Positions 1 to 64,000 of a stretch of DNA of 64,000 nt are shown here, one piece after another; position 1 is the stretch's first letter; each line of letters starts with the position of its first letter. The DNA lies in contig NZ_CP162488.1 in assembly GCF_041242975.1 (NCBI RefSeq), forward strand, positions 2,656,001 to 2,720,000, read 5' to 3'. The notes beneath the pieces were generated by a model, which worked only from the letters and a program-made list of their open reading frames with translations, had not been told where the DNA came from and did no database searches. A program made the translations under genes and the position numbers. The DNA comes from Xanthomonas sp. DAR 35659 (GTDB lineage: Bacteria > Pseudomonadota > Gammaproteobacteria > Xanthomonadales > Xanthomonadaceae).

Positions 1-629
1 GTCATGTCGGCGACGTACTGGCGGCTCACCCTGGCCTGCTCGTGGCCGGAGAGGCGGAACGCCAATACGGCCAGCGCCAGCAGCGGCGGCAACGCCAGCA
101 TCAGCGTCGGCGACACCAGGAAGGCGATGCCCAGGCTCACGCCGGCGGTGATCGCCGCGACCAGCAGTTGCAGCAAGGCGCTGAAGCCCTGGACGATGAT
201 CTCGATGTTGTAGGTGAGCACGTTGGCGATTTCCGCCGAACTGGCATCGGCGAGCGCCGGCAGCGGCGCGTCGAGCAGGCCGGCATGCACCTGCCGGCGC
301 AGGCGCACCGCGCGCTCGGCGACCAGGCGCGCCGCCAGGTGCGCGGTTGCCCAGCGCAGCAGGGCGAAGGCGATGCTGGCCACGACGAAGAGCGCGGTCT
401 GGGCGACGACGCCATCGGGCAATGCGAGCGCGTAGCCACCCAGGCGCGGTGCGTGCCCTGGCTGCACCAGGGGGACCAGGGCGACGGTGGCGATGGCGCC
501 GGTCAACGCGGCGATCAGCGACAGCCCGACGTAGAGACACACGCGCCAGCGTTCCGCGCGGTCCAGGGTGGCGAGGAAGGCGCGCAGCAAGTGGTGCGTA
601 GGGTCGGGCGTGGTTGTGCGCGTGCTCAT
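1..629 (-). CDS. ABC exporter, transmembrane part (3' end cut by window edge)
   Basis: This reading frame starts at ATG 629 and runs off the left edge without a stop, giving about 209 residues. It looks like the N-terminal membrane domain of a fused permease-ATPase exporter. Hydrophobic segments lie near residues 31-52, 75-92 and 145-190, with the long charged helix typical of this fold between them. The nucleotide-binding domain would lie outside the window, so this cannot be confirmed. It is 129 bp downstream of the HPr-kinase-like gene on the same strand, and probably shares its promoter. The pairing of an ABC exporter with an HPrK-like protein and, across the divergent promoter, a nucleotidyltransferase is reminiscent of some lasso-peptide loci. 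The substrate is unknown. Confidence 0.72.
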   Translation of the reverse strand, partial: MSTRTTTPDPTHHLLRAFLATLDRAERWRVCLYVGLSLIAALTGAIATVALVPLVQPGHAPRLGGYALALPDGVVAQTALFVVASIAFALLRWATAHLAARLVAERAVRLRRQVHAGLLDAPLPALADASSAEIANVLTYNIEIIVQGFSALLQLLVAAITAGVSLGIAFLVSPTLMLALPPLLALAVLAFRLSGHEQARVSRQYVADM

Positions 630-758
630 TGGTGCCGGCCCGAGGCAGCCCACTGCGCACCGCCCGTGGAGGCGCGGCTCGGCGTTCGCTTCGCGCCGCC
701 GCGTTGGGGTTCGCGCGCGAGGGCCTGCATCAGTCGCATCAGCAACGCGCTCGCGGGC

Positions 759-1817
759 TCATCGCAGCAGTCGCAGGACGGCGTCGACCGACGCGTCCGG
801 GTGCGTGCCGCGCTGCAGTTCGTACACGCCAAGTCGCTGCAGTTGCCGGGCGAACAACGACCACCCCGGTTGCGCGGCGGCGTAGGGTTGATCTTCGGTC
901 AGACGCTCCAGCACCGTTGCGGCGTCGATCGGCTGCAACACCTGGCGCGGGTCCGCCGCGATGGTGGCCGAGACGAAGACCGCCGCGACCACGTGCAGCG
1001 GCGCGGGCGCCAGGCGCGCGCGGCCGTGGCGGATGTCGACCTCGTACTTGGCCACGCCGCTGCGGCGATGGATCGTCGGCGCGGCCGCGATCCAGGCACG
1101 GGTGGCGTCGTCGACCAGCCGCGACACCTCCGGCCGCAGGTGCAGGAAGTTGCCGATGCCGGTGGCCAGCATGCGCTGCGGATCGACGAACAGCGCGTCT
1201 TCGGCGAGGAAGTCCAGGCCGCGCAGCAGGCTGTGCAGGGCCAGGGTGGACTTGCCCGAGCCGGTGGCGCCCAACAACAGCACGCCGCGCCCTTCCCTGC
1301 CGACACAGGCGCCATGCAGCGGCACCAGGCCCATGCCGCGCGCGGCCAGCACGAACACCGCGAACTCGATCAGTTCGTAGCGCAGGTGGTACGGATGGGC
1401 GAGCATGTCCTCGGAGATCACCAGCAACGCCCTGCCCTGTTCGGGCATCAGCATCATGTAGTTGTCGGCATCGATGACCCCGCACAGCGCGCCGGCGCCG
1501 GAATGGGTGCGGACCGGCGGTGGCGCCAATGCCAGCGCATAGGGCGCGTCGCGGCGCGCCACCAGGCTCAACGCGATGTGGAATTCGATCGCGCCGGGCA
1601 ACTGATGCGCCGGGACATCGCCGAACGCCGCTTCGACCAGGTCCAGCAGGGCCTGGCTGTTGCTGCGGAAATGGAAGCGGCCGCCCAGCACCTGCTTGCT
1701 GAGGACATGCTCGCGCCGCAGCCGGTCGTGGAAGGGATCGTCGGCGGCATCGGCGTCCGCCACGTCGGCGTTGGCCGCGGGCTTGCAGCGGTGCGCGCGC
1801 GCGGTCGAGACAGGCAT
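759..1817 (-). CDS. HPr kinase-like P-loop protein
   Basis: The protein has 352 residues from ATG 1817; a longer open frame upstream has no coding look. A Walker A loop, GATGSGKST, is at about residues 183-191, preceded by LVPLHGACV. It is followed by FLAEDALF (203-210), the acidic segment that stands where HPr kinases have their catalytic aspartates. This matches the HprK-related kinases found outside the sugar phosphotransferase system, including those in some lasso-peptide and exosortase-linked loci. No HPr gene is nearby, so the target is unknown. The start lies 32 nt downstream of a CAACC-N16-GCAC element. The gene leads an operon with the ABC exporter. Confidence 0.75.
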   Translation of the reverse strand: MPVSTARAHRCKPAANADVADADAADDPFHDRLRREHVLSKQVLGGRFHFRSNSQALLDLVEAAFGDVPAHQLPGAIEFHIALSLVARRDAPYALALAPPPVRTHSGAGALCGVIDADNYMMLMPEQGRALLVISEDMLAHPYHLRYELIEFAVFVLAARGMGLVPLHGACVGREGRGVLLLGATGSGKSTLALHSLLRGLDFLAEDALFVDPQRMLATGIGNFLHLRPEVSRLVDDATRAWIAAAPTIHRRSGVAKYEVDIRHGRARLAPAPLHVVAAVFVSATIAADPRQVLQPIDAATVLERLTEDQPYAAAQPGWSLFARQLQRLGVYELQRGTHPDASVDAVLRLLR

Positions 1818-1849
1818 CGGCAGGGATCCATTGGGTCGATACCGCGTGA

Positions 1850-1874
1850 GTGCGCGCCGCGGGCGCAAAGGTTG
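1850..1874 (-). promoter_or_regulatory. Putative ECF-type promoter, site D (HprK-like operon)
   Basis: On the minus strand the sequence reads CAACC, then 16 nt, then GCAC, then TCACG. It ends 32 nt before the HPr-kinase-like start. The -35-like half extends as GCAACCTTT, identical to sites A, B and C. It lies in the 340-bp divergent gap 1818-2157, which also holds site F and no convincing gene. Assignment to the sigma factor at 23766 is inference from the shared motif. Confidence 0.62.
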
Positions 1875-2050
1875 CGAGGTGACCGCGCGCCCTGATCGCG
1901 CTGGATGGCGAGCGGCCGCTGCGCGCAAGGCAACGCCGCCATCGCGCGGAGATTGAGAAACGGGGCTTTCGTGGAAGGGGATGCGATCGCGTCGCAGGCG
2001 GTCCGCGCCCACTGGGTCCGGGGTTTCAACGGCGCGCATGCGCAGCGCGA

Positions 2051-2075
2051 CAACCAAAGCCGGCGCCAGCGGCAC
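2051..2075 (+). promoter_or_regulatory. Putative ECF-type promoter, site F (radical SAM operon)
   Basis: CAACC, 16 nt, GCAC and TTACG are read on the plus strand, 82 nt before the chosen radical SAM start at 2158. The half site continues as CAACCAAA rather than CAACCTTT, as in site E. It is divergent from site D in the same intergenic gap. Confidence 0.55.
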
Positions 2076-2157
2076 TTACGGCACGGCCACCTGTGCGCGG
2101 CCCCTGCTGCATGCGCTGCGGCCTCCGCCGATGGCGCCGAACGAGACCCTTCCGCCG

Positions 2158-3645
2158 ATGTCAAAGATCCAGGTCAGCCATTCCTACTTCCTGCGCTACG
2201 ACCCCAAGCAATGGGAACGCGGCAAGCCGTACCCGCCGCTGGCGACGCTGCAGGTAGCCACGCTGTTGCGCCGGCATGGGCACGAGGTGGTGCTGTTCGA
2301 TGCGATGCTCGCCGACGGCGTGGAGGACTACCCGGCCGCGGTGCGCGCGGCGCGGCCGGACCTGGTGGTGTTCTACGAGGACAACTTCAATTTCCTGACC
2401 AAGATGTGCCTGAGCCGGATGCGCGAGGCCGCCTGCCAGATGATCGCCGAGGCGCGCGCCTGCGGCAGCCGCGTGATCGTCGCCGGCTCCGACGCGTCCG
2501 ACCATCCCGAGGCGTTCCTGGCCGCGGGCGCTCACGCGGTCCTGGTCGGCGAAGGCATCGCGCCGTTGCTGGAGCTGGTCGCGCGATTGCAGCAGGCGCC
2601 GGACATCGCCGTGGCGGACTGGCTCGCCGGCGTGGCCGACGTCGCCTCGGCCGCGGCGCCGGAACTGAAGCGCGCGCACATCGGCGCGCGCCCGCCGGAT
2701 CCGCGGCTGTCCGGCCTGGCCGCGTGGGATCTGGTGGACATGCAGCGCTACCGCGACCTGTGGCTGCAGCGGCATGGCCATTTCAGCCTGAACATGGCCG
2801 CCTCGCGCGGTTGCCCGTTCCGCTGCAACTGGTGCGCCAAGCCGATCTGGGGCAACCACTACAAGCGCCGCAGCGCGCCGGAAGTGGCCGAGGAGATGAT
2901 CCACCTCAAGCGCGCCTTCGCCCCGGACCACATCTGGATGGCCGACGACATCTTCGGCTTCCACATCGACTGGGTGGAAGAATTCGCCGACGTGCTGGCC
3001 GCGGCCGACGGCTCGGTGCCCTTCACCATCCAGACCCGCGCCGACCTGGGCAGCGAGCGCATGGCCGCCGCCCTGGCGCGGGCCGGCTGCGCGGAGGCGT
3101 GGATCGGCGCGGAGAGCGGCAGCCAGCGCATCCTCGACAAGATGACCAAGGGCACCGCGGTGGAGGACGTGATCGCCGCGCGCCAGCGCCTGGGCGCGCA
3201 GGGCATTCGCGTCGGCTTCTTCCTGCAGTTGGGCTATCTGGACGAACAATTGGAGGACATCCTCGCCACCCGCGCGCTGGTGGCGCGTGCGCGCCCGGAC
3301 GACATCGGCGTCAGCGTGTCCTATCCGCTGCCGGGGACCAAGTTCTACCAGCAGGTGAAGAATCAGCTCGGCCGCAAGACCCACTGGCAGGACAGCGACG
3401 ACCTGGCGATGATGTTCCATGGCGCCTACGACTCGGAGTTCTACCGGCGCGTGCGCGACCTGCTGCACCGCCAGGTGGACCTGCAGCGCAGCGAGGCCAC
3501 CGCCGCGCCGCACGCGCATGCGCAGGCGCGCGCCGCGCTGGAGGCGCAGTGGGACGCGCTGATCGCCAGCGAAGGCCGGCATCGCACCGCGGTCGCGCCG
3601 GTGCCGGCCGCCACGCGCCGCATCCCACTGGCGCAGCACCCATGA
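2158..3645 (+). CDS. B12-binding-type radical SAM protein
   Basis: The protein has 495 residues from ATG 2158; ATG 2131 is an in-frame alternative with no better ribosome site. The N-terminal half looks like a cobalamin-binding Rossmann domain (PPLATLQVATLLRRHGHEVVLFDA). The radical SAM cluster motif is CPFRCNWC, with cysteines near residues 219, 223 and 226. It is followed by the usual barrel motifs, such as WIGAESGSQRILDKM. The classical DxHxxG cobalamin loop is not obvious, so cofactor binding may be degenerate. Family members methylate or rearrange unactivated carbons. It overlaps the nucleotidyltransferase start by 4 bp (ATGA), so the two are translationally coupled. The substrate is unknown. 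Confidence 0.85.
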   Translation: MSKIQVSHSYFLRYDPKQWERGKPYPPLATLQVATLLRRHGHEVVLFDAMLADGVEDYPAAVRAARPDLVVFYEDNFNFLTKMCLSRMREAACQMIAEARACGSRVIVAGSDASDHPEAFLAAGAHAVLVGEGIAPLLELVARLQQAPDIAVADWLAGVADVASAAAPELKRAHIGARPPDPRLSGLAAWDLVDMQRYRDLWLQRHGHFSLNMAASRGCPFRCNWCAKPIWGNHYKRRSAPEVAEEMIHLKRAFAPDHIWMADDIFGFHIDWVEEFADVLAAADGSVPFTIQTRADLGSERMAAALARAGCAEAWIGAESGSQRILDKMTKGTAVEDVIAARQRLGAQGIRVGFFLQLGYLDEQLEDILATRALVARARPDDIGVSVSYPLPGTKFYQQVKNQLGRKTHWQDSDDLAMMFHGAYDSEFYRRVRDLLHRQVDLQRSEATAAPHAHAQARAALEAQWDALIASEGRHRTAVAPVPAATRRIPLAQHP

Positions 3646-4937
3646 GCGCGCAGGCGCCCGGCCAGGCGCAACGGCCCTGCTCCGCCGATGTCCCCGCCGC
3701 CACCCCTGCCGCGCAGCCGCCGCTGAAGCGGATCGGCGCCGGCTTGCGCCTGGCCACGGAAACCCTGGCGCAGGAACTGGCGCGTCCAGGCAACGCGATG
3801 CCGCAGTGGAGCCGGTTGCAATGGCAACTGGCCGCGGCGGCGACGGCCGCGCACGGCATCGCGCCGTTGCTGAGCCGCTTGTCGGTGTGGCCGGACCGCG
3901 ACTGGAGCGCGTTCCTGGCCGAGCAACGCGCGCATGTGGGCGATCGCTACCGGCGCATCGCCGGCTTGCTCGAGCGCATCGATGCGCTGGCGCAGGATGC
4001 CGGCGTGGCGATCGTGCCGCTGAAGGGCGCGGCCCTGCACGCGAACGGCCTGTACCTGGCCGGCGACCGGCCGATGGCCGACATCGATCTGCTGGTGCGC
4101 GCCGAAGACGCCGCGCGGGTCGGCGCGTTGCTGCAGCAACTGGGCTACGTCGCCGAGTTCGCGCAGTGGAAGCACCAGACCTTCCGCCCACTGCACGCGC
4201 AAGCGGTGGCCGGCCTCGGCGAGCATCGCGATACGCCGATCAACATCGAACTGCATGCGCGCATCCAGGAGCGGCTGCCGCTGGCCACGGTCGATATCAG
4301 CGAGCGGGTCTTCCCGCGCGACAGCCGGCCTGGGTTGAACGCGTATCCGTCCAACGGCGCGCTGATGAGCCATCTGCTGTTGCACGCGGCCGGCGGCCTT
4401 TGCAGCCGCAGCCTGCGGTTGATGCATCTGCACGATATCGCGCTGCTGGCCACGCGCATGAGCGGCAAGGACTGGCAGGTGCTGTGCGACGACGCCGACG
4501 GCGCCCCATGGTGGGCGCTGCCGCCGCTGCGGCTGGTGCTGCGCTACTACCGCAACGCGATTCCGACGGCGGTGCTGGCGCGGCTGCGCGCGCATTGCCC
4601 GCCGCTGCTGCGACTGGCCTCGCGGCGATTCGATCTGACCCGGGTCTCCTGTTCGCAGCTGTGGCTGCCGGCATTGCCAGGGATCGAATGGGCGCGCTCG
4701 TTCGGCGAGGTGGCGCGCTACCTGCGGCAGCGGCTGCGGCCCTCGGCGGAGAGCCGGCAGGAGCGCGCCGACATGATCCGCACACAACTGTGGTTGCAGG
4801 GCCAGGCGTGGGTCACGCTGCCGCAACGGCGGCGTCTGCTGCTGCGCCTGCTGCGGCCGGTGCCACGGATGGATGCGCTGTATGCGGTGCGCAGCGCCTT
4901 GCAGGGGTATGCGGTGGAACCACGTAACCTCCTGTAG
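3642..4937 (+). CDS. Nucleotidyltransferase family protein (NTP_transf_5-like)
   Basis: The protein has 431 residues. The motif LKGAAL (about 127-132) followed by DRPMADIDLLV (about 142-152) matches the minimal nucleotidyltransferase family annotated as NTP_transf_5, with the paired Asp of the active site. The remainder is helical and Arg-rich. Members occur in lasso-peptide and exosortase-linked loci, but no reaction is established here. The gene is coupled to the upstream radical SAM gene. Its TAG stop is supplied by the first bases of the REP-like hairpin at 4931. Confidence 0.75.
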   Translation: MSAQAPGQAQRPCSADVPAATPAAQPPLKRIGAGLRLATETLAQELARPGNAMPQWSRLQWQLAAAATAAHGIAPLLSRLSVWPDRDWSAFLAEQRAHVGDRYRRIAGLLERIDALAQDAGVAIVPLKGAALHANGLYLAGDRPMADIDLLVRAEDAARVGALLQQLGYVAEFAQWKHQTFRPLHAQAVAGLGEHRDTPINIELHARIQERLPLATVDISERVFPRDSRPGLNAYPSNGALMSHLLLHAAGGLCSRSLRLMHLHDIALLATRMSGKDWQVLCDDADGAPWWALPPLRLVLRYYRNAIPTAVLARLRAHCPPLLRLASRRFDLTRVSCSQLWLPALPGIEWARSFGEVARYLRQRLRPSAESRQERADMIRTQLWLQGQAWVTLPQRRRLLLRLLRPVPRMDALYAVRSALQGYAVEPRNLL

Positions 4938-5001
4938 GAGCGGCTTCAGCCGCGACGCTTTCTCGGCAAGACCCGGTCGCGGCTGAAGCCGCTCCTACAG
5001 G
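4931..5001. repeat. REP-like inverted repeat, intact
   Basis: Two perfect 26-nt arms (4931-4956 and 4976-5001) flank a 19-nt loop. The arm core is TGTAGGAGCGGCTTCAGCC followed by GCGAC. A second copy, split by an insertion sequence, lies at 58081-59300. It sits between two convergent genes and supplies the TAG stop of each one (4935-4937 on plus, 4997-4995 on minus). It may also act as a bidirectional terminator or mRNA-stabilising hairpin. Such repeats are scattered through xanthomonad and pseudomonad genomes. Confidence 0.93.
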
Positions 5002-6119
5002 GAATGCGTGCGTTCGAACGCCGCCGGGCACAGCCGCCGATATAGCGCGTTGAAGCTGCGTGCGGTGTGGTCTGCATCCTCGCGCACGGCAATGCACTGC
5101 GCCGACCAGGCCAGGCGCAGGCGCAGGCCGTCGTCGGCCAGCACCTGGCGCAAGGCCTCGGCCAGGCCGGCCCAGTCGCCGGTCGGCACCGCCAGCGCCG
5201 CCGACGGCGCCCACTCCTGCAGGTGTCCGACCGCGGTGCCGACGGTCGGTACGCCGGCCACTGCCGCTTCCAGCAGCACCATCGGCCCGGCTTCGTGCAG
5301 TGACGACAGCACCAGCAGGTCGGCGGCTTCCACCAGCGGACGCAGGTCGCGCTGGGTCTTGAAGCCCAGGAAGCGGATCCGCTGCGACAACCCCAGGTGC
5401 GCGGCCAGGCGTTGCATCTCGCCATCGAGGGTATCCACGCCGACGATATCGAGATCGAACGCCACCCCGGCCCGCGCCAGCGCCGCCAAGGCGCGCAGCA
5501 AGGTCGGCTGGTCCTTGACCCGGTTGAGGCTGGCGACGTGCAGCAGCCGTGCCGGGCCGCCGGTGCGCGGGCGCGGTGCGCGCTGCGGCCAGGCGCGCAG
5601 GTCCACGCCCAGCGGAACGCGGTCGGCGGCGATGCCCAGCGCCTGCAGCGAGGCGACGATCGGGGCGCTGGCCGCGGTGACCGCATCGGCCAGTCGCAGC
5701 ACCAGCGCCTCGCGCAGCCGCCCCTGCCACTTGCGCCGTCCGCCATAGCCGATCGCGTGCAATGCGACCAGTTCGCCGCCGGCGATGTGCACCGCGCTCG
5801 GCCGCCGCAACAGGCGTGCCGCGGCCACCGCGATCAGGCTGCAATGGCCGGAAAAGATCGACTGCACCAGGTCGAACGGCGCCCGCCGGTGCTCGGCGCG
5901 AATCGCGGCGACGGCGCGTCGCCGGGTACGGCCGTCGCCGATGTTGTGGATGTGCGCGCCGAGCAGCGCCCAACGCGCCGGTACCGGTTCCTGGTGCAGG
6001 ACGAAGACGTGCACCTCGTGCATGCGCGCCAGGCGTTCGATCAGGGTCAGCAACACCGGGATCACCCGGTACTCGCCGCTGCGATCGACCCCGCCGGGCA
6101 CCACCAGCGCCAGCTTCAT
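4995..6119 (-). CDS. Glycosyltransferase, GT-B fold (GT4-like)
   Basis: The protein has 374 residues from ATG 6119. The N-terminal half has the acceptor-side pattern of GT4 enzymes (VVPGGVDRSGEYRVIP). The C-terminal half has LLHVASLNRVKDQPTLL and the donor-binding stretch HEAGPMVLLEAAVAGVP, which carries the E-x7-E spacing typical of nucleotide-sugar retaining transferases. It overlaps the upstream glycosyltransferase by 4 bp and is the last gene of a six-gene minus-strand operon. It probably adds one sugar to a lipid-linked or small-molecule acceptor; donor and acceptor are not readable. Confidence 0.88.
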   Translation of the reverse strand: MKLALVVPGGVDRSGEYRVIPVLLTLIERLARMHEVHVFVLHQEPVPARWALLGAHIHNIGDGRTRRRAVAAIRAEHRRAPFDLVQSIFSGHCSLIAVAAARLLRRPSAVHIAGGELVALHAIGYGGRRKWQGRLREALVLRLADAVTAASAPIVASLQALGIAADRVPLGVDLRAWPQRAPRPRTGGPARLLHVASLNRVKDQPTLLRALAALARAGVAFDLDIVGVDTLDGEMQRLAAHLGLSQRIRFLGFKTQRDLRPLVEAADLLVLSSLHEAGPMVLLEAAVAGVPTVGTAVGHLQEWAPSAALAVPTGDWAGLAEALRQVLADDGLRLRLAWSAQCIAVREDADHTARSFNALYRRLCPAAFERTHSL

Positions 6120-7237
6120 GCGCCGCTCCGCGCAGGCTGCTCCAGCAACTGCGCATAGGCGCGCGCCCAACGCCGGCCAACCGCCGCGAACGACAGTTGC
6201 GCGTCGAAATGGGCGCGAACCCGGGCCGGCGCCGGCAGTTCGCTGGCGGCGTGCACCAGTGCCTCGGCGAGCAGGCCGGCGTCGCCGCACGGCCACAGTT
6301 CGCCGATGCGGCCGCAGTCGGTGAGCGCGCGGAACGCCGGGATGTCGGTGAGTACCGGCGGCGTGCCGCAGGCCAACGCCTCCAGCGCCGCATAGCCGCA
6401 GCTCTCGGACAGGCTGCCGGACACGAACAGGTCCGCCGCGCGCATCAGCGTCTGGATCTGCGCATGCGCGACCTTGCCCAGCAGGTGCACACGGCCGCGC
6501 AGGCGTGGATCGCGCTGTATCCGGTCCTCTACCGTCTCCCGCATCGGGGCGCTGCCGAACGCGCAGAACAACTGCAGTCCGGGCAGCCGTGCGGCGGCGC
6601 GGGCCACGCCGTCGAGCACGGTCAAGGGATCCTTGCCGGCGCTGAGGTGCCCGACCCACAGCACGCAGGGTGCGCCGTGCAGGCCGCTGTCGCGCCGCGC
6701 CTGCGCCTGGTCGCCCGGCATGAAGCGGCAACTGGATTCGGGAATCGCGAACAGGCGCGTGGACGGCGCGAACAGGCCGGCCTGCACGAAGCCGCGCGCC
6801 AGCTCCAGCGAGGTGAAGGCGATCCCCGCGGCGGCCGCGTACCACTGCCGCCACTGCCCGCGGCGCCACCAGCGCGGCGGACGATTGGCGTGGTCCTGCA
6901 GCAGGATCGGCAGCCGCGGCAACCGCCGCGCCATCGCGCAGGCCTCGCGCGCGAACTCCAGGCCGTGCACGTGCACCACGTCGGCGCCCAGCGCCCGCAC
7001 CATGCCGGCAACATTTCCCACGCGGCGGTCTTCGTCGTCGCCTGCATCGGCGAAGTGGTACTCCACGCCGTTGCGCAGCAACTGCTCCGTGCCGTGCGCG
7101 GCCTGGATCACCGACACGCGGGTGCCGGCGCTGGCCACCGCCTCGGAGATGTCGCCCAGGGATGGCCAGTGCGCGAACACCTGCGCCGGCGCCAGTCCAG
7201 GCGGCGTGCGGACGAAATTGATCTGTGCGACGTGCAT
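6116..7237 (-). CDS. Glycosyltransferase, GT-B fold (GT4-like)
   Basis: The protein has 373 residues from ATG 7237. Visible motifs are VLWVGHLSAGKDPLTVL in the middle and SESCGYAALEALACGTPPV near the C-terminus, which form the donor site of family 4. The N-terminus (MHVAQINFVRTPPG) and VVHVHGLEF are typical of the acceptor domain. It starts 23 bp after the radical SAM gene and is coupled to the next glycosyltransferase by ATGA. Having two glycosyltransferases beside methyltransferases and an amidohydrolase suggests a decorated glycoside or oligosaccharide. Confidence 0.87.
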   Translation of the reverse strand: MHVAQINFVRTPPGLAPAQVFAHWPSLGDISEAVASAGTRVSVIQAAHGTEQLLRNGVEYHFADAGDDEDRRVGNVAGMVRALGADVVHVHGLEFAREACAMARRLPRLPILLQDHANRPPRWWRRGQWRQWYAAAAGIAFTSLELARGFVQAGLFAPSTRLFAIPESSCRFMPGDQAQARRDSGLHGAPCVLWVGHLSAGKDPLTVLDGVARAAARLPGLQLFCAFGSAPMRETVEDRIQRDPRLRGRVHLLGKVAHAQIQTLMRAADLFVSGSLSESCGYAALEALACGTPPVLTDIPAFRALTDCGRIGELWPCGDAGLLAEALVHAASELPAPARVRAHFDAQLSFAAVGRRWARAYAQLLEQPARSGA

Positions 7238-7260
7238 GCTGTCGTGGTCGTGCGGCGGGC

Positions 7261-8772
7261 CTAGATGCCCGACACCTGCGGGCGGCGCAGCTTCACCAGC
7301 CAGTTGGCCAGGTTCAGTTCCCACGGCCGGTCGTAGCGCCGGTAGCGGTAGCGCCACGCCGCCATCGCGCTCAGCCCGCGCTTGGCCCAGCGCGGCGAAC
7401 GCAGGTCCTGCGCGGTGGGATAGCGGCAGCCGAGCACGGTGACGAAGTCGCGGATGCGCTGGCGCAGGGCGTCGTCCAGCCAGGGCGCGTCGGCGTGGCA
7501 GGCGTAGTCCACCCACTGCGGCTGGGTCCATTCCTCGGGCGTGCGCGGGAACACCACCGGTGCGCCGTGCAGGTCCAGCAGCGGCATCGCCGCGCGCTTG
7601 CCGCGGTCCTTCTCGTGGCGGCTGGTCTCCGGCAGCGGCGTGTACACGTAGACAATGATTTCCGACTGGGGATTGATGCGCTTGAGTTCGCGGATGAACT
7701 CGAAGGTCTGCTCGGTCTCGCGCACGCTGTCCTGCGGCGGCGCGACCATGAACGACAGTTCCGGGATCACCCCGTTGCGCCGGCACAGCTCGGCCACCTG
7801 CAGGGTCTGGTCCGGGCGCGTGCCCTTGCGGATTTCCTTCAGCATCGCCCCGCTCGGCGATTCGGCGCCGATGTAGGCCATGCGCAGGCGGCTCTTGCGC
7901 ACCAGCGCCCAGGTGCTCTCGGACAGGTTGAGCAGCGCGTCGGCGCGCGCATAGCACCACCAGGGCATCTCCAGCTTGGCCATCACCTCCAGCAGCGGGA
8001 TCATGTCCGCCTCGCGGTCGAAGAAGTTGTGGTCGAAGAACTGGATCGAGTCGGCGCCCAGTTCCTCCTTCAGGTAGCGCAGTTCGCGCTCCAGCCGCGC
8101 CGCGGTGGGCAGCGCGGTGGCGCCGCCGAACATCGCCGCCACGCCGCAGAAGGTGCAGCGGAAGCGGCAGCCCAGCGCGGCCTGGTGCGAGGCGGTGCGG
8201 CGGCCGAGGAAGCTGCGGCCCAGGTACTGGCGCGGGTCGCCGAGCTTGGCGTACGGCAGCGCCGGCGCCGTCTCGCCGCGGCTGAAGCCGCGGTTGCGGT
8301 TGTGCACCACCTCCCCGTCGCGCTTCCACGACAGGCCGTCGATCCGCGCCAGTTCCGGACCCTCGCCGCGCAGCGCCGCGACCAGTTCCGGCAAGGTGTC
8401 CTCGCCCTGCGCGCGGATCGCGTAGTCCACGTAGGGCGCGCTCAGCGCGGTGTCGGTGTACAGCGTGGGGAAGTAGCCGCCCCAGACGATCGGCATCGCC
8501 GGAAAGCGCTCGCGGATCGCCGTGGACAGCGCGATCGACGGCGCGATCTGCGGCCCGCCCATGACGCTGATGCCGACCGCGTCGTAGCGCTGTTCCTGCA
8601 AGGCCCGCAGCGCGGTGTCGATGAAATCGCGATCGACGTTGCCGTCGATGATGCGGCTGTCGCCCTGGCGGTCCAGGGCCGCGGCCAGGTTCAGCAGCGC
8701 CAGCGGGAAGCGCGCGTTGCCGCGCGAGGTGATGGTCGGGTTGACCAGCAGCGTGTTCGGGGTGGAAGGCAT
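7261..8772 (-). CDS. B12-binding-type radical SAM protein
   Basis: The protein has 503 residues from ATG 8772. The N-terminal part resembles a B12-binding domain (FPLALLNLAAALDRQGDSR and GISVMGGPQIAPS). The cluster motif CRFRCTFC places cysteines near residues 202, 206 and 209. QFFDHNFFDR and MAYIGAESPSG are typical barrel segments. This is the BchE-like architecture of enzymes that modify carbon skeletons or methylate sp3 carbons. It differs clearly from the radical SAM protein at 2158. It lies between a methyltransferase and glycosyltransferases in one operon, so it probably modifies the same product. Confidence 0.86.
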   Translation of the reverse strand: MPSTPNTLLVNPTITSRGNARFPLALLNLAAALDRQGDSRIIDGNVDRDFIDTALRALQEQRYDAVGISVMGGPQIAPSIALSTAIRERFPAMPIVWGGYFPTLYTDTALSAPYVDYAIRAQGEDTLPELVAALRGEGPELARIDGLSWKRDGEVVHNRNRGFSRGETAPALPYAKLGDPRQYLGRSFLGRRTASHQAALGCRFRCTFCGVAAMFGGATALPTAARLERELRYLKEELGADSIQFFDHNFFDREADMIPLLEVMAKLEMPWWCYARADALLNLSESTWALVRKSRLRMAYIGAESPSGAMLKEIRKGTRPDQTLQVAELCRRNGVIPELSFMVAPPQDSVRETEQTFEFIRELKRINPQSEIIVYVYTPLPETSRHEKDRGKRAAMPLLDLHGAPVVFPRTPEEWTQPQWVDYACHADAPWLDDALRQRIRDFVTVLGCRYPTAQDLRSPRWAKRGLSAMAAWRYRYRRYDRPWELNLANWLVKLRRPQVSGI

Positions 8773-8795
8773 GGTGGCGGACCGCAGGGCGAGGC

Positions 8796-9494
8796 TCACG
8801 GCAGGCGCCGCAGCCGGAACACCAGCGCCACCGGCACCTGCAACGCGGCAGGGTCGAAGTGCGCGCCGGCGGGAATGTCGACGGGATCGAGCATCGGTTC
8901 GTGCACCGCTTCGATCGCCAGCCCCAGCGCGGCGCAGGCCGCATGCCAGTGGCTGTAGAGGTGCTGGGTGTGGCGCACCGCGTAGTGGCGGCCGTCGGCC
9001 TTGAAATCGCGGCGCCAGCCCAGTGCATGGCCGATCGGGTGCACGTCGCTGCACAGCAGGCTGCCGCCCGGGCGGGTGGCGCGGCGCAGTTCGGCCAGCG
9101 CCGGCAGCAACTGCGGCAGGTGGCCCAGCACCAGTGCGCAGATGCTCAGGTCGGCGTCGGCATCGGCCACCGGCAGGGCCTCCACGCTGCCCTGGCGCAA
9201 GCTGTAGCGCGCGTGGCCGCCGGCGGTCTCCAGTTCCTGCGCGGCACGCGCGAGCATCTGCGGCGACAGGTCCACGCCGGTGGCATGGCCCGCGCCGCGC
9301 GCCAGCGCCTGCAGCAGGTAGCGGCCGCTGCCGCAGCCGGCATCGAGCACGCGCTGACCGTGCAGCGCCGGCGGCAGCAAGGCCAGCATGGCGCGCTGCT
9401 CGGCCTGCATCACCGGATTGTGCGCATGCGCGGGATAGCTCGCCGCCCACAGCGCGTAGGCGTCGAACGGGTCTAGGGTCGGTACGGCGCTCAT
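8796..9494 (-). CDS. Class I SAM-dependent methyltransferase
   Basis: The protein has 232 residues from ATG 9494. The SAM-binding motif I is VLDAGCGSGRYL, followed by the acidic strand TGVDLSPQML and the motif LRRATRPGGSLLCSD. This is the Methyltransf_11 type that acts on small molecules or sugars. It overlaps the amidohydrolase stop by 4 bp (ATGA), so translation is coupled. It is one of two unrelated methyltransferases in the operon. Confidence 0.88.
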   Translation of the reverse strand: MSAVPTLDPFDAYALWAASYPAHAHNPVMQAEQRAMLALLPPALHGQRVLDAGCGSGRYLLQALARGAGHATGVDLSPQMLARAAQELETAGGHARYSLRQGSVEALPVADADADLSICALVLGHLPQLLPALAELRRATRPGGSLLCSDVHPIGHALGWRRDFKADGRHYAVRHTQHLYSHWHAACAALGLAIEAVHEPMLDPVDIPAGAHFDPAALQVPVALVFRLRRLP

Positions 9495-10720
9495 GCGTTG
9501 CACGCCTGCATGGCCTCGGACGTCGCGGCGCGCGGTGCGTGGCGGCGCGGTTCCAGGCCGGGTTCGAGCGCGAGCAGCGCCGGGTCGGCCAGGTCGGCGG
9601 CCAGCAGCTTCGGCACGCCGTCCAGCGTGACCGGCACCGCCGCCACCCCGGTGGCGGCGAACCAGTCGACGAAATCCGGATCGGCGATGCGCGGGCGGCC
9701 ATCTCGCACGACGGCGCGCAGTTCGCTGCGGCGCAGCCCGACCAGGCTCTGCGCCGGATCGCCGCCGCGGTCGCCGACGACCACCAGGTCCGCGGCGGCG
9801 CCGGGCGTCAGATGGCCACGCCCGCGCAGGCGCAGGATGCGCGCCGCCGCGGTGCTCGCCAGCGCCAGCGCCTGTCCGGCCTCCAGGCCGTGCTCGGTGG
9901 CCACGCGCAGTTCCTCGAGCAAGTCGCGCGCGCCGCTCAGCCGCGAGTCGCTGCCCAGCGCCAGGCGCCCGGCCGCGTGCAGTCGGCGTGGATCCAGGGT
10001 GCGGCCGAGCAGCGCCAGGTTGCTCGACGGGCACCACACCACCGCGGCGCCGCAGGCGAGGATGCGCGCGATGTCCCCCTCGCCCAGGCCGACGCCGTGG
10101 ATCAGCACGCTGTTGGCAGCCAGGCAGCCAAGCCGCGCCAGGTCGTCCAGTTCGCCGGCGGCGACCGCATCGGTGCCTTCGGCCAGGTGGATCATCCACG
10201 GCTGCTCGGACGGCGTCGCGGCGAAGCTCTGCGTCACCGGTGGGCCGTAGGCGGGACCGTGCAGGGCGTAGCTCCAGCCGAACTCGCGCAACAGCGCGAC
10301 CGGGAAGTCCGCCGCATCCAGTTCGGCGTGCCAGGGGTCGTGCTGGGCCACGCAGGTGACGCCGGCAAGCAGATTCTTCAGCGCGCCATGGCGCAGCCGC
10401 AGCGCCTTGGGCACTTGCAGGGCGGCCACCACCGCCGGGTCGCGAAAGTGCGCGGCGAAGGCGTCGATCCAGGCATAGCTGTTGGCGAACGGCGCGGTCT
10501 GCGGCAGCGGCGGCACCGCGTTGACCTGCAGGTGCTCGTGCGCATTGATCAGCCCGGGAAGCACCAGGTGCCCGTGCAAGGCGATCGGGATTGCGGCGGC
10601 GGACGGCGTCGCACCGATGCGCGCGCCGTGCACCGCCAACGGCGCGCGCACGGCCCCGGTCGGGGTGACGATGCGCGCGCCGCGCAGGCACAGATCGACG
10701 GCGGCGAATTCGGCGCGCAT
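9491..10720 (-). CDS. Amidohydrolase (TRZ/ATZ deaminase type)
   Basis: The protein has 409 residues from ATG 10720. GHLVLPGLINAHEHLQVN gives the HxH metal pair. LIHGVGL supplies the next histidine, WCPSSNLAL is the substrate-side loop, and GSDSRLSGARDLLEEL carries the catalytic aspartate. This is the metal-dependent deaminase/chlorohydrolase branch that includes guanine, SAH and triazine deaminases. Its substrate cannot be read. In this setting it probably deaminates or hydrolyses an intermediate of the island's product. It sits 2 bp downstream of one methyltransferase and overlaps the other. Confidence 0.85.
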   Translation of the reverse strand: MRAEFAAVDLCLRGARIVTPTGAVRAPLAVHGARIGATPSAAAIPIALHGHLVLPGLINAHEHLQVNAVPPLPQTAPFANSYAWIDAFAAHFRDPAVVAALQVPKALRLRHGALKNLLAGVTCVAQHDPWHAELDAADFPVALLREFGWSYALHGPAYGPPVTQSFAATPSEQPWMIHLAEGTDAVAAGELDDLARLGCLAANSVLIHGVGLGEGDIARILACGAAVVWCPSSNLALLGRTLDPRRLHAAGRLALGSDSRLSGARDLLEELRVATEHGLEAGQALALASTAAARILRLRGRGHLTPGAAADLVVVGDRGGDPAQSLVGLRRSELRAVVRDGRPRIADPDFVDWFAATGVAAVPVTLDGVPKLLAADLADPALLALEPGLEPRRHAPRAATSEAMQACNA

Positions 10721-10722
10721 GG

Positions 10723-11571
10723 TCAGCGCTTGCGCATCACGATCAGGAAGTGGTCGCCCATGTCGCGCAGCAGCGGCCAGCCGCCGATGCGGTCGTCGAG
10801 GCGGCCCAGGCGCTCGCCCCAGCGCGGGTGGCGCCGGTAGTGGTCGACCAGGTACGGCGGCGGCAGGCACAGGCTGAGCGCGCGGTAGGAGTCGAGGTCG
10901 AAATGCGCGGCGAAGGCGCGGTAGAACTCGCGCGGCAGGTAGTACCAGGTCCAGATCGTGTGTCCGTTCATGCCCACCGCGGTGGCCCCGCGCGCGGCGC
11001 GCACCGCTGCGCGGCGGAAGCGGCCGCGCAGCGCGTAGTGGCCCAGTTCCCACGGGCACAGCCGCCCGATCACCGAGAACACCAGGCGCCCGTCGCGGCG
11101 CAGCAGGCGCGCGCATTCGGCGGCGACCGCCGGCAGGTCCGGGGCGCAGTTGAGCGGGCCGAAGTTGGAGTACATGCCGTCGAACTCGCCGTCCAGCCGA
11201 TCCAGTTGCTGGATGCCGACGTGCGCGGCGCTGAGCCGGCCGTGCAGCGCCGGATCCTGCGCGCGTTGCCGGGTGCGCGCCACCATCTGCGGCGACCAGT
11301 CGGTGGCCAGCACGCGATAGCCGCGGCGGGCGAACTCGTGGGCGTCCAGGCCGGTGCCGCAGCCCAGGTCGATCAACCGCGCGCCGATCGGCAGTTGCGT
11401 GGCCACCGTGTTCCACAGCGTGCCGCGCATGCGCTGGATCAGTTCGTTGTTGCCGCGCGGGCCGTCGTAGTCGGCCGCGACGCTGTCGAAGGCGCGCTGG
11501 GTCTCCAGCAACTGCGCCGGGTCGATCGTCGCCGCGCGCGCCGCGGCGCCAGGTTTGCCATTCGCACTCAC
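10723..11571 (-). CDS. Class I SAM-dependent methyltransferase
   Basis: The protein has 282 residues. I chose GTG 11571 because GGAG lies 7 nt upstream; GTG 11577 is also possible, and no ATG fits. Motif I is LIDLGCGTGLDAHEF, followed by LATDWSPQM and LLRRDGRLVFSVIG. It is the first gene of the methyltransferase-amidohydrolase-methyltransferase-radical SAM-glycosyltransferase operon. It lies 80 nt downstream of promoter-like site E. The substrate is unknown. Confidence 0.83.
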   Translation of the reverse strand: MSANGKPGAAARAATIDPAQLLETQRAFDSVAADYDGPRGNNELIQRMRGTLWNTVATQLPIGARLIDLGCGTGLDAHEFARRGYRVLATDWSPQMVARTRQRAQDPALHGRLSAAHVGIQQLDRLDGEFDGMYSNFGPLNCAPDLPAVAAECARLLRRDGRLVFSVIGRLCPWELGHYALRGRFRRAAVRAARGATAVGMNGHTIWTWYYLPREFYRAFAAHFDLDSYRALSLCLPPPYLVDHYRRHPRWGERLGRLDDRIGGWPLLRDMGDHFLIVMRKR

Positions 11572-11651
11572 ATCCACTCTCCACTCGCCAGCCGGCGTCG
11601 CCGGGAACCGCCGTGTCGGCCGCAAGCGCGGATCGCACGGTACCCCCGTGA

Positions 11652-11676
11652 GTGCGGACCGCGCCGCATTTGGTTG
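11652..11676 (-). promoter_or_regulatory. Putative ECF-type promoter, site E (methyltransferase operon)
   Basis: CAACC, 16 nt, GCAC and TCACG are read on the minus strand. The -10 side (GCACTCACG) is identical to site D. The -35 side reads TCAACCAAA. It lies in the 139-bp gap between wzz and the methyltransferase, the only sizeable gap in this minus-strand run, which argues for a separate transcription start. Confidence 0.52.
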
Positions 11677-11710
11677 AATCGGCGACCGCGCCGGCGATGT
11701 GCCGCTGCGC

Positions 11711-12562
11711 TCAACCTTCGGCGCCAACCGGCACGGCCTGGACGGCGCCGCCGCGACCGCGCCGCCGCAGTGCGTCGCGCACGATCGCGGCGAACACGCC
11801 CAGGCCGCCCCCCAGCATCAGCGCCACCGCCAGCACCAGCAGCGGATTGGGGAACGCCGCACGCTCCGGCACGTAGGCCGGCCACGGCGCGGAGGTGTCG
11901 TAGGTAAAGCGTTCGCCGAGCCGCGCGAGCAGATCGTCGCACTCGGATTTGAGCCCACGGATCGCGGTGTTCTTCTCCGACAGCAGCAGGTTGCCGAGCA
12001 ATTGCTGCTCGACGCCGCCCTTGCCCTGTTCCTGCAGCAGGCGCGCGCGGTCGGCCTGCGCGGCGGCCAGCTCGCTCTCGATGTCCTGCAGGCGCTCGCG
12101 CGCCTGCCGCAGCGGTGCGGCCTGGATACGGCGATGCAGCGTCTGCAGTTCCAGCGTCGTCGCCGTGGCCAGGGCGCGCGCCTGCTGCGCGGAGTCCGCG
12201 CGCAGGCTCAGCTGGATCAGGTTGGCGTAGGGATCGGGGTCCAACTTCAGACTGCTGCGGTACAGCGCGGCCGCGCGCCCGTCCAATGGCAGGCGCAGGC
12301 GCCGCAGCACCTGATCCTGGAACAGGCGGGTCTTGATCCGGTCGATCACGCGCTGGAACGGCTCCAGCTTGGGATCGCGTCCGGCCGGGGTCGGGCCGAA
12401 TTCGCCGACCTGCACCCAGGCGGTGGCCTGCCACTGCCGCGTGGCGACGTGCAGGAACGCGAAACCCAGCGCCAGTGCGGCGAGCAGCGGCAGCAGGCAC
12501 CAGCGCCATTCGCGGCGCAGGATCCGCCACAGGTCGATCAGGTAGATTTCGTCTTCTTTCAT
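11711..12562 (-). CDS. wzz: Wzz-type polysaccharide chain-length regulator
   Basis: The protein has 283 residues from ATG 12562. It has the Wzz layout: an N-terminal motif (DEIYLIDLWRILRREW) leading into a membrane helix at about 20-40, a periplasmic coiled region (about 60-235), and a second membrane helix near 240-262. There is no C-terminal tyrosine-kinase domain. In the inner membrane it would set the length of the polymer made by the Wzy protein. It overlaps that gene's stop by 4 bp and is last in its operon. Confidence 0.85.
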   Translation of the reverse strand: MKEDEIYLIDLWRILRREWRWCLLPLLAALALGFAFLHVATRQWQATAWVQVGEFGPTPAGRDPKLEPFQRVIDRIKTRLFQDQVLRRLRLPLDGRAAALYRSSLKLDPDPYANLIQLSLRADSAQQARALATATTLELQTLHRRIQAAPLRQARERLQDIESELAAAQADRARLLQEQGKGGVEQQLLGNLLLSEKNTAIRGLKSECDDLLARLGERFTYDTSAPWPAYVPERAAFPNPLLVLAVALMLGGGLGVFAAIVRDALRRRGRGGAVQAVPVGAEG

Positions 12563-13734
12563 GGCAGCGTGGGTCCGGGGAGAAGGGGGAGCGCCCGCCC
12601 TGCCCCGCCCTGCGCCAGCGCGGCGCGGCGGTTCGGCAGCAGCGCGCTGCAGGCGTGCAGGACCAGGCACAGCGCGATGAAGCCGGCGTTGGTCCAGGTG
12701 AAGGCCTGCGGCGCGAACGGCGCCATCAGGCAGGCATAGGCGAGGCGCAGGAACACCAGCAGGTTGAACAGGCCGACCGTGGCGCCGAGCAGGCGCACGC
12801 TCCACAGCAAGGCCGCATACAACGCCAGCATCGACGCCAGCGCGGCGCCGGCGCCGCCGGCCAGCAGGAACGGGAAGAATTCGGTGCCGACATTGATGTT
12901 CGGCGCATCCAGCGGAATGCCGGTGCCGGCGGTGGCGATGGAGCCGCTCAGCGGCACCACCTGGTTGATCAGGAAGCTGGCGTTGACGTACGCCTTGGCC
13001 AGCATCGCGCCGAAGTTGTACGGCCCGGCGCCGATGTACAGCAGCAGCCACTTGATGCCCTCCGGCGCGGCGCGGTACAGGGCGCTGAAGGGCAACGTCA
13101 CCGACTCCAGCGAGCCCGAGCGCAGACTGCCCAGCACCGAGAACACCGTGGCGCCGGCCACCAGCAAGGCGACGATGGGTTTCCACGGCAGCGGCCGTGC
13201 CGGGTCGCGGCGCAGCAGCAGGAGCAAGGCGAAGCTGAACAGGCCGGCGAAGATGCGGTTGCGGTCGATCACCAGGATCGGGAACACGAAGCCGGCGACG
13301 ATCATGCCGTTGCGCAGCGTGCGGTTGCGCACGCACAGCAGCGCGATCGGCGGCAGGATCCAGCACATGTTCGACAGGTGCCGCACGTGCGACTGCGCCG
13401 GGCTCAGCGTGGCGTATGCGGACGGATCGGTGAACAGCGGGATCGGGAACAACGCCAGGTCCAGCACGCAGAACACGCCGACCAGCGCGGCCAGGCACAG
13501 GGCCACGAAGGATTCGCGCGTACCGGCATAGCGCCGCGCGCGGAACGCCGCCAGCGGCGGCAGGCGGATGCCGTGCAGCGCGTCCGACACCAGCATCGCG
13601 GCCGCGGCCGCCGCCAGCAGCGCAATGCCGGCCAGATAGCCCGGCGGCAGGTCGAAGCTGAGCAGGGTCAGCGCGCAACTGAACAGCAACGGCAGGCCGA
13701 AGTACGCCGACGGCACGCGCAGCAGCCGGTTCAT
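12559..13734 (-). CDS. wzy: Wzy-like polysaccharide polymerase
   Basis: The protein has 391 residues and is almost entirely hydrophobic, with about ten to twelve membrane segments and a large loop with Arg-rich turns (LLRRDPARPLPWK). Sequence motifs are weak, as usual for Wzy. The assignment comes from topology and from the position between a glycosyltransferase and Wzz, with Wzx two genes upstream. It would link lipid-carried repeat units in the periplasm. Confidence 0.75.
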   Translation of the reverse strand: MNRLLRVPSAYFGLPLLFSCALTLLSFDLPPGYLAGIALLAAAAAAMLVSDALHGIRLPPLAAFRARRYAGTRESFVALCLAALVGVFCVLDLALFPIPLFTDPSAYATLSPAQSHVRHLSNMCWILPPIALLCVRNRTLRNGMIVAGFVFPILVIDRNRIFAGLFSFALLLLLRRDPARPLPWKPIVALLVAGATVFSVLGSLRSGSLESVTLPFSALYRAAPEGIKWLLLYIGAGPYNFGAMLAKAYVNASFLINQVVPLSGSIATAGTGIPLDAPNINVGTEFFPFLLAGGAGAALASMLALYAALLWSVRLLGATVGLFNLLVFLRLAYACLMAPFAPQAFTWTNAGFIALCLVLHACSALLPNRRAALAQGGAGRALPLLPGPTLP

Positions 13735-14672
13735 GCGCGTTCCGCCACCGGCGCCTGCGTCGCGGGTTGCAGCCGCGCCAGCAGCGACAACCCGGCATGC
13801 GCCAGCAGGTGACCGCCCAGCGCCAGCGGCTGCCGCCGCAGGAACGCGATCTTGGCCGCGATGTAGTGCGCCTGCGCATGCAGCAGGGTGCGGCACGGCG
13901 CATCGAACAACGCGGCGCGGCGCAGCGCCACCCGGCGCGATTCGGCCAGGTTGGCCAGGCGGCTGGGCAGATGTCGGGTACGGCTGGCGTTGGCGCCGTG
14001 CAGGCGGTAGGCGCAGACGCCGACGTCGATGAAGCCCAGCGCGTCGCGCGCGACCAGGCGCAGGAAGAAGTCCCAGTCCTCGATGTGCAGTTCCTCGTCC
14101 CACGCCACCCGCGCCTGCAGCGCGCTGCGCCGGACCAGGGCCACCGCCCCGCTCACCGCCCAGTGGCGGATCACCGCGCGGCGGATGCCGGCATCGCTCA
14201 GGTACAGGCGTTTGTCCACGCCGTGCAGGTCGCGCATGCTGCTTTGGTGCAACAGGCGCCCGTCGGCGTCGACCACCACCGCATCGCCGATCACCGCCTG
14301 CTTGTTTGGCGACGCGCGCAGGTACGCGACCTGCGCCGCCAGGCCGCCGGGCAGCAGATAGTCGTCGCTGGCGCCCAGGCGCAGGAACTCGCCGCTGGCC
14401 ATCGCCACCAGGTGGTTCAGGGTGGCGGCGATGCCGCGGTTCTCGCGCTGCCAGAACCGCACCGGCAGACGCTCTCCATGCTGCGCGATCCACTCGGCGA
14501 TGCGCGCCGGGGTGGCGTCGCTGGAGCCGTCGTCGACGATCACGATCTCCTTGTTCGGGTACGGATCCTCCAGCACGCTGTCCAGGCAGCGCTGCACGAA
14601 GCGTTCGTGGTTGAACGCCGGGATCAGCACCGACACCCGCGGCAAATCGCCATGCACTGCGTGCGCGTCCAT
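13731..14672 (-). CDS. Family 2 glycosyltransferase
   Basis: The protein has 313 residues from ATG 14672. The GT-A signature is clear: VSVLIPAFNHERFVQRCLDS, then EIVIVDDGSSDATP and LRLGASDDYLLPGG, which holds the metal-binding Asp pair. It is an inverting transferase that probably adds one sugar of the repeat unit at the cytoplasmic face. It is the only glycosyltransferase in the wzx-wzy operon, so the others must come from the neighbouring operon or elsewhere. It overlaps the genes on both sides. Confidence 0.9.
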   Translation of the reverse strand: MDAHAVHGDLPRVSVLIPAFNHERFVQRCLDSVLEDPYPNKEIVIVDDGSSDATPARIAEWIAQHGERLPVRFWQRENRGIAATLNHLVAMASGEFLRLGASDDYLLPGGLAAQVAYLRASPNKQAVIGDAVVVDADGRLLHQSSMRDLHGVDKRLYLSDAGIRRAVIRHWAVSGAVALVRRSALQARVAWDEELHIEDWDFFLRLVARDALGFIDVGVCAYRLHGANASRTRHLPSRLANLAESRRVALRRAALFDAPCRTLLHAQAHYIAAKIAFLRRQPLALGGHLLAHAGLSLLARLQPATQAPVAERA

Positions 14673-15925
14673 CAACGCAACCCTCCCAGATAGCGCCGCA
14701 CCACCACGATGTTGAACGCCAGGTACAGCGCGTAGTTGACGGCGAACGCGTACGCGGCGCCGATCAGGCCCATGCGCGCGGTGAACAGGTAGACCAGCCC
14801 CAGATAGCTGGCGGCGAACACGCATTCGGAGACCACGAACAGCCGCGTCATCGCCTTGGCCAGCATCAGGTAGGACAGCACGAAGGCGGCGATCTTGATC
14901 ACGTCGCCGACCAGTTGCGGCGCGTACAGCGGCGCGGCGGCGGCGAAGTCGGCGGCGAACAGCAGCCGGGTGACCCAATCGCGGCACAGGTAGATCGCAG
15001 CGGCCGCCGCGACCACCGCCGGCAGGACGTAGCGGTAGGCGGTGCGCAGTTCCCGCAGCAGGCCAGCGCGGGCGCGCAGCGCCGCCAGCTTGGGCAGGTA
15101 GTAGACGTTGATCGCGGTGGTGAAGAACAGCAGGTAGGCCTCGGAGACCTTGCTCACCGCCTGCCAGTAGCCCACCTGTTGCCAGCCGAACCTGCCGGCC
15201 AGGTGGTCGCGCACGCCGATGTTGACCAGCAGCGGCAGCAGCGCCGAGGTCAGCGTCATCACCGAGAACGCGGCCAGGCGCCGGGTCATTTCCGGGTCGA
15301 AGCGGATGCGCAGCATCTCGCGGCGGAAGTAGGCGCTGCGCCGCAGCGCCGGCACCGCGGCGCACAGCCACAGCACCTGCCCGGCGACCAGGCCCAGCAG
15401 CGCGCCATACAATTGCAGCCAGCGCGACAGCCACAGCACCACCAGCACGCTGAGCACCGCGCCGGCGACCTGGATGAAGGCCAGCCGGCGCACGTCCATG
15501 AAGCCGTTGACCACGGCCAGCACGTAGTTGACCAGGGCGATGCCGAGCTGGGCCACGGCCAGCACGCAGATCAGGCTCTGGTAGCGCGGATCGCCGAGCA
15601 GGCGCTGCGCGATCTGCTCGCTGAGCAGTAGCGCGACCACGCCCATCGCGCAGGCGGCGCAGCAGGCATAGCCCAGCGCCGTGCCCAGCAGCCGCGCCAG
15701 CGCCGGCGCGTCGTCGCGGTACTCGGCCACGTACTTGACGATGCCCGCGCCGATGCCGCCACCGGCCAGCACCGCCAGCAGCGACATCAGGCTGGTGAAC
15801 TGGCCGAGCCGGGCCACGCCGGCCGGCCCGGCATAGACCGCGACCAGCTTCAGTACCAGCAGCGCGGCCAGCAGCTTGGCCGCGGTGGCCACGCCGCTGT
15901 ACAGGCCGCTGCGCACGACGTTCAT
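14672..15925 (-). CDS. wzx: Wzx-type O-antigen flippase
   Basis: The protein has 417 residues and roughly 12 membrane segments. [20 protein letters not shown] at the start and the internal [16 protein letters not shown] match the MATE/MOP-fold flippases close to WzxE. It would move the lipid-linked repeat unit across the inner membrane. Its ATG overlaps the aminotransferase stop by 4 bp and its own stop overlaps the GT2 start by 1 bp. Confidence 0.88.
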
Positions 15926-17037
15926 GCCGGCGTCGCCTCGAAGGCCAGGCAGGCGGCGATCACCCGCTCCACCGCCTCCGCGTCCAGGGTCGGCCCGATC
16001 GGCAGGCTCAGCACTTCGTCCTGCAACCGCTCGCACAGCGGCAGGCGGTGTCCGCTCAGGGCGGCATACGCCGGTTGCCGGTGCGGCGGCAGCGGATAGT
16101 GCACCAGGCACTGGATGCCGCTGGCCAGCAGGTGACGTTGCAGCGCATCGCGCCGCGCGCAGCGCACCACGAACAGGTGCCAGGCATGCCGCGCCTCGTC
16201 GCGTACCTGCGGCACCTGGATCCGCGGGTGGACGATGCCGGCGCGGTAGCGCTGCGCGATGGCGCGGCGCCGCGCAATGTCGGCATCCAGGTATTTCAGC
16301 TTGACCCGCAGCAGCGCCGCCTGCATCTCGTCCAGGCGCGAATTCACGCCTTGCACCAGGTGCCGGTACTTGATGTCCGAGCCGTAGTTGCGCAGCATCC
16401 GGATCCGCGCCGCCAGTTGCGCATCGTCGGTGACCACCGCGCCGCCGTCGCCCAGCGCGCCCAAGTTCTTGCCGGGAAAGAAGCTGAAGCCGGCGGCATC
16501 GCCGAAGCTGCCGGCGTGGTGTCCGTGCAGGCGCGCGCCATGCGCCTGCGCCGCGTCCTCGATCAGCAGCAAGCCGTGGCGCCGCGCCAGCGCCTGCAGT
16601 GCCTGCATGTCGGCCAGTTGCCCGTACAGATGCACGGCCATGATCGCCCGCGTGCGCGGCCCGATCGCGCGCTCCACGCAGTCCGGGTCCAGATTGAAGC
16701 TGTGCGGGTCCGGCTCCACCGGCACCGGCCGCAGGCGGTTCTCGCTGATCGCCAGGAAGCTGGCGATGAAGGTGTTGCCCGGCACGATCACTTCGTCGTC
16801 GTCGCGCAGCCGGCCCAGGTCGCGGTAGCCGCGCAGGATCAGGGTCAGCGCGTCCATGCCGTTGCCCACGCCGATCGCATGGCGGTTGCCGCAATACGCG
16901 GCGAACTCGCCCTCGAACGCCTCCAGCTCCTCGCCCAGCACGTACCAGCCGGAGTCGATCACTCGCGCCGCCGCCGCCTTCAGTTCGTCGGCGTAGCGGG
17001 CGTTGAGCGCGCGCAGGTCCAGGAACGGCACGCTCAT
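15922..17037 (-). CDS. PLP-dependent sugar aminotransferase (FdtB/DegT family)
   Basis: The protein has 371 residues from ATG 17037. It begins [13 protein letters not shown], as sugar aminotransferases do. The PLP lysine is in [16 protein letters not shown] (about K190), and [12 protein letters not shown] holds the PLP-ring Asp. With the ketoisomerase at 19590 and the acetyltransferase at 18920 it completes the last steps towards a dTDP-3-acetamido-3,6-dideoxyhexose such as Fuc3NAc or Qui3NAc. Which isomer is made cannot be read from the sequence. Confidence 0.9.
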
Positions 17038-17969
17038 CGGAGATCCCAGGCGTAGAAATCGTGGACCACGGCGCGCGCGCCGAAGCGCTCCTTCTGCTCG
17101 ACCAGGCCGGCGTTGAGTCCCTGGCCCTGCCGTTCGGTGGAGATGCCGAGGCTGAAATAGTCGCGCTGCGCGTAGACGTGCTCGATCAGTTCGGCCAGCA
17201 GCAGGCTCAAGGCATCCACGCGGCGGCCCTGCTCGGCGCAGGCCAGGTACTGGGTGTGCACCACGCGGCCGAAGTCGTACAGCAGCGTAGCCGCCAGCAG
17301 GGTCTGGCCGTCGCGCACTTCGTACAGCACCAGGTGCTCGGGAAAGCGCCCGCACAGCAGGCGCAGTTCCTGCAGGCTATGCGTCGGGCTGGCGCCATGA
17401 CGCTGCAGCACCTCGCTCAGCAGCGCATGGAACTGCGTCGGATCGTCGTTGCGCTGCACGCGCAGGCCGGCCTTGCGCGCCTTGCCGACCGAGCGCCGCC
17501 GTTCGGCGGCGAAGCGCAGCGGCTCGCGCAAGGCGATCGCCGAGGACAGGTCGCGCCGTTGCAGGCGTGCGCCGAGCCTGTGCAGGGCGTAGAGATCCTC
17601 TTCCGCGGGCGAGGCGTGGAACAGGTGCGGCACCGCCTTGTACAGCAGTTCGTGCGCGCCGCGGGCGCGGTAGTGCGCCGCGATCCGCTCGAACGCCTCC
17701 AGCGTCGCCGTCGCGCGCAGGCCGTGCGCCGACAACAGCCCGGCATAGCTCAGCCCGGCATGGCTGACCACGCGCGTGCCGTCCAGGTTGGCCGGGAACA
17801 CCGCCACCAGCGCACCGTCGCGCTCGACCAGCAACGAGGCATCGACGAAGCGTTCGGCGTGGTAGTCCATGTAGCCGCGCCGGTGCAGCAGGTTGCCGTT
17901 GCGGGACTCGGCGACCAGGGCGTCCCAGGCCGGCGCGTCGGCGGGCGTGTAGGCTCTAACCGATAACAT
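17034..17969 (-). CDS. GNAT / FemAB-like acyltransferase
   Basis: The protein has 311 residues from ATG 17969. The C-terminal half has the acetyltransferase pattern ([19 protein letters not shown], then [15 protein letters not shown]). The N-terminal half ([20 protein letters not shown]) resembles the first GNAT lobe of FemAB-like proteins seen in polysaccharide loci. It overlaps the propeller gene by 14 bp. It probably acylates an amino sugar or attaches an amino acid, but the acyl donor is unknown. Confidence 0.7.
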
Positions 17970-18912
17970 CGCCGCCCTCGCCTGCGCCGTGCGCGATGGG
18001 CGCCACCGCCACGCCGAAACCGTCGTGCCCCATGGCGTTGCCGTTGTAGAACAGCAAGGCGCTGTCGCCGTGCCGGATCAGCGCCGGGTAGCACAACGTG
18101 TGCGCGTCCCAGCCGTCGTCCGACAGGGTCAGGCCCAGGGCCGCGTCGCAGCGCTCCCATCGACGGCCGTCGTCGCTGCGCGCGACCCCGGGGAAATAGG
18201 CGCCGTCGCGATTGCCGCGGGTGAAGTACATCAGGTAGCCGCGGCCGTGGCGGTACACGCGTGGCCGGCCGATGCGGTATTCGCTGCCCTGCGGCTGCAG
18301 GCAGACCGTGTCCTGGCGCGGGATCGCCTGCAGGTCGTCGGTCTCGGCATAGCGGATGTGGTAGCGCGGGAACGGCGCGCCGTCGATCCATTCCCAGTCG
18401 TCGCCGACCGCGTACCACAGCCGCCAGCGGCCATCCTCGTAGCGCGCCGAATGCACCGCGGCGATGGTGCTGCGGCCGGGCGCGCGTTCCAGCAGCGGCG
18501 TGTCCTGGCGGCGCTGGAAGGTCTCGCCGCCATCGGTGGAGACCGCCAGGCCGGTAAAGGCCAGGAACTTGGCCTTGGCCACGCGCTGGAAGCCGACGTA
18601 GAACATGTACAGCCCATCCGGCGCGGCCACCACGTCGCCGAGGATCATGCCGTTGTCGTCGAAGCAGCCGTCGCGGCCGATGTCCAGCACCGGCTGCGCG
18701 CCGACCCGCACCACCTGGGTGGGATCGTCGCCGCGCACGTCGACGTAGCCGATGCGGCTGACCCCGGCCGCGTCGCGAAAGCCGGCGTAGACGCGGATCA
18801 GTGCGTCGTCCAGGCGGTACGGGGTCGGGGTCAGCGCCGAGTGCCGCATCCAGCCGCCGACGCCGTCGCGTGCGGTCGCGAACACCAGGCCGCGTTTCTT
18901 CCAATCGAACAT
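17956..18912 (-). CDS. Five-bladed beta-propeller protein (GH43/GH130-like)
   Basis: The protein has 318 residues with no signal peptide. Repeated blade-like stretches (RVYAGFRDAAGVSRIGYVDV, GLYMFYVGFQ, RWRLWYAVGDD, GYLMYFTRGN, ALLFYNGNAMG) fit a five-bladed propeller related to families 43, 62 and 130. Similar cytoplasmic propellers occur inside many polysaccharide clusters next to sugar-modifying genes; their reaction is not settled. It overlaps the FemAB-like gene and lies 7 bp after the acetyltransferase gene. Confidence 0.7.
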   Translation of the reverse strand: MFDWKKRGLVFATARDGVGGWMRHSALTPTPYRLDDALIRVYAGFRDAAGVSRIGYVDVRGDDPTQVVRVGAQPVLDIGRDGCFDDNGMILGDVVAAPDGLYMFYVGFQRVAKAKFLAFTGLAVSTDGGETFQRRQDTPLLERAPGRSTIAAVHSARYEDGRWRLWYAVGDDWEWIDGAPFPRYHIRYAETDDLQAIPRQDTVCLQPQGSEYRIGRPRVYRHGRGYLMYFTRGNRDGAYFPGVARSDDGRRWERCDAALGLTLSDDGWDAHTLCYPALIRHGDSALLFYNGNAMGHDGFGVAVAPIAHGAGEGGDVIG

Positions 18913-18919
18913 GGACGTC

Positions 18920-19585
18920 TCAGAGGGTCACGTCGAAGCTGGACTTGCCGGCCACCGCGCGCGCCGGCGCGCCGACATACACCCGGCCCGGCTCGGTGTC
19001 GCGGGTGACCAGCGCGCCGGCGCCGATCACGTTGTCCGCGGCGACCTTGACCCCGTCGCTGAAGGTGGCATTGACCCCGACGAAGCTGCCCTGGCCGATC
19101 TCGCAGTAGCCGGAAATCACCGCATGCGAGGCGACGAACACATGGTCCTGGATCACCGTGCGGTGGCCCACGTGGTTGCCGCTCCACAGGATGCAGTTGT
19201 CGCCGATGCGGGTGAACGGCTGCACCACGTTGCCTTCGAACACGAAGCAGTTCTCGCCCAGCTGCGCGTTGCGCCAGACGAAGGCGCGCGAACTGACGTA
19301 GCTGGCCAGCCGGTAGCCGCGCCGCTTGGTCTCGGCATAGAAACGCATGCGCAGCCGGTTGAGGCCGGTGGCGGGAATCGCCACGAACGCCTCCACCTGC
19401 GCCGGCGGATACAGCCGCTCCAGGTCCTCGTAGGCCACTACCGGCCGCTCGGCCAGGGTCGGCGCGGCGAGGTAGTCGCGCTCGGCGCTGAACGCCAGCA
19501 CCTCGTAGTCGCTGTCGTGGCTGAAGTATTCGCAGGCGATCTGCGCCAGCTCGCCCGCGCCGACGATCACCAAAGGCCGTGCCAT
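18920..19585 (-). CDS. Left-handed beta-helix acetyltransferase (NeuD/PglD-like)
   Basis: The protein has 221 residues. The N-terminus (PLVIVGAGELAQIACEYF) is the Rossmann-like domain of PglD/NeuD enzymes. From about residue 110, hexapeptide repeats of the left-handed helix are visible (NCILWSGNHVGHRTVI, ASHAVISGYCEIGQGSFVG). The PglD-type catalytic His can be placed at GNHVGH or ASHAVI. It is probably the acetyltransferase that finishes the 3-amino-3,6-dideoxyhexose, though an O-acetyltransferase is possible. It lies 4 bp from the ketoisomerase gene. Confidence 0.85.
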   Translation of the reverse strand: MARPLVIVGAGELAQIACEYFSHDSDYEVLAFSAERDYLAAPTLAERPVVAYEDLERLYPPAQVEAFVAIPATGLNRLRMRFYAETKRRGYRLASYVSSRAFVWRNAQLGENCFVFEGNVVQPFTRIGDNCILWSGNHVGHRTVIQDHVFVASHAVISGYCEIGQGSFVGVNATFSDGVKVAADNVIGAGALVTRDTEPGRVYVGAPARAVAGKSSFDVTL

Positions 19586-19589
19586 GCGC

Positions 19590-20006
19590 CTACGCCTCCT
19601 GCCGGTGCACGCCGGCCGCTTCGCGCAGGAACTCGTCGTAGTCGAGGATGTAGTCGGCCGGGTCGTAGGCCTGGTCGGCCAGCACCATCAGCACGCAGTC
19701 GTCGCTGAAATCGTACAGGTCGCGCCACACCATGCTGCCCAGCAGCAGGCCCTGGCTGGGATCGTCCAGCACCACCTGCGTCGGCCCGTTGCCGTCGTCG
19801 AGCAGGAACGACACCGAGCCGTGCAGGGCCACCGCCAACTGGTTGAGCCGGCGGTGCGCGTGCTGGCCGCGATGCACGCCGTGCTTGGTCGCGAACAGGT
19901 AGTAGACGCGGCGGATGTCGAAAGGCACGTCGCGTTGCTGTTCAAGGGCGACCAGCAAGCCGCGCTCGTCGCCATGCGTACGCAACTGGATTCGTTCGAT
20001 TGCCAT
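19590..20006 (-). CDS. dTDP-4-dehydro-6-deoxyglucose 3,4-ketoisomerase (FdtA/QdtA family)
   Basis: The protein has 138 residues from ATG 20006. The cupin fold is shown by RRVYYLFATKHGVHRGQHAH and LNQLAVALHGSVSFLLDDG, followed by MVWRDLYDFSDDCVLMVLAD, the family signature. It moves the keto group of dTDP-4-keto-6-deoxyglucose from C4 to C3, preparing for amination. In Xanthomonas campestris the same activity is fused to an acetyltransferase in WxcM; here the two are separate. It is the first gene of the polysaccharide operon, 43 nt downstream of site C. Confidence 0.9.
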   Translation of the reverse strand: MAIERIQLRTHGDERGLLVALEQQRDVPFDIRRVYYLFATKHGVHRGQHAHRRLNQLAVALHGSVSFLLDDGNGPTQVVLDDPSQGLLLGSMVWRDLYDFSDDCVLMVLADQAYDPADYILDYDEFLREAAGVHRQEA

Positions 20007-20049
20007 GAGTGTGCCCGACACGGACTCCGACGCGGAGTTACCAGGCTGA

Positions 20050-20074
20050 GTGCCGGCGTACCGCGGAAAGGTTG
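20050..20074 (-). promoter_or_regulatory. Putative ECF-type promoter, site C (polysaccharide operon)
   Basis: The minus strand reads GCAACCTTT, 10 nt, CCGGCAC, that is CAACC-N16-GCAC. It ends 43 nt before the FdtA-like start. The outer parts are identical to sites A and B. It is back-to-back with site B in the 226-bp gap 20007-20232. Confidence 0.68.
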
Positions 20075-20122
20075 CGCCCCACCACAGGCCGCGCCGCCGC
20101 GCGGCACGCGACGCCACCCACG

Positions 20123-20147
20123 CAACCTTTTGCCGCGCACCCGGCAC
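20123..20147 (+). promoter_or_regulatory. Putative ECF-type promoter, site B (cytochrome operon)
   Basis: The plus strand reads GCAACCTTT, 10 nt, CCGGCAC. It ends 85 nt before the cytochrome b start. It shares all 16 outer bases with site A in front of the sigma factor gene. Confidence 0.68.
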
Positions 20148-20232
20148 CCATCTGCGACCGCTGCCGTGTCGCCGCACCTCGATAGCGGCGACACGCATTC
20201 CACCGAGACGACCTGGACAAGGACCCGCCACC

Positions 20233-20838
20233 ATGACTTCCTCCACGCAGGCCGACGACGCCACCGCCCGTGCCGCGGCATCCGCGCCCGAACCGCGCAG
20301 GTCCGCCGGCGCCGCGTTGCCGCGGCCGCTGGTGCTGCTGCATTGGCTCACCGTGCTGTGCCTGGTGCTGGCGGCGGGCCTGATCCTGCTGCGCGAGGAA
20401 GTGGACGGCCGCGCCGTGCGCCAGTGGTTGCTGGAGGGGCACCGCCATTTCGGCCTGTTCGTGCTCGGCCTGTTCTTCCTGCGCGCGGCGTTGCGGCTGC
20501 GCCTGGGCAAGCGCGACGACGCCGAGGCCGGCTCGCGGCTGCTGCGCGCGCTCGCCGGACTCACCCACCTGGCGATGTACGCCTTGCTGTTGACCCTGCC
20601 GGTGCTGGGCTGGGCGCTGAGCCAGTCGATGGGCAAGCCGGTGCATCTGTTCGCCGCCACCTTGCCGGAGCTGGTCGCCCCCGATCCGGACCTGGCCGAC
20701 ACCCTCGGCGCCTGGCACGTGTATGCCGCCTGGGTGCTGCTGGGGTTGATCGTGCTGCACATCGGTGCGGCGCTGTGGCACCACTTCGTGCGCCGCGACG
20801 ATCTGCTGCGGCGAATGCTGCGCTTCCGCCGCGGCTGA
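20233..20838 (+). CDS. Cytochrome b561-type membrane protein
   Basis: The protein has 201 residues and four membrane helices (about 32-50, 70-92, 105-125 and 150-175). Histidines in helices suited to bind two b hemes are visible: LLHWLTVL, EGHRHFGLF, LTHLAMY, and HVYAAWVLLGLIVLH. It would pass electrons between the quinone pool and periplasmic acceptors. It is followed by the outer-membrane cytochrome-porin and a soluble cytochrome c on the same strand, so the three genes look like an electron path from inner to outer membrane. The direction of flow is not readable. Confidence 0.87.
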   Translation: MTSSTQADDATARAAASAPEPRRSAGAALPRPLVLLHWLTVLCLVLAAGLILLREEVDGRAVRQWLLEGHRHFGLFVLGLFFLRAALRLRLGKRDDAEAGSRLLRALAGLTHLAMYALLLTLPVLGWALSQSMGKPVHLFAATLPELVAPDPDLADTLGAWHVYAAWVLLGLIVLHIGAALWHHFVRRDDLLRRMLRFRRG

Positions 20839-20899
20839 GCCGCGCTTCCACGCCCTTCCCTCGTCCGCCGCCGCGCCGACCCGTTCAAGGACCCCTCGC

Positions 20900-22261
20900 A
20901 TGCAGACCGCCCAGTCTCCCTCTTCCTTCTTCCGTCCCGGCCCGCTGCGTGGCGCCGAACAGGTCCTGCTGTGGACAACGCTTGGCTCCCTGTTGCTGCT
21001 GGTCAGCCCGCGCGCCGCGGCGGTGCCGGCGTTCGCGCGGCAGACCGGTTCCTCCTGCGCGGACTGCCACATCGGCGCCTACGGCCCGGCGCTCACGCCC
21101 TACGGCATGCGCTTCAAGCTCAACGGCTACACCGACAGCGACGGCAACGGCACCAAGATCCCGGCCTCGGCGCAGCTCACCGGCACCCGCAGCGTGCCGG
21201 TGCGCGGCAAGACCAACAACCAGCTCAGCGCGGCCGACCTGTACCTGGCCGGCCGGGTCACCGACAACATCGGCGGCTACATCAAGGTGTCCACCACCAA
21301 CAACGGCAAGGACAAGTTCACCACCAAGCTGGACAACGTGGACCTGCGCTTCGTCGCCAAGACCTTCAAGCTCGGCGGCAAGGACGCGCTGGTCGGGGTC
21401 AGCGTCAACAACAACCCGGGCAGCCAGGATCCGATCGGCGTGCTGCCCAACGCCTCCGGCCTGGGTCCGGCGTCGGCCTATGCCAGCAGCACCACCCTGC
21501 TCAACCAGTCCTCGCTGTCCAACCGGGTGATCGGCACCAGCGTCTACGGCGTGTACGACCGCAACTGGTACGGCGAGATCGGCACCTACAACGCGCTGCC
21601 GGTCTCCACCCAGGACGACCTCGGCTACGCGGTCGGCGGCGACCCGGGCAAGCTCAGCGATACCGGCTACCTGCGCCTGAGCTACATGAAGGACATGAAG
21701 AAGCAATTCTTCTCAGCCGGCGTGGTGGCCCTGACCACGCGCCGCCAGCTGCCGCGCAGCACCGGCCCGCGCGACGACTTCACCGACCTGGGCTACGACC
21801 TGAACTACCAGTTCCTGGGCACCCGCGAGCACATCGTCAAGCTCGGCTATCTGAACATCTACGAGCGCCGCCGCTACGGCAGCGCGGCGATCGACCCGGA
21901 CGACCCGAGCGTGGCCGGCCTGCGCCGCGGCAGCATCCGCGACCAGTCGATCAACCTCAGCTACACCTACAGGCAGACCTATGGCCTGCTGCTGGCGCAC
22001 TTCATCAACACCGGCTCGGACGATGCGTTCCGCTACCGCCCGTACGGCGCGCCGGATACCACCAGCAACCTGATCAGCGCCTCGTGGGCGCCGTTCGGCA
22101 AGGACGACAGCTACTCGTCGATCTCCAACCTGCGCCTGTCCGCCACCTGGTTCCGTTTCAGCAAGTTCAACGGCACCACCGGCAACGTGTTCGGCGCCCT
22201 GCCGGTGACGCGCCCGCACGACCTCAACCAGTTCTCGCTGGCGCTGAGCCTCGCGTTCTGA
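20900..22261 (+). CDS. Cyc2-like outer-membrane cytochrome-porin fusion
   Basis: The protein has 453 residues. After a hydrophobic N-terminus (about 22-41), a single heme c motif CADCH lies at about 53-57 within AFARQTGSSCADCHIG. Then GPALTPYGMRFKLNGY leads into a beta-barrel of about 390 residues with alternating strands, ending in SLALSLAF with a terminal Phe. This order, one heme on an 'ARQT-CxxCH-FKLNGY' segment followed by a porin, is that of the Cyc2 family used for outer-membrane electron exchange, including iron oxidation. Function here is inferred; a heme-tagged porin with another role is possible. Confidence 0.75.
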   Translation: MQTAQSPSSFFRPGPLRGAEQVLLWTTLGSLLLLVSPRAAAVPAFARQTGSSCADCHIGAYGPALTPYGMRFKLNGYTDSDGNGTKIPASAQLTGTRSVPVRGKTNNQLSAADLYLAGRVTDNIGGYIKVSTTNNGKDKFTTKLDNVDLRFVAKTFKLGGKDALVGVSVNNNPGSQDPIGVLPNASGLGPASAYASSTTLLNQSSLSNRVIGTSVYGVYDRNWYGEIGTYNALPVSTQDDLGYAVGGDPGKLSDTGYLRLSYMKDMKKQFFSAGVVALTTRRQLPRSTGPRDDFTDLGYDLNYQFLGTREHIVKLGYLNIYERRRYGSAAIDPDDPSVAGLRRGSIRDQSINLSYTYRQTYGLLLAHFINTGSDDAFRYRPYGAPDTTSNLISASWAPFGKDDSYSSISNLRLSATWFRFSKFNGTTGNVFGALPVTRPHDLNQFSLALSLAF

Positions 22262-22290
22262 CCCCGCCCTTCCCCCACGCACGGATCGTC

Positions 22291-22686
22291 ATGAAACCAG
22301 CCAATCTCCCCTTGTGGTGCACCCTGATGGCCAGCCTGCTGCCGCTCGGCGCCGCGCTCGCCCCGGCCGCGCAGGCCGCCGGCGGCCTGTCCGGCGCCGG
22401 CGTGTTCGCCACCGAATGCGCCGAATGCCATAGCGCGTCGCCCGGCAAGAACAAGAAGGGGCCGACCCTGTTCGGCGTGGTCGGCCGCAGCGCCGGCAGC
22501 GTGCCGGACTACCGCTACTCGGAGGCGATGAAGAAGACCCAGTGGACCTGGACCGACGACAAGCTGCGCACCTACCTGTCGCAGCCCGCGTCCAAGGGCA
22601 TTCCCGGCGCCAACATGAAGTACGACGGGCTGGACGACAGCAAGCAGCTCGAGGAGCTGATCGCCTATCTCAAGACCCTGCATTGA
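22291..22686 (+). CDS. Class I cytochrome c (c2-like), periplasmic
   Basis: The protein has 131 residues with a signal peptide ending near AAQAA (about 30). The heme motif is CAECH (about 43-47), with KKGPTLFGVVGR after it. The axial methionine lies in IPGANMKYDG (about M109), as in mitochondrial-type c2 cytochromes. It lies 29 bp downstream of the cytochrome-porin gene and is the likely soluble carrier between it and inner-membrane partners. Confidence 0.92.
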   Translation: MKPANLPLWCTLMASLLPLGAALAPAAQAAGGLSGAGVFATECAECHSASPGKNKKGPTLFGVVGRSAGSVPDYRYSEAMKKTQWTWTDDKLRTYLSQPASKGIPGANMKYDGLDDSKQLEELIAYLKTLH

Positions 22687-22939
22687 GCCTGGCGCTCGGC
22701 CGCCGCGGCGTCGAAGCTGAACCCGGCGTCCGTCGCCGCGCGGGCGGCCTGTCGCCGCCGCGCCGCGGTGCCGATAATGGCGGCCCACCGCGGGGCGGGC
22801 GGCATCCGACCGCCGCCCCGTCCCCGCGCCCACCCTGCGATCCGATCCGCGAGTATCGAGCGACCGTGCACCAGCGCCCTTCCGCCGATTTCCTGCGCGC
22901 TTCCGCCGCCGCGGCGGTCGCCCCCCGGCACCGCCGCGC

Positions 22940-23701
22940 ATGGGCGTTTCCGGCGGCATGACCGGGACCGTGGGCGACGTGGCGGCAGTGGCCGCGCGCA
23001 GGGCGCCGCGCCTGGGCGCGGTGGCGTTGGCGGTCGCGCTGTGCCTGCCCGGCGCGACCCTGGCCGCCAGCGTCGGCGGCGCGGTCGGCGTCAGTTCGCA
23101 ATTGGTCGATCGTGGCATCGCGGTGACCGCCGACACCCCCAGCCTGCAACTGTCCGGCTACTGGCTGCCGGCGGCGGGCTGGGCGGTGGGCGCCTCCGCC
23201 AGCACCGCGCTGGACGCGCCGGGCCACCAGATGCTGACCACGGTCGAACTGTCGCGCAGCTGGACCCTGTCCGACAGCTGGCAGATGCAGGCCGGGCTGC
23301 TGCGCTACAGCTACCCCGGCAACCGCATCAACCGCCTGCTCAACCGCGACGAGGTCAGCCTCGGCTGGTCCTACCGCGACCGGCTGAGCGCGTCGGTGGC
23401 CGCGTTCACGCTGTCCGACAGCTATCCCGGGCGCTGGTACGGCGCCGCCGACCTCACCGTGCACCAGCCGTTGCTGGCGCAGGTCTCGCTGTCGGCCGGG
23501 ATCGGCATCAGCCGGGCGCCCTCGGCCCTGTACGGGCTGGGCTACGAGAACCACTACAGCTACGGCCACGCCGGCCTGATCTGGAACAAGGGCGCCTGGA
23601 GCGCGGAGATCGACCGCGTGTTCAGCGATGGGCATAGCATCTACGCCAGGGGCGGCCGCGGCCTGTGGCCGTGGGTGGTGACCGTCTCCCGCGCGTTCTG
23701 A
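22940..23701 (+). CDS. Small outer-membrane beta-barrel protein (TIGR02001-like)
   Basis: The protein has up to 253 residues; ATG 22940 and ATG 22958 are both possible. A hydrophobic signal (about 26-42, ending LAAS) is followed by amphipathic strands of 8-12 residues (GVSSQLVDRGIAV, PSLQLSGYWLP, WQMQAGLLRYSYPG). It ends WVVTVSRAF with a C-terminal Phe, as outer-membrane barrels do. It resembles proteins annotated as 'Gcw_chp' of unknown function. The gap 22687-22939 shows no promoter-like CAACC-N16-GCAC element and no clear terminator, so it may extend the cytochrome operon. Confidence 0.72.
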   Translation: MGVSGGMTGTVGDVAAVAARRAPRLGAVALAVALCLPGATLAASVGGAVGVSSQLVDRGIAVTADTPSLQLSGYWLPAAGWAVGASASTALDAPGHQMLTTVELSRSWTLSDSWQMQAGLLRYSYPGNRINRLLNRDEVSLGWSYRDRLSASVAAFTLSDSYPGRWYGAADLTVHQPLLAQVSLSAGIGISRAPSALYGLGYENHYSYGHAGLIWNKGAWSAEIDRVFSDGHSIYARGGRGLWPWVVTVSRAF

Positions 23702-23709
23702 TCCGGATG

Positions 23710-23734
23710 CAACCTTTCCGTGCCGACCCGGCAC
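23710..23734 (+). promoter_or_regulatory. Putative ECF-type autoregulatory promoter, site A
   Basis: GCAACCTTT, 10 nt, CCGGCAC sits in the 64-bp gap before the ECF sigma gene and ends 31 nt before its ATG. ECF factors usually drive their own operon, so this site anchors the proposed motif CAACC-N16-GCAC for the other five sites. Confidence 0.7.
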
Positions 23735-23765
23735 ATACCGGTGCCCGTTGCCAAGCCAGCCTTCC

Positions 23766-24353
23766 ATGAACGACACCGATCCCCTCGGCGATGCCACCGA
23801 CCGCATGCTGCTCCGGCGCATGGCCGGCGGCGACCGCGACGCGCTCGCCACCCTGTACCGCAATTACCACGGCCGCCTGTGCCGGTTCCTGTCGCGGCTG
23901 ACCCGGCGCCCGGACATCATCGAGGAGGCGATCAACGACTGCTTCTGGATCGCCTGGCAGAAGGCCGGCGATTTCCGCGGGGACTCGCAGGTCTCGACCT
24001 GGATCATGGGCATCGCCTACCGCTGCGGGCTCAAGGCCATCCGCCACCACAGCGACGAGGCGATCGAGGACGGCGTCACCGCCGAGGAGCACTTCTCCTC
24101 CAGCGCCGACCCGGACGAGGACCGCGAGCTGCGCGACTGGCTCGGCAAGGGCCTGGAGCGGCTGTCGGCCGACCAGCGCCTGGTGGTCGAACTGGTCTAC
24201 GGCCTGGGCCACAAGCTGGAGGAAGTGGCGGCGATCATGCAGTGCCCGGTGGGCACGATCAAGGCGCGACTGTTCCACGCCCGGGTCAAGCTGCGCAACG
24301 TGCTGCCGGGCTTGGCCGGCGGCGCTTCCCCCCTGATGGAGAGCATGTCATGA
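23766..24353 (+). CDS. ECF-family RNA polymerase sigma factor
   Basis: The protein has 195 residues from ATG 23766. Region 2 is readable as ALATLYRNYHGRLCRFLSRL and DIIEEAINDCFWIAWQ, with STWIMGIAYRCGLKAIR following. Region 4 is LSADQRLVVELVYGLGHKLEEVAAI, then CPVGTIKARLFHARVKLR, the -35 recognition helix-turn-helix. There is no region 1 or 3, as in ECF factors. It overlaps the anti-sigma gene by 4 bp. Site A directly upstream suggests autoregulation, and the same element precedes five other units in the island. Confidence 0.95.
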   Translation: MNDTDPLGDATDRMLLRRMAGGDRDALATLYRNYHGRLCRFLSRLTRRPDIIEEAINDCFWIAWQKAGDFRGDSQVSTWIMGIAYRCGLKAIRHHSDEAIEDGVTAEEHFSSSADPDEDRELRDWLGKGLERLSADQRLVVELVYGLGHKLEEVAAIMQCPVGTIKARLFHARVKLRNVLPGLAGGASPLMESMS

Positions 24354-24991
24354 AGACAGGCTTCAACGAGCCGGGCAACGAATGCGCGCACGCCTGGGAT
24401 CTGATGCCGTGGGTGCTGCAGGCCAGCGCCACGGATGAGCAACACGAGTGGCTGATCGCGCATCTGGCCAAGTGCCCGCACTGCAGCGCCGAGTTCGCGC
24501 AGCAGAGCCGGCTGCGCATGGCGATGTCGCTGCCCAGCGACGTGCCGGTGGATGCCGAGGCCGGACTGCAGCGCCTGCTCGGCCGCCTCGACGCGCCGGT
24601 CGAGCCGCAGCGGCCGGCGGCGCGTCCCCGCGCCAGCTGGACCACGCGGGCGCTGGTCGCCGCCGCGCTGGTGCAGGCGGTGGGCCTGGGCGTGCTCGGC
24701 GCCAGGCTGCCGCATGACGACCGCAGCGGCAGCTACCGCACCCTCAGCGACACTCCGGCGGCGACGCCGGCGGCCGGCGCGATCCGCGTGGTGCCCGACG
24801 CGCACATGACCCTGGCCGAGTGGGATGCCCTGCTGCGCAAGCTGCACCTGCGCGTGGTCGGCGGCCCCAACGGCGCCGGCGCCTACACCGTGGTCCCGGA
24901 ACCCGGCGCGGCGACGCAGTCGCAGCGCAGCGTGCAGTCGCTGCGCGCCGCGCCGGGCATTCGGTTGGCGGAGCCGATTTCCGCGCCATGA
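24350..24991 (+). CDS. Zinc-binding anti-sigma factor, membrane-anchored
   Basis: The protein has 213 residues. HLAKCPHC (H38, C42, C45) gives the HxxxCxxC zinc anti-sigma motif, with upstream C12/H14 as possible further ligands. A single hydrophobic helix at about 98-118 would anchor it. The remaining ~90 residues would be periplasmic and could sense a signal or be cleaved. It is coupled to the sigma gene before it and to the subtilase-like gene after it, each by an ATGA overlap, so the three proteins probably form one signalling unit. Confidence 0.85.
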   Translation: MKTGFNEPGNECAHAWDLMPWVLQASATDEQHEWLIAHLAKCPHCSAEFAQQSRLRMAMSLPSDVPVDAEAGLQRLLGRLDAPVEPQRPAARPRASWTTRALVAAALVQAVGLGVLGARLPHDDRSGSYRTLSDTPAATPAAGAIRVVPDAHMTLAEWDALLRKLHLRVVGGPNGAGAYTVVPEPGAATQSQRSVQSLRAAPGIRLAEPISAP

Positions 24992-26328
24992 GCCCGACCC
25001 GCGTCTGCCTGCTGCTCGCCTGCCTCGCCCTCGGCGGCTGCGCCCATGGCGCGCGCGGCGCTGCCGACGCCACGCCGGCGGCGCCGGCGCCGACCGTCGA
25101 TGCCTCGCCGGCCTTGGACAGCCAGCGCCAGATCGTGCTTGCGGTGGCCAACCCGATGGCCGCGCCGGGCCGCCACGCCGGCTCCAACCTGATCGGCTAC
25201 GCCTCCTCCCGGTACTACGGCGCCGGCACCCAGGCCGTCGCCACGCTCGACGCGCTGACCGAGCGCTACGGCCTGCGCCAGGTGACCGGCTGGCCGATCA
25301 AGCCGCTGGGCCTGTACTGCGTGGTGCTGGAGCCGCAACCGGGCGTGGAGCGCGACGCGCTGCTGGCGGCGCTGGCCAAGGACGAGCGCGTGGCCCTGTC
25401 GCAGCCGCTGCAGGACTTCGCCACCTACGCCGATCCGGCGCCGGCCCCCGCGGCACCACCGTCGCCGCCCGCCAAGCCCGCGCAACCGCTGCGCTACAAC
25501 GATCCCTACGTGGACATGCAGCGCGGCTTCGTCGCGACCAACGCCGCCACCGCGCAGACGCTGAGCCAGGGCCAGGGCGTGGGCGTGGCGATCGTCGACA
25601 CCGGCGTGGACACCGCGCATCCGGATCTGCGCGGGCGCCTGCGCGAGGTGCGCGACCTGGTCGCCGCCGATCCCGGCGCCTTCAACCGCGATCACCACGG
25701 CACCGAAGTGGCCGGCATCATCGCCGCCGGCAGCAACAACCATCTGGGCATCGTCGGCATGGCGCCCAAGGCCACGCTCGACGTGTACAAGGCCTGCTGG
25801 TATCCGCCACGCGCCGGTGCCGGCGCCGGCTGCAATTCCTTCACCCTGGCCAAGGCGCTGGTGGCGATCGGCGACACCCGCACCCGTATCGTCAACCTGA
25901 GCCTGGGCGGCCCGGCCGATCCGCTGCTGCGCAAGCTGCTCGAACAGTTGCTGCGGCAGGGCCGCATCGTGGTCGCGGCGATGCCGCCGGACGGACGCCT
26001 GGACGGCTTTCCCGACGGCACTCCGGGGGTGATCGTGGTCAGGAGCAGCAGCCCCACCGCGGCGCCGCCAGGCGTGCTCAGCGCCCCCGGCGAGGACATC
26101 CTCACCACCCAGCCCAACGGCAGCTACGACTTCACCTCCGGCTCGTCGATGGCCACCGCCCACGTCAGCGGCGTGGTCGCGCTGGTGCTGGCGCTGGCGC
26201 CGCAACTGGACGCGCGCAGCGTGCACGACCTGCTGCAGCGGACCAGCCGCGCGCGCGACGGCCTGCTGCAGGTCGATGCCGCCGCCGCGGTGCAGGCGCT
26301 GCCGCGCACCGCCACGCTCGCGCGCTGA
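24988..26328 (+). CDS. Subtilase-like (S8) lipoprotein, atypical oxyanion loop
   Basis: The protein has 446 residues. It begins with a lipoprotein signal (LALGGC, lipid on about C21). The subtilisin triad is complete: D204 in VAIVDTGVD, H237 in HHGTEVAG and S387 in TSGSSMATAHVSG. Where subtilisins have an AAGN loop that supplies the oxyanion-hole Asn, this protein reads VVAAMPPDGR, with no Asn. Catalysis may therefore be weak or differently supported. A Pro/Ala-rich linker (about 150-165) splits an N-terminal domain from the protease. As the third gene of the sigma operon it may process the anti-sigma factor or island products. Confidence 0.85.
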   Translation: MSPTRVCLLLACLALGGCAHGARGAADATPAAPAPTVDASPALDSQRQIVLAVANPMAAPGRHAGSNLIGYASSRYYGAGTQAVATLDALTERYGLRQVTGWPIKPLGLYCVVLEPQPGVERDALLAALAKDERVALSQPLQDFATYADPAPAPAAPPSPPAKPAQPLRYNDPYVDMQRGFVATNAATAQTLSQGQGVGVAIVDTGVDTAHPDLRGRLREVRDLVAADPGAFNRDHHGTEVAGIIAAGSNNHLGIVGMAPKATLDVYKACWYPPRAGAGAGCNSFTLAKALVAIGDTRTRIVNLSLGGPADPLLRKLLEQLLRQGRIVVAAMPPDGRLDGFPDGTPGVIVVRSSSPTAAPPGVLSAPGEDILTTQPNGSYDFTSGSSMATAHVSGVVALVLALAPQLDARSVHDLLQRTSRARDGLLQVDAAAAVQALPRTATLAR

Positions 26329-26336
26329 GCGACGCC

Positions 26337-27137
26337 ATGGCCAACTGGATCCCGCACTGGATGCATCGGCTGAGTTCGCCGCCGACGTTCTACCGCGTCG
26401 CCGGCGCGCTCCGCCCGTGGGCGCTGGGCGCGGCCCTGCTGCTGGGCGCGGTGGCGTTCTACGGCGGCCTGGTGCTGGCGCCGCCGGACTACCAGCAACA
26501 CGACGCCTACCGGATCCTCTTCATCCACGTGCCCAGCGCCTGGATGAGCCTGTTCGTCTATGCGGCGATGGGCGTGGCCGGGCTGATCGCCCTGGTATGG
26601 CGGGTGAAACTGGCGGAAGTGGCGTGCATGGCGTCCGCGCCGATCGGCGCGGCGTTCACCGTCATCACCCTGTGCACCGGTTCGCTGTGGGGCAAGCCGA
26701 TGTGGGGCACCTGGTGGACCTGGGACGCGCGGCTGACGTCGGAACTGGTGCTGCTGTTCCTGTACCTGGGCGTGATCGGCCTGTACCGCGCAATCGAGGA
26801 TCCGCGCCAGGGCGCGCGCGCCGCCGCGCTGCTGGCCCTGGTCGGGCTGATCAACCTGCCGATCGTGCATTTCTCGGTGGTCTGGTGGAACACCTTGCAC
26901 CAGGGCTCCACGGTGCGCGTGCTGGGGCCGTCGAAGATGCCGCTGTCGATGCTGTGGCCGCTGCTGACCGCGGTGCTGGCCAGCAAGTGCTATTACGTCG
27001 CCAGCCTGCTCGGGCGCATGCGCACCGACGTGCTGGCGCTGGAGCGCGGCAAGGCCTGGGTGCGCGCGATCGCGCTGGCCGCGCCGGCGCCGGCATCGCC
27101 AACGCGCGCGCCACGGGCAACGGAGCGTGCGGCATGA
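26337..27137 (+). CDS. ccmC: Heme export/attachment protein CcmC
   Basis: The protein has 266 residues with six membrane helices. The tryptophan-rich heme signature WGTWWTWDARLTSE is present, with periplasmic histidines in ILFIHVPSAW and WWNTLHQGS. CcmC loads heme onto CcmE at the periplasmic face. It starts 8 bp after the subtilase-like gene. The family is normally preceded by ccmA and ccmB, which are absent here. Confidence 0.96.
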   Translation: MANWIPHWMHRLSSPPTFYRVAGALRPWALGAALLLGAVAFYGGLVLAPPDYQQHDAYRILFIHVPSAWMSLFVYAAMGVAGLIALVWRVKLAEVACMASAPIGAAFTVITLCTGSLWGKPMWGTWWTWDARLTSELVLLFLYLGVIGLYRAIEDPRQGARAAALLALVGLINLPIVHFSVVWWNTLHQGSTVRVLGPSKMPLSMLWPLLTAVLASKCYYVASLLGRMRTDVLALERGKAWVRAIALAAPAPASPTRAPRATERAA

Positions 27138-27349
27138 GCGGCTTCTGGGCGATGGGCGGCTACGCGGCCTACGTATGGAGCGCCTACGCACTGTTCCTGC
27201 TGGTGCTGCTGGCGGACACGCTGCTGCCGCGCTGGCGGCAGCGCCGCCTTCTCGCCCAGACCCGCGCGCAGGTGCTGCGCGAACAGGCGCGGCGCCAGCG
27301 CGGCGCATCCTCTCCCCTGTCCGATCCCGACCATGCATCCCACCCGTAA
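27134..27349 (+). CDS. ccmD: Heme exporter protein CcmD
   Basis: The protein has 71 residues with one membrane helix (about 12-30, [20 protein letters not shown]) and a basic cytoplasmic tail ([18 protein letters not shown]). It holds the CcmC-CcmE complex together and releases heme-loaded CcmE. It overlaps ccmC by 4 bp and ccmE by 17 bp. Confidence 0.9.
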
Positions 27350-27809
27350 GCGCCGCCTGCTGCTGGCGCTGCTGCTGCTCGGCGCCGCGGCGCTGGCCAC
27401 CGGCCTGTTCGTACTCGCCCTGCAGCACAACATCAGCTACCTGTTCACGCCCAGCCAGGTACGTGCCGGCCAGGCCGACGGCTATCGCGTGTTCCGCCTC
27501 GGCGGCATGGTCAAGGCCGGCTCGATCCGGCGCAGCGCCGATGCGCTGCGCGTGGAGTTCACCGTGATCGACCAGGCCGGCGCCACCGAGGTGGCCTACA
27601 GCGGGATCCTGCCGGACCTGTTCCGCGACAACCAGGCGGTGATCGCCACCGGCTCGCTGCACGGCGCCGAGTTCGTCGCCACCGAAGTGCTGGCCAAGCA
27701 CGACGAAACCTACATGCCGCAGGAACTGAAGGACGCGATGGCGCAGGCGCATGCCGCGCGCACCGCCACAAACGGCGCCGCGGCCGCCGCCGCGCCGGCG
27801 CGGCCATGA
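27333..27809 (+). CDS. ccmE: Heme chaperone CcmE
   Basis: The protein has 158 residues. An N-terminal membrane anchor (about 8-28) is followed by the OB-fold domain with [12 protein letters not shown] and [18 protein letters not shown]. The covalent heme ligand His lies in [10 protein letters not shown], so it is the histidine-type CcmE. The Ala-rich tail looks disordered. It receives heme from CcmC and passes it to CcmF/CcmH. Confidence 0.96.
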
Positions 27810-27852
27810 GCCCGATCGCGCGCGCCGCGCAAGCCTCGGCGCTGGTACGGCG

Positions 27853-29823
27853 ATGATTCCCGAACTGGCCCAGCTCGCGCTGATCCTCGCCCTGCTGCTG
27901 GCACTGGCGCAGGGCGTGCTGCCGCTGCTTGGCGCCTGGCGCGGCGACCGCGCGCTGATGGCGGTGGCGCGCCCGGCCGCCTACGCGCAGGCGCTGTTCG
28001 CCTGGCTCGCCTTCGCCCTGCTCGCCCTGGCGCTGCTGCGCCTGGATTTCTCGGTGCGCTACGTGGCGGCCAACGCCAACCTGGCGCAGCCCTGGTACTA
28101 CCGCCTGGCCGCGGTGTGGGGCGCGCACGAAGGCTCGCTGCTGCTATGGATCGCCATCCTCAACCTGTGGACGGTGCTGCTGGCGCGCCGCAGCCGGCAC
28201 CTGCCGGAGGCGTTCGCCGCGCGCGTGCTCGGTGTGCTCGGCCTGATCGCCGTCGGCTTCCTGGCGTTCGTGCTGTTCACCTCCAATCCGTTCGCGCGGC
28301 TGTCGCCGATGCCGCTGGACGGCAACGAACTCAACCCGGTGCTGCAGGACCCGGACATGGTGTTCCACCCGCCGGTGCTCTACACCGGCTACGTCGGCTT
28401 CTCTGTGGCCTTCGCCTTCGCCGTCGCCGCCCTGCTCGGCGGCGAACAGCAACAGGCCTGGGTGCGCTGGGCGCGGCCCTGGACCAACATCGCCTGGGGC
28501 TTCCTCAGCGCCGGCATCGTCGCCGGCAGCTGGTGGGCCTACGCCGAGCTGGGCTGGGGCGGCTGGTGGTTCTGGGACCCGGTGGAGAACGCCAGCTTCA
28601 TGCCCTGGCTGGTGGGCGCGGCGCTGATCCACACCCAGGCGGTCACCGAAAAGCGCGGCGCGCTGGGCGCCTGGACCTTGCTGCTGTCGATCCTGGCCTT
28701 CTCGCTGTCGCTGCTCGGCACCTTCCTGGTGCGCTCGGGCGTGCTGACCTCGGTGCACGCCTTCGCCGCCGACCCGCGCCGCGGCCTGTACATCCTCGGC
28801 TTCCTGATCGTGGCGGTCGGCGGCGCGCTGCTGTTGTACGCGCTGCGCGCGCCGCGGCTGCCCGCCGGCAAGCCCTTCGCCACGCTGTCGCGGGAGACCG
28901 CGATCCTGGTCTGCAACCTGATGCTGACCGTGGCCGCGGCGATGGTGCTGCTCGGCACGCTGTTCCCGCTGCTGGGCGATGCGCTGAAGCTGGGCAAGGT
29001 CTCGGTCGGGCCGCCCTACTTCGGCTTGCTGTTTCCGCTGCTGATGCTGCCGGTGGTACTGCTGCTGCCGTTCGGCCCCTACCTGCGCTGGGGCCGCACC
29101 GAAGCCGGCGCGCTGCGCGCGGTGGCGGTGCGCGCCGGCCTGGCCGCGCTGGCCTGCGCGCTGCTCGCCACGGCACTGACCGACGGCGCCGCGCGCGCGG
29201 TGGCCGGCGTCGCCGCCGCGGCCTGGATCGGCGTCGGCACCGCGCTGTACGCATACAAACGCCTGCGCGAAGCGCCACGCGGGCGCCGCTTCCCCGCGGA
29301 GATGGCCGGCATGCTGTTGGCGCATGCCGGCGTGGCGGTGTTCGTGGCCGGCGTGCTGCTGTCGCAGAGCCTGTCGATCGAGCGCGACGTGCGCCTGGCG
29401 CCCGGACAGAGCGCGCGCATCGGCGGGTATGCGTTCCGCTTCGATGGCGTGCGCCTGGTCGATGGTCCCAACTGGAAGGCCGAACAGGGCACGCTGACGG
29501 TGAGCCGCGACGGCGTCGTGGTGGCGGTGCTGCATCCGCAAAAGCGCCTGTATTCCAGCGAGCGCATCCAGACCGAGGCGGCGATCGATGCCGGTGCGCT
29601 GCGCGACCTGTACGTGGCGCTGGGCGAACCGCTGGACGACCAGCACATCGAAGACGCCTGGACCCTGCGCCTGTACTACAAGCCGTTCATCCGCTGGATC
29701 TGGTGCGGCGGCCTGCTGATGATGCTGGGCGGCTTCGTCAGCGCCGGCGCGAAGCGCTTGCGCGCGCCGCAGCCGGCCGCGCACGACGCCGGGCTGGCCG
29801 TTGCGGCGGCGGGTGCGCCATGA
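27853..29823 (+). CDS. ccmF: Cytochrome c heme lyase subunit CcmF
   Basis: The protein has 656 residues from ATG 27853 and about 15 membrane helices. The heme-handling motif WGGWWFWDPVENASFMPWL is intact, with conserved His residues in MVFHPPVLYTGYVGF and ALIHTQAVT. It is full length for the family. It transfers heme from CcmE to apocytochrome together with CcmH. The soluble cytochrome c and the cytochrome-porin upstream are plausible clients. Confidence 0.96.
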   Translation: MIPELAQLALILALLLALAQGVLPLLGAWRGDRALMAVARPAAYAQALFAWLAFALLALALLRLDFSVRYVAANANLAQPWYYRLAAVWGAHEGSLLLWIAILNLWTVLLARRSRHLPEAFAARVLGVLGLIAVGFLAFVLFTSNPFARLSPMPLDGNELNPVLQDPDMVFHPPVLYTGYVGFSVAFAFAVAALLGGEQQQAWVRWARPWTNIAWGFLSAGIVAGSWWAYAELGWGGWWFWDPVENASFMPWLVGAALIHTQAVTEKRGALGAWTLLLSILAFSLSLLGTFLVRSGVLTSVHAFAADPRRGLYILGFLIVAVGGALLLYALRAPRLPAGKPFATLSRETAILVCNLMLTVAAAMVLLGTLFPLLGDALKLGKVSVGPPYFGLLFPLLMLPVVLLLPFGPYLRWGRTEAGALRAVAVRAGLAALACALLATALTDGAARAVAGVAAAAWIGVGTALYAYKRLREAPRGRRFPAEMAGMLLAHAGVAVFVAGVLLSQSLSIERDVRLAPGQSARIGGYAFRFDGVRLVDGPNWKAEQGTLTVSRDGVVVAVLHPQKRLYSSERIQTEAAIDAGALRDLYVALGEPLDDQHIEDAWTLRLYYKPFIRWIWCGGLLMMLGGFVSAGAKRLRAPQPAAHDAGLAVAAAGAP

Positions 29824-30359
29824 ACCGGCTGCTGCCATTGCTCGGCTTCCTGCTGCTGGCCGCGCTGTTCGGCTTCGGCATCTACTGGAGCCGCGCGCAC
29901 GATCCGCGCGACGTGCCGTCGCCGTTGATCGGCAAGCCGGCGCCGGCGTTCGCGCTGCCGCGCCTGGACGATCCGGCGCAACGCGCCGGCAGCGCCGACC
30001 TGCGTGGCCGCCCGTACCTGCTCAACGTGTTCGGCAGCTGGTGCCTGGCCTGCGGCGAGGAACATCCGGTGCTGATGGCGCATGCCCGCACCCTCGGCGT
30101 GGCGCTGGTCGGCTATGCCTACAAGGACGATCCGCGCGACACCCGCGCCTGGCTGGCGCGGCATGGCAATCCCTACACGCTGGTGGTGGTCGACGCGGAT
30201 GGACAGCGCGCGATCGACTTCGGCGTCTATGGCGCCCCGGAGACCTTCCTGATCGATGCCCAGGGCGTGATCCGCTACAAGCACGTCGGCGTGCTGACGC
30301 CGGCGGTGATCGCCGACGAACTGCGCCCGGCCATCGCCGCGCTGGACGCGGCGCCATGA
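29820..30359 (+). CDS. ccmG: Thiol:disulfide interchange protein CcmG (DsbE)
   Basis: The protein has 179 residues with an N-terminal membrane anchor (about 5-22). The thioredoxin-fold active site is GSWCLACGEEHP, giving WCLAC, followed by GVYGAPETFLID with the cis-Pro. It keeps apocytochrome CxxCH cysteines reduced for heme attachment. It overlaps ccmF by 4 bp and ccmH by 4 bp. Confidence 0.95.
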   Translation: MNRLLPLLGFLLLAALFGFGIYWSRAHDPRDVPSPLIGKPAPAFALPRLDDPAQRAGSADLRGRPYLLNVFGSWCLACGEEHPVLMAHARTLGVALVGYAYKDDPRDTRAWLARHGNPYTLVVVDADGQRAIDFGVYGAPETFLIDAQGVIRYKHVGVLTPAVIADELRPAIAALDAAP

Positions 30360-30841
30360 TCGCGCGCGCGCCACACTCGCCGCGGCGTCATCCGCGGCCC
30401 ATGCCGTGGCAACGGCTGCTGCTGTTGCTGCTGTTCGTGCAAGCACTGCCGGCGACGGCGCAGGCGGTGGACCCGCTGCCGTTCCGGGACCGGCAGCAGG
30501 AACTGCGCTTCCAGCACCTGACCGCGCAATTGCGCTGCCTGGTCTGCCAGAACGAGAACCTGGCCGACTCCAACGCCCCGCTGGCACGCGACCTGCGCCA
30601 CCAGGTGTTCGCGCAGGTGCAGGCCGGCCGCAGCGACGCGCAGATCAAGCAGTACATGGTCGATCGCTATTCCCAGTTCGTGCTCTACGACCCGCCGCTG
30701 GCGCCCGGCACCTGGCTGCTGTGGTTCGGCCCACTGCTGTTCCTGCTGGTCGGTGCGGCGATGGTGGCGGCCACGTTGCGGCAGCGGCGCCGCGCCGGCG
30801 CGGCGGCGACCGCGGACGTGGAGGCGGAAGACGCATGGTGA
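30356..30841 (+). CDS. ccmH: Cytochrome c maturation protein CcmH
   Basis: The protein has 161 residues from ATG 30356; ATG 30401 would give a tighter signal peptide. The redox motif LRCLVCQNENLADS is intact, and a membrane helix lies at about 120-142. It reduces apocytochrome disulfides and works with CcmF in ligation. Confidence 0.94.
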   Translation: MIARAPHSPRRHPRPMPWQRLLLLLLFVQALPATAQAVDPLPFRDRQQELRFQHLTAQLRCLVCQNENLADSNAPLARDLRHQVFAQVQAGRSDAQIKQYMVDRYSQFVLYDPPLAPGTWLLWFGPLLFLLVGAAMVAATLRQRRRAGAAATADVEAEDAW

Positions 30842-31494
30842 CCGCCGGCTTCTGCATCGCCGCCGTGGCCATGGTCGGCGTCGCCCTGGGTGCGTTGCTG
30901 TGGCCGCTGCTGCGCCGGCAGCGGAACGCGGGCGGACCACGCCGCGCCGTGGCGGCACTGCTGGCGGTGGCGCTGCCGCTGGCCAGCGCGGGCCTGTATC
31001 GGCTGGTCGGCGATCCCGCCGCGCTCGCCGGCGTCCCCGTGCAGGCCGCGCCGGCGCCCGACCCGGACGCGACGGCGCTCGCCCTGCAGCGATGGCTGGA
31101 TCAAGCCGATGCCGCGTTGCAGGCAAAGCGCAGCGCCGAAGCGCGCGATGCCTACGCACAGGCGCTGCGGATCGCACCGGACGATAGCGACGCGACGCTC
31201 GGCTGGGTCGAGGCGGACATGGCCCAGCAGCCCGGGCTCGCCGTCGGCGCGACCGCGCGCGGCATGCTCGAACGCCTCCTCGCGCAGCAGCCGGACAACC
31301 AGCGTGCGCTGTGGATGCTGGGCATCGGCGAGTTCCAGCAACACCGCTACGCCGAAGCCTCGGCGCACTGGCGGCACCTGCAATCCCTGCTGCCCGCTGC
31401 GTCCCCGCTGCGCGAAGCGGTGGCGCAGAAGATCTCCGCGGCCGAGACGATGGCCGCGGCGCCCGCCACGCCGACGCTGCCGGTGAAGCATTGA
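30835..31494 (+). CDS. CcmI-like TPR protein of cytochrome c maturation
   Basis: The protein has 219 residues. Two N-terminal membrane helices (about 3-25 and 38-58) precede TPR-like repeats (ALQRWLDQADAALQAKRSAEA, LERLLAQQPDNQRALWMLGI). It would deliver apocytochrome to the CcmF-CcmH ligase. It is shorter than E. coli CcmH/CcmI C-terminal regions but has the same order. It overlaps ccmH by 7 bp and ends the operon. Confidence 0.85.
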   Translation: MVTAGFCIAAVAMVGVALGALLWPLLRRQRNAGGPRRAVAALLAVALPLASAGLYRLVGDPAALAGVPVQAAPAPDPDATALALQRWLDQADAALQAKRSAEARDAYAQALRIAPDDSDATLGWVEADMAQQPGLAVGATARGMLERLLAQQPDNQRALWMLGIGEFQQHRYAEASAHWRHLQSLLPAASPLREAVAQKISAAETMAAAPATPTLPVKH

Positions 31495-31628
31495 ATCGCG
31501 CTTGTCGCCAGCGGCCGCATCAGCGCGGCGCGCGGCGATTGCGCTTGCCCATTGCGGACCCTGCCGCGACCGGCGTATGCAGGCGAAGCCGATCGCATCC
31601 TGCCGCACGGGGCAACGCCGAACACCGT

Positions 31629-31988
31629 TCAGAGCACGGCCTGGATCTTGCGCTGCAATGTCTCGCCGTTGAAGGGCTTCTCGATGTAGCCATCCGCCCC
31701 CGCTTCCTTGAGGGCGATGATGTCATCGCGCCTGTCGTCGGCGACCACCATGATGAATCGGGTGCGGTACAGCGCGCGGTCCGCGCGGATTTCGCGCAGC
31801 AGCTGCAATCCGGTCATCGGCTGCATGTTCCAGTCGCACAGCACCAGGCCGATCCTGTCCGCCCGCAACGCGGCCAGCGCCGACGCGCCGTCGGCGGCCT
31901 CGGCCACGTCGTCGTAGCCGAGCCGGTTCAGCAGGTTCTGGATGACCCGCCGCATGGTGCGGTAATCATCGACGATCAGAATCTTCAT
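31629..31988 (-). CDS. Single-domain response regulator (CheY-like)
   Basis: The protein has 119 residues and is a lone receiver domain. The acidic pair D7/D8, phosphoacceptor D52 (LVLCDWNMQP) and lysine K104 (GYIEKPF) are present. The switch Thr/Ser after strand 4 is replaced by Val (IMVVADD, about V82), which is unusual and could alter the phosphorylation-induced change. No kinase or flagellar gene is adjacent. It resembles CheY-type regulators used in chemotaxis or pili signalling. Confidence 0.88.
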   Translation of the reverse strand: MKILIVDDYRTMRRVIQNLLNRLGYDDVAEAADGASALAALRADRIGLVLCDWNMQPMTGLQLLREIRADRALYRTRFIMVVADDRRDDIIALKEAGADGYIEKPFNGETLQRKIQAVL

Positions 31989-32180
31989 CCATCGCGTCTC
32001 CGTTGCCGTTGTGCCGCAGCCAGCGAAACGCGCATCCGACTCGGATGCACGCCGTAGGGTGCCACAAGCGACGGCAGCGGCGTAGACGCATCTGCGATCG
32101 TGCGGCCGCCGTGCACGGCGGCCGATCCCGCTTTCCTTCCCCCGCGACCATCTGCGCCGGGTAGCCCTGCCGGCCAACGG

Positions 32181-32966
32181 CTAGTAGCAGGTGCCTTTCA
32201 CCGTGTTGCTCCACAGCGTGCCGGTCACGTCGCTGCCGGACTTGCGCCCGTCGTTGGCCGAAATCGCCACCGGCCCGGGATAGACGCAGATCGGGCCGGT
32301 ATAGAAATCGAAGCCGCCGGCCGCGTTGGAGCTGCCCTGGCCGAAGACGTTCTTCAGCTTGTCGTCGACATAGCGGAAATACACCGCATGATTGGGCAGG
32401 AAGCAGCTGCCGTGCACGGTGAAGCCCTTGTTCGCCGGCGCGACCGAGATGCTCGGCGTGCATGCCGGTGCGGTGGCGGAGCACGACAGCTTGCCGTCGT
32501 TGTTCTCCGCCGACAGGCACTGCCCTTGCAGGAACAGCGCATTGGTCCGGTAGCCACCGCTCTTCTTGCGGCACATCGCATAGAGCACGCCCTGGGCGCG
32601 GAACACGTCGTCGCAAGTCTTGTTGGCCGATGCCGGCAAGCTCGACGCATAGGGTCCGCGATTGCATTTCAGCCGACCATGATCGTTGCTGAGATCGCCA
32701 TAGCACAGGTCGGTGCGCTGGATGATGGTGTAGCGCCAGCTCTGGCTGGTGGCGCCGAAGAAGGTGAAGCCGCCGGTCTTGCAGTCGGCGCCCAACTGGG
32801 TACCGCTCATGTTCGCGTTCTTGCACGACTTCTGCCACGAACCGCCGGGCACCGGCGCCGCCTGGCTGTGGAAGGAAAGCAACAGCGCAAGGCACAGTGC
32901 GATGAGCGCGATGCAGGCACGCCGATGGAATGCACGACGGAACGTGACGGCGAAACATGTGTTCAT
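32181..32966 (-). CDS. Secreted cyanovirin-N-like (CVNH) protein
   Basis: The protein has 261 residues. A signal peptide (about 1-36, ending SQA) is followed by a region resembling the CVNH lectin fold at about 41-101: GGSWQKSCKN, GTQLGADCKT, then DLSNDHGRLKCN. These match the family's SC, LxAxC and NxxGxLxC landmarks. The remaining ~160 residues are Cys-rich and unassigned. CVNH proteins bind high-mannose glycans; in bacteria and fungi some are secreted. The host or self target is not known. It stands alone on the minus strand. Confidence 0.65.
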   Translation of the reverse strand: MNTCFAVTFRRAFHRRACIALIALCLALLLSFHSQAAPVPGGSWQKSCKNANMSGTQLGADCKTGGFTFFGATSQSWRYTIIQRTDLCYGDLSNDHGRLKCNRGPYASSLPASANKTCDDVFRAQGVLYAMCRKKSGGYRTNALFLQGQCLSAENNDGKLSCSATAPACTPSISVAPANKGFTVHGSCFLPNHAVYFRYVDDKLKNVFGQGSSNAAGGFDFYTGPICVYPGPVAISANDGRKSGSDVTGTLWSNTVKGTCY

Positions 32967-33208
32967 GTGGAACGTCCTTGTGTTCGAGATGAGAGATTAG
33001 ACGCGGGCACTGCTGCACGCGTTGGAGTCGCGGCAAGGCCGATCCCTGCTCGCAGCATCGGAAACGGCACCACCGCCGAGAACCGGCCATTCGATCTTCC
33101 GCATCCGCCGGCAGCGCGCGCACGCGGCATTGCGCGTCGCCGGGTTGCGAGCGCAGCGGCATGCCTGCATGCGCCGGCGCGGCGCAAGCGTTGCGCCGCA
33201 AAGATAGG

Positions 33209-33224
33209 AATGCGTATCATTAAC
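33209..33224 (+). promoter_or_regulatory. Fur-like iron box
   Basis: AATGCGTATCATTAAC agrees with 12 of the 16 bases of the right-hand part of the E. coli Fur consensus. It lies in the 331-bp divergent gap 32967-33297, about 75 bp before the DUF3649-like gene. The downstream genes are of an iron-linked type, which supports the reading. The rest of the gap shows nothing recognisable. Confidence 0.4.
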
Positions 33225-33297
33225 TCGCTCGGCAGGCTCACTGCCGCCACGCTCCGCCTAGCCTGACGCCAAGCCGGTGCTTTCCAGACAGGCTTCC

Positions 33298-33645
33298 ATG
33301 CATCCAGTCCCGCCAGCGCCTTTGCGCGATCCCCACCACGCAGATACGCCTGCCGCGCCGCGCCGTCCGCTGCCGCCGTGGCTGGGCGTGCTGTCGCGCA
33401 GCCTGGCGGCGATCCTCGGCGGCTACGCGCTGGCCGCGGCCACGTCCGCGCTGCTGCCGCTGCTGTGGCCGACGCTGCGTGCGCAGGCGGTGCTCAGCGG
33501 CATGATGCTGGGCATCCTGGTCTGTGCCTGCACCGCGCTGTGGGCGTTCGCCACGCGCAGCGCCGCGCGCGCCTGGCTCGGCATCCTGGGGCTGTTGACC
33601 CCGATGGCCCTGGCCATCGCCTGGCTGCAGCACCACGCGCCATGA
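33298..33645 (+). CDS. DUF3649-like small membrane protein
   Basis: The protein has 115 residues from ATG 33298; GTG 33277 is an alternative. Three hydrophobic segments are visible (LAAILGGYALAAATSALLPL, GMMLGILVCACTALWAF, LGILGLLTPMALAIAWL). Small proteins of this type precede a PepSY membrane protein and a DUF3325 protein in many proteobacterial iron-uptake loci, usually behind a TonB-dependent receptor. No receptor is present here. It overlaps the next gene by 4 bp. Confidence 0.7.
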   Translation: MHPVPPAPLRDPHHADTPAAPRRPLPPWLGVLSRSLAAILGGYALAAATSALLPLLWPTLRAQAVLSGMMLGILVCACTALWAFATRSAARAWLGILGLLTPMALAIAWLQHHAP

Positions 33646-35258
33646 AACAGGGATTCCGTCAATCGATGGCCTGGCTGCACACCTGGAGCGGCCTGCTGGT
33701 GTCGTGGGTGCTGCTGCTGATCTTCATGGCCGGCACCGCCAGCTACTTCCGCAACGAGATCAGCCGCTGGATGCGGCCGGAACTGCCACGCGCGCAACTC
33801 GCCACCGACGTGGTGGCCGCGCGCGCGGTGGCGCTGTTGCAACGCGAAGCCCCGCGGTCGCCGCAATGGTTCGTGTCGCTGGCCAACCCGCGCGCGCCGT
33901 TCACCGATCTGTTCTGGCGCAACCCGCCGCCGGCCGACGGCGCCCGCCAGAGCCGCAAGCAGATGTTCGGCAGCGCGCTGCTGGACCCGCTCAGCGGCGA
34001 GGCCAGCCAGACCCGCGACACCCGCGGCGGCGATTTCTTCTACCGCCTGCACTTCGACCTGCACTACATGCCGGCACTGTGGGCGCGCTATATCGTCGGT
34101 TTCTGCGCCATGTTCATGCTGGTGGCGATCATCAGCGGGGTGATCACCCACAAGAAGATCTTCAAGGACTTCTTCACCTTCCGTCCGGCCAAGGGCCAGC
34201 GCTCGTGGCTGGATTTCCATAACGCCAGCGCGGTGCTGGCCCTGCCCTACCACGCGATGATCACCTATACCGGGCTGCTCACGCTGATGCTGATGTACCT
34301 GCCCTGGAGTATCCGGACCGCCTACCCGGACGCCGAGCAGGCGTTCTATGCCGAGGCCTTCCAGGAGCCGCAGAACCTGCGCGAGGCCAGCGGCACGCCC
34401 GGACACATGCTGCCGATCGCGCAACTGCTGGACGTGGCGCGCCGCGAATGGGGCGCGCAGGCGCCCATCGCCGGCTTCACCGTGTACAACGCCGGCGACG
34501 CCGCCGCGGCCATCCAGATCCGCCAGGGCGACGGCCAACGCCTGGGCTACACCACGCCCTCGCTGCTGCTGGACGCGGCCAGCGGCCAGATCCTTGGCCG
34601 CAGCGGCGCGCTCGGCGCCGCCGCGCAAACCCGCAGCACCCTGTACGGCCTGCACCTGGCGCACTTCGCCGGGCCCTGGCTGCGTTGGCTGTTCTTCGGT
34701 TGCGGCCTGCTCGGCTGCCTGATGGTGGCCAGCGGCGCAATCCTGTGGGCGGTCAAGGAGCGGCCCAAGCACGCCAAGGCCGGCCGGATCGGCTTCGGCC
34801 TGCGCCTGGTCGACGCGCTCAACATCGGCACCGTGGCCGGGCTACCAATCGCCTTCGCCGCCTATTTCTGGGGCAACCGGCTGCTGCCGTTGCACCTGGA
34901 GGCGCGCCCGGAGCGCGAAGCGGCCGTGTTCTTCCTCGCCTGGGCGGCGGCCCTGGTTGCCGCCCAGGTGTGGCCGAAGCGAGCGATGTGGTCCTGGCAA
35001 CTGTATGCCGGCGCGGCGCTGTTCGGCTTGCTGCCGCTGCTCAATGCCGTCACCACCGATGCGCATCTGGGCGTGAGCCTGCTGGCCGGCGACTGGGCGC
35101 TGGCCGGGTTCGACCTGGTCTGCCTCGCGTTGGGCCTGGCCCTGGCACTGGCCGCGCGGCGCATGCAACGCTGGCAGCCGCCGTTGTCGGCGGCCGAACG
35201 CCGCGCCCGCGAGCGCGGCGGGTCGACCAAGCCGGTCCTGGCCACGGAGGGCGCATGA
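33642..35258 (+). CDS. PepSY-associated TM protein (PiuB-type iron reductase family)
   Basis: The protein has 538 residues with about seven membrane helices. The family's start MAWLHTWSGLLVSWVLLLIF and later HFDLHYMPALWARYIVGF, WLDFHNASAVLALPYHAMI and GLHLAHFAGPWLRWLFF carry the conserved histidines likely to bind heme. It is full length. Members are thought to reduce ferric siderophores at the inner membrane. It is coupled by ATGA overlaps to both flanking small genes. Confidence 0.85.
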   Translation: MKQGFRQSMAWLHTWSGLLVSWVLLLIFMAGTASYFRNEISRWMRPELPRAQLATDVVAARAVALLQREAPRSPQWFVSLANPRAPFTDLFWRNPPPADGARQSRKQMFGSALLDPLSGEASQTRDTRGGDFFYRLHFDLHYMPALWARYIVGFCAMFMLVAIISGVITHKKIFKDFFTFRPAKGQRSWLDFHNASAVLALPYHAMITYTGLLTLMLMYLPWSIRTAYPDAEQAFYAEAFQEPQNLREASGTPGHMLPIAQLLDVARREWGAQAPIAGFTVYNAGDAAAAIQIRQGDGQRLGYTTPSLLLDAASGQILGRSGALGAAAQTRSTLYGLHLAHFAGPWLRWLFFGCGLLGCLMVASGAILWAVKERPKHAKAGRIGFGLRLVDALNIGTVAGLPIAFAAYFWGNRLLPLHLEARPEREAAVFFLAWAAALVAAQVWPKRAMWSWQLYAGAALFGLLPLLNAVTTDAHLGVSLLAGDWALAGFDLVCLALGLALALAARRMQRWQPPLSAAERRARERGGSTKPVLATEGA

Positions 35259-35587
35259 CCCTGCTCGGCCTGTGCCTGGCCTTCTCCGGCTTCGTCGCCC
35301 TGTGCCTGGGCATGGAAAAGCACCAGCTCGACCTGTACGGCGCACGCCGCGCCACCGCGCCGCGCCTGCGGCAACTGCAGGCGGCCGGCTGGCTGCTGCT
35401 GGGCGCGGCGCTCGCCTGCTGCGTGGCCGCGCGCGGCTGGGGCATCGGCCCGGTGCTGTGGGTGGGTTCGCTCAGCGCCAGCGCGGCCCTGCTGACCCTG
35501 GGCCTGTTGCCGTACCGGCCGCGGCTGATCGTGCCCCTGGCGCTGCTGGCGCCGCCGCTGGGCGTGGGCGCCGCCCTGCTGGGCTAA
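35255..35587 (+). CDS. DUF3325 small membrane protein
   Basis: The protein has 110 residues and three to four membrane helices. The start TLLGLCLAFSGFVALCLGMEKHQLDLYG is typical of DUF3325, including the conserved KHxxD segment. It regularly follows PepSY membrane proteins in iron loci. Function unknown. Its 3' end lies 16 bp from the end of crcB on the opposite strand. Confidence 0.75.
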   Translation: MTLLGLCLAFSGFVALCLGMEKHQLDLYGARRATAPRLRQLQAAGWLLLGAALACCVAARGWGIGPVLWVGSLSASAALLTLGLLPYRPRLIVPLALLAPPLGVGAALLG

Positions 35588-35603
35588 GCGCCCGCCCGGC
35601 CGC

Positions 35604-36023
35604 TCAGCGGGCGGCGGTCACCGCCGGCGGCCGCAGTTCCGCGGCGGTGCGCGCGCCGGCGAACACCAATGCCAGCCCCGCCACCAGGGTGATCGCCAGG
35701 TACAGCGGCACCATGCCGCCGCGCCCGTTGCGCAGGAACACCAGGCTTTCCATCATCAGCGAGGAGAACGTGGTCAGGCCGCCGAGCAGGCCGACGATCA
35801 GCAGCGCCCGCCAGTACGGCGCGCTGGCGCCCTTGCCTTCGATCCACACCAGCAGGAAGCCGCCGAAGAACGCGCCGACCAGGTTCACCGTCAGCGTGCC
35901 CCACGGGAAGCCGGCGCCGTAGCGCTGCAGCAGCGCGCTGCCGATGGCGAAGCGCAGTCCGGAACCGACCGCGCCGCCGGCCATGGCCAGCAGCAACTGC
36001 TGCCACCACATCGCGAAATTCAT
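35604..36023 (-). CDS. crcB: Fluoride exporter CrcB (Fluc)
   Basis: The protein has 139 residues. I chose ATG 36023 because GGAGG lies 6 nt upstream; the in-frame ATG 36035 precedes that site. Four helices are visible, with the family motifs [29 protein letters not shown] and [15 protein letters not shown]. It forms a dimeric fluoride channel. A fluoride riboswitch sits in its leader, so the gene should be induced by fluoride. Confidence 0.95.
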
Positions 36024-36104
36024 GGCTGCCTCCACGCGCTGGCGGGGTGACGTTGGCGGGCGAAACAGGCGGACATCGGCATCGTGGTCTCCAAAATGGG
36101 CGAT

Positions 36105-36197
36105 GCCGGGGCACAGGCCTGCCGCCCCGGCGGGGGTGGGCAGGCATCATCAGCGCGCAGGTGCTGCGGGCGGTTCGAGGAGGAATGCCATCTCCTG
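36105..36197 (-). ncRNA. Fluoride riboswitch (crcB motif) with downstream hairpin
   Basis: On the minus strand 36197-36140 reads GGAGATGGCATTCCTCC, then GAACCGCC, a short stem, and GCTGATGATGCCTGC. These are the conserved blocks of the fluoride aptamer, including GATGGCATTCC and CTGATG; GGCAT can pair with ATGCC as the pseudoknot. An 8-bp perfect hairpin (GCCGGGGC...GCCCCGGC, 36131-36105) follows, with TTTT 7-8 nt later, and may be the expression platform. The aptamer starts 9 bp after the rarA stop and ends 116 nt before the crcB start, so readthrough from rarA is possible. Confidence 0.88.
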
Positions 36198-36205
36198 AAA
36201 CGCGA

Positions 36206-37579
36206 TTATGCGCGGGGCGGCTTGGCCTTGTCAGCCCGCGCCTGCTCGCGCGCGGCGCGCAGGCGGTCGAGCTTGTCCTTGAGCTTGATCTCCAGGCCAC
36301 GCTCCACCGGCCGGTAGTACACCCGCTCGCCCATCGCATCGGGAAAGCCGGTCTGGTCCAGCGCGATGCCGCCTTCGGCGTCGTGGTCGTACTGGTAGTC
36401 GGCGCCGTAGCCCAGGCTCTTCATCAGCTTGGTCGGCGCGTTGCGCAGGTGCAGCGGTACCTCCTGGGTGCCGCTCTCGCGCACCTCGGCCTTGGCCTGG
36501 TTGAACGCGGCATAGCCGGCATTGGACTTGGCGGTGCTGGCCAGGTACAGCACCAGTTGCGCGAACGCCAGTTCGCCTTCCGGGCTGCCCAGGCGCTCGT
36601 AGATGTCCCAGGCTTCCAGCGCCATGGACTGCGCGCGCGGGTCGGCCAGGCCGATGTCCTCGATCGCCATGCGGGTCAGCCGCCGCGCCAGGTAGGCCGG
36701 GTCGCAACCGCCGTCGAGCATGCGCGTGAGCCAGTACAGCGCCGCGTCCGGGTTGGAACTGCGCACCGACTTGTGCAGCGCCGAGATCTGGTCGTAGAAC
36801 TGCTCGCCGCCCTTGTCGAAGCGGCGGGTGCGGTCGGCCAGCACCTGCTGCAGCGTCTGCGCGGTGATCTCGCCACCCTCGTCCTGGGCCAGTTCGGCGG
36901 CGATCTCCAGCAAGGTCAGCGCACGCCGCACGTCGCCATCGGCGGCACTGGCGATCTCCAGCAGTGCCGCGTCGGAGACCCGCAGCGCCTCCTCGCCCAG
37001 GCCGCGCTCGCTGTCGTGCAACGCCCGCTGCAGCGCCTCGACGATGTCCTGCGGCGACACCGACTCCAGCACATGCACGCGGCAGCGCGACAGCAGCGCC
37101 GAGTTCAGCTCGAACGAGGGATTCTCGGTGGTGGCGCCGACGAACAGGATGGTGCCGCGCTCGATATGCGGCAGGAACGCGTCCTGCTGCGCCTTGTTGA
37201 AGCGGTGCACCTCGTCGACGAACAGCACGGTGCGGCGCCCGTCGGCGAAACGCTGCGCGGCCTCGGCCAGCACCAGCCGCACCTCCGGCAGGCCGGACAG
37301 CACCGCCGAGATCGCCTTGAACTCGGCCTCGGCGTACTGCGCCAGCAGCAGCGCCAGCGTGGTCTTGCCGCAGCCCGGCGGCCCCCACAGGATCATCGAA
37401 TGCACCCGCCCGGAGGCGACCGCGCGGCGCAGCGCGCTGGTCGGGGCCAGCAGGCGCTTCTGCCCGACCATCTCGTCGAGCGTGCGCGGGCGCATGCGCT
37501 CGGCCAGCGGGCGCATGGCCTCGCGATCCACGCTCAGCAGATCGGGAGTATCGGAAGCGAGGGGTCTGCGTTTGGCCAT
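36206..37579 (-). CDS. rarA: Replication-associated recombination protein RarA (MgsA)
   Basis: The protein has 457 residues from ATG 37579; GTG 37585 is an alternative. AAA+ motifs are clear: Walker A in WGPPGCGKTT, Walker B in TVLFVDEVHRFNKAQQD, sensor 1 in FVGATTENPSFE and an arginine finger in LLSRCRV. The C-terminal tetramerisation part has KSVRSSNPDAALYWLTRML and AKSNAGYAAFNQAK. It acts at stalled replication forks. In E. coli it neighbours lolA and ftsK, as here, apart from the inserted metal exporter. Confidence 0.97.
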   Translation of the reverse strand: MAKRRPLASDTPDLLSVDREAMRPLAERMRPRTLDEMVGQKRLLAPTSALRRAVASGRVHSMILWGPPGCGKTTLALLLAQYAEAEFKAISAVLSGLPEVRLVLAEAAQRFADGRRTVLFVDEVHRFNKAQQDAFLPHIERGTILFVGATTENPSFELNSALLSRCRVHVLESVSPQDIVEALQRALHDSERGLGEEALRVSDAALLEIASAADGDVRRALTLLEIAAELAQDEGGEITAQTLQQVLADRTRRFDKGGEQFYDQISALHKSVRSSNPDAALYWLTRMLDGGCDPAYLARRLTRMAIEDIGLADPRAQSMALEAWDIYERLGSPEGELAFAQLVLYLASTAKSNAGYAAFNQAKAEVRESGTQEVPLHLRNAPTKLMKSLGYGADYQYDHDAEGGIALDQTGFPDAMGERVYYRPVERGLEIKLKDKLDRLRAAREQARADKAKPPRA

Positions 37580-37722
37580 GCGCACATTCTACCGTCGCCG
37601 CCCGTGCACGCCGTGCCGCCGGGCGCGGCGGCCAAGGCGCCGATGCCGCCGCCGCCGCGCTTCGCGGTGCCGCCGCCGACGCTAGAATCGCGGCATCCCC
37701 TCCCCGCCCGGCCGACGCCGCC

Positions 37723-38862
37723 ATGAGCCACCACGACACGCTGGACGCGTTCACCCATCACCACGATTTCCTCGGCGCACGCCATGAGCGCAATGCGCGT
37801 CGCACCTGGTCGGTGGTCGCGCTGACCGCGGCGATGATGCTCGTGGAGATCGTCGCCGGCTGGTGGACCGGTTCGATGGCGCTGCTGGCCGACGGCCTGC
37901 ACATGGCCACCCACGCCGGCGCGCTGTCGCTGGCCGGCTTCGCGTACTGGTTCGCGCGGCGGCATCGGCACGATCCGCGTTTCAGTTTCGGCACCGGCAA
38001 GGTCGGCGACCTGGCGGGCTTTTCCAGTGCGTTGATCCTGGCCCTGATCGCGCTGGGCATCGGCGTGGAGTCGGCGCTGCGGCTGGCGCAGCCGGTGCGG
38101 ATCGCCTACGACGAGGCCTTGTGGATCGCGGCGCTGGGCCTGCTGGTGAACCTGCTCAGCGCCTGGATGCTCGGCGCCGACCACCACCATGACCACCACC
38201 ACGGTCATGGGCACGGACATGGTCACGGCCATGGCCATGGCCATGGCCATCACCACGATCGCCCGCATGGCCATGCGCATGCCGCCCCTACCGCGCATCG
38301 ACATGGCCAACACGCGCACGGACACGGCGATGCGCATGACCACGATCACGGCGATCACGACGATCATGGGCACGGCCACACGCATGCGCACGCACACGTC
38401 GCCCCCGTGCAGGCGGGCGGCCACGACGGCCATGCCCACGCCGACCACAATCTGCGGTCGGCCTACATGCACGTGCTGGCCGACGCGCTGACCTCGGTGC
38501 TGGCGATCGTCGCGCTGCTGCTGGCCAAGTACCTGGGCTGGGCGTGGACCGATGCGCTGATGGGCATTGTCGGCGCCATCGTCATAGCGCGCTGGTCGCT
38601 GGCGCTGCTGCGCGACACCGGCGCGGTCTTGCTCGACGCCTCGGCACCGGCCGCCTTGCAGGCGCAGATCCGGGAACGCCTGGAACAGGACGACGAGCGC
38701 ATCGCCGACCTGCACGTATGGCGGGTCGGCCCCGGCCAGCATGCGGCAATCGTGTCGTTGGTGACGCACCGGCCGCGCCCGGCGGCGTTCTACCACGCGC
38801 GGCTGCACGGCGTGGCCACGCTGGGGCATGTCAGCATCGAAGTGCAGGCCTGCCCGGACTGA
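37723..38862 (+). CDS. dmeF: Cation diffusion facilitator with very His-rich loop (DmeF-like)
   Basis: The protein has 379 residues and six membrane helices. Metal-site motifs are GSMALLADGLHMATHAGALS in helix 2 and AYMHVLADALTSVLAIVALL in helix 5, each with the H/D-x3-D pattern. Between helices 4 and 5, about 80 residues (roughly 150-240) are dominated by His with Asp/Gly, encoded in part by tandem GGCCAT units near 38225-38250. Cobalt/nickel exporters of the DmeF group have such linkers. Zinc or cadmium is also possible. It separates rarA from lolA and looks inserted. Confidence 0.85.
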   Translation: MSHHDTLDAFTHHHDFLGARHERNARRTWSVVALTAAMMLVEIVAGWWTGSMALLADGLHMATHAGALSLAGFAYWFARRHRHDPRFSFGTGKVGDLAGFSSALILALIALGIGVESALRLAQPVRIAYDEALWIAALGLLVNLLSAWMLGADHHHDHHHGHGHGHGHGHGHGHGHHHDRPHGHAHAAPTAHRHGQHAHGHGDAHDHDHGDHDDHGHGHTHAHAHVAPVQAGGHDGHAHADHNLRSAYMHVLADALTSVLAIVALLLAKYLGWAWTDALMGIVGAIVIARWSLALLRDTGAVLLDASAPAALQAQIRERLEQDDERIADLHVWRVGPGQHAAIVSLVTHRPRPAAFYHARLHGVATLGHVSIEVQACPD

Positions 38863-38942
38863 TACGCCGGCCGGCGCCGACGGCCAGGCGCCGGCGCGAG
38901 ACCGCTCCGCCGCGGCCGAAGCCCGCGGCGGTTAGTGCCGGG

Positions 38943-39569
38943 TCAGTTGTCGCCGACCACGTCCACGCCCTTGTCCGGCACGTAGCGGAAGGTGCCGGCG
39001 GCGAAGCTCGGGTTGCGCTGCCAGCCGCTGAAGCGGATCTCGGTGCGCTGGCCGACCGCATCGACCACTTCCATCCGCGCCAGGCCGTTGCCGTCGAAGC
39101 CGAGCTTGGCGATCTGGAAGCTGGCCTCGGTGTCCACCTTCGGCGTCAGCGACAGCCATTGCAGGCCGTCGCGGGCCACCGCCTCCTCGCTGACGTCGTA
39201 CTGGCGGTCCAGCTTGCCCGGATCGATCAAGGCGGTCAGCGGGCTGCTCTGCTCCTCGGCGCCCTGGGTGCGCACGGTGACCTGCTTGAGGTCCGGATCG
39301 TAGACCCAGACCTTGGCGCCGTCGGCGACGATCAGTTGCTCGTAGGGCTTGCGGTACTCCCAGCGGAACAGGCGCGGCGCCGACAGCGCGACGCGGCCGC
39401 TGGCGCTTTCCTTCAGCGTGCCCTTGCCGTCGTAGACCTTCTGCGCGAACTGGCCGTCCAGCCCCTTGAGCCCGCGGGTGAAGCTGGTGAGGTCCTCGCG
39501 GGCGCCGGCGAAGGCGCTGCCGGCCAGCAACGCGGTGGCGAGGACGGTATAGCGAAGTGTGCGAAGCAT
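38943..39569 (-). CDS. lolA: Outer-membrane lipoprotein carrier LolA
   Basis: The protein has 208 residues with a signal peptide ending at about SAFA. The half-barrel pattern is readable: LDGQFAQKVYDGKGTLKESASG, RLFRWEYRKPYEQLIVADGAKVWVYDPDL, and LTALIDP. The R in FRWEY is the conserved lid arginine. It carries lipoproteins across the periplasm to LolB. It lies 73 bp downstream of the transglutaminase-like gene, in the conserved ftsK-lolA neighbourhood. Confidence 0.96.
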   Translation of the reverse strand: MLRTLRYTVLATALLAGSAFAGAREDLTSFTRGLKGLDGQFAQKVYDGKGTLKESASGRVALSAPRLFRWEYRKPYEQLIVADGAKVWVYDPDLKQVTVRTQGAEEQSSPLTALIDPGKLDRQYDVSEEAVARDGLQWLSLTPKVDTEASFQIAKLGFDGNGLARMEVVDAVGQRTEIRFSGWQRNPSFAAGTFRYVPDKGVDVVGDN

Positions 39570-39642
39570 GCCGATGAGGTTCCGGATGGGATGGAGGAAG
39601 TGTGCCGGGGTCTTGCTGAATAGGCGATCAGACCCGCGCCGC

Positions 39643-41679
39643 TCAGTGACCGGTCTGCATGCGGCCGAGGTCGCCGTACAGGATCTGCCCGCGGAAGCCG
39701 CGCCGCACCTGCTGGTACAGCTCGCGGAACGCCGCGTAATCCTGCGGCTGGCACAGCGCCGCCGGGCCGTGGATCGCGCGCCGGTGCAGCGTGTGCGTGG
39801 CGGTCACCGTCTGCCCGTCGCGGACCCAGGTGGCGGTGTACTCGCCGGCCGCGTTGCGGAAGCGGGTGTCGGTCGGGATCGCGATGATCGGCACGCTGTC
39901 CGGGAAGGTCAGCCGGTAGGTCTCGCTGCGCGCGTTGTCGTTGCAGTAGAACGGGGTCAGGTTGCGCTCGGCCGAGGCGGTGCTGTAGACGCCGCGCACC
40001 GAATCGGCGCCGGGCATCAGCGGCAGGCTCATGCCGCCGACCACGCCGAAGTCGACGTAGTCGTCGGCGCGGAAGCGGTAGGCGTAGCCGAACGGCCGGC
40101 TCAGGTCCTGCGGCGCGCCCTGCAGCACCAGTTCGCCGCTGCCGTCGAAGCCGGACGTGGCGAGGATCGATTCCTCGATGCGGGTGCGGTTCTGCGCGTT
40201 GAGCTGCACGAACATCGTGCGCAGGCCGATCTCGCCGATCTGGCCGCTGTCCAGCCGGGTGGTGCCGCTCAGGCTGCCGTTGGCGGCGAAGCGGTAATCC
40301 GCCTCGGCCCGGTACAGGTTGACCCGCGCGTCGTTGGGCGTCGTGCGCGCCACCGTGCCGTCCGCGGTGTGCAGCACCGGCACGCCGAGATCGCCGGCCG
40401 GCAACTGGCCGAAGCGCGCATAGGGATTGGTCGAGTCCACGTACAGCTTGAACTCGGGCAGATAGGTGATGGCGTGGTTGAAGCGGCCAAGCACCGGCAC
40501 GTCGGGCAGGGTCGGCCCGCCCTCGGCGCCGATCAGCACCGGCGTGCTGGCGATGCCCTTGGCCGCCAGCAGCGCTTCCAGCACCACGGTGTGGTCCTTG
40601 CAGTCGCCGTAATGGTTGTCGAGGATGCTGTCGGCGCTGTTCGGCTCCAGCCCGCCGTTGCCCAGGTAGACCGCGACGTAGCGGATGTTGCGCGCCACCC
40701 ACTCGTACAGCGCCGCGGCCTGCGCGCGGCGGTCGCCGATGCCGGCGGTGATCTGCTCGGCGCGGGCGCGGACCTTGGGCGTGACCTGCGCGGCCACGCC
40801 GCTGCTGCGCTGGTAGGCCTGGCCCATCTGCGACCAGCGGCGGAAGCTGCTGGCCATGATGGTCGGGCTGAACTCCCAGGTCGCCGCCGCCCAGTTCTGG
40901 CTCTTCATCGGCTCGCGGCGGCTGTAGCGCCATTCCCAGCGCGCCTGGCCGCCGTCGATCGTCGGCGTGTCGCTGCCCTGCACGCCGCGCGTGTACAGGT
41001 GCATCGGCATGCGCCGCGGCGCGACCAGGGTGACCGTGGCGTCGTCGTACTGGGAGAACACGCTGAAGGTTTCCCACAGGCTGAAATAGCCGGGGAAATA
41101 CGGCACGTTCTGGGTGCGCCGCACCCGGTACACCAGCCGCGTGCCCGGCATCAGGTTCGGGAACACCACCACCTTGACCTTGCGGTCGGCGTACATCGCC
41201 GCCGAGGCGCTGGAATAGCTTTCCTGGGTGTAGATCTTGTCGGCCGGCACGTCGTGGCGCAGCCCGTCCGGGGTGATCGCGTAGGCGGCCAGCACCTCCA
41301 GCGTCTCCAGCTTTTCGCTGTAGCTCAGCCGCACCTGGCTGAACTTGTCCACGCCGGCCTTGGTCTTGAGCAGCAGTTCGTACTCGTCGGTCTCCACGCT
41401 GCTGGCGTCGTCGCGCACTTCGTAGTCGGCGCGATAGCGCACGTAGCTGTAGTTGTTGGCGACCTCGGGCGTGGCGGTCGCCGCGCCCTGCGCCGCGGCG
41501 GCGGGCGCCGGCTGCGCCATGGCGGGGCCGCAGATCGCCGCCAGCAGCACGCCCCACCCCCACGCGGCGGTGCGGGGCGACGGCGACGCACGCCGGTGGT
41601 CGCCGGTCTCGCGCCCGCGGCCGCGCCGGGCGGCCGGCGCGGAGGCGAAGCGCACTGCGGGCGGCGACGGACGCGTCAC
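39643..41679 (-). CDS. DUF3857 / transglutaminase-like exported protein
   Basis: The protein has about 678 residues. No ATG fits; I place the start at GTG 41679, which overlaps the ftsK stop as GTGA. It gives a long Arg-rich lead before the hydrophobic signal core ([16 protein letters not shown]). A DUF3857 region with [17 protein letters not shown] and [16 protein letters not shown] comes first. It is followed by a transglutaminase core with Cys about 360 in [15 protein letters not shown], His in FNHAITYL and Asp in VDSTNP, so the triad is intact. Function is unknown. Translational coupling to ftsK is unusual for an exported protein. Confidence 0.8.
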
Positions 41680-44030
41680 TTCGGCGGCGGCGGCGCCAGC
41701 ACGCTGCGGTCGCCGTTGTGTTCGGGCGGGCTGACCACGCCGGCGGCTTCCATCGCCTCGATCAGCCGCGCGGCGCGGTTGTAGCCGATCTTCAGCCGCC
41801 GCTGCACGCCGGAGATCGAGGCGCGGCGGGTCTCGGTGACGATGCGCAGGGCCTCGTCGTACAGCGGGTCGGATTCGTCGCCGCCGCCGCCGGCTTCGGG
41901 CAGGCCGGTGGCGCCGATCACGGTGCCGTCGCCCATGGTCTGCACCTCGTCCAGCACACCTTCGATGTAGTCGGCCGGGCCGCTGGCCTTGAGGTGCTCG
42001 ACCACCCGGTGCACTTCCTCGTCGCTGACGAAGGCGCCGTGCACACGGTCGGGCATCGCCGTGCCCGGCGGCAGGTACAGCATGTCGCCGTGGCCGAGCA
42101 GGGTCTCGGCGCCGGACTGGTCGAGGATGGTGCGCGAGTCGATCTTGGAGCTGACCTGGAACGCGATGCGGGTCGGGATGTTGGCCTTGATCAGGCCGGT
42201 GATCACGTCCACCGACGGGCGCTGCGTGGCCAGGATCAGGTGGATGCCGGCGGCGCGGGCCTTCTGCGCCAGGCGCGCGATCAGCTCCTCGACCTTCTTG
42301 CCGACGATCATCATCATGTCGGCGAATTCGTCGATGAAGATGACGATGAACGGCAGCGTGTCCAGCGGCCGCGGCGCCTCGGCCAGGTCCGGGTTGGGCT
42401 TGAACAGCGGATCCATCAGCGGCTGCCCGGCGTCCTGCGCGTCCTTGACCTTCTTGTTGAAGCCGGCCAGGTTGCGCACGCCCACCGCGCTCATCAGCTT
42501 GTAGCGGCGCTCCATCTCCGCCACGCACCAGCGCAGGCCGTTGGCGGCCTCCTTCATGTCGGTGACCACCGGCGCCAGCAGATGCGGGATGCCCTGGTAG
42601 ACACTCAGTTCGAGCATCTTCGGGTCGATCATCAGCATCCGCAGGTCCTTGGCCGAGGCCTTGTACAGCAGGCTCAGCACCATCGCGTTGACCGCCACCG
42701 ACTTGCCCGAGCCGGTGGTGCCGGCGACCAGCAGATGCGGCATGCGCGCCAGGTCGGCCACGGTCGGGCGCCCGGCGATGTCCTTGCCCAGGGCCAGGGT
42801 CAGGTGGCTGGCGGACTTGTCGTACTCCTTGGAGCGCAGCAGCTCGCTAAGGTAGATCATCTCGCGGCTGACGTTGGGGATTTCCAGGCCGATCACCGAC
42901 TTGCCCGGGATCACGTCGACCACGCGCACCGACTTCACCGACAGGCCGCGGGCGATGTCCTTGTCCAGCGAGCTGATCTGGCTGACCTTGATGCCCGGCG
43001 CCGGCTCGATCTCGAAGCGGGTGATCACCGGGCCCGGATAGGCGCCGACCACCTGCGCCTCGATGCGGAAGTCCTTGAGCTTGAACTCGATCTGCCGCGA
43101 CAGGGTTTCCAGGGTCTCCTCGGAGTAGCCCTTGGCCTGCGGCTTGGGATCGTCCAGCAGCGCCAGCGGCGGCACCCCGGACGGATCGCCGCCGGTGCCG
43201 TGGAACAGCGGGATCTGCTGCTCGCGCTTGGCGCGCTCGCTCTTCTCTACCACCGGCGCCGGCGGCGGTTCGATCTTGACCGGCTCGCGCTTGGCGCGCA
43301 CCTCGGCATCGACCTTGCGCACTTCCTGGCGTTCCTCGCGCAGCGCGCGGGTCTGCTGCCATTCGTTGGCCTGCTGGCTGCCGCGCCGGGCCAGCGCCGG
43401 CAGGGTCATCACCGCCTTGCCGATGCGCTCCATCACCGCGAACCAGGACAACCCGGTGGCCAGGGTGATCGACACCAGCAGCAGCACCAGCACGAACAGG
43501 TTGGCGCCGAGCGCGCCGAAGCCGGCGCCGACCGAGTTGCCGACCAGCTTGCCGAGGATGCCGCCGGCCGCGGCGACGTCGCCGGCGAACAGGCGCAGAT
43601 GCAGCAGCCCGGTGGCGGCGATCAGGAAACCGACGATGCCGACCAGGCGCAACGCCGGGCCCAGGTCGGCCTCGCCGTCGCCGTCCTGATCCATGCCGAA
43701 CAGCGCGATCCAGGAGATCGCACCGATCACCAGCGGCAGCAGGAACGCCACGTAGCCGAACAGTTGCAACAGCACGTCGGCGATCCAGGCGCCGAACTTG
43801 CCGCCCATGTTGTGCACCGGCGCGACCACGCTGCCGGTATGCGACCAGCCCGGGTCGGTCGCCGAATAGGTGGCCAGACTGGCCAGCAGGTACAGCAGCA
43901 GCGGCGCGATCGCGATCAGCGCCAGGTCGCGCCACAGCTTCTGCCGGCGCGGATTGGCCGCGGCGGCCTGCTTGCGTGCGGCCGCGTTGGCGCCCTGGGA
44001 TTTGCCGCGTTCCGGAACCTGCTTCGCCAC
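41676..44030 (-). CDS. ftsK: DNA translocase FtsK
   Basis: The protein has 784 residues from GTG 44030. Four membrane helices lie in the first ~200 residues, then a short Pro/Lys linker. The motor follows, with Walker [10 protein letters not shown] near residue 438, Walker B in [14 protein letters not shown], and [35 protein letters not shown] as usual. The C-terminal gamma domain ([34 protein letters not shown]) recognises KOPS sites. It moves sister chromosomes at the division septum. Confidence 0.97.
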
Positions 44031-45288
<1,258 letters not shown>

Positions 45289-45292
45289 GTCG

Positions 45293-46189
45293 ATGACGAA
45301 CCGCGCCGGCCGCTGCGTAGCTCTGGCGGCCGCCAGCCTGCTGCTTGCGGCCGGGCCGGCGCGCGCCGAACCCGCAGCCGCGCCGCCGTTGCGGTATGGC
45401 ACGGTGGAAACGGCCCATATGACGTTGTGCATGCCGCCAGAGCAGGCCGACGTTCTGAGCGCACAGTTTGCTTCATCGCTGCTGTCTGGCGGCACCGTGG
45501 TGGATGCGCGCAGCATGGAGCTGGGGCGCATGATCAACAAGCAGTTGCGACAGGAAAGCGAAGGCACGCTGGTGAGCGCTGCGGCCGGGGATGCGCAGTC
45601 GCGCGCATACCTGGTGGGCATGCTCAGTGACTGCCTGCTGGCTGGTATCGACGTGATCCCTTCACGTCGCGAGCAAGCCCTGGCTTGGCTGCGGGAGGAC
45701 GCCGCACGTGGCGACCCCGACGCGTCCGACACACTGGCGGTGCTCACCGCATTGGGCGCCGTCCCCGGCGGCGAGGCACAGGTGCGGAGCTTGCTGGCCG
45801 CGCGAGCCGGAGCCCCGTCGCCGTTCCCTGACGCAACGCCGACACTGGCAACCGCCTCTCCGCAGGCGCGAGCAGCGGCCCTGCAGCACATGACCCTGGC
45901 CTCGGCGCTGCTACGGCGGACGATGCGCACGTTCTCCACCGAATTGAGAACGAGCACATCCGACGAGGACGACACCCTGCACGTCGCCTACCGCCCCTGC
46001 CCCGGCCTGCTGGAACAGCGCGATCCGCCCCGTGCCGCCGTCTCGGAGCCTGCGCCCGGCATCGTGCGCTTGCGCGCACGCCTGGCCGTATTGCCGAGAG
46101 CAGGCCTGGACTGCGCCGAGCCGGCGGTCGCCGCGATCGTCCTGCCGCTGTCCTACTCGGCTCCCTCGCTCGTCACGCAGCCTTATTGA
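45293..46189 (+). CDS. Secreted protein of unknown function
   Basis: The protein has 298 residues from ATG 45293. A signal peptide ends near ARAEP (about 25). The middle part (QALAWLREDAARGDPDASDTLAVLTALG) resembles one or two Sel1/TPR-like helical pairs, but the repeats are too few to name a family. Two or three Cys residues (TLCMPP, LSDCLL, YRPCPG) may form disulfides. Its codon use is less GC-biased than its neighbours'. It overlaps the next gene by 1 bp (TGATG). I do not recognise it further. Confidence 0.7.
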   Translation: MTNRAGRCVALAAASLLLAAGPARAEPAAAPPLRYGTVETAHMTLCMPPEQADVLSAQFASSLLSGGTVVDARSMELGRMINKQLRQESEGTLVSAAAGDAQSRAYLVGMLSDCLLAGIDVIPSRREQALAWLREDAARGDPDASDTLAVLTALGAVPGGEAQVRSLLAARAGAPSPFPDATPTLATASPQARAAALQHMTLASALLRRTMRTFSTELRTSTSDEDDTLHVAYRPCPGLLEQRDPPRAAVSEPAPGIVRLRARLAVLPRAGLDCAEPAVAAIVLPLSYSAPSLVTQPY

Positions 46190-47310
46190 TGACGACGATC
46201 CGTTGGCTGGACAGGCTCGACACGGTGCCCGCGATGGCCTGGGACGCGCTTCACGACGGCGGCAACCCGTTCGTCGCCCATGCCTTCCTCGCAGGCCTGG
46301 AACGCCATGGCTGCCTGCGCCCGGACTGGGGCTGGACGCCGCTGCATCTCACGCTATGGGACGGCGACGCCCTAGTCGCCGCCGCCCCCGGCTACCTGAA
46401 GACCAATTCCCACGGCGAATTCGTGTTCGACCATGCCTGGGCACACGCCTACGCGCGCTACGGCCAGGACTACTTCCCCAAGTGGCTGTGCGCGGTGCCC
46501 TACTCGCCGGTGACCGGACCGCGGCTGCTGGCGCGCGATGACGCGGGCCGGCAACGGCTGTTGGCCGCGATGCGGGCGCTGACCGAGGCTAGCGGCCTGT
46601 CCTCGGCGCACGTCAATTTCCACCGTGCCGAGGAGGATGCCGCGTTCGGCGCCGACTGGCTGGAACGCAACGACGTGCAGTACCAGTGGCACAACGACGC
46701 CGGCTGGGCCTGTTTCGACGATTACCTGGGCGCGATGGACCACAAGCACCGCAAGAACATCCGCCAGGAGCGGGCCAAGGTGCAGCGCGCCGGCATCGGC
46801 TTCCGGGTGGTGCACGGCGACGAGGCCAGCGCGCAGGACCTGCAGGCGATGTACGGCTTCTATCTGCGCACCTTCGACGACTACGGCAATTCGCCGGCAC
46901 TGACCCTGGACTTCTTCTCGCATCTTGCACGAGAAATGGCCCGCAACTTTCTGATATTCCTTGCTATCAAGGATGGCGAGCCGGTCGCGGGCGCGCTCTG
47001 CCTGCGCGGCACCGACACCTTGTACGGCCGCTACTGGGGCGGCGAGCCCCTGCCCGGCCTGCACTTCGAGACCTGCTACTACCAGGGCATCGACTACTGT
47101 CTGCGCGAGGGCCTGACCCGCTTCGAGCCGGGGGCGCAGGGCCAGCACAAGATCGCCCGCGGCTTCCTGCCGCGGCTGGTGCGCAGCCGCCACTGGATCG
47201 CCGATCCCGGCTTCCGCGTGCCGCTGGCCGAGTGGTGCGCGCAGGAACGCGCCGAGGTCGAACAGCACGCCACCGCGCTGCTGCGACATTCGCCGTTCCG
47301 GCAGGATTGA
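46189..47310 (+). CDS. FemAB-like GNAT acyltransferase (PF04339 type)
   Basis: The protein has 373 residues. NPFVAHAFLAGLERHGC, WGWTPLHLTLWDGDALVAAAPGYLK and HRKNIRQERAKVQRAGIGF match the 'peptidogalycan biosynthesis/recognition' family of GNAT-like proteins. The C-terminus has GEPVAGALCLRGTDTLYGRYWG and FETCYYQGIDYCL. A cytoplasmic aminoacyl or acyl transfer role is assumed from the fold; the substrate is unknown. It differs from the FemAB-like protein at 17034. Confidence 0.82.
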   Translation: MTTIRWLDRLDTVPAMAWDALHDGGNPFVAHAFLAGLERHGCLRPDWGWTPLHLTLWDGDALVAAAPGYLKTNSHGEFVFDHAWAHAYARYGQDYFPKWLCAVPYSPVTGPRLLARDDAGRQRLLAAMRALTEASGLSSAHVNFHRAEEDAAFGADWLERNDVQYQWHNDAGWACFDDYLGAMDHKHRKNIRQERAKVQRAGIGFRVVHGDEASAQDLQAMYGFYLRTFDDYGNSPALTLDFFSHLAREMARNFLIFLAIKDGEPVAGALCLRGTDTLYGRYWGGEPLPGLHFETCYYQGIDYCLREGLTRFEPGAQGQHKIARGFLPRLVRSRHWIADPGFRVPLAEWCAQERAEVEQHATALLRHSPFRQD

Positions 47311-47410
47311 TCGCCTTTACGGCCGGTATCGCGCCGTGCCCTAGCCGAGTGCCGGCACGCTGCGGCGCCGGCCAGCGCTGTCCGGCCAGGCGCGCCTGGA
47401 CGCGCCAATC

Positions 47411-48022
47411 TCAGTCGAGTACGAAGAACAGCCCATCCTGCAGGCACCAGCCCTCGCGCCGCACCAGGGCCTGCATATGCCTGCCGATCCGGTAGCGCGG
47501 CGTCTTGTAGGGCACTCCGTTCACCAGGCGATGGCACTTCACCGGCGCGGTGACGCTGTTCAACACCTTCCAGACCTGCGCGACCTGGCTGCTGATCGCG
47601 GTGCAAAGCGCCTCATCCTGATCCGTGGTGTTCCAGCGGATGGCCAGCGATGAAGCGCTCACTGACAGGAAGCGCGCGGGATAGGCGGAGGTGTCGACCG
47701 GACCGAAATCCCGTTCCGGGACGATCTCTTCCGGATACTTGGTGACGTAGTTGAACAGCAGCAGCCCCAGGGTGCGTTCTTGGCCGAAGGGAAGCAGGCT
47801 GCCGGCCTGCGCGACGAAGCCGTGTTGCTCGCCCAACGGGCAGGCCAGGGCTGAGTTCAGGTCCGCATACGGATGCATGGCGGCGCGGTCCTTCCCGACA
47901 TGGCTGCACTGCCATTGGATGTCGGGAGAGGCCACAGCCAGCGCCTGGCTGAACGCCTGCACGTCCTCGGCTGCAAGCCACAGTTGCGAACCCTTGGTTT
48001 TCTGCCCTCCTTCCCAGCTCAT
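47411..48022 (-). CDS. Protein of unknown function
   Basis: The protein has 203 residues from ATG 48022, with no signal peptide or membrane segment. The sequence is balanced in composition (WLAAEDVQAFSQALAVASPDIQWQC, LLFNYVTKYPEEIVPERDFGP, VNGVPYKTPRYRIGRHMQAL) and its codon use is less GC-skewed than the neighbours', so it is likely real and perhaps acquired. It lies downstream of the DUF1963 gene on the same strand, 118 bp apart. I recognise no family. Confidence 0.65.
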   Translation of the reverse strand: MSWEGGQKTKGSQLWLAAEDVQAFSQALAVASPDIQWQCSHVGKDRAAMHPYADLNSALACPLGEQHGFVAQAGSLLPFGQERTLGLLLFNYVTKYPEEIVPERDFGPVDTSAYPARFLSVSASSLAIRWNTTDQDEALCTAISSQVAQVWKVLNSVTAPVKCHRLVNGVPYKTPRYRIGRHMQALVRREGWCLQDGLFFVLD

Positions 48023-48140
48023 TCCCAGCGCACTCCGATATTGGTAGACGATGCCGCACGCGCAGTCGCGCGTGGCGGACGATTGCCGCCCGCCACTCCG
48101 GACGCGGCTGGCAGGCGGCGACCGGTGGTGCGGCCGTGGA

Positions 48141-49418
48141 TCAGGTGCATTGCCATTGATGCGCACTGATGGCGCAGGCATCGCACCAGAACGCGTACAG
48201 CATGCCCCCGCTGCCCCAGTACTGCGTATTGCCGCCCACGGTCGGCAGGATCGTGTCCAGTTGCAGCACGAAGCGCATCGGCGTCTTGCAGTCGCGACAC
48301 TGCGGATAGCCCGCCCCCTGCACCCAACTCGGCGCGCCGCCCACCCGCGACAGGTTCTGCCGATTGTTGGCTTCGCCCCAGTCCTGCTGCTGCCAACGCA
48401 GGCTGTGCATGGCCGCCAGGCCGACCTCGGCCTCCATCAGGGGATCGTCCAGCGTGTCGAGCGCCGCCACGTCCTGGGCGGACGAGGCGCTTGCGGACGC
48501 GGGCAGGCCGTCCGCGCCGTGCCGGACGTAGTACACGTCCGGGCCATCGCCGCCATCGGTGCAGGCCTGGCAGAGACAGAGCGTGACCGTGCCGCTCGCG
48601 CCCTCCTGCAGGAAGCGGCGATCCAGTTCCAGCAGGCGTTGCAGCGGCGCATCGCAGTAGCCGCAGGCGATCCCGAGCGCGCCACCGATCCGCGCGCTGC
48701 CTTGCAGCGTCCCGCCCTGCCAGGTCGGGTGCAGGCGCCAGATCTCGCGCCGCCATTCCGGCTCGGCGTCCAGCTGTGCGCGCCATTGCGCCTGGCCGAA
48801 GCGCAGGTGCAACGGCTGCAGGCCATGCAGCAATCGCGGCGGCTCGGTGTCGCTGAGGCCCGCCCAGGGGATCCAGTTGTGCGCATTCAGACCATCCCGG
48901 TCCAGCAGATAGCGGCGGGCGATGGCCACGGTGTCGGCCTGCGCGGCCAGCAGCAGCGCCTGGCCGCGCGACACCTCGCCGGCATCGTCGGCGGCGCGCA
49001 GGATCTCGGCCCAGCGCGCCGCGACGGCGGCCGGTAACGCGCGCCAGACCGAAGGTGCCAACTGCGCCTCGCCGTCCGCGAACGCCTCCAGCAGCGCCTC
49101 CCAATCGTCTTGCAGCGTCTGCGGCGCCTGATAGCTGGCGAACTCCACCACGCGCACCACCAGCGGCGCCGACTCGCCCTCGCGATAGCGGCGCCAGGCC
49201 TCGGCGCAGACCGGCGCCAGCGCCGCATCCGGCAGCAGATCCAGGGCCACGTCCAGGTACGCAGTGGTCGGCGAGCCACGCTGCAAGGCGAGCAACAGCA
49301 GCGCGCCCAGTTGATCGGGATGGTCGGCGGCCAGCGCCAGGATCGCCGCCAGGCTCCGATCCTGGCTATGCCGCGCGTCGTGCAGATCGAGAATGGCGGA
49401 AACGGACGTGCTCACGGG
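48141..49418 (-). CDS. DUF1963-like cytoplasmic protein
   Basis: The protein has 425 residues from GTG 49418, chosen because AAGGAG lies just upstream and no ATG fits. The first ~170 residues are helical and repeat-like. The second half has the DUF1963 pattern: W-rich blocks, paired CxxC motifs (IACGYCDAP, QCRDCKTPM, FWCDACAIS) and FVLQLDTILPTVGGN. The Cys pairs suggest zinc binding. Members include proteins of unknown role next to toxins and in stress loci. It is 84 bp from aat, divergently oriented. Confidence 0.72.
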   Translation of the reverse strand, partial: PVSTSVSAILDLHDARHSQDRSLAAILALAADHPDQLGALLLLALQRGSPTTAYLDVALDLLPDAALAPVCAEAWRRYREGESAPLVVRVVEFASYQAPQTLQDDWEALLEAFADGEAQLAPSVWRALPAAVAARWAEILRAADDAGEVSRGQALLLAAQADTVAIARRYLLDRDGLNAHNWIPWAGLSDTEPPRLLHGLQPLHLRFGQAQWRAQLDAEPEWRREIWRLHPTWQGGTLQGSARIGGALGIACGYCDAPLQRLLELDRRFLQEGASGTVTLCLCQACTDGGDGPDVYYVRHGADGLPASASASSAQDVAALDTLDDPLMEAEVGLAAMHSLRWQQQDWGEANNRQNLSRVGGAPSWVQGAGYPQCRDCKTPMRFVLQLDTILPTVGGNTQYWGSGGMLYAFWCDACAISAHQWQCT

Positions 49419-49502
49419 ACTCCTTGTCGGCGACGGCGCGCTAGTGTGCGCGAGCGGCGCGGCGGACTCCAAGCGCCGCGCGGCGCCGCCTACAATGCGC
49501 GC

Positions 49503-50243
49503 ATGACCCGCCCGTTGCCGTGGCGCCTGGCCGCCGCGCCCGACGCGCCCTTCCCGCCCGCAGAAACCGCGCTGCGCGACCCGGACGGGCTGCTCGCCGT
49601 CGGCGGCGACCTGCATCCGCAGCGCCTGCTCAATGCCTACGCCGGCGGCATCTTTCCGTGGTTCAGCGAGGGCGAGCCGATCCTGTGGTGGTCGCCGGAC
49701 CCGCGCATGGTGTTCCGCACCGATGGCGTACGCCTGTCCAGCCGTTTCCGCCGGCAGTTGCGCCACAGCGCCTGGGAGGTCAGCGCAGATACCGCGTTCG
49801 TCGAGGTGATGCAGGCCTGCGCCGCCGCGCCGCGTCCGGGCCAGGACGGGACCTGGATCATCCCGGCGATGGTGGACGCCTACAGCCGCCTGCACGCGAT
49901 GGGGCATGCCCATTCCATCGAAGTGTGGGACGGGGCGGACCTGGTCGGCGGCATCTATGGCGTCGCCCTCGGCACGATGTTCTTCGGCGAGAGCATGTTC
50001 AGCGGCGCCAGCGGCGGCTCCAAGGTCGCGCTGGCGGCACTGGCCGCCCTTCTGCGCGGCTGGGGCTGGACGCTGATCGATGCCCAGGTGGAAAACCCGC
50101 ATCTGTTGCGGATGGGCGCCAGCCACCTGCCCCGTGAGGACTTCATGGCGCACGTGCGCCAGGCGGTGCGCCAGCCCGGCCGTCCCGGCCCATGGACGGC
50201 TGCGGCGGGACGCCTGGCAGCGGCCAGTCTGGCCGGGTCCTAA
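49503..50243 (+). CDS. aat: Leucyl/phenylalanyl-tRNA-protein transferase
   Basis: The protein has 246 residues from ATG 49503. Signature blocks are LRDPDGLLAVGGDLHPQRLL, YAGGIFPWFSEGEPILWWSPDPRMV, HSIEVWDGADLVGGIYGVALG and FFGESMFSGASGGSKVAL. It adds Leu or Phe to N-terminal Lys/Arg, marking proteins for ClpS-ClpAP, whose genes lie 0.5-3 kb downstream, so the N-end rule pathway is encoded together. Confidence 0.97.
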   Translation: MTRPLPWRLAAAPDAPFPPAETALRDPDGLLAVGGDLHPQRLLNAYAGGIFPWFSEGEPILWWSPDPRMVFRTDGVRLSSRFRRQLRHSAWEVSADTAFVEVMQACAAAPRPGQDGTWIIPAMVDAYSRLHAMGHAHSIEVWDGADLVGGIYGVALGTMFFGESMFSGASGGSKVALAALAALLRGWGWTLIDAQVENPHLLRMGASHLPREDFMAHVRQAVRQPGRPGPWTAAAGRLAAASLAGS

Positions 50244-50327
50244 CGCAAACTTTGCATGCGGCCGCGCGGGCGAGTAAAATCCCCGCTCTTAGGCCTCCGT
50301 GGCCGCACGCGAATCGCACAGGAATAC

Positions 50328-50546
50328 ATGTCGAAAGACGACTCCATCGAATTCGAAGGCACCGTCAGCGAGACGTTGCCCAACACCACCTTCCGGGTCA
50401 AGCTGGAAAACGGGCACGAGATCATCGCCCACATCTCCGGCCGCATGCGCAAGAACTACATCCGCATCCTGACCGGCGACCGGGTGAAGGTCGAAATGAC
50501 CCCGTACGACCTGACCAAGGGCCGTATCACCTACCGCATGAAGTGA
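50328..50546 (+). CDS. infA: Translation initiation factor IF-1
   Basis: The protein has 72 residues. The S1/OB fold is intact ([48 protein letters not shown]). It binds the ribosomal A site at initiation. It stands between aat and the clpA terminator region, the same position as in many gammaproteobacteria. Confidence 0.98.
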
Positions 50547-50567
50547 TCGCCCCACGGCGGTCATAGG

Positions 50568-50591
50568 AAAGGCGGCCATCGGCCGCCTTTT
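50568..50591. terminator. Rho-independent terminator of infA
   Basis: A perfect 10-bp stem, AAAGGCGGCC / GGCCGCCTTT, with a 4-nt loop is followed by a T-containing run on the plus strand, 22 bp after infA. The A-run on the 5' side allows it to work on the minus strand as well, for clpA transcripts ending at 50680. Confidence 0.85.
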
Positions 50592-50679
50592 CGTCTTCAT
50601 CCTCGGTGCCATCGCCAGGCGACTGCAGGGAACTGCAGCCGCCTTTCGTCGTGCCTGACGCCCTGGCGCGTCGCCCGGC

Positions 50680-52962
<2,283 letters not shown>

Positions 52963-53085
52963 GGTTCACTCCGACGTCTGATGCCAACAATATGCGGCTT
53001 GAGTTGCGAATTTCCACAACCCTATCGGATCAGTGTGTTCAGACCGCGTTAGTCCGGGCAGACCGGATACCGACGCTTCCCACTA

Positions 53086-53406
53086 TCAGGCTTTTTCCAT
53101 CGTGCACAACAGGGGATGCTGGTTCATTCGCGAAAACTCGTTCACCTGAGCTACCTTGGATTCAGCCACCTCGCGGGTATACACCCCGCACACGCCGCGG
53201 CCGCGGGTATGCACGTGCAGCATCACCTGCGTGGCGCGCTCCAGGTCCAGGGAGAAGAACTGCTGCAACACGGTCACCACGAAATCCATCGGGGTGTAGT
53301 CGTCGTTCAGCAGCAGCACCTGGTATAGCGGCGGGCGGGCGACCTCCGGCTTGCCGGTCTCCACCATGACGCCGTGATCGTGTTCTGAGGAATTCTTGCG
53401 AGGCAT
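53086..53406 (-). CDS. clpS: ClpA adaptor ClpS
   Basis: The protein has 106 residues. [24 protein letters not shown] carries the N-degron pocket (NDDYTPM), and [19 protein letters not shown] gives the ClpA-contact surface. It recognises N-terminal Leu, Phe, Trp or Tyr and hands the substrate to ClpA, encoded 123 bp downstream on the same strand. Both fit with aat as one pathway. Confidence 0.96.
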
Positions 53407-53494
53407 GCGTTCAATTATATACGGCCGCTGTCGGACCGGATTGGACGATCGCCGGTCCTGCCCGCACAATTCCCCTTCTTTGATGGCGCAACGC

Positions 53495-53986
53495 ATGCAT
53501 TCGACGACTTTCCGCACCGCCGCCCTGCTCGCCGCGCTCCTGGCCGGCGTCGCCGCGCCGGCGCTGGCGGCGCCGGACCAGGCACTGGGCAAGCGCCTGC
53601 GGGCGATGGGCTACGACGTCCAGGCCGATGCCGACGGCGACTACCAGGTGCTGTTCGGGCTGCGCGAGCAGGGCCGCGAACGCCAGCAGCTGATCTACGT
53701 GCGCTCGCCGGTGGAGACCTTCGGCAGCCACCGGATCCGCGAGATCTGGTCGCCGGCCTACCAGGCCAAGGGCGACACGCTGCCGGCCGCCGTCGCCAAC
53801 CGGCTGCTGGAGGATGCGCAGTCCGCCATCCTCGGCGGCTGGGTGCGCCAGGGCGGGACCGCGGTGTTCGTGGTCAAGCTGGCCGCCGATGCCGACGACA
53901 CCGCCCTGCGCGAGGCGCTGGAAGCGGCCGCGCGCGGCGCCGACGCGATGGACGCCGAGCTCAACGCCGGCAAGGACGCGTTCTGA
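53495..53986 (+). CDS. Small secreted protein, unknown
   Basis: The protein has 163 residues from ATG 53495; ATG 53483 would add four residues. The signal peptide ([19 protein letters not shown]) is clear. The mature part ([46 protein letters not shown]) resembles YbjN-like folds, but this is not certain. Its stop overlaps the NUDIX start as TGATG. Function unknown. Confidence 0.75.
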
Positions 53987-54444
53987 TGGCGCTGGCGCCT
54001 GGCCCCTGGCAGCCGGACGTGACCGTGGCCACGGTGGTGGTGCGCGACGGGCGCCTGCTGCAGGTCGAGGAAGCGATCGGCGGCGCGCTGGTGCTGAACC
54101 AGCCGGCCGGCCACCTGGAACCGGACGAGAGCCTGATCGAGGCCGCGGTGCGCGAGACGCTGGAGGAGACCGGCTGGCAGGTGCGGCCGACCGCGTTCAT
54201 CGGCGCCTATCAGTGGAAGGCCGACAACGGCCGCCACTACCTGCGCTTCGCCTTCGCCGCCGAGCCGGTCGCGCACGACCCGCAGCGTCCGCTGGACGAG
54301 GGCATCGTGCGCGCGCTGTGGATGACCCCGGCCGAACTGGAAGCCGCCGCGCCGCGCTGGCGCAGCCCGCTGGTGTGGCAGGTGGTCGCCGATTTCCTGG
54401 CCGGCAGGCGCTACCCGCTGGATCTGCTGCGGCAGTTGGCATGA
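53986..54444 (+). CDS. NUDIX hydrolase (NudJ-like phosphatase)
   Basis: The protein has 152 residues. The NUDIX box is complete, G42 to about W64 ([20 protein letters not shown]). The start [18 protein letters not shown] and the length fit NudJ, which acts on thiamin pyrophosphate-type and nucleoside di/triphosphate substrates. In gammaproteobacteria nudJ often precedes mnmA, as here, with a 4-bp overlap. Confidence 0.9.
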
Positions 54445-55586
54445 ACGGCGAGCGGATCATGGTCGGCGTCTCCGGCGGCGTCGATTCGTCGGTGGCGGCC
54501 TGGCAACTGGTGCAACAGGGCGCGGACGCGTCCGGCCTGTTCATGCAGAACTGGGCCGACGATGGCAGCGGCGATTGCCGCGCCGAGGACGACCGCCGCG
54601 ACGCGGTGGCGGTCTGCGGCCGGCTCGGCATGCCGTTCCACTTCCGCGACTTCTCGCGGGAATACTGGCAAGGCGTGTTCGCCCACTTCCTGGCCGAGTA
54701 CGCCGCCGGGCGCACGCCCAACCCGGACGTGCTGTGCAACCGCGAGGTCAAGTTCAAGCATTTCCTGGACGCGGCGCGCGAACTGGGCGCCGACCGCATC
54801 GCCACCGGCCACTACGCCCGAGTGGCCTTCGCCGAGGGGCGCTGGCGGCTGCTGCGCGGCGTGGACCGCAACAAGGACCAGAGCTACTTCCTACACCAGC
54901 TCGGCCAGGCGCAACTGGCCGCGACCCTGTTCCCGGTCGGCGAGCTGCCCAAGGAGCAGGTGCGGCGCATCGCCCGCGACGCCGGCCTGCCGACCCACGC
55001 GAAGAAGGATTCCACCGGCATCTGCTTCATCGGCGAGCGCGACTTCCGAGAGTTCCTCGGCCGCTACCTGCCGGCGCGGCGCGGCGAGATCCGCGACCCG
55101 CACGAGCAGGCGGTGGCCGAACATCCAGGCGTGTTCTATTTCACCCTGGGCCAGCGCGAGGGCCTGAACATCGGCGGCGTGCGCGGCCGCGCCGCCGCGC
55201 CGTGGTACGTGATCGGCAAGGACGTGGCGCGCAACGTGCTGTACGTCGACCAGGACCGCGACAGCCCCTACCTGATGTCCACCCGGCTGCACTCGGAAAC
55301 CGCGCACTGGATCGCCGGATCGGCGCCGGCGCGGCGCTTCGACTGCACCGCGCAGACCCGCTACCGCCAGGCCGACGAGGCCTGCACGGTCGAGGTCGGC
55401 GACGACGGCACGCTGGCGGTGCGCTTCGCCCGCCCGCAGCGCGCGGTCACCCCCGGCCAGTCGCTGGTGCTGTACCAGGGCGAGGAATGCCTGGGCGGCG
55501 CCGTGATCGCCACCACCGATGCCCCGCTGGAACGCCGCCTGGCGACGCAGCAAAACTCCGCAGCACACGAGGAAACGATTCGATGA
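54441..55586 (+). CDS. mnmA: tRNA-specific 2-thiouridylase MnmA
   Basis: The protein has 381 residues. The PP-loop GVSGGVDSS lies at about 9-17. The catalytic cysteines are C99 ([12 protein letters not shown]) and C195 ([13 protein letters not shown]). It forms 2-thiouridine at the wobble position of Glu, Gln and Lys tRNAs. It is the middle gene of the nudJ-mnmA-hflD set, overlapping both neighbours. Confidence 0.98.
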
Positions 55587-56197
55587 CCGATCCCATGGAC
55601 GCGCGCGTGCTGGCGCTGGCTGGCGTGGCCCAGGCCCTGCAGCAGGTCCGCCGCATCGCCGAGACCGGGCAGTCGGAAGCGTCGCAAGTGCGCACCCTGC
55701 TCGACAGCGTGTTCCGCACCGACGCCGCCACCCCGGAGGCGGTCTACGGCCGCGCCGGCGACCTCGCCCCCGGGCTGCGCCTGCTGCACAACTATTTCCG
55801 CAACCAGGGCCAGGACGAGGCGCTGCCGCGACTGGCGCTGGCGGTGCTGCAGCTGGAGCGGCGTTTCATCCGCGACGCCGACACCGGCGCCAAGGTCACC
55901 GCCGGCATCGCCCGGGTCGCGCCGCTGCTGGAGCGGCACGGCGACAGCGCGCACCCGGAGGTGATCGGCGCGCTGGGCCAGCTGTATGCCGACACCATCA
56001 GCCACCTGCGCCCGCGGGTCATGGTGCAGGGCAACCCGCACTACCTGGGCCAGGCCGGGGTGGTGGCGGAGATCCGCGCGCTGCTGCTGGCGGCGATGCG
56101 CTCGGCGGTGCTGTGGCGGCAGATGGGCGGCAGCCTGTGGGATTTCCTGCTGGCCAAGCGGCGCATGATCGAGGCGGCCGACCGCGCCCTGCGCTGA
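55583..56197 (+). CDS. hflD: High frequency lysogenization protein HflD homologue
   Basis: The protein has 204 residues and is mostly helical. [39 protein letters not shown] and [33 protein letters not shown] are the conserved blocks. HflD is a membrane-associated cytosolic protein; in E. coli it binds phage lambda CII. Its cellular role is not settled. The mnmA-hflD order is conserved. Confidence 0.93.
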
Positions 56198-56329
56198 GCG
56201 CGGGCGCCGGCGGGCGCGCTTCTCGACGCAGGGCACGTTTCGCCATGCCGATGCGATCGATGCCACGCGGCGGCTAAAGACCGGGGGGGGACGGCCGATA
56301 CAGCAATCGTGAATCTGCCGAGAACGTCC

Positions 56330-57520
56330 ATGTACTCACGCCTCCTGATCCGTCTGGCCGCCCCGCTCGCCCTGACGTTGCTGTTCCCCATCGCCGCCGG
56401 CTTCGATTGGCCGGCCCCGGTCCGTTGGGCCATCCTCACCACGATGACGTTGAGCTGGCTGGGCTTCGCCGCCTGGACGGCCTACAGCCAGAGCCGGCGC
56501 TCGCCGGAGCAGTCCAAGATCATGCGCGAGCAGGATCAGCTGCTGTCGGAGCTGCGCAATTTCGTCGGCAACGAGATCGACGGCTCGCGCAGCGAGATCG
56601 AACGCGCCCGCGAACTGATCCGTCAGGCGGTCAGCGGCCTGGGCGGCAGCTTCGAGGCGATGAACCGCAAGTCGCGGCAGCAGAGCGTCGCGCTGGCCCG
56701 GATCGTGGACCGCGCCGGCGAAGACGGCGGCGCCGGCGTGGACGTGGCCCGCTTCGCCCAGCATGCCAGCCAGCGCATGGAGCAACTGGTGGAGGCGCTG
56801 GAGCAGGTCAGCGGCCAGAGCAGCGCCACGGTGCACTACATCGACGACATGTCGCAGCACCTGGACGGCATCTTCGCCCTGCTGGAGGACGTCAAGTCGA
56901 TCGCCGACCAGACCAACCTGCTGGCGCTGAACGCGGCGATCGAGGCGGCGCGCGCCGGCGAGGCCGGTCGCGGCTTCGCGGTGGTGGCCGACGAAGTACG
57001 CAACCTGTCCGAGCGCTCGACCACCTTCAACGAGCAGATCCGCAAGCTGGCGCACAGCTCCAAGGACGCCATCGCCAAGGTCCGCGAGACGGTCTCGCAC
57101 ATGGCCTCGCGCGACATGGACCGCTCCCGCGAGGCGCGCGCCGAGGCCGCGGCGATGCTGGACAACGTGGCGGCGATCAACCACTCGCTGGGCGACGGCA
57201 TGCGCGAGATCTCCGAATGCGGCCGCGCCATCGACAGCAGCGTCGCCGAAGCGGTGCGCGCCCTGCAGTTCGAGGACATCGCGACCCAGGCCCTGGGCGG
57301 CGTGCACACCCACCTGGACCGCCTGACCGCGATCAACCGCGAGGCCGTGGCGCTGCAGGAACTGCTGCATCGCAATGGCGGGGTGTTCGACAGCGAACTG
57401 GTCGAGGCCCTGCAGCGTGTCGGCAGCCGCCTGCGCGAGATGCGCGTGGAGTGGGAACGCCCGCCGCACAAGCCGGTCGCGCAGCAGAGCATGGGCGCGG
57501 GCACGGTCGAACTGTTCTGA
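56330..57520 (+). CDS. Methyl-accepting chemotaxis protein-like signal transducer
   Basis: The protein has 396 residues from ATG 56330. Two close N-terminal hydrophobic helices (about 6-24 and 32-52) leave almost no periplasmic domain, so it probably senses internal or membrane signals. The signalling hairpin is intact: [37 protein letters not shown]. The C-terminus ([25 protein letters not shown]) resembles transducers with a CheZ-like or dimerising tail. No che genes are adjacent. Confidence 0.87.
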
Positions 57521-57613
57521 TCGGCACCGTGTTCTCCCCCGCCCCATGACACGACACGTCCCCGGTCCCGTCCGGGGCTTGTCGTTGCTGCCCCTCCCCG
57601 TTCGGCCGAGTCG

Positions 57614-57928
57614 ATGCCTCTCCAGTCCCTGTCCCGAGTCGAGGCCATGTCCTGCGACGACCTGACCTCCGCGTGCCCCGCCCTGCCCGCTGCCACGCCG
57701 ATCGCGGTGCGGCGCCAGCCGGGCAGCGCGTTGCGGCGGCTGGAACTGTTGGCCCAGGCGGAACTGCGACAGATGCTGGGCGCGCGCGCGCAGGCCGGGG
57801 CCACCGGCATCGCCGATCCGGTCTGGGCCGGCCTGGCCTGGGACATGGGCCTGAACGGCAGCGCCATCGCCGCGGCCGGCACGGCGGCGCCGTTGCCCGC
57901 CTACGCGGCGCTGTCCGATCACGACTGA
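57614..57928 (+). CDS. Possible small protein downstream of chemoreceptor
   Basis: This 104-residue frame (ATG 57614, or ATG 57647 inside it) has no recognised domain. The segment GSALRRLELLAQAELRQMLGARAQ is a likely amphipathic helix. It lies 93 bp downstream of the chemoreceptor-like gene on the same strand. It could be a real short partner protein or a chance frame in GC-rich DNA. The remaining gap to the insertion sequence at 58088 holds nothing I can support. Confidence 0.35.
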   Translation: MPLQSLSRVEAMSCDDLTSACPALPAATPIAVRRQPGSALRRLELLAQAELRQMLGARAQAGATGIADPVWAGLAWDMGLNGSAIAAAGTAAPLPAYAALSDHD

Positions 57929-58096
57929 GCCGCGCCGTCCGCCGCTGCGCCGTTCGATGCGGCAATGGATTTTGATTGCGATCGCGGCGCGCGGATCGCT
58001 TAGATGACGCCTCGCCGCGGAGCCGAGACCCTCATGACCGCCTATTGCCTGCGGGCTCGACACGTAACCTGATGCTGCATTTGTAGGAGTCAACTG

Positions 58097-59020
58097 TCAT
58101 GCAGCAGCGATGACGGGAGGCGCGTAAGAAGCCTGATCGCGCGCGATGGCATTGAGCCAGCGTAGGTACTTGTGCATGCAGGCGACGATGGCGACCTTGG
58201 CCGGTTTGCCGGCCGCTTGCAGGCGCGCATAGGTTTGGGCCAAGGGGGATTTGGCGCGGATGCTGGCCCAGGTGGCCATGTACAGCGCGCGGCGCACGTC
58301 GCTGCGCCCGCCTTTGATGCGGCGCTGGCCTTGCCAGCGGCCGCTGTCGTGATTGAACGGCGCCAGCCCGACCAGGGCGGCCAGCTTGCGCGGCGGCAGC
58401 GTTCCCAGTTCCGGCAGGCGTGCGGCCAGGGTGGCGCGCAGGATCGGCCCCAGCCCCGGCACCTTGGGCAGGGTCGAACACGCGTCGGCCTGCTGCTGAA
58501 GGTCTCGCTTCAGCGCATCGCTCTGCCGCTTCAGTAGGTCGATCGCTTCCTGGCAGTGGCGCCGCACCTCCGGGCTGGTGATGTGCTCCAGACGCCGCCG
58601 CAGGGCGTCGTGCTGGCCGACCAGAGCATTGCGCAGATCCAGCAGTTCGCGCAGGTGCTGCAGGTGCTCGGGCAACACGTCCGTCGGGGGGGCCACAATG
58701 GCTTGGGCTGTCACGGCCAACAGACGCGCGTCCAGGGCGTCGGTCTTGGCCTTGATGCCCAGCGCCTTGGCCAACGCACGTGGGCGCTGCGCACACATCC
58801 GCACCGCCGGCAGGTTGGCCTGCCGCAGCGTCCGCAGCACCTCATGTTCGTAGCCGCCGCTGGCTTCCAGCACGATCCGTTCGCACTCCAGCCTCGCCAG
58901 ACGCTGGACCAGCTCAACGCGCCCTTGCGGCGTGTTGGGCTGGGTCCAGGCCAGTCCGTCCGGCAGCACATGAATGACCAGTTCGGCCTTGGCAACATCG
59001 ATCCCGACAAAGCGCCGCAT
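58097..59020 (-). CDS. IS110-family transposase (DEDD/serine recombinase)
   Basis: The protein has 307 residues from ATG 59020. The RuvC-like DEDD residues are readable at D8 (FVGIDVAKAE), E52 (VLEASGGYE), D94 and D97 (AKTDALDARLLA). The C-terminal transposase_20 domain has LPKVPGLGPILRATLAA and the catalytic Ser at about S226 (APFNHDSGRWQG), followed by KGGRSDVRRALYM. All key residues are present, so the enzyme may be active. Its stop lies 7 bp from the element end. Confidence 0.95.
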   Translation of the reverse strand: MRRFVGIDVAKAELVIHVLPDGLAWTQPNTPQGRVELVQRLARLECERIVLEASGGYEHEVLRTLRQANLPAVRMCAQRPRALAKALGIKAKTDALDARLLAVTAQAIVAPPTDVLPEHLQHLRELLDLRNALVGQHDALRRRLEHITSPEVRRHCQEAIDLLKRQSDALKRDLQQQADACSTLPKVPGLGPILRATLAARLPELGTLPPRKLAALVGLAPFNHDSGRWQGQRRIKGGRSDVRRALYMATWASIRAKSPLAQTYARLQAAGKPAKVAIVACMHKYLRWLNAIARDQASYAPPVIAAA

Positions 59021-59055
59021 AGACGTTCTCCGCAGTAGACTTAGGGTCGAGAGCG

Positions 59056-59200
59056 CTCCTGCCAATGCCCAGGCTTGTGATGTTCGAGCTCCCGGCTCAG
59101 GCAACTGTTCGGGCTTGTCAGGCAGGAGAACCGGGGTGCGGCGGCACTGACTCCTACTCGTGCTCGCTTGGCACTGCGGCTTAACGGCCTGCCGCACCCC
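59056..59200 (-). ncRNA. Predicted IS110 bridge RNA
   Basis: On the transposase strand, upstream of its start, two long stem-loops follow each other. Loop 1 (59200-59133) is closed by GGGGTGCGGC/GCCGCACCCC and contains AAGCCGC (59182-59176), equal to the left target, and GTAGGAG (59157-59151), complementary to the right target. Loop 2 (59128-59056) is closed by CTCCTGCC/GGCAGGAG and contains ACAGTTG (59108-59102), equal to the element's right end, and CACAAG (59079-59074), complementary to its left end. This is the target-loop and donor-loop order known for bridge RNAs. RNA boundaries are estimates. Confidence 0.78.
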
Positions 59201-59238
59201 GCTCTCACCTTCAACGATAGACCCTCTTTTGACACAAG

Positions 59239-59300
59239 CGGCTTCAGCCGCGACAGGCACTTTCCGAAGCTGCCTGTCGCGGCTGAAGCCGCTCCTACAG
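59239..59300. repeat. REP-like inverted repeat, interrupted copy (right part)
   Basis: The right part of the disrupted arm (CGGCTTCAGCCGCGACAGG) is at 59239-59257. The full opposite arm, ending GCCGCTCCTACAG, is at 59271-59300. The missing TTGTAGGAG is found at 58081-58089, on the far side of the insertion sequence. Without the insertion it would form a hairpin like the one at 4931. Confidence 0.9.
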
Positions 59301-59326
59301 AAGCCGTAGGCGCCCGCGCGGCTGCG

Positions 59327-60646
59327 TTAGCTCGGATTCTCCAGCGAGAACAGATCCGCCTGCTTGTCGTAGGCGAAATACTCCGCATAGCGCGCCCAAC
59401 TGGTCACCGCCTGCACGGTCTCGGCCGCGTAGGCCTCGGACATGTGGTCTTCCAGTTCGTCGCGGAAGCGCCGTGCCGGCGCGTGATGGCTCGGGCGTTC
59501 GTCGAGCACGCGGCGGATGTGCGCGGCCAGCGGCACGTAGGTGGCCAGGTGCTGGGCGAACAGTTGCTTGCGCGCATCGGTGCCGAGCTCGGCGAAACGC
59601 TGGCCGGCCGGGGTCAGTTGCAGGTCGCCCTGCTCGAATACCGCGAAGCGCAGCAGTTGCAGGGTCTCGGCGATCGGGAACAACTCGTCCACCTCCAACT
59701 GCAACCCGGCCGCCAGCGGCGGCAGGTCGGCGCGGCCATGGTAGGGCTCGGCCGCCACCGCCTCGATCAGGCCGGCCAGCAGATTGCTCGACACGCGCGG
59801 CAGCACCATCGCGATGCCGCTGCCCGGGAACACGCCCTCGCGCGCCTGCGGCCGCTGCGGGCTGGCGGTCATGCGCGCGTAGATGTCGTCGACCAGGGCG
59901 CGGAACGCCGGCGCCAGGCGGTTGCGCGGCTGCGGCAGGGTCACCTGGATCTCGCCGATCACCCGGCCTGGATTTGCGCCGAAGATCACGATGCGGTCGC
60001 ACATCAGCACCGCTTCCTCGATGTTGTGGGTGACCATCAGGATCGACTCGATCGGCATGCGCCCTTCCGACCACAGGTCGAGCAGGTCGGTACGCAGGGT
60101 CTCGGCGGTCAGCACGTCCAGCGCCGAGAACGGCTCGTCCATCAGCAGCAGCTTGGGCCGCACCACCAGGGCGCGGGCTAGGCCGACGCGCTGGCGCATG
60201 CCGCCGGACAGTTCCTTCGGATAGGCGCCCTCGTAGCCGTCCAGGCCGATCAGGTCGATCGCCGCCAGTGCGCGCCGGCGGCGTTCGTCGGCGGCCACGC
60301 CGCGCGCCTCCAGCCCCACTTCCACGTTCTGCAGCACGGTCAGCCACGGGAACAGGGCGAAGCTCTGGAACACCATGGCGATGTCGTCGATCGCCTGAGC
60401 CGGCGTGGCGTCGCGGAACGCGATGCTGCCGGCGCTGGGCTGCAGCAACCCGGCGATGGCGCGCAGCAAGGTGGACTTGCCGGAGCCGGAGCGGCCGAGC
60501 AGACCGACGATCTGGCCCGAGTGCAGGGTCAGGTCGACGTCGTCCAGCACCACCAGCGGCGTCGCCCCGCCCTTGTCGTAGCTCTTGCGCACGCCCTGCA
60601 CGCGGACCAGCGGGGCGCGCTCGGGCGCGCTTGCGGAAAAGGTCAT
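59327..60646 (-). CDS. ABC importer ATPase with C-terminal AAA-associated domain
   Basis: The protein has 439 residues from ATG 60646. Walker A GRSGSGKST is at about 51-59, the signature is LSGGMRQRV, and Walker B is LLLMDEPFSALD. These match the nitrate/sulfonate/taurine importer group. After about residue 280 there is an extra domain of ~150 residues (FPIAETLQLLRFAVFEQGDLQLTPAGQRFAE) as in 'AAA-associated' ABC proteins. It lies 16 bp downstream of the permease gene. No solute-binding protein is present, so the substrate is unknown. Confidence 0.9.
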   Translation of the reverse strand: MTFSASAPERAPLVRVQGVRKSYDKGGATPLVVLDDVDLTLHSGQIVGLLGRSGSGKSTLLRAIAGLLQPSAGSIAFRDATPAQAIDDIAMVFQSFALFPWLTVLQNVEVGLEARGVAADERRRRALAAIDLIGLDGYEGAYPKELSGGMRQRVGLARALVVRPKLLLMDEPFSALDVLTAETLRTDLLDLWSEGRMPIESILMVTHNIEEAVLMCDRIVIFGANPGRVIGEIQVTLPQPRNRLAPAFRALVDDIYARMTASPQRPQAREGVFPGSGIAMVLPRVSSNLLAGLIEAVAAEPYHGRADLPPLAAGLQLEVDELFPIAETLQLLRFAVFEQGDLQLTPAGQRFAELGTDARKQLFAQHLATYVPLAAHIRRVLDERPSHHAPARRFRDELEDHMSEAYAAETVQAVTSWARYAEYFAYDKQADLFSLENPS

Positions 60647-60662
60647 GGTCGTCTCTCCAGGA

Positions 60663-62420
60663 TCAGTCGAAGCGCAGGCGGCGTTCGGCGAAGGCGTACA
60701 GCCGCCGCCACACCGCACGGTTGAAGAAGGTCACGAACAGCGCCATCACCGCCACGCCGAGCAGCACCCGCGCGCCGTCGCCGGCGGCGGTGGCGCGGGC
60801 GATGTAGGACCCCAGTCCGTAGGCCTGCACCTGGGTATCGCCCCAACTGGCCAGTTCGGCCACGATGCTGGCGTTCCACGAGCCGCCGGAGGCGGTCAGC
60901 GCGCCGGTGATGTAGTACGGAAAGATCCCCGGCAGGATCACCCGCCGCCACCAGGTCCACGAGCGCAACTGGTAGACCGTGGCCGCCTCGCGAAGGTCGG
61001 TGGGAAACGCGCTGGCGCCGGCGATCACGTTGAACAGGATGTACCACTGCGTGCCGAGGATCATCAGCGGCGACAGCCAGATGTTCGGGTTGGCGCCGGT
61101 GGCGACGATCGCCAGCACCGCGAACGGGAACAGCACGTTGGCCGGGAACGCGGCCAGGAACTGCGCCAGCGGCTGCACCCGTTGCGCGATGCGCGGACGC
61201 AAGCCGATCCACACGCCGATCGGCACCCACACCAGGCTGGCCAGCGCGATCAGCACCACCACCCGCGCCAGCGTGACCAGGCCGCCGCCGAACGCCTCGG
61301 TCAGGTCGTGCAGCCCCAGGTGCCGGCGCCCGTAGTCGAACGCGAACCAGGCCGCGGCCAGCGCCGCGATCGCCAGCGCCGCGCTCCACGCGCGGTCGCC
61401 CCAGCGGCCGCCGCCGATGCCCTGCCCCGACGTGGCCGATGCCGGGCGCGCCTGCCGCGGTGCCCAGCGCAGCAGCAGGCTGCGCTGCCACAGCCAGGCC
61501 AGCGGCGCGACCAGGCGCTTGGCCAGGCGGGTGCGCCGCAGCAGGTCGTACAGCCACGACTGCGGCTTGTCCTGCGAGGCGGTGAGTTCGGCGCGGAACT
61601 TGTCCGACCAGGCGACGATGGGCCGGAACAGCAACTGGTCGTACAGCACGATCAGCACGCCCATCGCCAGCACCGCCCAGCCGACCGCGGCGAAGTCGCG
61701 CTGCGCGATCGCCAACGCCAGAAAGGCACCGATGCCGGGCAATTCGAGGGTGTGGTCGCCGACGGTGATCGCCTCGGAGGCGACCACGAAGAACCAGCCG
61801 CCGGACATCGACATCATCATGTTCCAGATCAGCGCCGGCGTCGCATACGGCGCTTCCAGCCGCCAGAAGCGCTGCCATGCCGAGAAGCCGAAGCCGCGGC
61901 TGACCTCGTCCAGGTCGCGCGGCACGTTGCGCAGCGACTGGTAGAACGAGTACGCCATGTTCCAGGCCTGGCTGGTGAAGATGGCGAAGATCGAAGCCAG
62001 CTCGGCGCCGATCTGGCGGCCGGGAAACAGGCCCAGGAAGAAGGTCACGGTGAAGGTCAGGAAGCCCAGCACCGGCACCGACTGCAGGATGTCCAGCGCC
62101 GGCACGATCACCCGTTCGGCGCGGCGGCTCTTGGCCGCCAGCGTCGCCACCACGAAGGTGAACAGCAACGAGGCGGCCATCGCCGCGAACATGCGCATGG
62201 TGGTGCGCAGGCCGTATTCGGGCAGTTGCCACCGGTCCAGCGACACCGCGGCGGCGCCCTGCGGCGGCAGCGGCGCGCGCATGTCGGCGGCGCCGTGCAG
62301 CAGCAGCACGCCCAGCGCCAGCAGCAGCGCGAAGACCGCCAGGTCGTGCAGGTTGGGCAGCACGCCGGGACGTGCGGCGACGGCGCCAGGCGCATTGCGG
62401 TCGCGGGGAGAGAACACCAT
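60663..62420 (-). CDS. Double-domain ABC importer permease
   Basis: The protein has 585 residues from ATG 62420. Two copies of the binding-protein-dependent permease fold are fused: roughly 70-275 (with EVSRGFGFSAWQRFWRLEAPYATPALIW) and 390-580 (with EAATVYQLRSWTWWRRVILPGIFPYYI). Each has an EAA-like loop that docks the ATPase. The middle ~100 residues hold a basic linker. A fused dimer would need only the one ATPase gene downstream. The importer belongs to the SsuC/TauC-like group, but the ligand cannot be read. Confidence 0.9.
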   Translation of the reverse strand: MVFSPRDRNAPGAVAARPGVLPNLHDLAVFALLLALGVLLLHGAADMRAPLPPQGAAAVSLDRWQLPEYGLRTTMRMFAAMAASLLFTFVVATLAAKSRRAERVIVPALDILQSVPVLGFLTFTVTFFLGLFPGRQIGAELASIFAIFTSQAWNMAYSFYQSLRNVPRDLDEVSRGFGFSAWQRFWRLEAPYATPALIWNMMMSMSGGWFFVVASEAITVGDHTLELPGIGAFLALAIAQRDFAAVGWAVLAMGVLIVLYDQLLFRPIVAWSDKFRAELTASQDKPQSWLYDLLRRTRLAKRLVAPLAWLWQRSLLLRWAPRQARPASATSGQGIGGGRWGDRAWSAALAIAALAAAWFAFDYGRRHLGLHDLTEAFGGGLVTLARVVVLIALASLVWVPIGVWIGLRPRIAQRVQPLAQFLAAFPANVLFPFAVLAIVATGANPNIWLSPLMILGTQWYILFNVIAGASAFPTDLREAATVYQLRSWTWWRRVILPGIFPYYITGALTASGGSWNASIVAELASWGDTQVQAYGLGSYIARATAAGDGARVLLGVAVMALFVTFFNRAVWRRLYAFAERRLRFD

Positions 62421-63063
62421 GGGCAGCTTCCGGCTGGGAGGCGGCGATGCGCCGCGTGTGGATGGGCGATGAGGGGCGTGGACGGGCGCGCGGTCTGGCG
62501 ACGGCGCGCACGGGTCAGGCGTCAGCCGGTGCTACGCCAGGCGTGCGTCGCGCGATCCGGCGCCGTCACCGCCGACCACGCGGCGCGACGTGGGATGCGC
62601 TTGCGGTTCCCCCATCGGCGGTCGGCCATGCGGCTTGCCATCGGCAGAACGCGGCAGCTTCGCCGTTGCAGACGCAGCGGCCCGACCGATGTGCGGCAAC
62701 AGGCCACGGCGCGCACCGATGCAGGGGCGCGACGGGCGCAAGGCGACAGCGATGACAGATGCATGGGCGGCTCCGGACTGCGGAAAACGCCAGGGCGACG
62801 CTCGGAGGTCCTCGCGGATCGGGCATGCGTACTGCGGAAACATCGCGCCAGCGCCGCGGCGGCGGTGGCGAACGGTCCCGTCCTGAGCGGACGGGACCGG
62901 CTGGGACGAACCCAGACCTTGGCGGTCCTGTCAGCTCAGCAGCTGCAGCGTCGGTCTAGGATGACTGTCCAAGGTAGTGGCCTCTGGCCGTTGCGATCGG
63001 CGCGCAGTATAGCCAGCAAATGCGGCACCGCAATGACGCGCGGCGAACCGGCGCGGCCGGCGT
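62421..63063. other. Long intergenic region with two adjacent hairpins
   Basis: This 643-bp gap separates the EAL-protein stop from the start of the permease gene; both are on the minus strand. A perfect 10-bp hairpin, GGTCCCGTCC/GGACGGGACC, is at 62874-62898, and CTGGG/CCCAG is nearby at about 62901-62915. No T-run follows either, so they are not simple terminators. Short open frames on both strands lack coding character. It may hold a long leader for the importer operon; I recognise no known riboswitch. Confidence 0.4.
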
Positions 63064-64000
63064 TCACTGCGCAGCAAGCACCAGCCGCGGCTGGGTCGCC
63101 GGCAGCGTGTTGTGGCGGGCGCGCAACCAGGCCGCCAGTTCGCGCGGCGGCAGCGGCCGCGCGTGCAGGTAGCCCTGGATCTCGTCGCAGCCCTGCTCGC
63201 GCAGCAGCGCTTCCTCCTGCACGGTCTCCACGCCCTCGGCCACCACCTGCATGCCCAGCGCGTGGCCCAGTTGCACGATCGCCTGGGTGACCTTGGCGGT
63301 GCCGCTATCGTGCAGCATGTCCTGCACGAAGCTGCGGTCGATCTTCAGTCGCTGCACCGGGAAACGGTTGAGGTAATGCAGGTTGGAGAAGCCGGTGCCG
63401 AAATCGTCCACTGCCAGCAGCACGCCTTCCTGCTCGAACAGCTCGAAACAGCGGCGCAGCGATTCGGTGTCGCGGATCAGCGCGGACTCGGTCAGTTCCA
63501 GTTCCAGCCGTTTCGGCGACCAGCCGTTGCGCAGGCACAGCTCGATCACCCGCTCGGCGAAGCCGCGGTCGCGCAACTGCATCGCCGAGACGTTCACCGA
63601 GATGCGGTCGAAGCTCAGCCCCGCCGCGTCCCAGGCCGCGGCCTGGCGGCAGGCCTCGTTGATCACCCAGTCGCCCAGGCGCACGATCTCGCCGCATTCC
63701 TCGGCGATGGGAATGAATTCGGCCGGGTTGCAATGGCCGTGACCGGGCCGGTGCCAGCGCAGCAGCGCCTCCACCCCCGGCGCGCGTTCGCCGGCGGCGT
63801 GCACCAGCGGCTGGTACACCAGCGAGAATTCCTCGCGGTCCAGCGCGCCGTGCAGCGCGTGTTCGATCTCCAGGCGCCGCTGCGCGCGCAGCAGCACGTC
63901 CTGGCTGTAGTAGTGGCAGGTGTTGCGGCCCGATTCCTTGGCCGCGTACATCGCCGCGTCGGCGGCGCGCAGCAGGCTGTCGAATTCCTGGCGTCCCTCC
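63064..64000 (-). CDS. GGDEF-EAL protein, EAL domain (5' part cut by window edge)
   Basis: The visible ~312 residues begin within the end of a GGDEF domain (LLRAADAAMYAAKESGRN) and contain a whole EAL domain. Phosphodiesterase residues are present: EALLRW, NVSAMQL, LELTESAL, DDFGTGFSN and LKIDRSFV, then VAEGVE and EIQGYLHARPLP. It probably hydrolyses cyclic di-GMP. Sensor domains and the GGDEF active site lie beyond the right edge. The stop is at 63064. Confidence 0.93.
   Translation of the reverse strand, partial: EGRQEFDSLLRAADAAMYAAKESGRNTCHYYSQDVLLRAQRRLEIEHALHGALDREEFSLVYQPLVHAAGERAPGVEALLRWHRPGHGHCNPAEFIPIAEECGEIVRLGDWVINEACRQAAAWDAAGLSFDRISVNVSAMQLRDRGFAERVIELCLRNGWSPKRLELELTESALIRDTESLRRCFELFEQEGVLLAVDDFGTGFSNLHYLNRFPVQRLKIDRSFVQDMLHDSGTAKVTQAIVQLGHALGMQVVAEGVETVQEEALLREQGCDEIQGYLHARPLPPRELAAWLRARHNTLPATQPRLVLAAQ

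Follow-up and report, generated by a model that had tools for sequence, protein, structure and literature searches.

The window, that is, the whole 64-kb stretch of DNA that was analyzed, carries an ECF sigma factor gene (23766..24353, + strand) beside an island of glycan, export and electron-transfer genes. The encoded protein matched sigma2 and sigma4 domains (Sigma70_r2, 35.4 bits with a cut-off of 24; Sigma70_r4_2, 44.6 bits with a cut-off of 25.7) and sigma-E in the PDB; no sigma3 domain was matched in the domain search. Among RpoE2-RpoE10 of X. campestris, RpoE4 (XC_2566) is no more than a guess at its ortholog. The adjacent gene (24350..24991, +) encodes an anti-sigma factor with the features of the ZAS type: an H-x3-C-x2-C motif with a further ligand (C12, H38, C42 and C45, invariant in 48 sequences), a position next to the sigma gene and a helix at residues 97-116, assigned as transmembrane by inspection only. 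Its zf-HC2 score of 18.7 bits lies under the 22.2 cut-off. The periplasmic C-terminal domain (residues ~142-213) is possibly similar to the prodomains of subtilases. The gene that follows (24988..26328, +) encodes a subtilase (S8) with a lipobox-like signal, an N-terminal stretch ahead of the catalytic domain (113.5 bits, cut-off 21.8) and the catalytic residues D204, H237 and S387 (in GSSMA), which do not vary among 34 sequences. Upstream of the sigma gene lies that of a TorF-like outer-membrane protein (22940..23701, +), which scored 33.6 bits with TIGR02001, short of the cut-off of 47.15; a relative is encoded next to the sigma gene at all 80 named loci.

Operon B encodes a cytochrome b561-type membrane protein (20233..20838, +), an outer-membrane electron protein (20900..22261, +) and a monoheme cytochrome c (22291..22686, +). 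On the opposite strand, operon C (11711..20006, −) encodes an FdtA-like protein (19590-20006), a NeuD-type acetyltransferase (18920-19570), a protein given no family (17956-18912), a GNAT protein (17034-17969), a DegT aminotransferase (15922-17037), a Wzx-like flippase (14672-15925), a GT2 glycosyltransferase (13731-14672), a guessed Wzy (12559-13734) and a Wzz-like protein (11711-12562), all on the − strand; the FdtA-like and guessed Wzy proteins had no NCBIfam match. Operon E (4995..11577, −) comprises the methyltransferase MT_a (10723-11577; likely start GTG at 11577 or 11571), an amidohydrolase (9491-10720), a second methyltransferase (8796-9494), a B12 radical SAM protein (7261-8799) and two GT4 enzymes (6116-7237 and, as the last gene, 4995-6119), again all on the − strand. 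The B12-binding radical SAM protein of operon F, rSAM_F (2131..3645, +; ATG at 2131 or 2158), matched AprD4 in sequence and is followed by an NTP_transf_5 nucleotidyltransferase-like protein (3642..4937, +). Operon D begins with an HprK-like P-loop protein (759..1817, −) that scored 38 bits with the HprK-related kinase A model TIGR04352, below its cut-off of 200. The next gene leftward, that of an ABC exporter (3..590, −), runs past the window edge and has a counterpart at L145:14917-16590.

A shared motif ahead of six operons

A preliminary description had proposed that the sigma factor controls the island through CAACC-N16-GCAC at six sites, A to F. An exact-match scan recovered all six at the coordinates and strands claimed and, again as described, found no match to the right of 23734; the strings reported as common to A, B and C (GCAACCTTT-N10-CCGGCAC) and to D and E (GCACTCACG) are likewise present. 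In extended form, the predicted promoter sites read GCAACCTTT-N13-GCAC followed by AT-A at A (23709..23737, +; before the sigma gene), by CC-A at B (20122..20150, +) and by TC-A at C (20047..20075, −) and D (1847..1875, −; before the HprK-like/ABC operon), and CAACCAAA-N13-GCAC followed by TC-A at E (11649..11676, −) and by TT-A at F (2051..2078, +). Distances to the first gene, with its ATG checked, are 31 nt at A, 85 at B, 43 at C, 32 at D and 55 or 82 at F. Site E lies 74 or 80 nt from two GTG codons and 26 nt from a TTG.

The window contains seven exact matches where 0.96 are expected, a number reached by none of 100 shuffles. The additional one (19821-19845, −) was rejected as a regulatory site: it is probably a chance match, because it falls within the coding region of the FdtA-like protein (19590-20006), carries CAACCAGT and is missing from the genome matches of the refined form CAACCWW-N14-GYAC-NN-A.

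Specificity resides in the extended motif. Across the whole genome, the short form occurs 86 times and its reversed control 87 times, so that it is not enriched and was discarded as a genome-wide regulon marker. The preliminary description had named a motif common throughout the genome as an outcome that would speak against it; this is literally the case for the short form but not for the extended one, since CAACCWW-N14-GYAC-NN-A has seven matches in the 5.4-Mb genome (control, three), six of them sites A-F. The four exact genome matches of GCAACCTTT-N13-GYAC all fall inside the island. Among 149 genomes of the family, the TTT form gave 39 matches in the ten with a close sigma factor and six in the other 139; the motif thus tracks the close sigma gene.

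Comparison of the same gaps in related genomes, a check suggested in the preliminary description, revealed the motif at all six operons in two bacterial families. It was found in 278 of 301 upstream regions from Xanthomonas, Dyella, Rhodanobacter and Luteibacter and is absent, as written, from 23. By site, the counts are 75/80 at A, where the sigma gene's own promoter carries the motif with a spacer of 16, 57/62 at B, 67/72 at C, 23/29 at D, 27/29 at E and, for CAACC-N16-GYAC, 29/29 at F. The spacer is nearly always 16 nt long, and most of its positions vary. An A three bases past GYAC, a position left out of the search, occurs in 278 of 278 motif-bearing sites.

These footprints bear on two alternative origins of the pattern. 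Chance clustering of a GC-rich sequence would fit the genome-wide frequency of the short motif, which equals that of its control, but is excluded by the 278 conserved regions with their invariant A and is opposed by the window excess, the extended-motif matches and the co-occurrence with the sigma gene; we regard it as vanishingly improbable. An origin of all the sites from a single sequence, mobile or copied in recent time, is suggested by the longer string common to A, B and C in the window, yet spacers and flanks vary between sites and species around a constant motif, and orthologous positions are retained across two families, making this origin extremely improbable.

The sites fall into two classes that differ systematically by operon: throughout the footprints, E has AAA and A-D mostly have TTT after CAACC. 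The sigma factor might accordingly drive A-D only, with E and F read by another ECF factor, and ten ECF-type (group IV) factors are given for X. campestris 8004 in excerpts of PMC6085468. Against such a division, spacing, GYAC and the invariant A are common to E, F and A-D, and at site F the AAA drifts in Dyella/Luteibacter-type loci with CAACC-N16-GCAC kept. Moreover, rSAM_F and MT_a (the latter queried from 11637, 20 codons upstream of its likely start) are each present in 29 of the 30 genomes searched, all of which carry the sigma gene. A second sigma factor is therefore unlikely in our view. Because of the class difference, that one sigma factor reads both TTT and AAA sites is an assumption.

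Alternatively, the two blocks could be half-sites bound by an activator or repressor whose targets include the sigma gene. They lie about two helical turns apart, and the promoter reading is itself based on sequence. The blocks form neither a direct nor an inverted repeat, however, their spacing is rigid, the motif tracks the sigma gene and, among the named genes of the six operons, only the sigma factor matched a DNA-binding family, which renders half-sites very unlikely.

Beyond the island, GCAACCTT-N14-GYAC-NN-A had 67 matches (control, three) in 18 relatives of Dyella/Luteibacter/Rhodanobacter type that carry the sigma gene, 13 of them outside the island; 14 outside stretches were retrieved, one of which (L251) proved to be the island itself. 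At five of the 13, all from Dyella, a methyltransferase occurs together with a flavin-reductase-like protein; one example of either protein was compared with Pfam and scored 39.3 and 30.3 bits, respectively. One precedes an AhpC/TSA protein, one lies 308 nt ahead of a TonB receptor, and several fall within predicted reading frames or lack an evident target. The operons are also separable: X. albilineans keeps the sigma factor and cytochromes, but rSAM_F and MT_a were absent in a genome-wide search and no operon C gene was found in its 20-kb sigma locus.

A probable Cyc2-like conduit and MtrAB-type genes in its place in some relatives

The outer-membrane electron protein of operon B is Cyc2-like, consisting of a monoheme segment and a porin barrel. 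The Cyc2 signature AXPXFAR[Q/K][T/Y] ahead of a single CXXCH is present as AVPAFARQT and CADCH, and a 16-strand porin is fused behind the cytochrome. A Foldseek comparison of the model with viral proteins returned porin-like rows only. Among relatives, [F/Y]ARQT with CXXCH occurs in 63 of 64 loci, with Y for F in most of those outside Xanthomonas; the P is missing in two (L059 and L074).

In four loci (L092, L107, L113 and L128), the promoter position of operon B is taken by the components of MtrAB/PioAB systems, a decaheme cytochrome and an MtrB/PioB porin. MtrA reached 254.9-258 bits with TIGR03508 (cut-off 192.2) in L092, L107 and L128, and the porin reached 254.9 and 233.6 bits with PF11854 (cut-off 23) in L092 and L128; TIGR03509 gave 168-193 bits in four loci, under its cut-off of 240. 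Of 80 sigma loci, 62 have the Cyc2-like protein, nine MtrAB and none both. Strict exclusivity holds at this locus but fails genome-wide: MtrB (PF11854) turned up in all 13 genomes in which the b561-Cyc2 operon is missing from the locus and also in seven of 32 with a Cyc2-type locus, and nine of 11 genomes without the operon at the locus have a Cyc2-like paralog (32-37%) elsewhere.

Nor is MtrA always under the motif. With L130 and L234 left out, six of 15 scored MtrA loci have it, one on a different contig from the sigma gene, and nine have none nearby; a score of 13 was also reached by four of 360 random windows, which were drawn from loci holding real sites. Two of the six sites (L092 and L107) lack the otherwise invariant A. 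In L126, L129, L130 and L131, MtrAB lies behind the S8 gene, where an upstream motif scan found none. The Cyc2-like identity, the MtrAB-type replacement, the invariant A and the possibly prodomain-like part of the anti-sigma factor all go beyond the preliminary description.

Predicted regulon and comparison with known systems

ECF promoters usually combine an AAC-type −35 element with a spacing of ~16 nt. Observed are the sites themselves, the degree to which they are conserved, the fact that they accompany the sigma gene and the domains of the encoded proteins; from these we infer recognition by sigma 23766. We consider it highly probable that GCAACC(TTT or AAA)-N13-GYAC-NN-A is the −35/−10 promoter of this sigma factor, which with its zinc anti-sigma factor would govern a small, mostly local regulon. 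Comparative sequence, namely six-operon conservation and co-occurrence with the sigma gene, strongly supports the single ECF regulon claimed in the preliminary description. The zinc-type anti-sigma factor, encoded just downstream, would keep the sigma factor at the inner membrane; once freed, the latter would transcribe its own operon and the other five. Operon C would then provide a surface polysaccharide of the Wzx type that contains an amino-deoxy sugar, operons E and F a branch for sugar modification and transfer, operon D an HprK-like/ABC export unit and operon B an outer-membrane electron conduit of b561, Cyc2-like cytochrome-porin and cytochrome c. Which way electrons flow and what is produced are likewise inferred, as is release of the sigma factor through proteolysis in which the neighboring subtilase takes part. 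Since one signature precedes six operons and recurs in soil and plant relatives, a single regulatory protein probably turns on both a surface sugar polymer and an outer-membrane electron-passing protein.

More tentatively, and less likely than not, the program may pair the glycan with a swappable conduit of either of two unrelated kinds, Cyc2-like or MtrAB-like, controlled by a single promoter, and its anti-sigma factor may bear a copy of the neighboring subtilase's prodomain; protease and anti-sigma factor might then monitor the envelope through cleavage of this prodomain-like domain or competition for it. Such a relation, if true, could represent a new route of ECF activation.

Among the literature matches listed, ECF classification papers aside, none described this regulon; a promoter predicted for sigma 23766 may be given in the supplement of PMC3817407. 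An ECF sigma factor of Xanthomonas and relatives for which we found no described regulon gains a predicted regulon, a promoter and a test set. Conduits of the Cyc2-like and MtrAB types, known chiefly from iron oxidizers and metal reducers, become tied to a surface polysaccharide of bacteria that live with plants and in soil, and the change of conduit type at a locus whose promoter stays suggests what is kept together.

By description, the island resembles Geobacter xap, an extracellular polysaccharide locus proposed to serve outer-surface cytochromes, for which a shared ECF regulon is not known. X. campestris RpoE1-RpoE10 have genus and sigma class in common with sigma 23766; in excerpts of PMC6085468, RpoE1 was the only one of the ECF deletions to give a virulence phenotype and no regulon resembling that of the island appears. 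The fused cytochrome-porins of PMC8406198, excerpts of which name Xanthomonas among the highly sampled genera with Cyc2 homologs, share AXPXFAR[Q/K][T/Y], the single CXXCH and the porin-type barrel. Here, in contrast to those excerpts, the protein stands beside b561 and cytochrome c, behind an ECF-type promoter and next to a polysaccharide operon, has Y for F in most non-Xanthomonas loci and would oxidize iron only putatively. The relatives' decaheme cytochrome and porin resemble MtrAB/PioAB conduits but sit behind an ECF-type motif shared with the Cyc2-like type and score below the TIGR03509 cut-off. Canonical ECF sigma/ZAS pairs, such as E. coli sigma-E and R. sphaeroides RpoE-ChrR, share the two-domain sigma factor, the AAC-type −35, the ~16-nt spacer, the adjacent genes and Hx3Cx2C; unlike in these, the C-terminal part of the anti-sigma factor may here be prodomain-like, the next gene encodes a subtilase and the predicted regulon is a glycan and electron-conduit island.

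Gene content of the island

Genes were called by codon usage and named with Pfam and NCBIfam. In the left part of the window (the island), each of six operons is preceded by a putative CAACC-N16-GCAC promoter (sites A–F). Operon D encodes an HprK-like protein and an ABC exporter, operon F a B12 radical SAM protein (first gene, rSAM_F) and NTP_transf_5, and operon E a B12 radical SAM protein, two methyltransferases (MT_a being the first gene), an amidohydrolase and two GT4 glycosyltransferases. Both radical SAM proteins resemble, at the sequence level, AprD4, a radical SAM enzyme of the apramycin pathway. Operon C comprises an FdtA-like isomerase, a NeuD-type acetyltransferase, a DegT aminotransferase, a GNAT protein, a flippase, a GT2 protein, a Wzz-like protein and two proteins (17956-18912, 318 aa; 12559-13734, 391 aa) with no Pfam family above cut-off; judged from these families, its product appears to be a polysaccharide of the Wzx type that includes an acylated amino-deoxy sugar. 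Operon B encodes cytochrome b561, a heme-bearing outer-membrane protein and cytochrome c, followed by the ECF sigma factor (sigma, 23766-24353), an anti-sigma factor, a subtilase and cytochrome c maturation genes. The latter adjoin the locus in those Xanthomonas loci that extend far enough and had no match in 48 non-Xanthomonas loci. Left of the window, near the island, a single open frame of 2909 aa runs along the minus strand of L145:2-8731 and is truncated where the retrieved stretch ends.

The predicted promoter motif in the genome and its conservation

The preliminary description had placed CAACC-N16-GCAC at sites A–F, and all six are present among seven exact matches in the window (0.96 expected; 0/100 shuffles reached seven), the seventh lying within the FdtA-like gene. 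At the scale of the 5.4-Mb genome, this short motif is not rare and not enriched (86 matches versus 87 for a reversed control), whereas the refined CAACCWW-N14-GYAC-NN-A, invariant A included, gave seven matches (control 3), six being A–F and the single one outside the island lying at 4637747. Exact GCAACCTTT-N13-GYAC matched four times genome-wide, at sites A–D; one mismatch gave eight matches versus 13 for the control, and GCAACCAAA-N13-GYAC with one mismatch gave five, including E and F (control 12). Two short-motif matches (229854-229878 and 613888-613912) are near-identical, perhaps reflecting a repeated element.

Searching the sigma protein against genome contigs yielded 155 relatives, of which the best 80 were retained. 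Xanthomonas accounts for 32 of these loci; the remaining 48 belong mainly to Dyella, Rhodanobacter, Luteibacter and Frateuria. X. bonasiae was the closest to the window among these 80 (sigma 97%), very near genomes perhaps being absent. One contig labelled Candidatus Eremiobacteraeota (L090) carries the island at Dyella/Rhodanobacter-like identity and is perhaps mis-binned. Within 250 nt upstream of each gene in these loci, CAACC-N16-GYAC was found for sigma in 75/80, b561 in 57/62, FdtA in 67/72, rSAM_F in 29/29, MT_a in 27/29 and HprK in 23/29, together 278/301. No other spacer from 10 to 22 nt occurred more than seven times in any upstream set, and none of ~300 permuted patterns exceeded five. 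Footprints of close sequences are not independent events, yet the two families have diverged and the spacers are variable. The third base past GYAC, outside the search pattern, was A in 278/278 footprints (the corresponding table covers 276, two being too close to a stretch end). After CAACC, sites A–D mostly carry TTT and E carries AAA, while F has AAA in Xanthomonas and drifts in other loci. The original finding is real, with better support than its author could know.

Co-occurrence of sigma, sites and predicted target genes

A close sigma (80-100% identity) occurs in 10 of 149 family genomes, which hold 39 exact GCAACCTTT-N13-GCAC sites at the positions of A–D; the 139 genomes without it hold six, spread over five genomes. 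Eleven of the 139 encode a sigma relative at 31-45% identity, and none of these 11 has such a site. Loci L041-L048, from other genera of the family, have relatives at 39-45% identity in genomes without a TTT-form site. Both rSAM_F and MT_a are present in 29 of 30 selected sigma-positive genomes, with one of the rSAM_F matches truncated at the end of a contig. The sole exception, X. albilineans, retains sigma, anti-sigma, subtilase and cytochromes but lacks rSAM_F and MT_a in a genome-wide search and the operon C genes in its locus (L080). In-frame stops in rSAM_F of a Xanthomonas vasicola genome (L169; genome of L062) and in MT_a of Xanthomonas sp. GPE 39 (L182; genome of L053) possibly reflect decay of single island genes.

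Further candidate targets and relation to known systems

Among 18 sigma-positive genomes of Dyella, Luteibacter, Rhodanobacter and related genera, 17 contained GCAACCTT-N14-GYAC-NN-A, with 67 matches (control 3), 54 in the island and 13 outside. Five outside sites, in Dyella, lie before or near the start of a methyltransferase gene followed by one for a flavin-reductase-like protein, with a Pfam-confirmed acyltransferase further behind in one case; this pair is a candidate recurrent second target in five genomes (L243, L246, L247, L250 and L253).

In the portions of the sources available, X. campestris 8004 has ten ECF-type factors, with a virulence effect reported for RpoE1 only (PMC6085468), an ECF22 is mentioned in X. 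campestris (PMC10880074) and Rhodanobacteraceae have Cyc2 homologs (PMC10654088). None of the literature matches listed described the regulon, most subscription papers being outside the search scope. The sequence data predict an ECF regulon, a known kind of system, with a well-defined promoter; unusual here is its pairing of a surface glycan with a swappable electron conduit and, possibly, a new anti-sigma design.
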